Assembly (NCBI GenBank): GCA_015487015.1
Contig: WFQP01000033.1
Span: forward strand, 1-51,276
DNA: 51,276 bases
Direction of reading: 5' to 3'
DNA from: Thiomicrorhabdus sp.
GTDB taxonomy: Bacteria; Pseudomonadota; Gammaproteobacteria; Thiomicrospirales; Thiomicrospiraceae
The position numbers and the translations under genes were made by a program. Shown one piece after another: positions 1 through 51,276 of the stretch. The number at the start of each line of letters is the position of its first letter. Position 1 is the first letter of the stretch. The notes under the pieces were generated by a model. The model was not told where the DNA came from and searched no databases. It saw only the letters and a program-made list of their open reading frames with translations.

Positions 1-171
1 CTACTTGACGGCCGTACAATTTCTGCTCCATTAGTCTGGTTTCCGCGCTTATCACAAGCAACACCTTTACAGCTTGCTAACTGGGAATTACTCGGTGATG
101 GCGATGGTATTCACTGGCCAGAAATAGATGACGATTTAAGCGTAGCAGGCTTGTTGACTGGCACGCATTAA
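1..171 (+). CDS. C-terminal fragment of a DUF2442-like protein (5' truncated by window edge)
   Basis: Frame 1 reads LLDGRTISAPLVWFPRLSQATPLQLANWELLGDGDGIHWPEIDDDLSVAGLLTGTH*, a DUF2442-type pattern. Confidence 0.75.
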   Translation, partial: LLDGRTISAPLVWFPRLSQATPLQLANWELLGDGDGIHWPEIDDDLSVAGLLTGTH

Positions 172-277
172 ATCAGCCTCGATCGAAAAAAAGGGATCAA
201 AGCTTCTTGTTGATAACTTGTGTTCAGCGTGGTAGAAACCGTAATTCATCTGAGTTATGGGCGCGTTAAAATATTTT

Positions 278-285
278 CCCCCCCC
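278..285 (-). repeat. G8 tract motif copy (AAGGGGGGGGAAAATATTTT)
   Basis: Poly-G plus A/T-rich 3' half, intergenic. Confidence 0.8.
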
Positions 286-304
286 TTATGATTCTCTAGG
301 AATG

Positions 305-1039
305 TTAATCAGTTTTCTTTTCAGGCTGCTCTACGTTATTAAAGGCTTCCGCCATTTTAAGCCCTGTTAAGCCATTGATGGTGCGCCATAAAAAGTAAAA
401 AATAGCCATCATCATAATCATGGAGGGAATGGCAATCATTGGGTAGCTTAATAGAGTCAGTTGGCCTAGTTCTTCATTAAATTCGGCACTGCCTGCTGGG
501 CTAACGACAATCCATGTGGCTAGAATATAGTTCATTACGGCGGAGAAGAAGAAGGTGCCCCCTAGTAAGTAGGTTCCCATAAGTAAGCGTGCTTCAAATT
601 TTTGGGTATTGTCTGACTCTTTTAATCTCTTTTCTATTTTTTCAACCTGCATAATTTTAGGGTTGTAGATTAAAGTTTTAATCAGAGGGTAGCGGGTTTT
701 GGTGGAAATAATGACCGCTAATCCAATAATACCCGGAATCGCTGCTTCTTTGATGGCGAGCCATTGTGTATCCAGTTCTAATAAACCTATTCCACCCGTA
801 AGCAGTACGCTGATTAAGCCAAGCAGAGCAATAAAGTTAAATTTACGAAACTTTACCAGCTCGTACATTCCCCACGCAATGGGAAATGCCAGTGCGGTAA
901 TTAACGCACCTGTGGCACCTAGGTCTTGCTCGCCACTGAGTTTCATGAGGATGACCGATGGGATTACGATGCTGACCAATAGGTCAACCATTGGACGGGG
1001 CTTGTGGGTGGGAATGGTGCTAGGTGATGTTTGATTCAT
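305..1039 (-). CDS. VC0807-like multi-pass membrane protein
   Basis: 244 aa, several hydrophobic helices, resembles the VC0807 family. Confidence 0.6.
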   Translation of the reverse strand: MNQTSPSTIPTHKPRPMVDLLVSIVIPSVILMKLSGEQDLGATGALITALAFPIAWGMYELVKFRKFNFIALLGLISVLLTGGIGLLELDTQWLAIKEAAIPGIIGLAVIISTKTRYPLIKTLIYNPKIMQVEKIEKRLKESDNTQKFEARLLMGTYLLGGTFFFSAVMNYILATWIVVSPAGSAEFNEELGQLTLLSYPMIAIPSMIMMMAIFYFLWRTINGLTGLKMAEAFNNVEQPEKKTD

Positions 1040-1063
1040 GTAACGGTCTCGTATGTTTTATTC

Positions 1064-1483
1064 TTAAGGGCGAACAACGGGCAGCTTTTCTGCAATCCAT
1101 CGAGTGATGCCATCGCGCACATTATACACTTGTGTGTAGCCAAGTTTTTCAACTAAATAACGAGCGAGTGTATCGGTTCGGTTTCCTGTACGACAGATTA
1201 AGATAACGGGTTTATTTTTATCGGTTTCAGCGGTGAATCGAGGCAAAAAGTCAGGCTTCAGTCGTCCACTTTTATCCACAAACGTGAGTAATTGACTTCC
1301 TTGCACCACGCCAGTTTTTCGCCACTCTTCTGGGCGGCGCACATCGTAAATGGGAATACCTTGCTTAAGCATTATTTTGAGTTGTTCATTGGTTAAGTTG
1401 TTATAGGGAGGCTCAAAACAAGCCGATAGCGTGAAAGAGAGTATGGATATACTCAAAAGTTTAAAAAATAGGGTAAAGCGCAT
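1064..1483 (-). CDS. Rhodanese-domain lipoprotein
   Basis: Start re-set to MRFTLFFKLLSISILSFTLSAC (lipobox LSAC); rhodanese motif ILICRTGNRT; the longer ORF start at 1660 would place the G9 tract in the coding region and is less likely. Confidence 0.75.
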   Translation of the reverse strand: MRFTLFFKLLSISILSFTLSACFEPPYNNLTNEQLKIMLKQGIPIYDVRRPEEWRKTGVVQGSQLLTFVDKSGRLKPDFLPRFTAETDKNKPVILICRTGNRTDTLARYLVEKLGYTQVYNVRDGITRWIAEKLPVVRP

Positions 1484-1574
1484 TCCTGATAGTCTCTGTA
1501 AATAAGTATTTAATAAGCATTTAATTTTGGTAAAGGGAATTATAAAGCTTTTATAACGAAACAAAATAATTTTT

Positions 1575-1583
1575 CCCCCCCCC
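1575..1583 (-). repeat. G9 tract motif copy (ATAAGGGGGGGGGAAAAATTATT)
   Basis: Upstream of rhodanese lipoprotein start. Confidence 0.8.
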
Positions 1584-1668
1584 TTATCGGAATGTATTTG
1601 TAATCGTTTAAGGAGTTTATGAGTAAGTTGGCCTTTTGGCTCGTTATTTGTTGGAGCCAAAAGGTTTT

Positions 1669-2565
1669 TTAAATGTTAAATGGCACAAGATTAAGCTTTT
1701 CAATGGCTTCTTGTACATCGTTAGGCCAGATCCATAAGCGATATTCCTCGGGTATGACGAAATAATTTTCGGGTCCTAATAAACGGCGATCTCGCATATC
1801 CGCACAATATCGGCTACGCCATGCAAGCTGGGACGAGTAAGAGAGGCTCTCTCCTGCAACCAATTTTTTGGTAATGCGGTAGAGTTTTTCGCACATCCGA
1901 TATTCGTAGCCAGGGAGTGATAGGTTTTCTTTATATTGCCCATTGTTAAGCGCTTTGGCATTGACGGCCACTTCGATGAATAATGGAAGGTCTAGTTCGC
2001 CTGGAATATTAGGGTAAATAATAAAAGGAGCCGCCCAGCCACTTGCAACCATATCAAGATTAAACGTTGCGCGCTCAAGACGAGTCATTTTTTTGCGTTC
2101 TGTACGGCTATAAGAGGGAGCTACATAAGCAAGTAAACGTCCGTAATGATCAAAGGGAGGGGTGGCCACTCGAGTAAATAATTTTCTTGGTTTTTTACCG
2201 TTAGGTTTCACAAGTCGTGTTTTTGCTTTGGCTTGATAGTAAGCACTGGCTTCTTTGCCTTGTGTGTACTGTAGTGTGCCGGCCTCTATGTTTTCGAGTT
2301 TAGGCAATATATACGCTTGAAAGGCTTCAGAGACGGGGGCTTTTCCTTCTTTCATCCATTGAGCGAGCTGTTTAAATTTTTTATCTACCTTAGCGGCACC
2401 TTTTAAAGAGCGTGCAGTGACCTCTGGTGTATCAATAGAAAGCATACGAATGGGCATGCGAATGTTAGGGGTATCGCCATCGGAAATGTCGATTAAAGCT
2501 TTAGACCCTAAAGAGGGTAGGTTTTGCCCAGCTGTTTGCCATAAAATTTGCGTTGTTTTAACCAT
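1669..2565 (-). CDS. Staphylococcal-nuclease-like (thermonuclease) protein with long insertion and C-terminal extension
   Basis: DGDTPNIRMPIRMLSIDTPE and DHYGRLLAYV signatures. Confidence 0.6.
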   Translation of the reverse strand: MVKTTQILWQTAGQNLPSLGSKALIDISDGDTPNIRMPIRMLSIDTPEVTARSLKGAAKVDKKFKQLAQWMKEGKAPVSEAFQAYILPKLENIEAGTLQYTQGKEASAYYQAKAKTRLVKPNGKKPRKLFTRVATPPFDHYGRLLAYVAPSYSRTERKKMTRLERATFNLDMVASGWAAPFIIYPNIPGELDLPLFIEVAVNAKALNNGQYKENLSLPGYEYRMCEKLYRITKKLVAGESLSYSSQLAWRSRYCADMRDRRLLGPENYFVIPEEYRLWIWPNDVQEAIEKLNLVPFNI

Positions 2566-2784
2566 CTTTCCTCCAATAAAGAACAGGTTTAATTGATGTA
2601 TTGATACGTATTATTTTATTGTAATTACTATATCATGCAATGTGGAAGGTGAGGGCTTAATCATTTGTAAAAAATGAGAGAGAAAAAACGGATAAGAAAA
2701 AATTAGAAGAATATTGGGCTGAATTAAAAAATGAGCCACGGCCATTTTGACTCATGATTTTAGGAAAAATGGCCGTGAACTTTT

Positions 2785-3429
2785 TTAAATTTCACTGATT
2801 AAAAAAGTCACTCTGCGATTTTGTTGTTTTCCTTCTGGGGTGGTGTTGCTTGCGATAGGACGCTCTTCTCCGTAACCGTAGGTTTTAATTCGGTCTGGTG
2901 TGATGCCGTTGTCCATGAGGTAAAAAGCCACATTTTTTGCACGATTTTCGGACAGTTGTTGGTTGTAACTTTTGCTGCCATCCGAATCAGTATGCCCTTC
3001 AATATGTACACGGGTATTGGGGTGTGTTTTCAGTACGTTTAATACAGGGGCAAGACGGCTCAATTCGTAGGGGTCTAGCTCAGCCGAGCCAGAGTGAAAA
3101 TTAACGTTTTTAACGTTCACTTGAATAAACTCTTGGTTGCCTATTTTAACGGCTTCTACATCGGTATTAGGGTCGGAAGCGGTTTCTTGGTTTACTTGGT
3201 CAAAGACAGAGCGTGCAGTGTAACCTGCTAAAGCACCAATGGCGACTTTAGCCACATTATCATCCACCCCTAGTGCGTTGGCGGCCAGTGCTCCGCCAAT
3301 GGCGCCGACAATGGTAATGGCATTTTTATCGCTTTCTCGGGTTTGCCCTGTATTGGTACAGGCGGAGGTTAACCCGAGTGTTGCAATGAGTGCAGCGGTT
3401 CCAAGGTATTTTAATTGGTGTTTAGGCAT
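2785..3429 (-). CDS. OmpA-family lipoprotein (YiaD-like)
   Basis: Lipobox LTSAC; OmpA C-terminal signature HIEGHTDSDGSKSYNQQLSENRAKNV. Confidence 0.9.
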   Translation of the reverse strand: MPKHQLKYLGTAALIATLGLTSACTNTGQTRESDKNAITIVGAIGGALAANALGVDDNVAKVAIGALAGYTARSVFDQVNQETASDPNTDVEAVKIGNQEFIQVNVKNVNFHSGSAELDPYELSRLAPVLNVLKTHPNTRVHIEGHTDSDGSKSYNQQLSENRAKNVAFYLMDNGITPDRIKTYGYGEERPIASNTTPEGKQQNRRVTFLISEI

Positions 3430-3550
3430 GATGATTTCTCTTTCTTAGAGGTTAAATTGATATTTAGCCCAATAGTAAGGGCAATTTTAGCTGAATTCAA
3501 GTGTATTACGAGTGTTGTCACCCTTGCTTGAGACTGTGTTGCCAAATTTT

Positions 3551-3561
3551 CCCCCCCCCCC
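3551..3561 (-). repeat. G11 tract motif copy (AAGGGGGGGGGGGAAAATTTGGC)
   Basis: Intergenic between OmpA-like gene and mgtE. Confidence 0.8.
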
Positions 3562-3585
3562 TTTTTTTTATGTAAAGCCCCTTAT

Positions 3586-4953
3586 TTACAATAATACGAT
3601 GGTGGCTAAGCCTAAGAAGACGAAAAATCCTAATGAATCGGTTACGGTGGTGAGCATGAGTCCTGATGCAAGGGCAGGGTCTATTTTCATGCGTTGTAAG
3701 ATCAGTGGAATCATGGCTCCGGCAAAGGCGGCGACGACTAGATTGATCATCATTGCAGTACCAAAAATGAGGCTAAGTTCCCAGTCTTCAAACCAGAATT
3801 GTACTGCCAGCATGGTTAACGTTGCCCAGATAATGCCGTTGAGTAACCCGACAGAAGTCTCTTTGATGAGTAGCGAGCGACTGTTACTTTTGGCTAATTT
3901 TCCGGTGGCTAAGGCTCTAATAACGATGGTGGAGGTTTGTGTACCTGCAATGCCGCCCATGCTGGCAATAATGGGCATTAAAACGGCTAAGGCGACTAGT
4001 TCTTCGATGGTGGCATCAAACAGTCCAATAACGATGGAAGCAAATATGGCGGTGAGTAGGTTGATGCCCAGCCAGAAGGTTCTGCGTTTTGCCGTACGAG
4101 TGGCGGGGGCAAAGATATCATCTTCTTCATCCAGACCGGCACTGGCCATTTGAGCGTGTTCAGCTTCTTCTCGAATAAGGTCAACTACGTCATCAATGGT
4201 GATTCGACCGAGTATTTGATTGTTTTCATTGACAACAGCGGCAGAAATTAAGTCATTTTTTTCAAACACATGAGCCACGTCTTTGGCGGATGAGTAACTT
4301 TGAATGGCGGGGGTATCGCTCTCTAAGACCTCTTGAACCAAGGTATCTTCGTCGTTGATGAGTAAGCTGGTCAGCTTGAGTGTACCGACGTAGTGGTCGT
4401 CTCGATCTCGAACAAACAGCTCTGCGGTACTATCAGGTAATTCACCGAGTGTGCGCAAGTAGCGTAGCACGACTTCAAGAGTGACGTCTGCACGAATGGC
4501 AATAAAATCGGTACTCATTAAACCACCCGCGGTATCTTCTGGGTAGCTTAGGGCGGTTTCAACAGCCGAACGTTCGGTGGTGTCGAGTGAGTCGAGCAGG
4601 GCTTTTTTGGCAGAGGGTTCTAAGGATTGCGCAATGTCGGTGATGTCATCGGTTTCGAGTTCATCGGCTATCTTAACTAGTTCGTGTGTTTTTAAGGATT
4701 CGAGTAGCTTGGCACGTACCTCATCATTGGTGTGAGTAAGTATCTCCCCTTGTTGTTCACTGTCAAGGCTATCCCATAACTCTTGTCGCTCTTTGTAGGG
4801 CGTTGATTCAAGCAGTTCGGCAATCTCTTCTGGCACCAGTGAAGAGAGTAGATCAGAGATTTGTTCTGTATGTTGGTTTTCAACGGCTTGCAAGAGCTGT
4901 TCTGCAAGTTTGCTTTTTTCAATAACAGAGTGTCGTATTGGCATGTTGGTCAC
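3586..4953 (-). CDS. mgtE: Magnesium transporter MgtE
   Basis: MgtE_N, two CBS domains and C-terminal TM domain (PIIASMGGIAGTQTSTIVIRALA). Confidence 0.93.
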   Translation of the reverse strand: MTNMPIRHSVIEKSKLAEQLLQAVENQHTEQISDLLSSLVPEEIAELLESTPYKERQELWDSLDSEQQGEILTHTNDEVRAKLLESLKTHELVKIADELETDDITDIAQSLEPSAKKALLDSLDTTERSAVETALSYPEDTAGGLMSTDFIAIRADVTLEVVLRYLRTLGELPDSTAELFVRDRDDHYVGTLKLTSLLINDEDTLVQEVLESDTPAIQSYSSAKDVAHVFEKNDLISAAVVNENNQILGRITIDDVVDLIREEAEHAQMASAGLDEEDDIFAPATRTAKRRTFWLGINLLTAIFASIVIGLFDATIEELVALAVLMPIIASMGGIAGTQTSTIVIRALATGKLAKSNSRSLLIKETSVGLLNGIIWATLTMLAVQFWFEDWELSLIFGTAMMINLVVAAFAGAMIPLILQRMKIDPALASGLMLTTVTDSLGFFVFLGLATIVLL

Positions 4954-5007
4954 CTGTGTACAAGGGTTTAACGTTGGCTATATTGTAGCAGGAGATGGTA
5001 GGAAGTA

Positions 5008-5015
5008 GGGGGGGG
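5008..5015 (+). repeat. G8 tract motif copy (TAGGGGGGGGAGAATTTTTT)
   Basis: Intergenic, upstream of mgtE, next to hpf terminator-like hairpin. Confidence 0.8.
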
Positions 5016-5072
5016 AGAATTTTTTAATGGCATACATAGTTGTATGCATGCCATTTTGACTTTCAGAACTTG

Positions 5073-5405
5073 TTAAGCTTCTTCTGCAGCCATGTTTTTT
5101 ACGCCACCCGATTTACGGTTGTGGTCGCTGATTTTTTCTTTATGCTTAATGATTTGACGGTCTAGTTTATCAATTAACCCATCAATAGAAGCATACATGT
5201 CTTCTGTTTGATTTTGTGCGAATAGGTCAGCACCAGAAACGTGTACGGTGGCTTCTGCTTTTTGCGCCTTTTTTTCAACGCTTAGGATAACGTGAACGTT
5301 GGTCACGTGATCAAAGTGACGTTCCAGTTTAGACATTTTTTCAGAGGTATAGTTACGAAGTGCTTCTGTGATATCTACGTGATGACCTGTGATGTTGATT
5401 TGCAT
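5073..5405 (-). CDS. hpf: Ribosome hibernation-promoting factor HPF/YfiA
   Basis: MQINITGHHVDITEALRNYTSEKMSKLERHFD. Confidence 0.93.
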   Translation of the reverse strand: MQINITGHHVDITEALRNYTSEKMSKLERHFDHVTNVHVILSVEKKAQKAEATVHVSGADLFAQNQTEDMYASIDGLIDKLDRQIIKHKEKISDHNRKSGGVKNMAAEEA

Positions 5406-5557
5406 AGTGATCGCTCCTTTATTTGAATTTTTCTTGCGATGTGGATTGGTTTTGTTTAGCGATTTTAACGGCTATAAAAAAACCAACTCTTAGGTTCGAT
5501 TATACCACTGAGATTTATGGCTGAAATTATTTTGTTGAATTTATGGATTCTTATTTC

Positions 5558-6280
5558 TTATTTAAAGTCTTCACCTAGGTAGACGCGTTTTACATCGTCG
5601 TGCTCTAAAATTTCTTTGGGTGTGCCTGTTGCGAGGATGGTTCCGTTGTGCAAAATATAGGCGTAGTCACACACACCTAAAATTTCACGCACGTTGTGAT
5701 CGGTAATTAATACACCGATGTTTTTCTCTTTTAGGTGCAAAATAATGCTTTGGATGTCTTTTACGGAAATAGGGTCGACTCCTGCAAAAGGTTCATCGAG
5801 CAATATAAATCGAGGCTCCATCGCGAGTGCACGAGCGATTTCAACACGGCGGCGTTCACCACCAGACAGGGCTTGACCTGGTTGGTCGAGAATGTGTCCG
5901 ATTTGCAGGTCATCGACCAGTTTTTGAAAGATGTTGGCTCGTTGGTCTCGCTTGAGTTCAGGGCGCATCTCTAAAATGGCATTAATGTTTTCAGAGACGG
6001 TAAGCTTGCGAAAGACCGAGGCCTCTTGCGGTAAATAGCCAATGCCTAATTTAGCACGTTTGTGGATGGGAAGCTGAGTGATCTCTTGATCATCAATGAA
6101 TATTTGACCCGCATCGTTTGGAACGAGACCGGTCATCATATAGAAGGTGGTGGTTTTTCCTGCGCCATTTGGGCCAAGCAGTCCAACCACTTGGCCGCTG
6201 TAAATATCAATATCAACGGAGGTGACAACTTGTCTTTTTTTATAGCTTTTGGCAAGGCCGCGGGCGTAAAAATGTGCCAT
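5558..6280 (-). CDS. lptB: LPS export ABC transporter ATP-binding protein LptB
   Basis: Walker [29 protein letters not shown]; next to lptA/lptC. Confidence 0.97.
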
Positions 6281-6283
6281 GAA

Positions 6284-6874
6284 TCATTCCTGTTCAGGTT
6301 GCGATTTAGATTGCGAGTTGGGTTGTTTTTGAGGGGCAGGGTCAAAGGTGACGGACACGCGCCCTTGACCATCTTTGCTGCCTTTTGCCATGAGTGTTTG
6401 TTGGGCGACATCGTAAAAGATATTGCTGCCCGTTATGGTGTGCTTTCCTGGTTGCTTGACTTGTGCATTGCCAGATAAAAGGATGGTTTTATGTTTGGTA
6501 TTGTATTGAATTAAGTTGGCTTGCCCTGTTAACCAAGCTTGCTCGACTTGACTGAAACGTTTGAACTTAGCGGGGGCACCGTAGGCTTTGACGGTTTGCA
6601 GTTGCCCGTTGGGGTGCTGGATGGTGACGGTATCGCCACTCAGCTCTAAGCTACCTTGTTGAATGTGTACGTTACCCGTGTAGGTACTGATGCCTTTTTG
6701 TTCTTGTACCTCTAAGCGGTCTGCGGTAATTTGAATGGGTTGTTCTTCATCGGGGGTGATTGGATTGGTTGGGTTAGCTTGACTTGCTGGGCTTATTGTT
6801 AGGCTAATAAGGGCAAAAAAACACCCAATAAAGAGGGTAAGAAAAGGGCGAGACTGAATGTTGGTTTGTTGCAT
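6284..6874 (-). CDS. lptA: LPS transport periplasmic protein LptA
   Basis: OstA/LptA-like PIQITADRLEVQEQKGISTYTGNVHIQQGSLELSGD; start chosen as MQQTNIQSRP (ORF extends to 6907). Confidence 0.92.
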   Translation of the reverse strand: MQQTNIQSRPFLTLFIGCFFALISLTISPASQANPTNPITPDEEQPIQITADRLEVQEQKGISTYTGNVHIQQGSLELSGDTVTIQHPNGQLQTVKAYGAPAKFKRFSQVEQAWLTGQANLIQYNTKHKTILLSGNAQVKQPGKHTITGSNIFYDVAQQTLMAKGSKDGQGRVSVTFDPAPQKQPNSQSKSQPEQE

Positions 6875-6887
6875 GGCGAAGGTCTTT

Positions 6888-7487
6888 TTATGGGGCAGTG
6901 GATGCATTGGGCTGGTAGGTGCTCTTTACGTTGGATATTAATTGAAATTGGCCAGATTCTAGGTCTGCATAAAGCCCAACGCCAGTGGTGACACTCCCTG
7001 TTTGTGTTAGCGTAATTGTATCACGGCTTAACAGTTCTGCTTGGCTTGCATTGTAAGTTAGGTTTTGGGTCGTTAATGTATTTGGCTTGCTGTCTTGCAA
7101 GGTATTGTCATCAGAGAGGGAATACTGTGTTATTTGTACATTACCGGAGAGCTGAACGGCTTCATCGTTTAATGTTTGACCTGTTTGGCTGCGGATAATG
7201 GTTGTTGTTTTGGGTGTGGTTAGGATGATGGTGGGCTGGGTAAATTGGCTAAGCTTCGTGGTGTCGTTATAGTGCCAAGTGGCGGTTTGAATAGTATTTT
7301 GCTTATCAGGCTGGTCACGGGATATTTCCCATGTGGTACTTTGAGTTGTGCTCCACTGATAAAGCTCGGATGTGTTATCCGTGGCGCTAAGAGGTAAGGA
7401 GGGGGTTGACTCTTGATTAATCACCCAGAGAGAAACCAGCCCAAGTACTAGGGTAAAAAGTGAGATACGAAGGGTGGATAAGTGCAT
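6888..7487 (-). CDS. lptC: LPS export protein LptC
   Basis: N-terminal TM, LptC-like pattern, located between kdsC and lptA. Confidence 0.85.
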   Translation of the reverse strand: MHLSTLRISLFTLVLGLVSLWVINQESTPSLPLSATDNTSELYQWSTTQSTTWEISRDQPDKQNTIQTATWHYNDTTKLSQFTQPTIILTTPKTTTIIRSQTGQTLNDEAVQLSGNVQITQYSLSDDNTLQDSKPNTLTTQNLTYNASQAELLSRDTITLTQTGSVTTGVGLYADLESGQFQLISNVKSTYQPNASTAP

Positions 7488-7495
7488 GAGCTATT

Positions 7496-8038
7496 TTAGA
7501 GGGTCTCTCGTAAGAAGAAATCCATGTGTTGTTGCCAAGTGCCTTGTGAGCGCATGATTATTTCACACGCCTCTCTAACGCAACCTCTGCCACCATTAAA
7601 GGGAGAGACATAGTGTACTCTCGACTTTACCTCATCATCGCCATCGGCTGGGGTGATGGCGAGACCAATGCGAATTAAAATAGGCAGGTCTAATATATCG
7701 TCACCAATGTAGGCAATTTCATCTAAAGAGAGGTTGAGTTCATCGACTAATTTTAAAAAAGTTGGAAGCTTGTTGGGAATGCCTTGATAGACATGCTTTA
7801 CCTTTAAATCGTTCATTCGGTTGGTAACCAGTTGGGATTTACGGCCGGTAATAATTGCGATTGCTACTTGGCTTTTTTGTAATAACACCATGCCATGTCC
7901 GTCACGGGTATGAAAGGCTTTATGTTCTTGACCATCTTCGCTGTAAATGAGCATGTTGTTGGTTAGAACACCGTCCACGTCTAAAATCAGTAGTTTAATT
8001 TTTTTTGCTTTTTGAGCGATCTCTTCTGAAATGAGCAT
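7496..8038 (-). CDS. kdsC: KDO-8-phosphate phosphatase KdsC (HAD)
   Basis: LLILDVDGVLTNN, YIGDDILDLPIL. Confidence 0.95.
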   Translation of the reverse strand: MLISEEIAQKAKKIKLLILDVDGVLTNNMLIYSEDGQEHKAFHTRDGHGMVLLQKSQVAIAIITGRKSQLVTNRMNDLKVKHVYQGIPNKLPTFLKLVDELNLSLDEIAYIGDDILDLPILIRIGLAITPADGDDEVKSRVHYVSPFNGGRGCVREACEIIMRSQGTWQQHMDFFLRETL

Positions 8039-8054
8039 GGGGCTTCCTTATTTT

Positions 8055-9044
8055 TTAAGCGCTGGTGGTTCTTAGGTAGAGTACACCTAAATATGCCACA
8101 AAACCAAACGTAAGTAAAAGCCCTTTGGGGGTATTAATAACGGCTTTGCCTTTTATAGGCAGAGCAAATAGCAGCATAATGAGTGTAAATCCAAGCATGA
8201 CAGGCATGTCAATGGATAGAATTTCAGGCTCTAAAACTGAGGGTGCCAGCAGAGCGGGTACGGCGAGAACGGCAAGAATATTGAATAAGTTGGAACCCAC
8301 AATATTACCAATCATTAAATCGGCTTCATTTTTACGTGCCGCAGCGATGGCAGCCGCCAATTCGGGCAGACTGGTTCCGATGGCAATGATGGTGAGTCCT
8401 ATAACGACTTCTGGAATACCAAAGGTTTGAGCAATGTCTACTGCACCCCAAACCATCATTTTGGCGCTAATCATCAATACAATTAAGCCTCCGATGAGGA
8501 AGATGATGCTTTTTTTCTTGGTAAGCTCGGGGGCCTCTCCAACTTCTTCAAGGGTCTCTTGAGCAAGCGGGTCGCTTGGATCGATGGTTTTATTGGCTTT
8601 AATCATCCAAGCCATGGTTAAAATAAGTGCAACGACTAAAATAATGCCATCCATTGTGCCGAGTTCACCGTCTAAAACGAGTGCATAGGCTCCTAATGAA
8701 ATAGCCAGTAGAATGGGCAACTCTCTTTTTAAAATAGACGATTTAACGACGATGGGAGCAATCAGTGCGGCCACTCCTAATACTAAAGCGATGTTGGCTA
8801 TATTGGAACCAACGGCATTCCCGATGGCAAGTCCTGGACTGCCATCCAGCGCGGCCAAAACGGCCACCACAATTTCTGGCATGGAGGTTCCAAATCCTAA
8901 AACGACCACCCCAATAATCAGCGGAGATATTTTCATGTGTAACGAGATGCTGGCGGCACCATCAATAAAAATATCCGAGCTCCAAACAAGCAGTGCAAGT
9001 CCGACAAGAAGTACAACAATAGGGAGGATTAGAGACGATTCCAT
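8055..9044 (-). CDS. Calcium/sodium antiporter YrbG-like
   Basis: Duplicated GFGTSMPEIVVA / AIGTSLPELAAAI and GNAVGSNIANI / GNIVGSNLFNI motifs. Confidence 0.95.
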   Translation of the reverse strand: MESSLILPIVVLLVGLALLVWSSDIFIDGAASISLHMKISPLIIGVVVLGFGTSMPEIVVAVLAALDGSPGLAIGNAVGSNIANIALVLGVAALIAPIVVKSSILKRELPILLAISLGAYALVLDGELGTMDGIILVVALILTMAWMIKANKTIDPSDPLAQETLEEVGEAPELTKKKSIIFLIGGLIVLMISAKMMVWGAVDIAQTFGIPEVVIGLTIIAIGTSLPELAAAIAAARKNEADLMIGNIVGSNLFNILAVLAVPALLAPSVLEPEILSIDMPVMLGFTLIMLLFALPIKGKAVINTPKGLLLTFGFVAYLGVLYLRTTSA

Positions 9045-9263
9045 AACTTAAATGATCACTTATTTTAGGAGAAGTAAAATTTTGGAACCGATTATAGCGG
9101 AAGTCTAAGCGAAATAAAAAATCTTTATGGCTTGTGTGGTCTTGGGTTATGACTTGCTCGGGTTTAAATTAAAGGGTGAATGGGGTTAGGTTAGTTAGCT
9201 TATTTTGTATAATACTTTGTTTGTTCTTGATGAAAATCATTTTATATCGTAGAGCAGTACAGG

Positions 9264-9908
9264 ATGGCGAGACTGATAATGCTACAAATAGGAACGTGTG
9301 GTTGGGAGCATGAAGGGTGGTTGGGGCATTTTTACCCAGATGACTTGCCTGAATCTTGGCGGTTAGATTACTTTAGCAATGAGTTTAATGTGGTGTTGGT
9401 GCCTCAGCAAGTATGGTTGTCTTGGTCACAAACAACGATAAAAGCGATTGTTGAAAGTGTGGATGATAATTTTGGTTTTTACTTGGCGTTTCAAAATGAG
9501 TTTGAGGGGGGGGTAAAAAATAAAAAAACAGTATTACAGCTCCAGTCGATTTTGTCTATTTTAGGAACGAGTGTTTTAGGATTTGTTGTTTGGAGTGAGC
9601 AGGCATTTACATTGTCTACTTTTTTGCAACGGCCTGTGACGCTTGTTTCAACTCAGCATCGTTTGTCTGGTTGGGCGTGGCTAAAGGAAGGCGTTTGGTT
9701 GTCGGGCAACCCTTTAGGGTTTGTTTCGGCATTGCCCAAAGAGGGTAAAGAACAGGCCAAGTTATTGACAGAGTTTGTTGAGAGTCTATCTAATCTAAAA
9801 TTAGAAGATTCTGATATAATTCCCGTGGCCTTTATTGTTGGCGGAGATTCAGTGGATATGCAGCAAGTGGCTAATTTGAAAACCATTGGTGAGTTATTGG
9901 GGTATTGA
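9264..9908 (+). CDS. Divergent DUF72 (YecE-like) protein
   Basis: N-terminus LQIGTCGWEHEGWLGHFYPDDLPESWRLDYFSNEFNVV; only 214 aa; alternative start at 9279. Confidence 0.6.
   Translation: MARLIMLQIGTCGWEHEGWLGHFYPDDLPESWRLDYFSNEFNVVLVPQQVWLSWSQTTIKAIVESVDDNFGFYLAFQNEFEGGVKNKKTVLQLQSILSILGTSVLGFVVWSEQAFTLSTFLQRPVTLVSTQHRLSGWAWLKEGVWLSGNPLGFVSALPKEGKEQAKLLTEFVESLSNLKLEDSDIIPVAFIVGGDSVDMQQVANLKTIGELLGY
9506..9513 (+). repeat. G8 tract motif copy (GAGGGGGGGGTAAAAAATAAAAA)
   Basis: Inside DUF72-like gene. Confidence 0.8.
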
Positions 9909-9942
9909 AAAATATACGGGTTGTTGAGTGGGTAGAGAGAAT

Positions 9943-10770
9943 ATGACGGAAAAAACAGAAATTTTGATTGAGATAAAAAACCTTACATTCTCCCGTGGTA
10001 GTCGTAAAATTTTTGACGACATTACATTGTCTATCCCAAAAGGAAAAATAACGGCCATCATGGGGCCCAGTGGCAGTGGAAAAACCACCTTATTAAAACT
10101 GATTGCAGGGCAATTACAACCCGATTCTGGTGAGGTGTATGTTGAAGGGTTAAATGTTCATCAGCTTTCTCGTAAAAAGCTTTATCAACTACGGCGTAAA
10201 ATGGGCATGTTATTTCAAAGTGGTGCCTTATTAACCGATCTAAATGTATTTGATAATGTGGCCTTTCCGTTAAGGGAGCACACAAAACTGCCTGAAAAAG
10301 TTATTTATGCGTTGGTATTGATGAAGTTGCAGGCCGTTGGATTAAGGGGGGCAAAAAACTTAATGCCTTCGGAGCTTTCGGGCGGGATGTCTCGGCGAGT
10401 GGCTTTGGCACGAGGGATTGCTTTGGATCCAGAGATGATTTTTTACGATGAACCTTTTGTGGGCCAGGACCCAATCACCAAAGGTGTGTTGGTTAAGTTG
10501 ATTAAAACACTGAATGACAGTTTAGATTTGACCAGTGTGCTGGTTTCGCATGATGTGGATGAGGTGATGCAAATTGCAGACTATATTTGTGTGATTTCAG
10601 AAGGAAAGTTGATTGCTGAGGGGTCTAAAGAAACCCTGCAGCATGAATCAACGGGTTATGTTAATCAATTTATTAAGGGGTTGCCCGATGGCCCTGTGCC
10701 GTTTCATTTTCCAAGTGTTTCTTATGCAGAGGACTTAGAAGCGAGCCGAAAAAAAGGTGGCTTGATATGA
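9943..10770 (+). CDS. mlaF: Phospholipid ABC transporter ATP-binding protein MlaF
   Basis: ATPase motifs GPSGSGKTTLLKLIAGQ, ELSGGMSRRVALARGIALDP; operon context. Confidence 0.95.
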   Translation: MTEKTEILIEIKNLTFSRGSRKIFDDITLSIPKGKITAIMGPSGSGKTTLLKLIAGQLQPDSGEVYVEGLNVHQLSRKKLYQLRRKMGMLFQSGALLTDLNVFDNVAFPLREHTKLPEKVIYALVLMKLQAVGLRGAKNLMPSELSGGMSRRVALARGIALDPEMIFYDEPFVGQDPITKGVLVKLIKTLNDSLDLTSVLVSHDVDEVMQIADYICVISEGKLIAEGSKETLQHESTGYVNQFIKGLPDGPVPFHFPSVSYAEDLEASRKKGGLI

Positions 10771-11552
10771 ACGGTTTTCAAAGCTTAATGCAAGAAATAG
10801 GACGTACTTTTTTAGAAAAAGTCGCGGTATTTGGACGAGGGTTTTTGTTTATATTGTCACTATTTTCAGCCATGCCTTCTGCGCTGTTGCGTGTTGATTT
10901 ATTGATGAAACAAATTTATGTAGCAGGGGTTTTATCCTTGCCCATTATTTTAATGGCTGGTTTGTTTGTCGGGATGGTTTTGAGTTTACAAGGCTACAAT
11001 ATTTTGGTGGAATTTAATGCCGAAGAAGCGGTGGGTAGTATGACCGCTCTCTCATTGTTGCGAGAGTTAGGACCCGTTGTAGGTGCTTTATTGTTTGCGG
11101 GGCGAGCAGGGTCGGCTTTGACAGCTGAAATTGGCTTGATGCGCTCAACAGAGCAAATTTCTGCCTTAGAAATGATGGCCGTGGATCCTTTGAAGTTTGT
11201 GTATGCACCACGGTTTTTAGCAGTAGTGATTGCTCTGCCTTTACTGGTGCTTATTTTTAATGCGCTGGGCGTGTTTGGAGGGTACTTGGTATCGGTTAGC
11301 TGGCTGGGAGTGGATGATGGTGCTTTTTGGTCTCAGATGTCTAGCCAAGTGGATTGGCACGAAGATGTTGTTAATGGCATGATTAAATCGGTGGCGTTTG
11401 GCTTGTTGATTGCGGTGGTGGCTCTATTTCAGGGAGTCAATGCGATCCCATCCTCGGAAGGAGTGAGTAATGCCACCACGCGTACAGTTGTACACTCGTC
11501 GTTGGGTATTCTTGGGCTGGATTTTATTTTGACATCCATCATGTTTAATTAA
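10767..11552 (+). CDS. mlaE: Phospholipid ABC transporter permease MlaE
   Basis: MlaE signature LRELGPVVGALLFAGRAGSALTAEIGLM. Confidence 0.96.
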   Translation: MNGFQSLMQEIGRTFLEKVAVFGRGFLFILSLFSAMPSALLRVDLLMKQIYVAGVLSLPIILMAGLFVGMVLSLQGYNILVEFNAEEAVGSMTALSLLRELGPVVGALLFAGRAGSALTAEIGLMRSTEQISALEMMAVDPLKFVYAPRFLAVVIALPLLVLIFNALGVFGGYLVSVSWLGVDDGAFWSQMSSQVDWHEDVVNGMIKSVAFGLLIAVVALFQGVNAIPSSEGVSNATTRTVVHSSLGILGLDFILTSIMFN

Positions 11553-11597
11553 ATAAATTAAGTAGCGTTTCATTTTAGAAAAGGTTGTAAAAAAATA

Positions 11598-12062
11598 ATG
11601 AGAAAACAAACGAAGGTTGAAATTTGGGTTGGGATCTTTGTCCTAATGAGTCTACTGGCTCTGTCTTACATTGCTTTTCAAGTAAGTAATTTCAGTGGTT
11701 GGAAAGAGCGTCCAACTTATGAAGTCAGTGCTTTATTTGATAATATTGGGGGTCTAAAAACACGTGCACCATTGAAATTAAGTGGTGTGGTGATTGGCCG
11801 TATTACAGCGATTGAAATTGATCCCGTCTCCTTTAAGGCTCGCGTACATATGAACATTGATCAGGAGTTTAATCAATTGCCAGTAGATTCTTCGGTCTCT
11901 ATTTTAACCTCTGGTTTATTGGGTGACCAGTATGTAGGCTTAGATCCTGGTGGTGATGAAGAGGTGTTGGAGCAGGGCTCAGAGATTGAAATGACGCAGT
12001 CGGCGATGGTGTTGGAAGAGTTGATTGGGCAGTTTTTAGTTAAATTTAGTGAAAGTGATTGA
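11598..12062 (+). CDS. mlaD: Outer membrane lipid asymmetry protein MlaD (MCE domain)
   Basis: MCE domain ALFDNIGGLKTRAPLKLSGVVIGRI. Confidence 0.95.
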   Translation: MRKQTKVEIWVGIFVLMSLLALSYIAFQVSNFSGWKERPTYEVSALFDNIGGLKTRAPLKLSGVVIGRITAIEIDPVSFKARVHMNIDQEFNQLPVDSSVSILTSGLLGDQYVGLDPGGDEEVLEQGSEIEMTQSAMVLEELIGQFLVKFSESD

Positions 12063-12073
12063 GGAAACAAACG

Positions 12074-12703
12074 ATGAATAAACGATATTGGTTGGTTGGC
12101 TTTTTAATGACCTGCATGGCTTTTTTTATGCCCGCTCAAGCGTCCATTCCTCAAGACAATCCAGAGGAGATGGTTCGTGTATTATCATTGGAACTGGTGG
12201 CTAAAATTAATGAGCAGCGAGCCGAGTTAGAAGGGCGTCCTGACAAAGTGAAAGCATTTGCCGATGTTTATGTGTTGCCTTATGTGGATACGGCTAAAAT
12301 GGCGCGTTATGTGATGGGGAAGTATTGGCGTACGGCGAGTGCTGAACAAAAAGAGGGGTTTACACAAGCGTTTTCAGATATGTTGATTCGCTCGTATTCA
12401 AGAAATTTATTAAAGCTACAAATTAAGGATGTGACCGTAAAGCCTGCACGTGAAGTTAAAAAAGGTGTGGTAACGGTTGCGTCTGAGGTGGCTCAAGCAG
12501 ATGGTACAAAAACGGATGTGGTTTATCGTGCTTACTTAAACCGTAAAACACAACAGTGGTTGTTGTACGATATTTCGATTGAGGGCATTAGTATGCTGTT
12601 AAATTATCGTAAATCGTATGGTTCAGAAATTTCTAAAAAAGGGCTTGATCAAGTGATTGCTGAGATGGAAGTTAAAAATGGTCAGGTCAAAGATGGTGTA
12701 TAA
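12074..12703 (+). CDS. mlaC: Phospholipid-binding protein MlaC
   Basis: Signal peptide plus Ttg2D/MlaC fold pattern; start re-set to MNKRYWLVG. Confidence 0.94.
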   Translation: MNKRYWLVGFLMTCMAFFMPAQASIPQDNPEEMVRVLSLELVAKINEQRAELEGRPDKVKAFADVYVLPYVDTAKMARYVMGKYWRTASAEQKEGFTQAFSDMLIRSYSRNLLKLQIKDVTVKPAREVKKGVVTVASEVAQADGTKTDVVYRAYLNRKTQQWLLYDISIEGISMLLNYRKSYGSEISKKGLDQVIAEMEVKNGQVKDGV

Positions 12704-12732
12704 CTTTTATATTAATACTAAGGCGATAAAAC

Positions 12733-13020
12733 GTGGCTAATTTAGAGTGGTGTGAAAGCCGTTGCACAATAACATTGCCGAGCGATGTAACGCTTGAAGT
12801 ACTTTCTGATAAGCTTAATTTAAAAAAAGTGTTAGCGTATCCTGTAAAAGTGGTTGATTTTAGTGCGGTTCAGCAAGTGGACAGTGCTGTATTGGCCTTG
12901 TTGTTAGTTTGGTCTAAAAATTCCCCCCCCCCCATTCAAGTACTTAAACCACCTGCAGAATTATTAGGCCTAATGCGGCTTTATGATTTAGAAGAGGTTG
13001 TTCAGATTAAAGAATTATAA
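12733..13020 (+). CDS. mlaB: STAS-domain protein MlaB
   Basis: STAS-like 95 aa following mlaC; GTG start. Confidence 0.8.
   Translation: MANLEWCESRCTITLPSDVTLEVLSDKLNLKKVLAYPVKVVDFSAVQQVDSAVLALLLVWSKNSPPPIQVLKPPAELLGLMRLYDLEEVVQIKEL
12923..12933 (-). repeat. G11 tract motif copy (ATGGGGGGGGGGGAATTTTTAG)
   Basis: Inside mlaB. Confidence 0.8.
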
Positions 13021-13080
13021 TAGCGTTACCCCCTATTATTTTGAACACTTGTTTGAATCGTTTCGTATATTTTGGAAAGT

Positions 13081-14019
13081 ATGTCTATGTCTAATGTCCC
13101 CGCCGTGCGGTTTCAGCACGTTAAAAAAGAGTATGGCGCGTTATCCGCTTTAAAAGGTATCTCATTTGATGTTGAAGAGGGCGCATTTTTTGGATTGTTA
13201 GGTCCTAATGGCGCAGGAAAATCGACCTTGATTAATGCGATGTCAGGACTGGTGATACCAACCTCTGGGCGTATTGAAATTCAAGGGCACGACGTGATTG
13301 CGGATTATCGCCAAACTAGGCGTTTATTGGGGTTAGTACCGCAAGAGTTGATTGCAGACCCTTTTTTCTCAATTAGAGAGTTGTTGGATTTGCAGTCGGG
13401 CTACTTTGGGCTTAAGGGGGTTAAACAGCGCGCTTGGGTCGGTGAGTTACTGGAGCGACTGGCTCTGTCGGATAAATCAGATGCCAATACAGGGCAATTA
13501 TCAGGCGGAATGAAGCGTCGTGTGTTAATTGCGATGGCGTTAGTGCATCGTCCACGTGTTCTGGTGCTGGATGAACCCACGGCTGGTGTGGATGTAGATT
13601 TACGCCGAACACTTTGGGATTTTACTAAGGAGTTGCACCAGCAAGGGCATACCATTATTTTAACCACACACTATTTGGAAGAAGCGGAGGCGCTCTGTGA
13701 TAAGGTCGCCATTATGCAAGAGGGAGAAATTAAGGCGCTGGATACGACGCAATCACTGTTATCCAAGCATAATTATCGTTATTTACGGGTTACTTTGGCA
13801 CAATCGGCAAAAAATTTAATACCGCCTCTTGAGGAGCGGTTGGTTGAGCGAGAGCCAAACGGTTTGGTCTTTAAGTTAGAAAAAACAACCTCTCTTTCAA
13901 AGTTGCTGGCTTGGTTGAGTGAGGCGCGACTGGAGATAGAGGATATCAGCAGTCGTGACGCCTCATTGGAGGAGGTGTTTTTAGATTTAACGGCGGAGGG
14001 CAAGTCGAATGCAGAGTAA
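13081..14019 (+). CDS. ABC transporter ATP-binding protein (YadG-like)
   Basis: GPNGAGKSTLINAMSG, LSGGMKRRVLIAMAL. Confidence 0.93.
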   Translation: MSMSNVPAVRFQHVKKEYGALSALKGISFDVEEGAFFGLLGPNGAGKSTLINAMSGLVIPTSGRIEIQGHDVIADYRQTRRLLGLVPQELIADPFFSIRELLDLQSGYFGLKGVKQRAWVGELLERLALSDKSDANTGQLSGGMKRRVLIAMALVHRPRVLVLDEPTAGVDVDLRRTLWDFTKELHQQGHTIILTTHYLEEAEALCDKVAIMQEGEIKALDTTQSLLSKHNYRYLRVTLAQSAKNLIPPLEERLVEREPNGLVFKLEKTTSLSKLLAWLSEARLEIEDISSRDASLEEVFLDLTAEGKSNAE

Positions 14020-14776
14020 TTGGTCAGGTTGTTGGGCGCTCTTTATTAAGGAAGTGCGGCGCTTTTATTCAGTGGTTGTACAGACGGTGTTTGCCCCAAT
14101 TGTGGCAACCCTTTTGTATTTATTAGTCTTTGGTCATGTATTAGAAACTCAGATAGAAACGTATGCCTCGGTCAGCTACAGTCAGTTTTTAATTCCGGGC
14201 TTAGTGATGATGGCTATTTTACAAAATGCTTTTTCAAATACCTCTTCGAGTTTAATTCAGTCTAAAATGCACGGTAATTTATCGTTTGTGTTATTAAGTC
14301 CGATTTCAGCATTTGAATTTTATGTAGCCTTTGTTCTGGCCTCTATTGTACGAGGTGTTGTGGTTGGGCTAGGGATTTTAATTATTGGTGTGATTGGATT
14401 TGATCTAACCTGGCAGTCGCCTCTTTGGGTATTGATTTTTGCAATATTAAGTGCGGCGATGATGGGAGGACTGGGGATGCTCGCGGGCATTATTTCTGAT
14501 AAATACGACCATTTAGCCGCCTTTCAAAACTTTGTGATTATGCCATTAACCTTTTTGAGTGGGGTGTTTTATTCCATTCACGCCTTGCCTGAGTTTTGGC
14601 AGCAATTGTCGTACTTTAACCCGTTCTTTTATATGGTAGATGGCTTTCGGTATGGTTTTTTTGAGCAGTCAGATGTCTCGGTCTACTTAAGTCTGTTGGT
14701 GACGATTTTGTTTTTAATCATTGTCTCTTCGATAAATCTGATTTTATTGCGTAAAGGCGTTAAAATACGCCAATAA
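14009..14776 (+). CDS. ABC-2 type permease (YadH-like)
   Basis: Six-TM ABC-2 permease pattern directly after the ATPase. Confidence 0.92.
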   Translation: MQSNWSGCWALFIKEVRRFYSVVVQTVFAPIVATLLYLLVFGHVLETQIETYASVSYSQFLIPGLVMMAILQNAFSNTSSSLIQSKMHGNLSFVLLSPISAFEFYVAFVLASIVRGVVVGLGILIIGVIGFDLTWQSPLWVLIFAILSAAMMGGLGMLAGIISDKYDHLAAFQNFVIMPLTFLSGVFYSIHALPEFWQQLSYFNPFFYMVDGFRYGFFEQSDVSVYLSLLVTILFLIIVSSINLILLRKGVKIRQ

Positions 14777-14795
14777 AATTTTAGGAGTAAAACAC

Positions 14796-15014
14796 GTGTC
14801 TCCCGATACAATTAAAGCAATGATTGAAGCGGCTATTCCGGATAGTCAGGTTGAAACTAATGGTGAAGAGTGTAATTTTTCTATTATAGTGACCAGCAAA
14901 AGTTTTGAAGGAAAGTCGCCTATTCAGCGCCACCGCATGGTAAATGATGTGTTTAAAGCTCAATTTGATAGTGGAGAGCTTCATGCCCTATCAATTAAAA
15001 CCCTTGTTGCGTAA
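14796..15014 (+). CDS. BolA-family protein (IbaG-like)
   Basis: SFEGKSPIQRHRMVNDVFKAQFDSGELHALSIKT. Confidence 0.93.
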   Translation: MSPDTIKAMIEAAIPDSQVETNGEECNFSIIVTSKSFEGKSPIQRHRMVNDVFKAQFDSGELHALSIKTLVA

Positions 15015-15038
15015 TAATAATTCAAAATAAAGCAGTGA

Positions 15039-16304
<1,266 letters not shown>

Positions 16305-16363
16305 GTTTGGTCACAAAGTGAAGGCGTGAAGAGCACGAATACATTTAATTAGAATAGACGATT

Positions 16364-17005
16364 ATGAATGAACAGCTAACCATTGCGCTCTCGAAAGGGC
16401 GAATTTATCAAGATACCTTACCTTTATTGGAAGCCGCAGGCATTGAGCCGTTAGAGGATCCAACAAAGTGTCGTAAGTTAATTATTCCAACGAATCATAA
16501 ACATATTCGTTTATTGATTGTGAGAGCAACGGATGCGCCAACGTATGTAGCACATGGTGCCGCAGACATTGGTGTGGCGGGTAAAGACGTTTTAATGGAA
16601 GCCCCCGCTGATAATTTATATGAGTTGCTTGATCTGCAAATTGCAAAGTGTAACTTAATGGTGGCAGGCCCTGAAATTGAAAAACAACACGGGCATCGTC
16701 TTAAAATTGCAACGAAATATATTAAATCAGCCCAAGCGTATTATGCGCAAAAAGGTGAGCAAGTTGATTTAATTAAGTTATACGGTTCAATGGAAATTGC
16801 ACCGTTGATTGATTTGGCTGACCGGATTGTGGATTTAGTGGATACGGGTAATACGTTGCGTGCCAATGGATTGGTGCCCATGGAGCAAATTGCAACCATC
16901 AGTTCTCGTTTGATTGTGAATCAACACGCCTATAAGACCAAATTTGACCAAATTAATACTATTGTTCAACAGTTTAAATCGGTAATAGAGAAAAATAATG
17001 CTTAA
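16364..17005 (+). CDS. hisG: ATP phosphoribosyltransferase catalytic subunit HisG (short form)
   Basis: [22 protein letters not shown]; 213 aa, short form, so HisZ would be expected elsewhere. Confidence 0.97.
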
Positions 17006-18302
17006 TATTCGACGATTATCTGCCAGTGCAGAAGGCTTTAGGGAGGAGTTGGACACGCTTCTCGCATGGGAAACCGTTTCGAGTGAATCGGTTAATGATA
17101 TTGTAAAAGAAGTGGTGAATAATGTCCGCACCAATGGGGATGTGGCTTTATTAGAGTACACCGCTAAGTTTGACCGTTTATCGTTGAACTCTGGTGCAGA
17201 ACTGGAAATTTCTCAAGCACGTTTACAGGCCGCATTAGAGCGTATTCCGACGGCACAACGTGAGGCATTGGAAGTTTCTGCTCAGCGAGTACGTGATTAC
17301 CATGAAAGACAAGTGCAGGCGTCTTGGAGTTATGAAGAAGCGGATGGCACAATGCTCGGTCAACAGGTTACGCCCTTGGATACGGTTGGGCTTTATGTTC
17401 CTGGTGGTAAAGCGGCGTACCCCTCTTCAGTCATTATGAATGCTATTCCTGCTAAAGTGGCAGGGGTTGAAAAACTAATTATGGTCGTTCCAACACCTGA
17501 TGGTGAAGTGAATGATATGGTGTTGGCTGCGGCAGCTATTTGTGAAGTCGATTCGGTCTTTACGCTTGGTGGTGCACAAGCGATTGCTGCGTTAGCGTAC
17601 GGTACTGAAACAGTTCCTGCGGTTGATAAGATTGTAGGGCCTGGCAATATTTACGTTGCAACGGCTAAGCGAATGGTATTTGGTACTGTGGGCATTGATA
17701 TGATTGCTGGACCGTCTGAAATTTTAGTATATTGTGACGGCCAAACGAATCCAGACTGGATTGCAGTAGACTTGTTCTCTCAAGCTGAACATGATGAGGA
17801 TGCTCAGTCTATTTTAGTCACACCTGATGCGGCATTTGCTGAAAAAGTATTTGAAAGTATGAATAAGTTGTTATCAACGATGCCTCGCCAAGAGATTATT
17901 CGTAAGGCTCTGGAAGATCGCGGTGCAATTATTGTGGTTGAAGATGAGTCTCAAGCGATTGAAATGATTAATGTCATTGCGCCAGAGCATTTAGAGCTTT
18001 CTATTGAAAACCCTAAAGCGTTATTGCCTAAAATTCGTCATGCAGGCGCTATCTTTATGGGGCGTTATACCGCAGAGGCGATTGGTGATTATTGTGCAGG
18101 ACCCAATCACGTGTTGCCAACCTCAAGAACAGCACGTTTTTCATCACCTTTAGGGGTGTATGATTTTCAAAAACGTTCAAGCTTAATTATGTGTTCAAGT
18201 GAAGGGGCGAGTACCCTTGGACACATTGCTGGCGTTTTGGCAGATGGTGAAGGGTTGCAGGCACATGCTGCGTCTGCTCGATATCGAATTAAATCTGAGT
18301 AA
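16998..18302 (+). CDS. hisD: Histidinol dehydrogenase HisD
   Basis: [31 protein letters not shown]. Confidence 0.98.
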
Positions 18303-18334
18303 ATTTTAATTTATACAGCGGATTAACTAGAAAG

Positions 18335-18370
18335 CCACTCGAAACCTTTTGGATCGAGTGGTTTTTTTTT
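18335..18370 (+). terminator. Rho-independent terminator after hisD
   Basis: CCACTCGA / TCGAGTGG stem (18335-18342, 18354-18361) followed by a T-run. Confidence 0.9.
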
Positions 18371-18394
18371 TACTGTTTTTAGAGGGTAGGAAAA

Positions 18395-19135
18395 ATGAAT
18401 CGAACACAACTGGTGGCTTATTTAGATACATTTTTAGAAGTAGATCAATATAAAGATTATGCACCCAATGGATTACAGGTTGAAGGCACGGAGGAAGTGA
18501 ATATTATTGTGACGGGTGTGACCGCGTGTCAGGCGTTAGTTGATGAAGCCGTTAAGTTGAAGGCGGATGCCATTTTGGTACATCACGGCTATTTTTGGAA
18601 AAGTGAATCGTTACCCATTGTAGGGATGAAGCAAAAGCGAATTAAAAAACTGTTGTTACATGATATTAACTTGCTGGGGTATCACTTGCCTTTGGATGGG
18701 CATGCTGAGCTGGGAAACAACGCTCAGCTAGGAAAATTATGGCAGTTAGAGGATATTACCCCTGAAGCAGGTTTGCTTCGTTTAGGTTGCTTGCAAGCAC
18801 CGATGACGGTGAAGGATTTTAAAGATCAAGTGTCTTGTTCTTTAAATAGAGAAGTGTTGCATTTACCCGGTGGAAAAAATAACGTTCAAAAAATTGCTTG
18901 GTGTAGTGGCGGGGCACAGCAGTATATTGCTGAGGCGGCGGAATGGGGAGCAGACGTGTATATTAGTGGTGAAGTGTCTGAGCAAACAACACACTTGGCT
19001 CAGGAGTTGGGAGTACATTATTTTGCAGCAGGGCATCATGCAACGGAGCGTTTAGGGGTTAAGTGTTTAGGAGAGATGTTGGCGAAAAAATTTCATTTAA
19101 CACATTATTATATTGATATTGCAAACCCTGTTTAA
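18395..19135 (+). CDS. Nif3-like dinuclear metal center protein (YbgI family)
   Basis: LVHHGYFWKSE, AAGHHATERLGVK. Confidence 0.93.
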   Translation: MNRTQLVAYLDTFLEVDQYKDYAPNGLQVEGTEEVNIIVTGVTACQALVDEAVKLKADAILVHHGYFWKSESLPIVGMKQKRIKKLLLHDINLLGYHLPLDGHAELGNNAQLGKLWQLEDITPEAGLLRLGCLQAPMTVKDFKDQVSCSLNREVLHLPGGKNNVQKIAWCSGGAQQYIAEAAEWGADVYISGEVSEQTTHLAQELGVHYFAAGHHATERLGVKCLGEMLAKKFHLTHYYIDIANPV

Positions 19136-19324
19136 AGAGGTATTTTGCATGCCATTTATTGAAATTAACAAACGCTAATATCTATAAATAAAATAAATAG
19201 TCTTGATAAGCTTAGTTTATGAAGATTTTAGATTTTTAGGGTTTATTTAATGACTTCCTCGGTATATACTGCCGTGATGTTTTATTTTAATAAAGATTTG
19301 CTTGCGCATAACTAGGAAGGTGAT

Positions 19325-19942
19325 ATGTCGACAGAAGATCAAATGAGTACGGGCGTGAATTTAACGCGTCGAAAAGTATTAACAGGCGCAACAGGTGTGG
19401 TTGGAGCGATTGGAGCTGGTTTTATGATGGTTCCTTTTATAGGCTCATGGCTACCAAGTGAGCGTGCTAAGGCTGCAGGTGCCCCCGTGAATGCAGATAT
19501 TAGTCAGTTACAACCGGGGCAAATGTTAACCATTTCATGGCGTGGAAAGCCTGTATGGGTTGTTCGTAGAACCCCTGAAATGTTGAAGATTTTAGCTGAG
19601 AATGTAACGGAACTACGTGACCCAAATTCAGAGGAATCTATTCAGCCGGAATACAGTAAAAATACATTTAGGTCGGTTAATAAAGAATTTTTAGTGGTGG
19701 TAGGGATTTGTACACACTTAGGTTGTGCGCCATTATACCGCCCAGCAGTAGGCTCCCCTGATATGCAGGAAGGTTGGCAAGGTGGGTTCTTCTGCCCATG
19801 TCATGGCTCTCGTTTTGATTTAGCAGGTCGTGTGGCAAAATCCGTACCTGCTCCAATAAATCTAGAGATACCTCCCTATCATTTTCTATCTAATAATATT
19901 GTTCGGGTTGGAGAAGACCCTGTTGAAGGAGGGGTTGCATAA
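19325..19942 (+). CDS. petA: Ubiquinol-cytochrome c reductase Rieske iron-sulfur subunit
   Basis: Tat-like TRRKVLTGATG; CTHLGCAP and CPCHGSRFD. Confidence 0.97.
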   Translation: MSTEDQMSTGVNLTRRKVLTGATGVVGAIGAGFMMVPFIGSWLPSERAKAAGAPVNADISQLQPGQMLTISWRGKPVWVVRRTPEMLKILAENVTELRDPNSEESIQPEYSKNTFRSVNKEFLVVVGICTHLGCAPLYRPAVGSPDMQEGWQGGFFCPCHGSRFDLAGRVAKSVPAPINLEIPPYHFLSNNIVRVGEDPVEGGVA

Positions 19943-21183
19943 TGTCTAATCAAACAAATGAATCATCTTCAGGAAAGTCATCGTTATTAGGTTGGTTTGA
20001 CGAACGCTATCCTGTTTCAAGCACGTGGAATAAGCACGTTGGTGAATACTATGCACCTAAAAACTTTAATTTTTGGTACTTTTTTGGCTCGTTAGCTTTG
20101 ATTGTACTGGTTAACCAAATTGTTACGGGTATTTGGTTGACCATGAGTTATCAGCCATCAAATGCAGAAGCCTTTAATTCGGTTGAGTACATTATGCGAG
20201 ATGTCGAATGGGGTTGGTTATTACGATACTTACATTCAACAGGAGCATCGGCCTTTTTTATTGTTGTTTATTTGCATATGATGCGTGCTTTGCTTTATGG
20301 ATCTTATAAAAAGCCAAGAGAACTCGTTTGGGTAATCGGTATGTTATTGTTCTTGGTATTAATGGGTGAAGCCTTTATGGGTTACTTGTTGCCTTGGGGA
20401 CAAATGTCTTTTTGGGGTGCTCAGGTTATCATCTCTTTATTTGGCGCCATACCTGTTATTGGGCCTGATTTAGCGTTATGGATTCGTGGTGACTTTGTAA
20501 TTTCAGAAGTAACATTAAACCGTTTCTTTGCTTTGCACGTTATTGCTCTGCCATTGGTGCTGGTTATTTTAGTCTTTATGCACTTGGTGGCTTTGCATCA
20601 TGTTGGATCTAATAACCCAGATGGCATTGAGATTAAAAAGCTCAAAGATAACAAAGGAATTCCTTTAGACGGTATTCGTTTCCACCCTTACTATTCGGTT
20701 AAAGATGCGATGGGTGCAGTGTTCTTCTTTATTTTGTTTGCATTGGTCTTATTCTATGCACCAGAAGGGGGGGGATATTTTATTGAAGCTCCTAACTTTG
20801 AACCAGCAAACCCACTTAAAACACCAGATCATATTGTTCCTGTTTGGTACTTTACGCCTTTCTACGCTATTTTAAGAGCGATACCAGATAAGTTCTTAGG
20901 GGTTGTTGCAATGGGTGCCGCAGTGGTTATTTTATTTGCACTGCCGTGGTTAGATCGTTGTAAGGTTAAATCGATTCGTTATCGTGGTAACTCTTATAAA
21001 GTGTTGTTAACCATATTGGTCATTAGTTTCTTTGTTTTAGGGTTTTTAGGAACACAGCCATCGACACCGCTTTATACAAAATTGGCGCAAATTTTTACGG
21101 CATTGTATTTTATGTTCTTCTTGGTGCTACCATTTACATCAGCAAATGAAAAAACCAAGCCTGTTCCAGAGAGGGTGACTTAA
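19942..21183 (+). CDS. petB: Cytochrome b
   Basis: LLRYLHSTGASAFFIVVYLHMMRALLYGSYK, GYLLPWGQMSFWGA. Confidence 0.98.
   Translation: MSNQTNESSSGKSSLLGWFDERYPVSSTWNKHVGEYYAPKNFNFWYFFGSLALIVLVNQIVTGIWLTMSYQPSNAEAFNSVEYIMRDVEWGWLLRYLHSTGASAFFIVVYLHMMRALLYGSYKKPRELVWVIGMLLFLVLMGEAFMGYLLPWGQMSFWGAQVIISLFGAIPVIGPDLALWIRGDFVISEVTLNRFFALHVIALPLVLVILVFMHLVALHHVGSNNPDGIEIKKLKDNKGIPLDGIRFHPYYSVKDAMGAVFFFILFALVLFYAPEGGGYFIEAPNFEPANPLKTPDHIVPVWYFTPFYAILRAIPDKFLGVVAMGAAVVILFALPWLDRCKVKSIRYRGNSYKVLLTILVISFFVLGFLGTQPSTPLYTKLAQIFTALYFMFFLVLPFTSANEKTKPVPERVT
20767..20774 (+). repeat. G8 tract motif copy (AAGGGGGGGGATATTTTATT)
   Basis: Inside petB. Confidence 0.75.
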
Positions 21184-21843
21184 ATGAAAAAGATTCTATG
21201 GATAGCAAGTTTGTTGTTGTTGCCAATGACAATGAATGTTCAAGCAGCGGGAGGTTACTCTATTGAGTTGGAGTCGGCTGAAAATAATATACGTGATCAA
21301 GAGTCACTGAAGCGTGGTGCGGTCTTATTTTCGAACTACTGTATGGCATGTCACTCTCTTAAATACATGCGTTACAATCGTGTCGCACGTGATTTAGGTT
21401 GGTCAGATGACGAAGTCATTACTGAGATGGCACATGGTCTTAATACCGTGACAGAGAATGTAATGACTCGTATGAACGACGGTGTTGCACGAGCAGTATT
21501 AGGCTCGGATGCGCCAGACTTATCTTTGATGGCTCGCTTGAAAGGGGATGATTATATTTATACTTTTTTACGTGCTTATCATCAGGATGAGCAAGGCAAG
21601 TGGGATAATAGCGTTCTAAAAGGAACGGCTATGCCGAACGTTTTGGAAGGAATTCAGCGCCATGCATCGCCTGACGAGTATGCCGAAGTTGCGCGTGATA
21701 TTACCAATTTCTTAGCGTATGCGGGAGAGCCTTCCAAGCTTGAACGTTTAGATTTAGGTTGGAAAGTCATCGCATTTTTATTGGTCTTGTTACTCTTACT
21801 CTATTTATTAAAAAGAGAGTATTGGCGTGACATTAAGCACTGA
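21184..21843 (+). CDS. petC: Cytochrome c1
   Basis: CMACHSLKYMRYNR haem site, C-terminal TM. Confidence 0.97.
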   Translation: MKKILWIASLLLLPMTMNVQAAGGYSIELESAENNIRDQESLKRGAVLFSNYCMACHSLKYMRYNRVARDLGWSDDEVITEMAHGLNTVTENVMTRMNDGVARAVLGSDAPDLSLMARLKGDDYIYTFLRAYHQDEQGKWDNSVLKGTAMPNVLEGIQRHASPDEYAEVARDITNFLAYAGEPSKLERLDLGWKVIAFLLVLLLLLYLLKREYWRDIKH

Positions 21844-21895
21844 TTATAAGAAATGAGGGTAATTTTCTTCATTTCTGAACACTGAGTATTTAAAA

Positions 21896-21929
21896 AAGCT
21901 CTACCTATTGTGGTAGGGCTTTTTTTTTA
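21896..21929 (+). terminator. Rho-independent terminator after petC
   Basis: AGCTCTACC..GGTAGGGCT hairpin followed by a T-run. Confidence 0.85.
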
Positions 21930-21983
21930 AGTAAGACATTTCATTACGGGTTCTACACGTGGTGAATTTAATGGAGAGTATAG

Positions 21984-23528
21984 ATGGATATAACGTGGGT
22001 AAATACTGTATTAGACTGGATGGCAATGCTCTTTATTCTGGTTGTTGGATTTATATTTCTTTTAATTGTTGTGTACTACTTTATTGACCGTTTTCAAACA
22101 GAACACGCTATTCGTCACAACTACCCCGTGATTGCGCGTTTTCGGTATCTGTTTGAATACTTAGGTACCTTTTTACGTCAATACATGTTTGCAGCCGACC
22201 AGGATGAACGTCCGTTTAACCGTGCACAAAGAAGTTGGGTATATCGAGCGGGTAAAAACTTATCAACCACCGAAGCATTTGGATCGACTCGAAATATTAG
22301 CTTTCCCGGTAAAATACTGTTTACTAGCTGTCCGTTTCCACTGCTCGAGCGTGATGCAGTTTCTTCCCCCCCCCTAGTGATTGGACCAAATTGTAAAACA
22401 CCTTTTAAAGCGACCTCTATTTTTAATATATCAGGAATGAGTTTTGGTGCATTGTCTAAGCCTGCGGTGTTAGCTTTAAGCAAGGGGGCTAAAAAATCTG
22501 GTTGCTGGATGAATACGGGAGAAGGCGGAATCTCTCCTTATCATTTGGAAGGGGGCGCAGATTTAGTGGCCCAAATTGGAACTGCTAAATATGGCTATCG
22601 TGATAAAAATGGTAATTTGAGTAATGAAAAATTGAGAGAAGCGGCCGCGATAGAGCAAGTTAGAATGTTCGAAATTAAACTCAGTCAAGGTGCCAAACCA
22701 GGAAAGGGTGGGATTTTACCTGCAGCGAAAATTACTAAAGAAATTGCTGAAATTAGAGGGATTCCTGTTGGCGAAAGTTCGATTAGTCCAAATCGACATG
22801 CGGACATTGCCTGTAATGATGATCTGTTGGAGATGATTACTCGTATACGAGAGGTAACAGGCAAGCCTGTGGGTTTTAAATTTGTAATGGGGTCACCCGA
22901 GTGGCTGGAGAGCCTTTGTATTCGAATTAATGAAGTGGGTAAAGAGACTGCGCCAGACTTTATTACCATTGATGGAGCTGAAGGCGGGACAGGATCTGCT
23001 CCTGTTGCATTGATGGATGATGTAGGGATTTCATTAAATGAGTCTCTTCCTTATGTGATTGATATTTTGACTAAATATGGTTTACGAGATCAGGTTCGAG
23101 TGATCGCTTCGGGTAAATTAACCAATCCAACGATGGTGGCTTGGGCATTGGCCGTGGGTACTGATTTTATTGCCTCTGCACGTGGGTTTATGTTCTCGCT
23201 AGGGTGTATTCAGTCTATGCACTGCCATAAAGATACGTGCCCAACAGGCATTGCCACACATAATGTACGTTTGCAAAGTGGTTTATCGCCTAAGATTAAA
23301 TCTCAACGTGTGATGAACTATCACCATAACCTGATTCATGAAGTTGAGCTGATTGCCCACTCTTGTGGGGTCACAGAACCACGTGGTTTAACTCGCCAGC
23401 ATGTTCGTATTGTGCAAAATAGCAGTCGCTCTCAACCATTTTCAGAGATATTTCCAGATGAAACGCCCATTGAATTTCAAGGAATTTCTGTTGAGGTGAC
23501 TTCGGCCAGTACATCTGAGCGTAAATAA
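21984..23528 (+). CDS. FMN-binding glutamate synthase family protein with N-terminal TM helix
   Basis: SGMSFGALSKPAVLALSKGAKKSGCWMNTGEGG, ITIDGAEGGTGSAP. Confidence 0.92.
   Translation: MDITWVNTVLDWMAMLFILVVGFIFLLIVVYYFIDRFQTEHAIRHNYPVIARFRYLFEYLGTFLRQYMFAADQDERPFNRAQRSWVYRAGKNLSTTEAFGSTRNISFPGKILFTSCPFPLLERDAVSSPPLVIGPNCKTPFKATSIFNISGMSFGALSKPAVLALSKGAKKSGCWMNTGEGGISPYHLEGGADLVAQIGTAKYGYRDKNGNLSNEKLREAAAIEQVRMFEIKLSQGAKPGKGGILPAAKITKEIAEIRGIPVGESSISPNRHADIACNDDLLEMITRIREVTGKPVGFKFVMGSPEWLESLCIRINEVGKETAPDFITIDGAEGGTGSAPVALMDDVGISLNESLPYVIDILTKYGLRDQVRVIASGKLTNPTMVAWALAVGTDFIASARGFMFSLGCIQSMHCHKDTCPTGIATHNVRLQSGLSPKIKSQRVMNYHHNLIHEVELIAHSCGVTEPRGLTRQHVRIVQNSSRSQPFSEIFPDETPIEFQGISVEVTSASTSERK
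22366..22374 (-). repeat. G9 tract motif copy (TAGGGGGGGGGAAGAAAC)
   Basis: Inside glutamate synthase-like gene. Confidence 0.75.
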
Positions 23529-23533
23529 ACAGT

Positions 23534-24913
23534 ATGGCAAAAGTAAAATCAGCTTACGTTTGTACCGATTGCGGTGCAGATCATTCACAATGGCAAGGGC
23601 AATGTGCAGCATGCAGTGCTTGGAATACGTTACAAGAGATTAAGCTCAACTCAGCTAAAAGCAGTGCCATTCCTACCGTGCCCACCAGATCCTCTAAAGG
23701 GTATTCGGGTGCGGTTGAAGCGAAGGTCAAAAATATTTCTGATGTGGACCTTGCCGAAGTCCCGCGAATTTCATCCAGCATGAAAGAGCTAGACCGAGTA
23801 TTAGGCGGGGGCATTGTACCGGGTTCGGTTGTCTTGATTGGCGGTGATCCTGGGGTTGGAAAGTCCTCTATTTTATTGCAAGTAATGTGTCACTTAAGTA
23901 CGGAATACAATGTACTGTATGTCACGGGAGAGGAGTCGTTACAACAGGTGGCGTTGCGAGCCAAACGAATGCAATTACCGGATGAAAAGTTGCGCTTATT
24001 GACAGAGACGGATGTGGAGCTGATTGCTCACTCTGCACTCTCAGAATCACCCAAAATTATGGTAGTGGACTCTATTCAAACTATGCAACTGGCTGAGGTG
24101 TCAGGTGCAGCAGGCGGGGTATCTCAAGTTCGGGAGTCGGCGGCTTTTTTAACGCGGTTTGCCAAACAAAATAATATTGCGATTTTTTTAGTGGGTCATG
24201 TGACAAAATCGGGCGAAGTCGCTGGTCCTCGTGTATTAGAGCATATTGTGGATACGGTCGTGTTTTTAGAGGGTCAATCTGACAGTCGTTTTAGAACCTT
24301 GAGGGCAATTAAAAATCGTTTTGGTGCGGTGAATGAGTTGGGTGTGTTTGCGATGACCGATAAAGGGATGAAGCAGATTAAAAACCCCTCAGCGATTTTT
24401 TTATCCCGTGGTGAAGCGGTTTCATCTGGCTCAGTTGTAATGGTGGTTTGGGAAGGCTCACGTCCGTTATTGGTTGAAATTCAAGCCTTAGTGGATGATT
24501 CACTTTACGGTGCGCCTAAGCGTGTCATGGTTGGCTTGGACCAAAATCGTATCGCGATGTTATTAGCGGTCATGCACCGACATGGCGGTATACAGGCCAG
24601 CGATCAAGATGTCTATGTGAATGTAGTGGGGGGGGTAAAAATTACGGAAACCTCGGCAGACTTAGCCGTTTTATCCGCTATATTATCCAGTATGCGAGAT
24701 CAACCGCTTTCACAGGAGTTGATTATTTTTGGTGAAGTGGGATTGGCAGGAGAGATTCGGCCTGTACCTAGTGGTCAAGAGCGTTTGTTTGAAGCGGCAA
24801 AGCACGGTTTTAAACGAGCCATTGTGCCTCTTGGTAATGTGCCTAAAAATGGCATACCGGGTATGGAAATCATTGGGGTTAAAAACTTACAGCAAGCGCT
24901 GGAAGGCCTTTAA
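23534..24913 (+). CDS. radA: DNA repair protein RadA
   Basis: CTDCGADHSQWQGQCAAC zinc finger, GGDPGVGKSSILLQ, KNRFGAVNELGVF. Confidence 0.98.
   Translation: MAKVKSAYVCTDCGADHSQWQGQCAACSAWNTLQEIKLNSAKSSAIPTVPTRSSKGYSGAVEAKVKNISDVDLAEVPRISSSMKELDRVLGGGIVPGSVVLIGGDPGVGKSSILLQVMCHLSTEYNVLYVTGEESLQQVALRAKRMQLPDEKLRLLTETDVELIAHSALSESPKIMVVDSIQTMQLAEVSGAAGGVSQVRESAAFLTRFAKQNNIAIFLVGHVTKSGEVAGPRVLEHIVDTVVFLEGQSDSRFRTLRAIKNRFGAVNELGVFAMTDKGMKQIKNPSAIFLSRGEAVSSGSVVMVVWEGSRPLLVEIQALVDDSLYGAPKRVMVGLDQNRIAMLLAVMHRHGGIQASDQDVYVNVVGGVKITETSADLAVLSAILSSMRDQPLSQELIIFGEVGLAGEIRPVPSGQERLFEAAKHGFKRAIVPLGNVPKNGIPGMEIIGVKNLQQALEGL
24628..24635 (+). repeat. G8 tract motif copy (GTGGGGGGGGTAAAAATTACGG)
   Basis: Inside radA. 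Confidence 0.8.
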
Positions 24914-24923
24914 ATTCTGGATG

Positions 24924-24995
24924 CACTGCTTTATTAGCAGTGTTAGAATAGCAACCAATTTCTTCAAACCTTTTAGGTTTTTGTATTTTTTTTGA
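24924..24995 (+). terminator. Probable terminator region after radA
   Basis: CACTGCT-TTATT-AGCAGTG hairpin, then AAACC-TTTT-AGGTTT with downstream T-run. Confidence 0.55.
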
Positions 24996-25034
24996 GCAAC
25001 TAATTTTAATTATATTTATTTTGGAGTTTTGTCT

Positions 25035-26300
25035 ATGCACAACCGTAAATTAACCGTAGCTATGTTGATGGCTCTGGCCACCCCTTCTGTTTATGCCGCC
25101 GGATTTGCTTTAATTGAGCAAAGCGCAAGTGGTCAAGGCCTCTCTTATGCAGGTGCTGCGGCTAATGCGGAAGATGCGAGTGTTATGTGGTTCAACCCTG
25201 CTGGGTTAACAGAAGTGGCGGGGAATGAAGCCATTTTAGCGGGTCATTTGATTGTGCCTAAGTCTGAATTTAGTAATGAAGGATCTTATACGACCTATTC
25301 AGGATCGATTTCAGGCAATGATGATAATGGCGCGACTAATGGGTTTGTTCCTAACCTTTATTGGAAAGGGAAGTATTCAGGTTATGATTTAGGGCTGGGT
25401 ATTAATGTTCCTTTTGGTCAAAAAATTAAATATGAAGATAATTGGGTAGGGCGCTATCATGCGATTGAAACTAATTTAAAGACCATTAACATTAATCCAT
25501 CGATTGCTAAAAAAATAAATGATCAGCTCTCTTTTGGTTTTGGGTTGAATGCGCAGTATGTTGATATATTATTGAGCAGTAAAATCGACAATACGCTTGC
25601 AGGAAATCCTGCGGCAGGAGATGGAGACGCGGAAGTGACTGCGGACAGCTGGGCCTATGGGTATAATTTAGGGCTGTTCTATCAGCCGACCTCTTCAACG
25701 GATTTAGGGGTATCATATCGTTCATCAGTGACCCACTTTGCAAAAGGGAAGGTAGACTATACAAATGTAACCAACGCGGGGGCATTAACAACACTGGTAG
25801 ATGCTGATGCAAAAGCAACGGTTAGTTTACCTGCAAACTTATCGTTTAGTGTAAATCAAGGGGTGAGTGATAAACTGCAAATTTTAGCCGATGCCACTTG
25901 GACGCAGTGGAGTGATTACAAAGAGTTGGTGGTAAACTTTGATTCAGCTCAGCCGGATACCAATACTCGTCAAGACTTTAAAGACAGCTGGCGTTTATCG
26001 TTAGGGGGTATTTATCAATTGAGTGATGCTCTGAAATTACGAGCGGGTGTGGCATTTGATCAAACGCCTGTTTCTAATCCTGAAAATAGAAGCCCGAGAA
26101 CACCTGATGTGGATCGTAAATGGTTTTCAGTTGGGCTTGGATATAAGTTAAGCAATTCTCTTAATGTGGATGTGGCTTACAGTCACTTAGCAGAAGATAA
26201 AGCTAAAGTCGATTACACTACCAATGATGCTCAATATTTGGTGGGTGAGTACAGTAATGCAGTGGATATTTTCAGTGCACAAATTGTTTGGAAGTATTGA
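25035..26300 (+). CDS. FadL/TodX-family outer membrane transporter
   Basis: Signal peptide; GFALIEQSASGQGLSYAGAAANAEDASVMWFNPAG. Confidence 0.93.
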   Translation: MHNRKLTVAMLMALATPSVYAAGFALIEQSASGQGLSYAGAAANAEDASVMWFNPAGLTEVAGNEAILAGHLIVPKSEFSNEGSYTTYSGSISGNDDNGATNGFVPNLYWKGKYSGYDLGLGINVPFGQKIKYEDNWVGRYHAIETNLKTININPSIAKKINDQLSFGFGLNAQYVDILLSSKIDNTLAGNPAAGDGDAEVTADSWAYGYNLGLFYQPTSSTDLGVSYRSSVTHFAKGKVDYTNVTNAGALTTLVDADAKATVSLPANLSFSVNQGVSDKLQILADATWTQWSDYKELVVNFDSAQPDTNTRQDFKDSWRLSLGGIYQLSDALKLRAGVAFDQTPVSNPENRSPRTPDVDRKWFSVGLGYKLSNSLNVDVAYSHLAEDKAKVDYTTNDAQYLVGEYSNAVDIFSAQIVWKY

Positions 26301-26341
26301 TTTTTAGGGGATATTTCTTCTTTAAATAATTGATTTTAAAA

Positions 26342-26376
26342 AGGCCTGTTTAGAGTTTCTAAACAGGCCTTTTTTT
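26342..26376. terminator. Bidirectional terminator between convergent fadL-like and doxX-like genes
   Basis: AGGCCTGTTTAGA-GTT-TCTAAACAGGCCT perfect 13-bp stem with A- and T-runs. Confidence 0.92.
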
Positions 26377-26390
26377 ATGGGAATTTTTTT

Positions 26391-26987
26391 TTAAGACATG
26401 CAGCGCTTACGAACCCAATAATCCACGCTAATAAATTTTCCCCCGCCTATTACAAACAGTGCAAACAGCATGATTAAGTAGGTAACAGCCCATTCGATAC
26501 CGTTGTTACTGACGATTAAGCTACCATGTTCAGTAAGCCAGTCGTAATTACCGTGAGTTTGTAAAATTTCTTTAGATTTTTCGAGTCGTTCTAAGGCGCT
26601 TTCAGCGTTGCTGGATGCCCAAGGGGACATGAGGTCGTGTACTGCTTGCCAGCCATTTTGCCAGTGAACACTGGTGATGGCGACGATCATGGTAACCATA
26701 AGGGGAATGGTTGCCCAACGTGTTGCAAAGCCAAAGAGTAACAGTATTGCACCACCGACTTCGGCCGATGTGGCTAGCAATGCAAGAAGCTCAGGAAAGG
26801 GAAGGCCTAGCCCCCATTGTTCATTGCCAAACCAAGCCACAATATCATCAAAAGTATTCACTTTATTCATTCCTGCCACCCAAAATACAGGGACTAAGTA
26901 GAGGCGTAAGCTGAGCGAGGCCAGAAAAGAGAGTGATTGAACATTTGTATCTATGATGTGTTGACACTTGGTGAGTAGGTTTTTCAT
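26391..26987 (-). CDS. DoxX-family membrane protein
   Basis: RLYLVPVFWVAGMNKVNTFDDIVAWF; DoxX-like TM pattern. Confidence 0.85.
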   Translation of the reverse strand: MKNLLTKCQHIIDTNVQSLSFLASLSLRLYLVPVFWVAGMNKVNTFDDIVAWFGNEQWGLGLPFPELLALLATSAEVGGAILLLFGFATRWATIPLMVTMIVAITSVHWQNGWQAVHDLMSPWASSNAESALERLEKSKEILQTHGNYDWLTEHGSLIVSNNGIEWAVTYLIMLFALFVIGGGKFISVDYWVRKRCMS

Positions 26988-27073
26988 GTTGAACCTTTAC
27001 TGTATTTTATTGTGTTTGTTGGGGGGAAAGTAGGCCTGTTATAAAGACCTACTTTGAATGGGTTTTATTACAA

Positions 27074-27081
27074 GGGGGGGG
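27074..27081 (+). repeat. G8 tract motif copy (AAGGGGGGGGAGAAAATTTATTTT)
   Basis: Intergenic between doxX-like and IMPase genes. Confidence 0.8.
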
Positions 27082-27185
27082 AGAAAATTTATTTTGAAAA
27101 GTGTGTTATTAAAGGATTTTTCAGAGGTAAGCTGAGTAGCGATTATTATATATTGACTACTCAAAGAGTTGTTACGTTATAAGTA

Positions 27186-27992
27186 TTAGCGTTGTAAAAA
27201 GAGTGCCCACTCTTTAAAAAGATCGGGGGTTGTTGCGGCCACTGCTGAACGTTTTTCGACTTTAGCGAGCAGAACGGTTTGTTGGTCTAAGGTTTGGCTT
27301 TGCCCTCCTGCTTCTTCTAAAATGAGCCAACCTGCTGCGTAATCCCAAATATTTTGTGAGCCATGTAAATAAACTTGACCTCGTCCTGCCGCAATCCAAC
27401 ACCAGTCGAGAGCAACGGAGCCGAAGCTGCGTTGTGAGGCGTAAGGGGCTTGTGTGGCGAGTAGGATCGCGAGTTCCGGCTTAAGGCGTTTAAAGTCAAC
27501 AATACTGCTGCACTGGCTTAAGGCGGTTTTAGCTGTTTTGGCCGAGAGAGGGTGATGGTTGAGTTCAGCCCCCATACCTTGTCGAGCGGCAAACATCTCA
27601 TCACGTGAAGGATCATAAACCAGACCAGCCACTATTTTACCTTGTATCATCAGTGCCAGTGATACGGTGTAAACAGGAATACCAATGGCGAAGTTGCTGG
27701 TGCCATCCACGGGGTCTAAAATCCAGCACCCTGTTTGGCTGTTCATGGCTTCTTCTTGTTCTTCGATTGAAGACTCTTCGCCTAAAAACGCAAACTCAGG
27801 CCAGTTTTGTTCCAAAAAGGCTTGAGTTTTTAATTGCATTTGAGTATCCGCTTCTGTCAAAAGGGAGCCATCTTGTTTGGTCTCAACGCTGACTTTTTCG
27901 AACCGTGCAAGCACTTCTGTTTTGGCGAGCTGGATGATTCCCTTTTTAAGCATTTGCCATGTATTTTCTTGAATAAAAGGGTTATTGCTCAT
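27186..27992 (-). CDS. Inositol monophosphatase family protein
   Basis: GEESS, WILDPVDGTSNFAIGIP, WDYAAGWLILEEAGG; start re-set to MSNNPF. Confidence 0.92.
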   Translation of the reverse strand: MSNNPFIQENTWQMLKKGIIQLAKTEVLARFEKVSVETKQDGSLLTEADTQMQLKTQAFLEQNWPEFAFLGEESSIEEQEEAMNSQTGCWILDPVDGTSNFAIGIPVYTVSLALMIQGKIVAGLVYDPSRDEMFAARQGMGAELNHHPLSAKTAKTALSQCSSIVDFKRLKPELAILLATQAPYASQRSFGSVALDWCWIAAGRGQVYLHGSQNIWDYAAGWLILEEAGGQSQTLDQQTVLLAKVEKRSAVAATTPDLFKEWALFLQR

Positions 27993-29280
27993 CTTCAGTT
28001 CGCTTTTTTGGTTCATCAATTTTTGTTAACTTAATGGATTGAATAGCATTGTCGGAGGTTTTAACGACTTCTAAAATATAGGGGCCGACCTTAATGCAAG
28101 TACCGGTTGTTGGAAGCGTTTCCAGCTCCTCTTGAATTAATCCATTGAGGGTTTTAGGGCCATTGGTGGGTAAATTGAGATTATACTCTTTGTTGAGGTC
28201 TCGAATAAATTCCAATGCATCAATGGTCATGCTGCCATCATCGTTGAGTGCCACGCTGTCAGTTTCAGGCTTGGCTTTAGAGTCGGTTGAGAGTTTTCCA
28301 ACGATCTCTTCTAGTAAATCTTCCATGGTGAGTAAGCCTTGTAGGTCGCCATATTCATCGACAATACAGGCCATTCGACGTTTATTATCATTAAACTTGC
28401 CCAGTTGAACGCTTAATGAGGTAGTTTCAGGCACAAAGTAAGCTGGGCGGGCGATTTTAATAATGTCTTTAAGCGAGGCATCTTTACGCATGAGCAAAGG
28501 CAGGGCGCGACGTAAATTTAATACGCCAACAAGATCTTCATCAAGCGATCCACGATAAAGAGGCACGCGGGTATAAGGTGAGTTTTTAATACCTTTTAGA
28601 ATATCCTCAATCGGCTGAGTGACATCGACGGCATAAATATCTTGTTTGGGAATCATTACGTCTTCTACGGTGACGGTTTCAAGCTTTAGAACACTGGAGA
28701 GCATGTCTCGGTAGTGTTTGGGCAGTTGGTGTGTGGCTTCGTCAATTAGGGTTTGTAGCTCTTCATGGGAGAGAGAGTGTTGATCGCTGTTGTGTTTGGT
28801 ATTAATGCCAAATAGGCGTAAAAAACCATTGGCAAAGAAGTTAACCAACCAAACAATAGGGGAGAATATTTTGAGTAGGGGGGTTAAAACAAATGCAGCG
28901 GGGTAGGCGATTTTTTCCGGATAAAGTGCGGCGAGTGTTTTAGGAGCCACTTCTGCAAACACTAGGATGACCAGTGTGAGCAACCCTGCGGCAAGAGCGA
29001 TACCTGCCTCACCAATTAGTTTCATTGCAATAATGGTGGCAATGGAAGAGGCAAAAATATTGACAAAATTATTGCCAAGTAAAATCACTCCGAGCAAGCG
29101 ATCGGGGGTCTCCAGTAGCTTTTGTGCTTTTATGGCACCTTTGTGTCCAGACTTGGCTTGATGTTTTAATCGATAGCGATTAAGTGCCATCATGCTGGTT
29201 TCTGAGCTAGAAAATAGGGCGGAAAGAATAATAAGAAGGGCTAAAATGCCAAATAAGATAGAGATATCGAGCGAGTTCAA
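27982..29280 (-). CDS. CNNM/CorC-family transporter with CBS and CorC_HlyC domains (YfjD-like)
   Basis: SSSETSMMALNRYRL, CBS region, MACIVDEYGDLQGLLTMEDLLEEIVG. Confidence 0.94.
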   Translation of the reverse strand: MNSLDISILFGILALLIILSALFSSSETSMMALNRYRLKHQAKSGHKGAIKAQKLLETPDRLLGVILLGNNFVNIFASSIATIIAMKLIGEAGIALAAGLLTLVILVFAEVAPKTLAALYPEKIAYPAAFVLTPLLKIFSPIVWLVNFFANGFLRLFGINTKHNSDQHSLSHEELQTLIDEATHQLPKHYRDMLSSVLKLETVTVEDVMIPKQDIYAVDVTQPIEDILKGIKNSPYTRVPLYRGSLDEDLVGVLNLRRALPLLMRKDASLKDIIKIARPAYFVPETTSLSVQLGKFNDNKRRMACIVDEYGDLQGLLTMEDLLEEIVGKLSTDSKAKPETDSVALNDDGSMTIDALEFIRDLNKEYNLNLPTNGPKTLNGLIQEELETLPTTGTCIKVGPYILEVVKTSDNAIQSIKLTKIDEPKKRTEDEQ

Positions 29281-29406
29281 GGCAGTCTATTTCGGTTATG
29301 AATGAACTGTGGATTATAACGGTTTATGGTGAATGAAAACAGTCTAAGGCATATATCTTAATGGTTTTAATGAGGTACTTGTCGAGAAAGCCTACTAACC
29401 TACTAA

Positions 29407-30252
29407 TTAGTAGCCTAATGAAGAGAGAATCATACTGGTGCCAATAAAACTGAGAACAAGTAAAAAATAAGCCCAAATGGTGAATCTTGCCGCTTTTCGA
29501 CCTCGCCAACCGTATTTAAAGTGACCAAATAAGAAGGCACCATAGACGATCCAAGAGAGAATGGCGAGGAAGGTTTTATGAATTAAGTGTTGTGCAAAAA
29601 GGTCTTCAATAAAAAAGGCACCGCTTAATAAGGCAAAGCTTAAAAAGATAAAGCCAATGATGACCAATTGAATTAAGGTGTTTTCCATGACTTGCAAGGG
29701 AGGAAGCGCCTTCATTAATTTAGACAGTTTTTTCTTGCGAAAGAGGCACTCTTGTCGACCATATAAAATAGCTTGTGCCGTGGCAATACCCATAATACTG
29801 TAAGCAGCAATGGAGATGAGTACATGCACGCCTAAGGCAAAAGGTAGGGGGGTAAAATCATTCATAAACAAAGGCAGCAACACGGTAATGGCTGCTAAAG
29901 GGTAGACAAAAATTCCTAAAATTTCGGTATTTTTATTAATACAGGTAATCAATAGGATAGCACTGCCTAAGAGTGCAACCAGAGATAAACCATTTCCCAT
30001 ATTAAAATAGATGACATGACCCACTCCCCAGAGTGTGGTGCTGAGTGCAAAGGTATGAAGTAAGGTGGCCGCTAAGGCAGTTTTAATTACTTGCGGACGA
30101 ATGTTTGCGTCTGTGCTGCCTTGTATTTTTTTCCAAATAAGGTGACCAGCGTAAATATATAAGAGGCTGGCCAGTAAAGCACTTAATCCACCGATGAACA
30201 TAAAAACCAAACCTTTAAATACTCTTGAGACCTTTGTATGTGAGGGGGGCAC
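29407..30252 (-). CDS. CcsA/YpjD-family inner membrane protein (cytochrome c biogenesis-like)
   Basis: Multi-TM, LGVHVLISIAAYSIMGIATAQAILYGRQE; upstream of ffh. Confidence 0.88.
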   Translation of the reverse strand: MPPSHTKVSRVFKGLVFMFIGGLSALLASLLYIYAGHLIWKKIQGSTDANIRPQVIKTALAATLLHTFALSTTLWGVGHVIYFNMGNGLSLVALLGSAILLITCINKNTEILGIFVYPLAAITVLLPLFMNDFTPLPFALGVHVLISIAAYSIMGIATAQAILYGRQECLFRKKKLSKLMKALPPLQVMENTLIQLVIIGFIFLSFALLSGAFFIEDLFAQHLIHKTFLAILSWIVYGAFLFGHFKYGWRGRKAARFTIWAYFLLVLSFIGTSMILSSLGY

Positions 30253-30452
30253 GATTAAATATGGCTCGTGCTTTACTCGTAAAAGGTCTCTATTATGAAG
30301 ATACGACGGTATGACGTATTTCCGCTATAATAGCCTAATTATTTTTTGAATTGAAGGTTATCGTGGTCAAAAAACATAAATACGTTGGTTAAAACGGTAT
30401 TTATGAACTTTGTACGCTGATTTCTATTGTTCTATCGTTTAGGAGAGTTTGT

Positions 30453-31844
30453 ATGTTTGATAATTTATCGGATCGTTTGGCGAAAACCTTTAAAAGTTTA
30501 AAGGGGCAGGGTCGTTTAACGGAATCGAATATTAAAGATGCCTTAAGAGATGTTCGCAGAGCATTGTTAGAAGCTGATGTGGCTCTGCCTGTAGTGAAAA
30601 GCTTTATTGCCAAAGTAGAAGCGCGTGCAATAGGGCAAGAAGTTTCGACTAGTTTAAACCCCGGTCAAGCCTTTATTAAAATTGTACGTGAACAATTAGC
30701 CGACGTGATGGGCGCGGAAGCAGAGGGACTTAATTTTAATGTTGAGCCACCCGCCGTTATTATGGTTGCGGGTTTGCAGGGGGCAGGTAAGACGACCTCT
30801 GTGGCCAAGCTGGCTAAATTGCTTAAAGAGCGCGATAAGAAAAAAGTGATGGTGGTTTCAGCCGATGTTTACCGCCCAGCCGCGATTAAGCAGTTAGAAA
30901 CGTTAGCGACTCAAGTAGATGTTTTATTTTATCCCTCTTCGGCCGATCAAGATCCCGTTGAAATTGCGCGCAGTGCACACGCTGAAGCGAAAAAACAGTT
31001 TGCCGATGTATTGATTTTAGATACGGCAGGTCGTTTGCATGTGGATGCAGAGATGATGGAAGAGATTCAACACTTGCATCAAAGTATTAATCCGTGCGAA
31101 ACCTTATTTGTTGTCGATTCGATGACGGGACAGGATGCCGCCAATACCGCCAAAGCCTTTAATGATGCGTTGCCCCTCACAGGGGTCATTTTAACGAAAA
31201 CGGACGGAGATGCACGAGGGGGCGCGGCCTTGTCGATTCGTGAGATTACTGGCAAGCCAATTAAGTTTATTGGGGCGGGTGAAAAAGTCGATGCGCTTGA
31301 GCCTTTCCATCCCGATCGTATGGCTGGTCGAATTTTGGGTATGGGCGATGTACTGAGTTTAATTGAAGCCGCAGAAACCAAAATTGATCAAAAAAAGGCC
31401 GCTAAGTTTGCTGCTAAAATTAAAAAATCAGGGGCGTTTGATTTAGAGGATTTTTTAGAGCAACTTCAGCAGATTCAAAATATGGGCGGTGTCGGTGGCT
31501 TGATGGGGAAACTGCCGGGCATGAGCAAAATTAAGGATCAGGTCAGTGGCGATGTGGCTGAAAAAGAGTTTAAACGTTTAGAAGCAATTATTCAGTCAAT
31601 GACTCGTAAAGAACGTATGTTTCCTGCAGTAATTAAAGGCTCTCGTAAACGCCGAATTGCAATGGGATCAGGAACAACTGTTCAAGATGTGAATCGACTG
31701 TTAAAGCAATTTACCCAAATGCAAAAAATGATGAAAAAAGTATCTAAGGGGGGCATGAAAAATATGATGCGTGGTTTAGCTGGCAAATTACCCCCTGGAA
31801 TGGGTGGCATGGGGGGGGGAGGAATGCCTCCGGGAATGAGATAG
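30453..31844 (+). CDS. ffh: Signal recognition particle protein Ffh
   Basis: GLQGAGKTTSVAKLAKLL, DTAGRLHVDAEMM, Met-rich M domain. Confidence 0.98.
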   Translation: MFDNLSDRLAKTFKSLKGQGRLTESNIKDALRDVRRALLEADVALPVVKSFIAKVEARAIGQEVSTSLNPGQAFIKIVREQLADVMGAEAEGLNFNVEPPAVIMVAGLQGAGKTTSVAKLAKLLKERDKKKVMVVSADVYRPAAIKQLETLATQVDVLFYPSSADQDPVEIARSAHAEAKKQFADVLILDTAGRLHVDAEMMEEIQHLHQSINPCETLFVVDSMTGQDAANTAKAFNDALPLTGVILTKTDGDARGGAALSIREITGKPIKFIGAGEKVDALEPFHPDRMAGRILGMGDVLSLIEAAETKIDQKKAAKFAAKIKKSGAFDLEDFLEQLQQIQNMGGVGGLMGKLPGMSKIKDQVSGDVAEKEFKRLEAIIQSMTRKERMFPAVIKGSRKRRIAMGSGTTVQDVNRLLKQFTQMQKMMKKVSKGGMKNMMRGLAGKLPPGMGGMGGGGMPPGMR

Positions 31845-31978
31845 TTCCATTGAATAATTATTTCCCATAATAGTGGTTTTATTGTATAATCCCGCTTTTC
31901 GCCAAATGGTTGGTGAAGAGCATAAGAATTAGTTGAGGGGAGTTCCTCTCATCGCCTGATTAAAATAAGGAAAATAGT

Positions 31979-32230
31979 ATGGTAGTTATTCGTTTAGCAC
32001 GTGGTGGATCTAAAAAGCGTCCTTTTTATAAACTAGTGGTTGCAGATCAACGTTACAGTTCTACAGGTCGCTTTATTGAGCAAGTTGGTTTTTATAACCC
32101 TGTTGCATCGGGTGCTGAAGAAAAAGTCCGAATTGATCAGGCGCGTGTTGATCACTGGGTTGCTCAGGGCGCACAAATGAGCACAAGAGTTAAGAATGTA
32201 GTTAAGCAGTCTCAAGCAGCACAAGCTTAA
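31979..32230 (+). CDS. rpsP: 30S ribosomal protein S16
   Basis: [23 protein letters not shown]. Confidence 0.99.
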
Positions 32231-32256
32231 CTTTTATCATTAATAAGGATCACATC

Positions 32257-32790
32257 ATGTTGGATGACAAACTGATTGTTGGTCAAATTAATGGTATTTT
32301 TGGGGTAAACGGTTGGGTTAAAGTTTTTTCTCACACCGACCCTAGAAAAAATATTTTAGACTACTCGCCTTGGATGATTAAGTTTAAAGGGGAGTGGCGT
32401 CAAATCAAGGTTGAGAACAGCAAAGTGCAATCTGGTGGTAAAACACTGGTGGCGCAACTTGAAAATGTGACCGACCGAGATCTAGCTCGTGAGTACATGG
32501 GCTGTGAAATTGCAATTGATCGTTCTCAGCTAAAGCGGAGTGATGATGGTTGGTTTTGGATTGACTTAATCGGTTGCCAAGTTGAGACGCAAGAAGGCGT
32601 GAAACTGGGTGAAGTGAAAGAGATGATTGTCACCGGAGCACATGATGTGTTGCGGATACAAAATGCATCCAATACAGAGGAGTCAGAAGTACTGGTTCCA
32701 TTTGTAATGGAGCAATTTATTCTTTCTGTCGATATCGATACCAAGCTGATTGTAGTGGACTGGGTGTTGGAAGACGACAGTGAGGTTTGA
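32257..32790 (+). CDS. rimM: Ribosome maturation factor RimM
   Basis: [22 protein letters not shown]. Confidence 0.97.
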
Positions 32791-33493
32791 TGTTATTACA
32801 CTATTTCCAGAGATGTTTAGTGCATTAACGGAATCAGGTGTTAGCCGGCGCGCACATCAAAATGAACTGTATACTCTGAAAACATGGAACCCGCGCGAGT
32901 TTACAAAAGACAAGCACAAAACGGTTGATGATCGTCCTTATGGGGGTGGGCCAGGAATGGTCATGATGTATCAACCGTTGAAAGACAGTCTTGAAGCCAT
33001 TGAAGCTACGTTAAATGAAAAGCCATATGTGATTTATTTATCACCACAAGGCTCGCCTTTAACGCAGCAAAAAGTGTCAGATTTGAGTCAATATCGTAAT
33101 ATTACGTTATTGTGCGGTCGTTATGAAGGCATTGATGAACGACTGATTACGTCGTCTATTGATGAAGAGATTAGCATCGGTGATTTTGTGGTGAGTGGTG
33201 GAGAGCTTCCTGCCATGATGTTGATGGACTCTATGATTCGCTTGCTCCCTGGGGCGTTGGGTCATAGTCAGTCGGCAGAACAAGACTCTTTTTCGGATGG
33301 TTTGCTTGATTGTCCTCATTATACTCGACCCGAGGTTGTGGACGGTATGACGGTTCCTTCTGTTTTATTGGAAGGCAATCATGCCAAAATTGATGCTTGG
33401 CGACAAGCTCAAAAAGAGACACGAACTCAACAGCGTCGACCAGACTTACTGGCTGGATCAAGCAGTAACAATTCGGATTTAACCTCTGGTTAA
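32780..33493 (+). CDS. trmD: tRNA (guanine-N1)-methyltransferase TrmD
   Basis: [40 protein letters not shown]. Confidence 0.98.
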
Positions 33494-33654
33494 TAGCTTT
33501 ATTCGTAGCAAGGAGCCTCTCCTTGAGCTATGCAACAAGGGTATATAACGAATGTTGAATGAAATTATTGAGGATTTGTCCTCAGGTTCTTAGGAAAACT
33601 CAGATTTAATCAGAGGATTTCGTAGTTGGACCAATTTATATGGAGAAGCTTAAA

Positions 33655-33999
33655 ATGAGTGATATCATTAAGCGTATTGAAGCAGAACAAATGACTAAAG
33701 AATTACCAGTATTTAATCCTGGTGATACAGTTATCGTACAGGTTAAAGTTAAAGAAGGTAAAAACGAACGTCTTCAGGCTTATGAAGGTGTTGTGATCGC
33801 GAAGAAAAATCGTGGTGTTAACTCTAACTTTATCGTGCGTAAGATTTCACACGGTGTGGGCGTTGAGCGTACATTCCAAACTTACAGCCCGTTGGTTGAT
33901 AGCGTTGAAGTGAAGCGTCGTGGTGCGGTTCGTCGTGCTAAGCTTTACTATCTACGTGAGCTTTCTGGTCGTGCAGCACGCATCAGAGAAAAAATATAA
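33655..33999 (+). CDS. rplS: 50S ribosomal protein L19
   Basis: [49 protein letters not shown]; upstream in-frame ATG at 33640. Confidence 0.98.
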
Positions 34000-34024
34000 T
34001 CACTGTTTGATTCTATTTTTTATA

Positions 34025-34052
34025 AAAAGGTCCTTAATAGGGCCTTTTTTTA
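34025..34052 (+). terminator. Terminator after rplS
   Basis: AAAGGTCC-TTAATA-GGGCCTTT hairpin with T-run. Confidence 0.8.
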
Positions 34053-34146
34053 TGCGCATTGCTTTTACCTATCTATTCCTTCGTTTACATGGGTTTAAAC
34101 GCTTAATCAATTTTTTTAATCAGAGATTCCTTGATATACTTTTCCT

Positions 34147-35052
34147 ATGTCAGACTCCCGTGCACTTCACCCCCAGATTCAAACCTTTTTAAACTTTTTA
34201 GTGGTGTCAGAAGGGTTAAGTCAAAATACCGTTTCGGCTTATCAAAAAGATTTACAACTTTTTCAAAAATGGTTAATTGAAGAGAGCATTGAGCCTTTTG
34301 CTACGGTGACTCGAACCCACATTGAAACCTTTATGCTATCGTTACAACAAAGTGGCCGTAAAGAGCGCAGTAATGCGCGTCTACTGTCTGCATTAAAGCG
34401 CTTTTATCAATGGGGGGGGGTAAATAATCTGTTTGATTCGGATCCTACGGTACTGTTTAAAGCGTCTAAAGTGCCTAAGTCGATTCCAACGGTTATTTCA
34501 GAACAACAGGTTGAAGACTTATTAGCAGCACCGGATATCATGACGACCTTAGGGCTTCGAGATCGCGCCATTTTAGAGCTTATGTATGCCAGTGGTTTAC
34601 GAGTATCCGAGGTGGTTGAGTTGCCTTTTGAACAAATTAATTTGTCGGCGGGTTTGGTTCAAGTGATGGGTAAAGGGAGTAAAGAGCGTATTGTACCGAT
34701 TGGAGAAATTGCGATTGAGTGGATTGAGCGTTATTTACAAGATGCGCGTCCAATTTTGACTAAAAATCGCTGGATTGCAACGTTGTTTATTTCTCGAATT
34801 GGTCGTCCAATGACGCGTCAAACACTTTGGCATCGTGTTAAAAATTTAGCGTTTGATGCGGGTATTAAAGGTAAATTGTCACCGCATACTTTGCGCCATG
34901 CCTTTGCTACACATTTGATTAATCACGGTGCTGATTTGAGAACGGTACAGTTATTGTTAGGGCACAGTGATCTGTCGACTACACAAATTTATACACACGT
35001 TGCAAAAGAACGTTTACATCAGTTACATCAGCAACATCATCCTAGAGGGTGA
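34147..35052 (+). CDS. xerD: Tyrosine recombinase XerD
   Basis: HTLRHAFATHLINHGADLRTVQLLLGHSDLSTTQIYTHVAKERL. Confidence 0.93.
   Translation: MSDSRALHPQIQTFLNFLVVSEGLSQNTVSAYQKDLQLFQKWLIEESIEPFATVTRTHIETFMLSLQQSGRKERSNARLLSALKRFYQWGGVNNLFDSDPTVLFKASKVPKSIPTVISEQQVEDLLAAPDIMTTLGLRDRAILELMYASGLRVSEVVELPFEQINLSAGLVQVMGKGSKERIVPIGEIAIEWIERYLQDARPILTKNRWIATLFISRIGRPMTRQTLWHRVKNLAFDAGIKGKLSPHTLRHAFATHLINHGADLRTVQLLLGHSDLSTTQIYTHVAKERLHQLHQQHHPRG
34412..34420 (+). repeat. G9 tract motif copy (ATGGGGGGGGGTAAATAAT)
   Basis: Inside xerD. Confidence 0.8.
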
Positions 35053-35081
35053 TGTTTTGGAATCGAGGTAAAAGGCATACC

Positions 35082-36554
35082 ATGCATAATGAAGAGAAAG
35101 TACTGGTCAATGTAACTCCTAATGAAACAAGGGTTGCGTGGGTTGAAAATGGCGTTTTGCAAGAGCTTTGGATTGAGCGAGCCAATAAAAGAGGCTTGGT
35201 TGGCAATATTTATATGGGCAAAGTAGAGCGGGTTTTGCCCGGTATGCAGGCGGCTTTTGTTGGCATTGGGCTTGAAAAAGCGGCTTTTTTACATGTATCG
35301 GATGTGTGTCAGCGAAAAAAAGTGCTGAATGATTCGGAGGAGTGTGATGATATCGTTCGCTTACTGTACCCTGGACAAAAAGTGATGGTGCAGGTGATGA
35401 AGGACCCATTGGGAGCAAAGGGTGCGCGCATTACTATGGAGTTAAGTTTGCCCTCTCGAATGTTGGTCTACATGCCGATAGAGAAGAGTCTTGGTGTGTC
35501 GCAACGGATTGAAAGCCCAGAAGAGCGAGATCGATTACGTGAACTGGTAAAAAGCATTCCTGAATTTCAAAACTCAGAAGGTGGCTTTATTGTAAGAACG
35601 GTTGCTGAAGGTATGGATTTTCATGAAATTCGTGCGGATATGATTTATTTACAGCGTTTATGGAAAGGGATTCAAGAGAGCGTGAAAGTGGCTCAAAAAC
35701 CCACGCTTATTTATGAAGACCTACCGCTTTATTTACGTATTTTACGAGACATTCCAAGTGCTCGAATTGAGAAAATTAGGGTAGATTCGGTTGAAACCTT
35801 AAAGAAAATGGAACACTTTATTGAAATGTATGTCATGGAGTTGAGCAACCGTTTGGGGCTTTATCAAGGTGAGCGTCCCATTTTTGACCTATACAATATT
35901 GAAGAAGAGATTCAAACAGCTTTACATAAACGAGTGAATTTAAAGTCGGGGGGGTATTTAATTATTGATCAAACCGAAGCCTTAACCACCATGGATGTCA
36001 ATACGGGTGGTTTTGTGGGTCATAAAAATTTAGAAGAGACTATTTTTAAAACAAACCTTGAGGCCACGCAAGCGATTGCTCGGCAGTTACGATTGCGAAA
36101 CTTAGGGGGGATTATTATTCTTGATTTTATTGATATGGAGCTCAAAAAGCATAAAAAGCATGTGTTGGCTGCGTTAGAAAAAGAGCTGGCAAAAGATCGA
36201 GTAAAAACATCCATCAGCAGTATCTCTAATTTAGGGCTGGTGGAGATGACGCGTAAACGAACACGTGATAGTTTAGAGCGAACCTTATGTGAACCTTGTG
36301 TTGTGTGCAGTGGAAGAGGCATGGTTAAAACGGCTGAAACCGTTGCGTTTGAGATTTTTAGAGATATTACGCGAATGGCTCGTTCTTTTGAAGGCGAAAA
36401 GTATCGAGTTATTGCATCGGAGGCCGTTGTGGCGCGAATTTTAGATGAAGAGTCAGACAGTGTGGCTGAGTTAGAAGAGTTCTTAAAGAAAAGCATTCGC
36501 TTTCAAGCAGAGAGCTCTTATACAGCAGAGCAGTTTGATGTCGTGATGATGTGA
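35082..36554 (+). CDS. rng: Ribonuclease G
   Basis: LVNVTPNETRVAWVENG, LKSGGYLIIDQTEALTTMDVNTGGFVG; ORF can also start at 35052. Confidence 0.95.
   Translation: MHNEEKVLVNVTPNETRVAWVENGVLQELWIERANKRGLVGNIYMGKVERVLPGMQAAFVGIGLEKAAFLHVSDVCQRKKVLNDSEECDDIVRLLYPGQKVMVQVMKDPLGAKGARITMELSLPSRMLVYMPIEKSLGVSQRIESPEERDRLRELVKSIPEFQNSEGGFIVRTVAEGMDFHEIRADMIYLQRLWKGIQESVKVAQKPTLIYEDLPLYLRILRDIPSARIEKIRVDSVETLKKMEHFIEMYVMELSNRLGLYQGERPIFDLYNIEEEIQTALHKRVNLKSGGYLIIDQTEALTTMDVNTGGFVGHKNLEETIFKTNLEATQAIARQLRLRNLGGIIILDFIDMELKKHKKHVLAALEKELAKDRVKTSISSISNLGLVEMTRKRTRDSLERTLCEPCVVCSGRGMVKTAETVAFEIFRDITRMARSFEGEKYRVIASEAVVARILDEESDSVAELEEFLKKSIRFQAESSYTAEQFDVVMM
35948..35954 (+). repeat. G7 tract motif copy (TCGGGGGGGTATTTAATTATT)
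   Basis: Inside rng. Confidence 0.65.
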
Positions 36555-36577
36555 TGACATTAGGTGATTGAAAGCAA

Positions 36578-39500
36578 GTGATTATTAAGCATACCCATCA
36601 CTCATTACAGATTATTTTTGCTGTATTAATTGGTTATTTATTGATAACGAAACTATTTATTTCGTGGGTTCAGTATGCGCCAGACTCTTTTATCGAAAGT
36701 GTCGAGTGGGCAACGGACAGTGATATCTCATTCGATAAGATTGAGATACAACAAGGTTGGTTGGGATTTCAGTTCCAGACTCAAAATCTTACTGTAAAAG
36801 ATGCTAAGTTTGATTTGAGTATTCAGCAGTTAGATATGGATATAAACCTGTTTTCTATGTTGATACCCAAATTGAAATATGGAGAGTACTTAATTGTAAA
36901 ACAGGCTGTATATCAGCAAAAAGAGGCCATAAAAACGGTTCATGATTTTGAAAAAGGGCTATCAGCCGACCACATTGAAAAATTAACGGAAATTAATTTA
37001 GACATCAGTCAGCTTTGGCAGCGGGTAAAGGTGTCGGATGTTGTATTTAAAGCACTGTTTGACCCTGATTTAACGGTTCACCTTTATGACTACCAATCCC
37101 TTTCGGGGTCTCTGCTGAACGTGGTTTCTGAGTTTGGTGTAGCGTATAAAAAAAGCCTAAATTTTGAACGGTTTGGCTTTAAATCCAGTTTTGAAACGAA
37201 TATTTTGGGGAAGGTGATAGAGGGTGAATTGAACCTATTCTCTCTTTATCCATTAAGGGTTGAGGCTTTAGCACAGCTGTGGCCTTTGGCATTGAAAGAG
37301 AAGTTACCAAAAGGTGAGTTACTATTTGATTTGCAGGCACAGATTTTTCAGTCAAAAATATCTCAGTTAACGCTTAATCTAAATGCGCAATCACTTAAGT
37401 GGGCACAAAAAAATTCAACGCTGCCTCAGCACTTAGGGGTGGAGCTTATTTGGGAGTCAACGTTACAAAATAGCCAATCCAACTTTATGGATTGGACATT
37501 TAGGCTATCAAAAATACAGCTAGAGAATCAATACATCCAAAATATTTCTCCAATAGAGCTGGGATTTGAAGAGAATCAAATTTTAACATTTCGTTCGGAT
37601 TATTTTGATATTGAACCGCTTAAGGTCATTGTTCAGTCATTAGTGACCAATTCACATATTTCAGCACTGTTTGATAAAACCTCTGGGTTAGCAATTGAAA
37701 GCCTACAGGGGCAGTTTAATTGGAAATCCTTTCAGTTACCCAAACTTGAGATGACCATTAAGAAATTAATGTTGCCTGCCACCGATTATCCAGGGATTGC
37801 ACTGCATGATTTAACGTTATTAAAAAATAAAAATAAATTTATTTTAACCACCGATCAACCGATGGTTTTATCAGGTTTGAACCTTCCTAAGAGGGGGGTA
37901 AAAATTGAATTGCCCAATAATATTTATCTAAAACACTCCATCTCTGAAGGGGCTTGGGTCTTGACCCCTCTACACTTTACGATTGATAAGATGCCGGTTA
38001 CCTTAACCGCAACAGGAAGCACAGAGGGGAATGTTGATGCTAACTTGTTAATTGAAGTGGGTACGATGCAAACCTTAAAGCAGTATTTACCCTATGAACT
38101 GTTTTCGCCTGAACTTCAGGCTTGGTTAAACATGGCCTTAGTCGAAGGTAAAAATATTAATGGGCGGGTACAGTTAAAAGGGGCGTTAAAAGATTTTCCA
38201 TTTCAGGATGGCTCAGGAACTTTTAAAGTGAAGGCCTCGGTAGAAAATGCATTTATAAAATTTGATTCGGATTGGCCTATGCTGGAGGACTTTACTGGCC
38301 AAATTGAATTTACCCCCTATCAACTGAAAGTCACCTCTCCTCGTATTTATGTGGGTGAGGGGGCTTATGCTCAAGAGGTTGAGGTGGTGATCGACCATCT
38401 AGACCAAGAGAACATTGCATTGGTGTTTAAGGGCCATGTACAAACGCAGTTGAATCGAGGCATCTCATATTTAACGAGCTCTCCTTTGGCGGGCTTATTA
38501 GGCTTGGAAGGGTTTATAGAGAATACCAAGTTTGGAGGGAACATCGATGTGACGCTCGACCAAGTTTGGATTCCGCTTTCGGGCTACTCTAATCAAGCCG
38601 AAACGGTTTCAGGTCAGGTTACCTTTAAAAATGCGACGATGACGCTTTTTGATTCGATTCCGATTGAACAAATAAAAGGTACTTTGGCCTTTACTGAAAA
38701 AGGGGTAACGGCTAATAAACTGACTGCAAAGGCTTTTTCTCATAACAGCCGCTTCTCAGTCAAGACGCTACCCAAAAATGAGACGATTTTTATACAGGGT
38801 GAAGGTCGGTTGTTATCCGCTAAAAATCCTTTTTTTGACTCATCGATTCCTTGGAATTTGCGGGTTGATATTCCGTTGAATTCGAAAAACAGTTCTGATG
38901 TGGACATTCAAGTAGAGGTTCCTTTTGCGAAGGTAAACAGTCTTTTACCTGCGCCTTTTAATGCCCGTGCGCTTAAGGACAAAGCTCTAAAAGTAAACAT
39001 TGATGTCGCAAAAAAGTCGTTGTCTATGAATGTGGATTTGCCTGAGTTACTGGCTGCAAAAGGGTACTGGAAAGAGATAAAGTCGCAGTATCAAGTGCAG
39101 CAAGTCGAAGTGTTATTGGGAGAAGAGGCTAAGCGTGGGTTTGCATCAGATAAACAACTCCACTCTTATATTCGAGGTGATTTAGGGGGGGTAAATTTAG
39201 ATGATTGGATGAACACAGTTCCTAATTTAGGGCTGGATAGTATTTGGGATAAAGGGTCTTCAAGCTTAGATTGGATGCCCTCATGGATTACTGTGGACTC
39301 TTTAATGTTTCGAGAGCATGCGTATCCAAATGTTCGTATGGAATGGTTAAAGCGTAATTTAAAAACGGTATTGCAAATCAAAAGTTCAGATGTATTGGCT
39401 AATGTTGTGATTAAGCCTCATTCACCGATTGAGATGAGTGTTGAACGTTTAAGGCTTCATGCACTTGATACGACGGTAGCTGAAAGCAAAAAAAATCAAA

Positions 39501-40405
39501 CCTTATGTCAGTCAGGGTCTAAATCAACATTTTTGTGGCCAGAAGTACTTTTTACAGGAAAACAGATTGAACTCAGTGGTTATTTAGTGGATTCATTGCA
39601 ATTTCATTTAATGGATAGTTCATCGCGTTTAACTATTTCAGATTTAAACGGTGCGTTTGGTAAGGGGGCGGGCACTTTAACAGGGCAATATTTATTTGAT
39701 AAAGGGAGTAATAAAAGTACGTTATCTCTAGCGCTTCGCTCTAAAAAAGTAGAAGAGTTACTCCGCTTTATTCAGCTTAAGCAGGGCTTTACGGGTAAAA
39801 AAGCTAAAGTGGATACCACGCTTTCTTGGACGGGTGCGTTGGAGTGTTTTTCAAGTAAAGCCGCGATAGGTCAAGTTAACTTTGAGTTAGAAGAGGGCAT
39901 GATTGAGGACATTGAACCAGGCTTTGCACGATTGATTGGTTTATTAAGTGTGGAGTCTTTAGCAAGGCGTTTAAAACTCGACTTAAAGGATGTCACCAAT
40001 AAAGGCATGGTGTACGATCAAATTAAAGGACAAGCACAGCTTAAATCGGGAGTTTTACAGTTGGATTCCTTTGGTTTAAAAGCACCCTCAGCGAGTGTGG
40101 CTCTATTTGGACAAGTGGATCTTTTAAAAGAGACCTTTAAATTAAAAGCGTATGTGACGCCTACCATTGGTGCTGCCATTCCAACTATTGCCGCGCTTGC
40201 GGGCTATGCCAATCCATTGGCGGCTTTGGCTGTTTATTCGGTAATGAAGGTGCTGCCAGGGGTAAATGAGAATTTGGTAACGTTTCGGTATAACGTGACA
40301 GGGCCTTGGGAAAATCCTAAGGTATCAGAGCTCAAAAGCAATCTTAAGAAAAAAAGCCAACCTCTGTTTGAGGTGGAAGACAGTATTTTAGATACGCAGC
40401 AGTAA
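36578..40405 (+). CDS. YhdP-family AsmA-like protein
   Basis: 1275 aa, N-terminal TM; C-terminal pattern with DVTNKGMVYDQIKGQAQLKSGVLQLDSFGLKAPSASVALFGQVDL; GTG start. Confidence 0.9.
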   Translation: MIIKHTHHSLQIIFAVLIGYLLITKLFISWVQYAPDSFIESVEWATDSDISFDKIEIQQGWLGFQFQTQNLTVKDAKFDLSIQQLDMDINLFSMLIPKLKYGEYLIVKQAVYQQKEAIKTVHDFEKGLSADHIEKLTEINLDISQLWQRVKVSDVVFKALFDPDLTVHLYDYQSLSGSLLNVVSEFGVAYKKSLNFERFGFKSSFETNILGKVIEGELNLFSLYPLRVEALAQLWPLALKEKLPKGELLFDLQAQIFQSKISQLTLNLNAQSLKWAQKNSTLPQHLGVELIWESTLQNSQSNFMDWTFRLSKIQLENQYIQNISPIELGFEENQILTFRSDYFDIEPLKVIVQSLVTNSHISALFDKTSGLAIESLQGQFNWKSFQLPKLEMTIKKLMLPATDYPGIALHDLTLLKNKNKFILTTDQPMVLSGLNLPKRGVKIELPNNIYLKHSISEGAWVLTPLHFTIDKMPVTLTATGSTEGNVDANLLIEVGTMQTLKQYLPYELFSPELQAWLNMALVEGKNINGRVQLKGALKDFPFQDGSGTFKVKASVENAFIKFDSDWPMLEDFTGQIEFTPYQLKVTSPRIYVGEGAYAQEVEVVIDHLDQENIALVFKGHVQTQLNRGISYLTSSPLAGLLGLEGFIENTKFGGNIDVTLDQVWIPLSGYSNQAETVSGQVTFKNATMTLFDSIPIEQIKGTLAFTEKGVTANKLTAKAFSHNSRFSVKTLPKNETIFIQGEGRLLSAKNPFFDSSIPWNLRVDIPLNSKNSSDVDIQVEVPFAKVNSLLPAPFNARALKDKALKVNIDVAKKSLSMNVDLPELLAAKGYWKEIKSQYQVQQVEVLLGEEAKRGFASDKQLHSYIRGDLGGVNLDDWMNTVPNLGLDSIWDKGSSSLDWMPSWITVDSLMFREHAYPNVRMEWLKRNLKTVLQIKSSDVLANVVIKPHSPIEMSVERLRLHALDTTVAESKKNQTLCQSGSKSTFLWPEVLFTGKQIELSGYLVDSLQFHLMDSSSRLTISDLNGAFGKGAGTLTGQYLFDKGSNKSTLSLALRSKKVEELLRFIQLKQGFTGKKAKVDTTLSWTGALECFSSKAAIGQVNFELEEGMIEDIEPGFARLIGLLSVESLARRLKLDLKDVTNKGMVYDQIKGQAQLKSGVLQLDSFGLKAPSASVALFGQVDLLKETFKLKAYVTPTIGAAIPTIAALAGYANPLAALAVYSVMKVLPGVNENLVTFRYNVTGPWENPKVSELKSNLKKKSQPLFEVEDSILDTQQ
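39185..39191 (+). repeat. G7 tract motif copy (TAGGGGGGGTAAATTTAG)
   Basis: Inside yhdP-like gene. Confidence 0.7.
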
Positions 40406-40430
40406 AGAGTGTTTGATGAAGGCTTCTAAA

Positions 40431-41036
40431 TTACACCTCTAATGTTTTATCCTCTCCTTTCTCAATATACTCAGGGCTATCAGGATCTATTTCCGGATAG
40501 GTGAGATACCAGATGGCGGTAAACTTTTCAGAATCGAGTTTTTTTTGCAGTAATAAAATAGCTTGAACATATTGTTCTATGTAAATGTAATTGCCTTTAC
40601 GAACCGATTGCCATAAGTGGCGGTATTTTTCAGGTAAAAAAGCTTTAAAGTGTGGCAGCAGTCCAAATCCTTCTTCAATATTGGCAATACGTTGCATCAC
40701 CTCTTGCCTTGCAGCAATGGTGTAAATTTGTTGTTGATTATCAAAGAGCTTGCCCACCCAAAAGAGAAGTGCTGCCGTAATTAGAAAGCTGATAATGGGG
40801 CTGTCAAAGAGGAATGCTCCTAAGAGAGTAAATACCGCCAGTAGTGTCGCACTGACAGGAAGGGTTAAAATAGAGACCCAAACTTTATTGCCTTTTAATT
40901 GGTCGGCAATGGTTTTGATGTCAAAATCCTTGGGGTCTATTTGGTGAAGGCGCGTTAACATCTCTTGTGGTGAAGGAATGCGCTCCGTTTGAGCTTCATT
41001 TTGTTCTGATAAATGAGGGGTTTCTAATGCACTCAT
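40431..41036 (-). CDS. Uncharacterised protein with two TM helices
   Basis: 201 aa ORF with hydrophobic VSILTLPVSATLLAVFTLLGAFLF / PIISFLITAALLFWVG, overlapping apaH start. Confidence 0.75.
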   Translation of the reverse strand: MSALETPHLSEQNEAQTERIPSPQEMLTRLHQIDPKDFDIKTIADQLKGNKVWVSILTLPVSATLLAVFTLLGAFLFDSPIISFLITAALLFWVGKLFDNQQQIYTIAARQEVMQRIANIEEGFGLLPHFKAFLPEKYRHLWQSVRKGNYIYIEQYVQAILLLQKKLDSEKFTAIWYLTYPEIDPDSPEYIEKGEDKTLEV

Positions 41037-41902
41037 GATTTTTTAGACCTTTTTTTAGGTTGGCATTGCTGGCTGCATTTTATAGTTAAACGTTGCTTGG
41101 TTTCGAGGGCATAGGCGGTTAATTTCCCCCCCCATAAACAGCCCGTATCGGTTGAGTGAACTTGGTAGGCATCAATCTCACCCAGTGTCGACCAGTGCCC
41201 AAAAAAGATTTCATACGCTTTATTTTTTCGATTTGAAAATACAAACCAAGGTTCATAAGGAAAGGCTTCTTGGCGCTTTTGATCACTTTCAGGTGCCGAC
41301 TTTAATGAAAATTCGAGAGCTCCATTGGCATCACAATAGCGCATTCTTGTGAATGCATTCAAAATATAGCGTGCTCTATCCCAACCTGAAAGTGTCTCTT
41401 GCCACTCATTGGGTTGATTACCAAACAGATGGTTGACCAGTGCGTTTTTCCAGTCCTCACTTTGTAAAAGGGTCTCGACCTCTTTGGCATACCCCTGAGC
41501 TGCCTTAATGCTCCATTGAGGTGGAATGCCTGCATGTACCATGACGGTATTGTAAACAGGGTGCTTGACCATTAAGGGTTGTTTTCTTAGCCAGTCAATG
41601 AGTTCTTCGGCTTCTTCGGATTGCAATATCTCTTGGAGAGTATCGGACTTTGAGAGAAATTTGTCAAAGCCTGCGTAAGCGGCTAATAGATGTAGGTCAT
41701 GATTGCCTAAGACGATTTTGGCTTGACCCTGTTGTTCGAGTTGTTTCACAAAGTGTAAGCACTCTAATGATTTGGGACCTCGATTGACAATGTCCCCAGC
41801 AAACCACAAAAAATCCTGCTTGGGTTGATAGTCAATGTGTTTTAACAGGGCTTGAAGTTCATCGTAACAGCCTTGTAAATCGCCAATCACATAGGTAGTC
41901 AT
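41033..41902 (-). CDS. apaH: Symmetrical bis(5'-nucleosyl)-tetraphosphatase ApaH
   Basis: YVIGDLQGCYDELQALL, FAGDIVNRGP, VLGNHDLHLLA. Confidence 0.97.
   Translation of the reverse strand: MTTYVIGDLQGCYDELQALLKHIDYQPKQDFLWFAGDIVNRGPKSLECLHFVKQLEQQGQAKIVLGNHDLHLLAAYAGFDKFLSKSDTLQEILQSEEAEELIDWLRKQPLMVKHPVYNTVMVHAGIPPQWSIKAAQGYAKEVETLLQSEDWKNALVNHLFGNQPNEWQETLSGWDRARYILNAFTRMRYCDANGALEFSLKSAPESDQKRQEAFPYEPWFVFSNRKNKAYEIFFGHWSTLGEIDAYQVHSTDTGCLWGGKLTAYALETKQRLTIKCSQQCQPKKRSKKS
41126..41133 (-). repeat. G8 tract motif copy (ATGGGGGGGGAAATTAACC)
   Basis: Inside apaH. Confidence 0.75.
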
Positions 41903-41930
41903 TGTGTTTAACGCCTCAGTAAGAGTGAAG

Positions 41931-42782
41931 TTAAGAAGAGAATTTTCCGTGTTGAAAATAGAGGTTTGCCAGCTTCACAAAGCCTTCAACAGGAATGGTT
42001 TCTGCGCGGGTAGCTGGCTCAAGATCACAAGCTTCAATTTGTTCGACACTTAACCAACCTTTGAGGTTATTGCGAAGTGTTTTACGTTTTTGGCTAAACG
42101 ATTGCCTTACGATATCACGAAAGGCTTTGTCATCGTCGGCCACAAAAGGGAGCGTTGCGTGTGGAATTAAACGCACAATCGCAGACTCTACTTTAGGGGG
42201 GGGGGTAAAATTTTCTGGGCCAACGGTAAACAGCGATTCAGTTTGGCAGCTGTATTGCAACATCACACTTAAACGTCCGTAGGCTTTAATACCGGGCTGT
42301 GCTGTAATGCGATCCACCACCTCTTTTTGCAGCATAAAATGCATATCTTGAATACAGTGTGCGTAGGTCAGTAGGTGGAACATGAGTGGGCTTGAGATAT
42401 TGTAAGGTAGGTTACCTACGATTCTCAACGACTGTTTGTCGTTAGACTCGGTCTTTGAGAGCAGTGTACCGTAGTCAAATTTGAGTGCATCGGTGTGGTG
42501 TAGATTAAAAGCCGGTTTGGTTGCAAACTGAATTTTTAGAGGCGCAATTAGATCGTTATCAATCTCGATGATGTCTAGTTTTTTAACACGCTCAATTAGA
42601 GGGCGAGTTAAGGCGGCTTCACCCGGGCCAATCTCGACCATATGATCGTTTTCTTGGGGACGAATTGAGGCCACAATTTGATCAATGATTCGACCGTTGT
42701 TTAAAAAGTTTTGTCCAAACTGTTTTTTATGTTTATGAGTGCTTGGACGTCCTGAAGCATGTTTTGCTGTATATTTTGCCAT
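41931..42782 (-). CDS. ksgA: 16S rRNA dimethyladenosine transferase KsgA/RsmA
   Basis: KKQFGQNFLNN, VEIGPGEAALT, NLPYNISSPL, FTPPPKVESAIVRL. Confidence 0.97.
   Translation of the reverse strand: MAKYTAKHASGRPSTHKHKKQFGQNFLNNGRIIDQIVASIRPQENDHMVEIGPGEAALTRPLIERVKKLDIIEIDNDLIAPLKIQFATKPAFNLHHTDALKFDYGTLLSKTESNDKQSLRIVGNLPYNISSPLMFHLLTYAHCIQDMHFMLQKEVVDRITAQPGIKAYGRLSVMLQYSCQTESLFTVGPENFTPPPKVESAIVRLIPHATLPFVADDDKAFRDIVRQSFSQKRKTLRNNLKGWLSVEQIEACDLEPATRAETIPVEGFVKLANLYFQHGKFSS
42196..42205 (+). repeat. G10 tract motif copy (TAGGGGGGGGGGTAAAATTTTCTG)
   Basis: Inside ksgA (antisense to gene). Confidence 0.8.
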
Positions 42783-42793
42783 TCAGTGGTTCT

Positions 42794-43822
42794 CTAAGAG
42801 CTAGGAGGGGAGTAAGGGGGGGGTTGCGTCATTTCTTGTGCCACGCTTAGGGCGTATCGAAAACTTTGTGCATCGGCTTGACCCGTGCCAGCAAGCGATA
42901 AGGCGGTGCCATGATCGACTGAGGTGCGAACAAAAGGCAACCCTAATGTAACATTAACGGCATTACCAAAGCCCATGTGTTTTAAAACGGGTAAACCTTG
43001 ATCGTGATACATCGCCAGCACGGCATCGGCTCGCTTTAAATAGTTGGGGGTAAAAAGTGTGTCGGCAGGAAGAGGGCCTTCTAACGTCATGTTTGGTTTG
43101 AGTGTTTCCAATACTGGGCAAATTACATCAATCTCCTCTCGCCCCATGTGACCATCTTCTCCCGCATGGGGGTTTAAGCCTGCAACCAATATGGTTGGGT
43201 CTTTAATGCCAAACTGGTGTGTTAAGGCGTGATGCGTAATGTGCAAAACGTCGGTTAACAGGGTTGGTGTAATGGCTTTCGGCACATCCAATAGTGGCAG
43301 GTGTGTGGTCACCAGTGCCACTCTTAAGCCGGGGGTCGCCAGCATCATGACCACTTGTTGTGTGTGACTCTCCTCAGCCAACAGTTCGGTATGCCCTGTA
43401 AAAGGTAGGCCTGATTCGTTAATAATACCTTTATGAATTGGGCCAGTAATCATGGCAGAAAATTCATGGTTTAAACAGCCTTGAATGGCGGTTTTTAACA
43501 TGGTAATTACATAGTCCGCATTCTCTACACTGAGTTGACCTGCTTGAACGGGCACAGCTGTGTCAATGTGCAGTAAGGTAATTTGACCTTTTTGGCTTGG
43601 CTCGGGTGGTTGATTGGCTTGATACGTTTTAAAAGAGATCGATAATCCGAGCATCTTGGCGCGTTGAGTTAACAGGGCTTGGTCGGCGATAACCACCAGT
43701 TCCATCGGCCAATCGGATTGTGCCAGTTGTAAAACAAGGTCTGGACCAATTCCAGCGGGTTCACCCGATGTGATAACAAATCGTTGAATGATTACTGGTT
43801 GAGGAGGTGTGTGGTGTGTCAT
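42794..43822 (-). CDS. pdxA: 4-hydroxythreonine-4-phosphate dehydrogenase PdxA
   Basis: [49 protein letters not shown]. Confidence 0.97.
42816..42823 (+). repeat. G8 tract (AAGGGGGGGGTTGCGTC), weak 3' half
   Basis: Inside pdxA 3' end. Confidence 0.55.
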
Positions 43823-43833
43823 ATTAAGCCCGT

Positions 43834-45153
43834 TTATTCGTAATCATTGAGCTTAATTTCAATAAAGGCTTCATCTTTTAGACGCTGTAACCAGCGCTCA
43901 AACATCTCGCTGGCTTTACGCATACGAATTTCTTGCATCGCTTGTTGTTGTAAGTTTTCTGAGTTAAGCGGTGTATTTTTGATCGCCTCTAAAAACAGAA
44001 CCATCCAGCCTTGTTGTGTCGGAAGGGGTTCAAGGGCTTGGTTAGGCTGTAAGGTTTGCACTTTTTCTTGCAAAGCTTTGGGCAACTCCTTGAGTAAGCG
44101 CCAGCCTAAATCACTTTGTTGGTTTACCTCTTTAGGAATTTCAGGAAAGTGTGCCTTAAGCGCATTAAAGTCGTCGATGCTATGCAGTGAGGTAACCAGT
44201 TTAGATAGTTCTTTAGGTTTTTCTTGTTGCAGAGCGTTGTCACTGGGCAAAATAAAGCGGTGAAGGTGGTACGTTTGGGTACTGTTTGATGCGCCAGTCT
44301 CTTTTTTATCAATCAGTTTGACAATATGAAACCCGTTGGGACTTTGAATGACAGGGCTGATGTCACCCGGGGAAAGCCCCGCAATAGCTTCATTAAAAAA
44401 TGAAGGGATCTCGGAGGGCTTTAACCATCCTAGTTCGCCGCCTTTTAAGGCGTTGTTTCCATCTGAGTATTGAACGGCTAATTGGCGAAAGTCTTCCCCT
44501 GCTTCTAGGCGTTGATGAATTTGTTGTGCTTTCTCTAAGGCTGTTTGACGTTGTTGTGGCGTGGGTGAATTGGGTAGTTCAATTAATATATGTCCAAGCT
44601 GTAAGGACTCCTGAATGTTTTTAAGTGCTTGGCGGTTGATAAGGTTTTTAATTTCAGACTCTGATACCTGTGTTTGGCTCAGAATTTCGGCCTCACGTAC
44701 TTTTTGAATGGTGGCTTGGGTTTTAATTTGGTTACGTAACGCATTAAACCCATTTGGGTTTTCAAGGTTTAAACGTTTTCTAAGGGCGATTACACTCATA
44801 TCATTTTGTGTAGCAATTTTTTCAAGTTGTTCTGTGATCTGTTCATCAGAAATTTCAATGCCAAGCTGCTTCGCGCGTTCCAGTTGCAGTTTTTCTAAAA
44901 TAAGTGAATCCAATACTTTTTGTTGCAAAATATCGGCACTGGGCATTGGGATTCCCTGACTGGCCAACGCTTGCTGTTGAGAAAGCATGTGTTCATTCAA
45001 TTCACTTTTTAAAATAACGTCATTGTTGACTACGGCCACGATGCGATCAATTAAGGTATCGGCTTGTACGGCGAGCGGCCATGAGAACATGAAAAAACAT
45101 GCGAAGAGTAGTTTGGATAAAAGCTGTTTCATAGTCTGTGTCATCGTATTCAT
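43834..45153 (-). CDS. surA: Periplasmic chaperone/PPIase SurA
   Basis: SurA_N region [18 protein letters not shown], parvulin domain. Confidence 0.96.
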
Positions 45154-45186
45154 TTTTTAATCGTATGCCTGTTTGAACCGTATTTT

Positions 45187-47568
45187 TTAAAATTTTAATT
45201 TTTTAGCTAAGTCTTTCTTAAAGGCTTGATTTGAGCTGCTTAAGCCCTTTAACTCAAATTGCAGTTTGAATTCGTCATTATACAAGCCATTATCAAGTTG
45301 TGTACGCTCTGTCATAAATTCAATGGCCCAGCAACAGGCGTCGTACCGTAACCCAAGGTTACCTTGGTAGAGTTGTTCATTATACAGGTCATAATTGAGA
45401 TAAACGCCAACTTGCCAGTTTTGCGCTAATTGGGTATAGCCCCCCATGCTTAAAGTCTCTTTTTGAGCGTCGGTGTCATTATTAGATAGGGCATAGTTAG
45501 CCAGTAGTGTGCCATATTGTGGTGAACGGTATTTGAGTCGGCTATTGGCATGCAATAAATTGTGTTTTTGTTGAGTAAATTGCAGGGTGGATGAAACATT
45601 GAGCGCGCCGACATTGAGTCCCAATTTTAAAAAGATATCAGAGCTTGAGTTGGTTTGAGGGTTGGTGCTGGTTAAGCCAACACGGCGGTCTTCAAAATAA
45701 ACAATTTGTCCTACGCCCGCATCCATCACTTGGCGACCATTTGAGTTTAAAAATCGAGTGGTTAAGGCAGTGGTGACTTGATTGGCATCGCCAATACGAT
45801 CAGAGCCACTAAAGCGATTAATCGCAAATAAGTTACTGAACGCAAGGCTTCGATTACCAGTATCAAACAAGGGAATATTGTCTTGGTTTTGATAAGGGGT
45901 GTATAGATATTGCATTTCAGGTTCGAGGGTTTGTGTATATGTTTTCCCAAAAAAAGTGATGGGGCGTTCAAAAATTAAGCCACCTTTTAAGGCAAATTGT
46001 GGCACAAACAGACTGTGTGAGGTTGCACCGGTTGTGTTGCCGGCATTGTCCTGCATTTGATACATCGTTTGATTGCCGACCACTGTGGCTTTAACAAAAC
46101 CATAAGATTGGTTGAGCTGATATTCAATCGAGGGGTTGATGTTAAAGCGTAACGCTTCAGGCTTGGTAGTAGATGAAATAGGAAGTACAAAGTCGGTCAT
46201 ACTGCTTTGAATATTAAAGCTGAAATCATCGACTTGATGACGATAGCGTAATCCTACTTCAGGGCGTTTCTCATAGTTTAATGGTGCATTTCTCAGGCGC
46301 AGATAGCTGGATGCTTGCACATAAGTTTGTAAGTTGTCTTTTTGATAATTGAGTTTAAGGTTTCTGGGGATCTGTGTGACCGTTTTATATTGAGACTGTA
46401 CGGGAATATCAGCGTAAAAGTTTTCATCGGAGGCTTCGTGCCACACAATGCTGCTGGTAAGTCCTTCTCCCCAGTTTTGTCTGGCATTGAGGCTGGCACG
46501 CCAGCGATGGGTGATTTTTTGATCATAAGTGACATTGCCTGCAGAATCGGCCGTACTGAGCCCCTCTTTTGAGGTGAGCTGATCTTGAATGGAGGATAGA
46601 TCCAGTTTGAGTGAGTGTGTTCGGTCGAGGTAACGAAACTCATTATCCAAAATTACGCCGCGTTTATCGATCGGAATCACCGTTAAGGTGCTGTCCATAT
46701 TGGGTGCAAGATTGAAAAAATAGGGAATTTTAATAAACTGCAAAAGGTCTTTTTGAGTGACGGACTTAATGCTCCCCAGTGAGGCAAATAAAAAGCCACT
46801 CGCTCGGTTAGCTAAACTGTATGCAAAATAGGGGGTGTACAGAACAGGGATATCTTTAATTAACAGTCGGGCATTACGAGCCACCACCTGCTCAGTCTGT
46901 TGATTGATTTCAACCTCATCAAATTTCAGCTGCCAAGTGAGCGACTGTTCAGGCGATTGTGTGCAGGCTGTAAGCGTGGCTTGATTCAGCGTGGTTTTAG
47001 AAGACTGTTGCTCTAATAAAATTTGACTGGCTTGACCATACATACGGCTGGGCAGAATTTGATAGCGAGCCTCTTTAAGTTTTGAGGTCTGTTCTATTTC
47101 ACTCATATCCACTTGGTTGGCCATGAGCAATATATCGGGTTGATGAATTTCAACATGCCCTTTAAATTGAGCCGTTTGTTGGGCTTTATCAAATAGCATT
47201 TGATCACTGAGTACCACCAAATTGGGCTGGGTAAATTTAGCCTCCCCTTTAAATAGGTAGCGATTAGGCGAGGGTTGCTCCAGTTGGTTGGCTTCAAGCT
47301 GTTTAACGGATGGATTTAAGTTAACTATTACCGCTTTGTTTTTTGAGAAGGTTTGTGGCGAGAGCTGTAAAGGGGCAATGAGAGGCGGTGCACAAGGGGG
47401 GGAAGCAATTTGAGGGGGCGGATTGGTCTTCATCGCCATGCTTTGCAGCGAGAATCCGGTTAATAACACTGCACCCACAGTTTGAAAACACCATGAGAGG
47501 GGGGGGGAGAAATTTAAAAAGAGTGATTTAAATTGTAGCGCAACGTTTGACATCAAGAGGATAATCAT
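45187..47568 (-). CDS. lptD: LPS assembly protein LptD
   Basis: OstA-like N domain plus long beta-barrel; upstream of surA. Confidence 0.95.
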   Translation of the reverse strand: MIILLMSNVALQFKSLFLNFSPPLSWCFQTVGAVLLTGFSLQSMAMKTNPPPQIASPPCAPPLIAPLQLSPQTFSKNKAVIVNLNPSVKQLEANQLEQPSPNRYLFKGEAKFTQPNLVVLSDQMLFDKAQQTAQFKGHVEIHQPDILLMANQVDMSEIEQTSKLKEARYQILPSRMYGQASQILLEQQSSKTTLNQATLTACTQSPEQSLTWQLKFDEVEINQQTEQVVARNARLLIKDIPVLYTPYFAYSLANRASGFLFASLGSIKSVTQKDLLQFIKIPYFFNLAPNMDSTLTVIPIDKRGVILDNEFRYLDRTHSLKLDLSSIQDQLTSKEGLSTADSAGNVTYDQKITHRWRASLNARQNWGEGLTSSIVWHEASDENFYADIPVQSQYKTVTQIPRNLKLNYQKDNLQTYVQASSYLRLRNAPLNYEKRPEVGLRYRHQVDDFSFNIQSSMTDFVLPISSTTKPEALRFNINPSIEYQLNQSYGFVKATVVGNQTMYQMQDNAGNTTGATSHSLFVPQFALKGGLIFERPITFFGKTYTQTLEPEMQYLYTPYQNQDNIPLFDTGNRSLAFSNLFAINRFSGSDRIGDANQVTTALTTRFLNSNGRQVMDAGVGQIVYFEDRRVGLTSTNPQTNSSSDIFLKLGLNVGALNVSSTLQFTQQKHNLLHANSRLKYRSPQYGTLLANYALSNNDTDAQKETLSMGGYTQLAQNWQVGVYLNYDLYNEQLYQGNLGLRYDACCWAIEFMTERTQLDNGLYNDEFKLQFELKGLSSSNQAFKKDLAKKLKF
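47396..47402 (+). repeat. G7 tract motif copy (AAGGGGGGGAAGCAATTTG)
   Basis: Inside lptD 5' region. Confidence 0.65.
47499..47507 (+). repeat. G9 tract motif copy (GAGGGGGGGGGAGAAATTTAAA)
   Basis: Inside lptD 5' region. Confidence 0.8.
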
Positions 47569-47610
47569 TAATTATTCATGGATTGCTTATTTTAACCGAG
47601 TATTCTTGAA

Positions 47611-48672
47611 ATGACTGAAAGATTTGAAACGATGTTGAGCTGGGTCTCTCAGCTGCCGATGTTTGCCCAACAAAAAATTTCCCCCCCCTTGCCAGCCTCC
47701 AATGATGCCAGCTTTCGACGCTACTTTCGGATTCAAACGACCCTCGAAGAGAGGCGAGAAGAAGGGGGGGGAGAAAAATATTGTGATCAAACATCGTATA
47801 TTATTATGGATGCCCCCGTTGAGTTTGAAGATTGTCGTCCGTTTATTCGTATTTCGCAACAGTTGGCGAAGATGGGATTACAGGTGCCTGAAGTGTTGGC
47901 TCAAAACCTTGAACAAGGGTTTTTATTATTAACCGATTTGGGGGATGTAACCTATTTATCCGCACTGGCTACGGCCACAGAACAGGAAGCGGATGCGCTG
48001 TATCAACAGGCGTTAACCGCTTTGGTAACTTTGCAAAGCAAGGGGCAAAAGCTGGCGAACAACTTACCAGAGTACGATGCACCGTTATTGGAGACAGAGA
48101 TGAACCTGTTTTCAGACTGGTTATTGGGATCGCACTTAAATCTCTCGTTAAATAAGATTGAAAATCAGCAGTGGCAATCGGTTAAAACACATTTACAGCA
48201 CTCGGCCTTGGCACAACCTCAGGTGTATGTGCATCGTGATTACCACAGTCGTAATTTAATGGTGAATACCAGCAGTTCCCCCGGTATTTTAGATTTTCAA
48301 GACGCAGTTCAAGGCCCTTTAACCTACGATGCAGTCTCGCTGTTGCGAGACTGTTATATTGCTTGGCCAGTCGAGCAGGTGACCGAATGGCAACGCGCTT
48401 ATTTTTTACAGTTGTGTACTCAAAACCTGATACGAAAAGATGAGTGGATCGCGTTTCAAAAATCGATGGATTTAATGGGTATTCAACGTCACTTAAAAGC
48501 CAGTGGTATTTTTGCACGCTTAAACCACCGAGATGGTAAAGAGGGGTATTTAAACGACATTCCGCTTACCCTTGATTACATCGTACAAGTGGGAGCGAAC
48601 TATTCTGACATGACGGATTTAGTGCGGCTAATTGAAAACAGAGTGCTGCCCAGCTTGGAAAACCTAAAATGA
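47611..48672 (+). CDS. amgK: Aminoglycoside phosphotransferase-family sugar kinase (AmgK-like)
   Basis: NDASFRRYFRIQ, YVHRDYHSRNLMV, ILDFQDAVQGPLTYD; followed by murU. Confidence 0.9.
   Translation: MTERFETMLSWVSQLPMFAQQKISPPLPASNDASFRRYFRIQTTLEERREEGGGEKYCDQTSYIIMDAPVEFEDCRPFIRISQQLAKMGLQVPEVLAQNLEQGFLLLTDLGDVTYLSALATATEQEADALYQQALTALVTLQSKGQKLANNLPEYDAPLLETEMNLFSDWLLGSHLNLSLNKIENQQWQSVKTHLQHSALAQPQVYVHRDYHSRNLMVNTSSSPGILDFQDAVQGPLTYDAVSLLRDCYIAWPVEQVTEWQRAYFLQLCTQNLIRKDEWIAFQKSMDLMGIQRHLKASGIFARLNHRDGKEGYLNDIPLTLDYIVQVGANYSDMTDLVRLIENRVLPSLENLK
47681..47688 (-). repeat. G8 tract motif copy (CAAGGGGGGGGAAATTTTTTG)
   Basis: Inside amgK 5' region. Confidence 0.8.
47764..47771 (+). repeat. 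G8 tract motif copy (AAGGGGGGGGAGAAAAATATT)
   Basis: Inside amgK, inverted relative to 47681. Confidence 0.8.
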
Positions 48673-49382
48673 AAGCACCTATAAAACCCTCTCCTGTGAA
48701 GGCGATGATTTTAGCCGCAGGGCGTGGCAATCGTTTACGTCCCTTAACCGATACGTTGCCCAAACCGTTGATTCCCGTGTGTGGCAAACCTTTGATTGAA
48801 TACCATATTGAAAAATTGGCCGCTATCGGCATTACCGAAATTGTAATCAATCATGCTTGGTTAGGAGGTGTACTGGAGGAGCAGTTGGGCACAGGTGAAC
48901 GCTGGGGGATTAACATTCACTACTCACCAGAACCCGAAGGGGGACTGGAAACCGCAGGGGGGATTATTAAGGCACTTCCTTTACTGGGGGATGCCCCGTT
49001 TTTGGTGGTTAATGGTGATGTCTATTGTGACTTTCCATTTGAAACCTTATTGAATCAAGCACAAAAAATGATGGAAGACCCCGCCTGTTTAGCCCATCTG
49101 ATTTTAGTACCTAGCCCTGCGCACAATCAAACGGGAGATTTTGGGTTGACGGAAGATCAGTACGTGATGGAGATGGGGCATGACACCTTTGCAGGGTTAA
49201 GCGTTTTATCGCCCGATCTGTTTAAACATCGCCCCGTTGAATTTCTGAAATTGGCGCCTATTTTAAGAGAAACGATGCAACAAAAGCAAGTCTCAGGTGC
49301 TCTGTATACAGGGTATTGGTCCGATGTGGGAACGGTTGAACGTTTAGATGAAACACAACAGCAGTTAGGCTGTATAGAATGA
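48669..49382 (+). CDS. murU: N-acetylmuramate-1-phosphate uridylyltransferase-like nucleotidyltransferase
   Basis: MILAAGRGNRLRPLTDTLPKPLIPV. Confidence 0.9.
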   Translation: MKAPIKPSPVKAMILAAGRGNRLRPLTDTLPKPLIPVCGKPLIEYHIEKLAAIGITEIVINHAWLGGVLEEQLGTGERWGINIHYSPEPEGGLETAGGIIKALPLLGDAPFLVVNGDVYCDFPFETLLNQAQKMMEDPACLAHLILVPSPAHNQTGDFGLTEDQYVMEMGHDTFAGLSVLSPDLFKHRPVEFLKLAPILRETMQQKQVSGALYTGYWSDVGTVERLDETQQQLGCIE

Positions 49383-49441
49383 GTTTTTTAGGCGTATAAT
49401 GAAAGAAAGAGAGATGATTTTTTTACCTAAAGGAGGGCATT

Positions 49442-49708
49442 ATGAGCCATAAACACAAAGTAATTTTAGAAAAAGTATTTGCACACCCAATCGCCACCAA
49501 TTTGGATTGGAAAAAGCTGTCTCATGCCTTAGAGCACTATGGGGCAGAGATTGATTTATCTAAAAACAATCATGCTAAAGTAAAGATGAATGACATTGAA
49601 ATTTCATTAAGCCTTCCGCATCACGGGCATGAAATTTCAGATAAATCGGAAGTGACTCGATTGAGGCATTTTTTAGAGCAAGTAGAGCTGACACCAGACC
49701 AGCTATAA
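49442..49708 (+). CDS. Small HicA-like protein
   Basis: VILEKVFAHPIATNLDWKKLSHALEHYGAEID..VKMNDIEISLSLPHHG..LRHFLEQ; no HicB partner adjacent. Confidence 0.5.
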   Translation: MSHKHKVILEKVFAHPIATNLDWKKLSHALEHYGAEIDLSKNNHAKVKMNDIEISLSLPHHGHEISDKSEVTRLRHFLEQVELTPDQL

Positions 49709-49719
49709 TGGATGTAAAG

Positions 49720-49745
49720 AGGGGCTTTTTAGCCCCTTTTTTTTT
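49720..49745 (+). terminator. Terminator after the HicA-like gene
   Basis: AGGGGCT-TTTT-AGCCCCT stem followed by a T-run. Confidence 0.85.
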
Positions 49746-50649
49746 GCAGCCACCAGCCAAATAACCCGCCTGAAAAAAACATCAAAATAGAGTAAGTCAC
49801 CGCAGGAATCATCATGGCTTCATTGCCTATCAGAGTGCCTGCGACCACCAGTGCCAAGGTGCCGTTTTGAATGCCCACTTCAAAGCCAATGGAGGTTGCT
49901 TGAGGCTGAGACAGTTTCGTCCACTTTGCCAGTTGATAGCCCATGAACAGTGCGCTGACATTAAGAAAAAGTGTCGCCAGCCCGGCTTGAGCAAAGAACG
50001 TCCCCATTTGATTTATATTTTTGAGTACGATGAGCGCAATAATCAGCGCTAAAAAGAGTACTGAAAACCACTTTAGGGCTTGTTCTATTTTTTGTGCCAT
50101 ACGCTCCCAGCGAGAAAGCACCCACATGCCTAAAGCAACAGGCAGCAGTGTAATAATAAAAAGCTGTAATATGGTTGGAATAATAGGTAGTGTAAAAGAG
50201 GCACCGTCTCCCATAAAATAGATCATACTGAATGCAACCATTATTGGAAGGGTAAAGGGAGTAATTAAGCTGGTTACTGCCGTTAAGCTAATGGATAAAG
50301 AGACATCCCCTTTGGCTAAATAGGTGAATAGGTTGGAGGTTGCCCCGCCGGGTGCCAGTGCGATAATCATCAAACCAACCGCTATTTCAGCGGGTAATGA
50401 AAATAAAGTCGCAATTAAAAATGCCAGCAGTGGCAGTAACATCATTTGTGCAAACATACCAACAGCAACCGCTTTAGGGGCTTGTAGGACAGCTTGGAAA
50501 TGCACTATTTTTAAAGAGAGTCCCATGCCAAACATAATGATAAACAGCGAGGCGGGAAGAATCACTTGGGTTAATAGATCAGGAGACATGTTCAACTTCC
50601 ATAGGGTAATAATGGCAGGTAGTATAAAGGGATTTTGAAAAGCAGGCAT
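49729..50649 (-). CDS. Bile acid:sodium symporter (BASS) family transporter
   Basis: MFGMGLSLKIVHFQ, LAPGGATSNLFTYLAKGDVSLS, SIGFEVGIQNGTLALVV. Confidence 0.93.
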   Translation of the reverse strand: MPAFQNPFILPAIITLWKLNMSPDLLTQVILPASLFIIMFGMGLSLKIVHFQAVLQAPKAVAVGMFAQMMLLPLLAFLIATLFSLPAEIAVGLMIIALAPGGATSNLFTYLAKGDVSLSISLTAVTSLITPFTLPIMVAFSMIYFMGDGASFTLPIIPTILQLFIITLLPVALGMWVLSRWERMAQKIEQALKWFSVLFLALIIALIVLKNINQMGTFFAQAGLATLFLNVSALFMGYQLAKWTKLSQPQATSIGFEVGIQNGTLALVVAGTLIGNEAMMIPAVTYSILMFFSGGLFGWWLQKKRG

Positions 50650-50652
50650 AAA

Positions 50653-50674
50653 AAAAGCGTCAAAAGACGCTTTT
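50653..50674 (-). terminator. Terminator downstream of the PEP-CTERM gene
   Basis: AAAAGCGTC-AAAA-GACGCTTTT stem, T-run on minus strand. Confidence 0.8.
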
Positions 50675-50710
50675 AAGGGCTATGGTGTTTTTTTTATCTG
50701 TTTAGCTTAA

Positions 50711-51276
50711 CTAAGCCGTATGACGACGTCTCATGGCCATAAAACCAACCAATCCTAAACCGCCTAACATGAGGGCATAGGTGGATGGTTCTGGTACCGC
50801 AGATACTTGAATTTCGGTGATGCTGTAATAACCACCCCAGTCACCAGAAATGTTTGAAATCGTAAATTGATTCACGAAAGGCATGAAGTCATTGTATTCA
50901 TAAAGGTAGCCGGGTGGTCTAAAGTTTCCAAATTCAGGGTAATAGGGTTCATAGTAATTGAATTCAAACAGATCATTAACAGGAGTACCTTCTGAGTTGA
51001 GGTCACCAAAAGGTATTCCCGTTTTAGTGGATCCTAAATATAAGTTCGGAAACGTAAAGGTTGCCTCTGTAATTTGACCAGGAATCACATTGCTTGTAGG
51101 GCCACCAAATAATGAGACGCTGTTTATTGCATAGTAATCATCTAAAAAAACGGTGATGGAGGTGTTGTCTGTGATGCGAAATAGTTGTGTTGTCAATACA
51201 CTGTTGCCAATAACCCCATCAGCAAGGGTGCCTGTGCCGCCTTCATAGTCTCTAAGGCCGTTGCCAAGGTCTATAA
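50711..51276 (-). CDS. PEP-CTERM sorting-signal protein, N-terminus beyond window
   Basis: C-terminus VPEPSTYALMLGGLGLVGFMAMRRRHTA; the frame stays open to the window end (IDLGNGLRDYEGGTGTLADGVIGNSVLTTQLF..), so the track's 51196 start is a TTG inside a longer gene. Confidence 0.88.
   Translation of the reverse strand, partial: IDLGNGLRDYEGGTGTLADGVIGNSVLTTQLFRITDNTSITVFLDDYYAINSVSLFGGPTSNVIPGQITEATFTFPNLYLGSTKTGIPFGDLNSEGTPVNDLFEFNYYEPYYPEFGNFRPPGYLYEYNDFMPFVNQFTISNISGDWGGYYSITEIQVSAVPEPSTYALMLGGLGLVGFMAMRRRHTA

Follow-up and report, generated by a model that had tools for sequence, protein, structure and literature searches.

A G-run motif with an A/T tail in one Thiomicrorhabdus clade, a probable dialect of a family-wide site resembling uptake sequences

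The motif A-G8-A-R-A-A-W-T-T-T is dispersed over the genomes of a single clade of six sulfur-oxidising species. With somewhat better than even confidence, it is read here as the recognition site of this clade and as a dialect of a family-wide system that uses the palindrome CAGGCCTG or CCGGCCGG in other members, most likely as an uptake sequence of the USS type. The starting point was a window of 51,276 nucleotides (the whole stretch of DNA analysed) from a Thiomicrorhabdus-like MAG of 1.98 Mb. A sequence-only reading of this window had proposed a genome-wide, actively maintained site, and genome-wide counts, clade restriction, synonymous-site conservation and the decay of the excess with mismatch load back this proposal. 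Among the four candidate functions named in that reading, a DNA-uptake-like sequence gives the best fit.

The poly-G observation is confirmed. The window contains 18 G/C runs of at least 8, with lengths of 8-11, every one of them where it had been reported, and three runs of exactly 7 (35948, 39185 and 47396), in line with the claim of at least three. Fewer than one run of 8 or more had been expected by a rough estimate, and 300 dinucleotide-preserving shuffles yield a mean of 0.91 (maximum 6). The run-plus-tail motif occurs six times in the window, compared to 0.003 in dinucleotide-preserving shuffles. The source genome carries about 530 G runs of 8 or more, and the density of G8 is one per 3.7 kb. 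Further analyses drew on samples of 422 kb (G000), 472 kb (G028) and 808 kb (G027), on about 56-60 kb from each of 13 more congeners and on 33-47 kb from each of the other four clade members. In the genes of the 422-kb sample, 91 runs of at least 8 compare with 11.3 (maximum 22) under a synonymous-codon shuffle. The excess holds in both types of shuffle and in six congeners, and such strong genome-wide over-representation of one oligomer is a mark of uptake sequences.

Copies in the window lie between and within genes. G8 AAAATATT (270..286, minus strand) and G8 AGAAAATT (27073..27089, plus) are intergenic, G8 AGAATTTT (5007..5023, plus) lies between ORFs and G11 AAAATTTG (3543..3562, minus) just outside the mgtE ORF (3586-4953, minus), while G9 AAAAATTA (1567..1584, minus) is found close to the beginning of an ORF with a rhodanese domain (1064-1660, minus). 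A Glu_synthase-domain ORF harbours G9 AAGAAACT (22358..22375, minus) and a metallophosphatase ORF G8 AAATTAAC (41118..41134, minus). The lptD ORF includes G7 AAGCAATT (47395..47410, plus) and G9 AGAAATTT (47498..47515, plus). Two G8 copies in divergent orientation are 75 bp apart, namely AAATTTTT (47673..47689, minus), which is kept in the G028 orthologue, and AGAAAAAT (47763..47779, plus).

Several copies can be followed into relatives. The cytochrome b ORF copy G8 ATATTTTA (20766..20782, plus) is identical in the G029 orthologue, and G027 has a G9 run. The run and tail of the ksgA copy G10 TAAAATTT (42195..42213, plus) are the same in G012, G001 and G028 (73-76% overall identity), and G027 has GGTGGAGGTGTAAAG instead. 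G11 AATTTTTA (12915..12934, minus) corresponds to G8AGAATTTTT in the G028 orthologue, and G8 TAAAAATT in a RadA-like ATPase ORF (24627..24643, plus) to runs of 7-8 in G001, G029 and G028 and to GGCGGGG in G027. A copy in a XerC/D-type integrase ORF, G9 TAAATAAT (34411..34428, plus), is a G9 run in G017, G012 and G001, interrupted in G028 and absent from G027. G7 TAAATTTA in YhdP (39184..39199, plus) is shared with no relative but G017, and the G027 and G028 orthologues of ORF 9264-9908 lack the run of G8 TAAAAAAT (9505..9521, plus). Runs with poor tails include a G8 run in pdxA (TTGCGTCA; 42815..42831, plus) and a G9 run in ffh (31810..31827, plus). The latter is a weak member of the set and falls in an indel-prone repeat where the C terminus is rich in Gly and Met.

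A logo built from 301 sites in the six genomes gives the consensus A-Gn-A-R-A-A-W-T-T-T. Flank conservation ends beyond about 18 bp, on which ground a longer mobile repeat was rejected. Within the window, A/T makes up 89% of the eight bases 3' of runs of at least 8, compared to 60% after G5 runs. The A/T block ascribed to nearly all runs is thus evident in this share and in the logo, with poor tails at 31811, 42816 and 47396. The additional claim that C never follows a run is true of the window's runs of at least 8 but fails in the sample, where C follows 3% of the runs of exactly 8 Gs and 30% of those of exactly 7. Run lengths peak at 8: the 422-kb sample has 53 runs of length 7, 75 of length 8 and 39 of length 9. 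With mismatch loads from 0 to 5, observed and expected counts are 4/0, 28/0, 78/0.8, 138/6.3, 232/51 and 503/320, and an excess that falls with mismatch load is the pattern described for uptake sequences (Bakkali 2007; PMC1939737). Cores with one interior non-G followed by the tail are enriched about 16-fold (16 vs 1.0 and 23 vs 1.3 expected), compared to 1 vs 1.0 in G027. Slippage in a homopolymer does not account for this excess of interrupted cores beside the tail.

Slippage that lengthens G runs beside A tracts, as might happen in a lineage deficient in mismatch repair, would nevertheless account for run lengths varying from 7 to 12, for the A/T neighbours and for the position of sites in indel-prone protein segments, where an alignment gap occurs at 24-26% of sites compared to 3% of random windows. 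Orthologue alignments reveal, however, that the G runs in genes derive mostly from in-frame substitution. For the same Gly-Gly pair of the RNase E/G ORF, relatives use other codons (GGCGGT, GGAGGC), so the G7 run TATTTAAT (35947..35962, plus) arose by substitution. Of 23 coding sites conserved in the four nearer relatives, 18 have runs of identical length, and the indel-driven length variation between relatives that typifies phase-variable G tracts is not the pattern at coding sites. Together with the enriched interrupted cores, the length peak at 8 and the presence of MutS in all six clade members, this makes a mutator or slippage origin highly improbable; it was rejected, and the suggested mutational expansion of G runs is contradicted. 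Conservation at orthologous sites, a check proposed at the outset, is apparent from in-run GGG codons, 66 of 91 of which are retained as GGG compared to 429 of 1026 elsewhere (p=2e-8). The copies in genes occupy variable protein segments: relative to G027, 25 of 53 in-run Gly residues are conserved, compared to 408 of 475 elsewhere.

Intergenic DNA holds 29-31% of the copies in 9-13% of the bases, an approximately threefold enrichment, and motif density is higher between convergent genes. A transcription terminator or another RNA-level element would be in keeping with this density, with several close inverted pairs (L043, L046, L050, L053) and with the clustering of the G027 palindromes at gene 3' ends. 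About 70% of the copies, however, lie inside genes on either strand, and no Rfam match was found in the window; a terminator is highly improbable. Close inverted pairs number 8 compared to 6.3 expected, and none of the eight is tandem. Hundreds of copies are spread over the sampled contigs with Poisson-like spacing (CV 1.0). A polar replication or recombination site such as Chi or KOPS would fit the richness in G, the frequency of roughly one per 4 kb and the position of about 60% of pooled runs of at least 8 on the skew-leading strand. With 89% of background G6 runs on the leading strand, however, composition would predict more polarity than the long runs show, and motif copies divide 34/19 (leading/lagging, by a GC-skew proxy) in G000 and 22/30 in G028. 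The strong leading-strand polarity of Chi or KOPS is lacking, and uptake sequences, too, show no general replication polarity; the polar candidate was rejected as highly improbable, and the earlier suggestion of a replication or repair site, taken as polar, is at odds with the same counts.

The motif is confined to one clade. Whole-genome counts of G8 runs are 279-599 in six congeners and 0-16 in the others, with one exception of 36. The run-plus-tail motif occurs 72-146 times in six of 32 congeners and is absent from the other 26; a reversed-motif control gives 0-9 hits. None of the 31 remaining genomes of the family has more than 5 copies of it, and none of 365 further genomes from the class has more than two. 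The six motif-bearing species form one clade (UFBoot 89). Among viral contigs, only three have an exact motif match, one in each.

Many relatives that lack the poly-G motif carry the palindrome CAGGCCTG (CCGGCCGG in one of them) in 236-1173 copies, compared to 3-24 in the six poly-G species. To our knowledge, these palindromic cores are unlike known DUS and USS cores. Their 8-bp core is followed by A/R and then TTT at the same offset as in the poly-G tail. The T tract at +5 to +7 reaches 49/65/54% at exact G8 sites, 60/62/55% in G027, 64/64/64% in G008 and 48/65/50% in G023, and the tail registers of the dialects fit best at shift 0 (column-permutation p=0.001). The palindrome tail is also seen at coding sites and is missing from control xAGGCCTx sites. 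With its tail and offset shared in this way, the poly-G motif looks like a dialect of a family-wide motif, and the dialects would then form one system. At ten CAGGCCTG sites in aligned G027 coding DNA, no G6+ run is present at the G000 orthologue, and there is thus no sign of in-place conversion; functional replacement at the same positions was rejected on this count (0/10).

The palindrome might instead be a HIP-like site kept by DNA methylation and repair (Elhai 2015), with an unrelated G-run motif that arose on the loss of that system. CAGGCCTG is indeed palindromic, highly iterated and centred on GGCC, and cyanobacterial HIP sites go together with methyltransferases (PMC4390886). Two unrelated elements would hardly share a tail in the same register, and the G-run motif, judged by the logo consensus G8-ARAAWTTT, is no palindrome; this explanation is improbable.

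For the uptake reading, the candidate machinery is represented by ComEC, which passes the cut-off in five of six clade members, and by ComEA in three. G012, G001 and G029 gave no ComEA, and G029 no full ComEC either; these are incomplete MAGs. Both genes also occur in G003 and G024, whose 60-kb samples contain no motif, and the genes therefore do not track the motif. A GspH/FimT search gave no match in the clade and identified no receptor, a prepilin regex had no match in the 422-kb sample, and the literature searched holds no uptake or transformation results for these organisms. Every site consists of an 8-bp GC core, an A-rich and then a T-rich tract, the latter at +5 to +7. In the proposed mechanism, a type IV pilus or competence receptor would bind the core, and the A/T tract may help bending or melting. 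DNA of the own species would be favoured in uptake, and transformation with tagged DNA could both spread the motif and hold it in place.

The main rival to uptake is a chromosome-organisation protein site. The motif might be bound by an abundant protein of chromosome organisation, the nucleoid or repair, whose DNA-binding domain would have changed together with the core in the poly-G clade. Such a protein could explain hundreds of dispersed copies with weak or no polarity and Poisson-like spacing, the long A/T tail, coding conservation and intergenic enrichment. A wholesale swap of hundreds of sites would, however, be hard if the bound protein were essential, whereas biased uptake could drive the rewriting of sites one at a time, and copies written into proteins at variable positions also speak against it. 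Binding by such a protein is the less probable reading, and DNA uptake machinery is the reader of the site that we infer.

The recent literature consulted here names genomic uptake sequences in two families only, Pasteurellaceae and Neisseriaceae, and a third case in free-living autotrophs would allow tests of independent origin, spread and dialect switching. The chances are about equal for and against a third uptake-sequence system, of independent origin, in a family of free-living sulfur oxidisers. It would have an 8-bp GC core with an A/T tail and three or more core dialects, and a single lineage would have moved from hundreds of palindromic CAGGCCTG sites to hundreds of pure G8 sites with tail and register kept. 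Such a switch of core with an unchanged tail would serve as a natural experiment in how receptor and site evolve together, and comparison between clades could frame a receptor search. Even if uptake machinery is not the reader, a family mark with interchangeable core and fixed register appears undescribed in the literature searched.

Among the traits described for USS and DUS are a core joined to an A/T tract, dialects that differ by clade and a preference for permissive locations (PMC12616744; PMC3630211). The USS of Pasteurellaceae resembles the present motif in its short GC core with downstream A/T tracts, in a copy number of hundreds or more with both orientations present, in its excess in intergenic DNA, in copies that lie in variable protein segments, in decay with mismatch load and in clade-wise dialects. 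Its core is AAGTGCGGT/ACAAGCGGT rather than eight Gs or the relatives' palindrome; here, one A/T tract directly follows the core with no clear second tract, copies are fewer and the classical USS is denser than one G8 per 3.7 kb. The DUS of Neisseriaceae is likewise a genome-wide tag with dialects that follow phylogeny and with occasional inverted pairs, but it is unrelated in sequence, continuous up to about 13 nt and without an A/T tract, and its receptor ComP is known. HIP1 (GCGATCGC) of cyanobacteria is, as the relatives' CAGGCCTG, a highly iterated GC-rich octamer palindrome, whereas the window's motif is not palindromic and both motifs here have an A/T tail. Chi and KOPS share with the motif that they are short, G-rich and genome-wide oligomers, from which the present sites differ by weak or absent strand polarity and by their A/T tail.

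All poly-G runs listed in the sequence-only reading were found at their positions in the window. Encoded proteins and nearest records place it in a Thiomicrorhabdus-like gammaproteobacterium. This stretch (1-51276) holds 18 G/C runs of at least 8; over 300 dinucleotide-preserving shuffles the mean was 0.91 and the maximum 6. A run with its tail, the A/T block 3' of the G run, occurs 6 times, compared to 0.003 in the shuffles. In the genes of a 422-kb sample of the same genome (G000, a MAG of 1.98 Mb in 144 contigs), 91 runs of at least 8 were observed against 11 after synonymous-codon shuffles. The whole-genome count is 532 distinct G8 runs. A and T run lengths drop steadily and G/C runs show a second peak at 8. 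The GC skew of the window is strong (+0.16 overall), so that background G5-G6 runs fall heavily on one strand.

A logo of 301 runs of at least 7 from six genomes gave the consensus A, G7-12, A, A/G, A, A, A/T, T, T, T, with signal absent from the flanks beyond the tail. Scored against AGGGGGGGGARAAWTTT, sites with 0-5 mismatches numbered 4, 28, 78, 138, 232 and 503, compared to 0, 0, 0.8, 6.3, 51 and 320 in shuffled sequence. Cores with one interior non-G were enriched 16-18-fold with a good tail and only 1.2-1.4-fold with a poor one. Given this mismatch decay and tail-dependent enrichment of interrupted cores, the motif behaves as a recognition site, not a homopolymer. Its copies are intergenic in 29-31% of cases (bases, 9-13%) and spaced in a Poisson-like manner, with none of 8 close pairs in tandem. 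Leading/lagging counts are 34/19 in G000 and 22/30 in the clade member G028; background G6 runs in G000 are 89% leading.

The strict motif has 72-146 matches in each of 6 of 32 congeners (reversed pattern, 0-9) and none in the other 26. Among 31 other family genomes, G066 has 5 and one more has 1; no more than 2 occur in any of 365 further genomes of the class. In a seven-protein tree the six poly-G species form a single clade (UFBoot 89), and the closest genomes that lack the motif are G027 and G007. When the pattern is reversed but left uncomplemented (TTTWAAA, then G7), it matches 27 times in G238, from another gammaproteobacterial family.

At 43 of 45 coding sites, the aligned G027 sequence, mostly ungapped, has no G run longer than 4. 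In ksgA, G10TAAAATT occurs in G000, G012, G001 and G028 and GGTGGAGGTGTAAAGTT in G027; in RNase E/G, GGGGGGG occurs in G000 only and relatives use other Gly codons. Within the clade, GGG is kept as GGG at 66/91 in-run positions versus 429/1026 elsewhere (p=2e-8). In G027, outside the clade, glycine is kept at 25/53 in-run positions versus 408/475 elsewhere. Since in-run glycine is often missing from G027, it was into variable protein segments that the motif was written. Of 23 conserved coding sites in the four nearer relatives, 18 have an unchanged run length, and MutS is present in all six poly-G species.

Many relatives outside the clade carry palindromic cores. A word scan of G027 found 305 copies of CAGGCCTGG (9 expected). 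In 60-kb samples of other congeners, the dialect, or core variant, was ACCAGGCCTGGT in G007, G009, G010, G015, G016, G022 and G030, AGCAGGCCTGCT in G008 (L181-L183), AACAGGCCTGTT in G005 (L173-L175) and ACCGGCCGGT in G023 (L153-L155); no comparable word was found in those of G003 and G024. Whole-genome counts put the highly iterated palindrome CAGGCCTG at 236-1173 copies in each of fifteen congeners, at 409-1128 in many genomes from the family's other genera and at only 3-24 in the six poly-G species (control word, 0-36). In G027 (L074-L114) it is 48% intergenic (12-mer ACCAGGCCTGGT, 64%) and almost never lies between divergent genes. The five G066 matches, in another genus, occupy three places beside only 4 CAGGCCTG copies and may reflect contamination or a second gain. 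In G006, 36 G8 runs lack the tail motif and occur together with CAGGCCTG in 236 copies, which may point to contamination or to an intermediate state. Among other repeats, the related words AGGAAGCTCTGAATAAG / AGGAACCTCTGA occur in about 20 copies in G028 (L064-L072, L115-L134) and may form a small dispersed repeat. A long CRISPR-like word with CTTAGCTGCC recurs about 97 times within 60 kb of G020 (L167-L169), and G016 (L170-L172) has repeats with CAAAGGTCTC and AGCTAGCTATTC.

The palindrome flanks carry A/R and then a T tract at +5 to +7 past the 8-bp core, as in the poly-G tail. T at +5/+6/+7 reaches 60/62/55% in G027, 64/64/64 in G008, 48/65/50 in G023 and 49/65/54 after exact G8. The best tail correlation falls at shift 0 for G7, G8, G008, G023 and G027 and at shift -1 for G9 (exact G8, column-permutation p=0.001). 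Coding sites have the tail, and xAGGCCTx control sites lack it. We infer a single system, with the palindromes and the poly-G motif as its dialects. No earlier report of these words in these genera was found in the literature searched; subscription papers lay mostly outside it, so this does not prove novelty.

DNA uptake is the likeliest function of the site, with a chromosome-organising protein as the main rival. Under the uptake reading, a pilus receptor would take up motif-bearing DNA and the uptake bias would spread the motif. ComEC is present in five and ComEA in three of the six poly-G species, and both also in congeners without a detected motif. The motif's features match those of uptake sequences (PMC12616744, PMC3630211, PMC1939737): a core with an A/T tract, dialects that follow clades, an excess that decays with mismatches, polarity that is weak or absent, and permissive positions.
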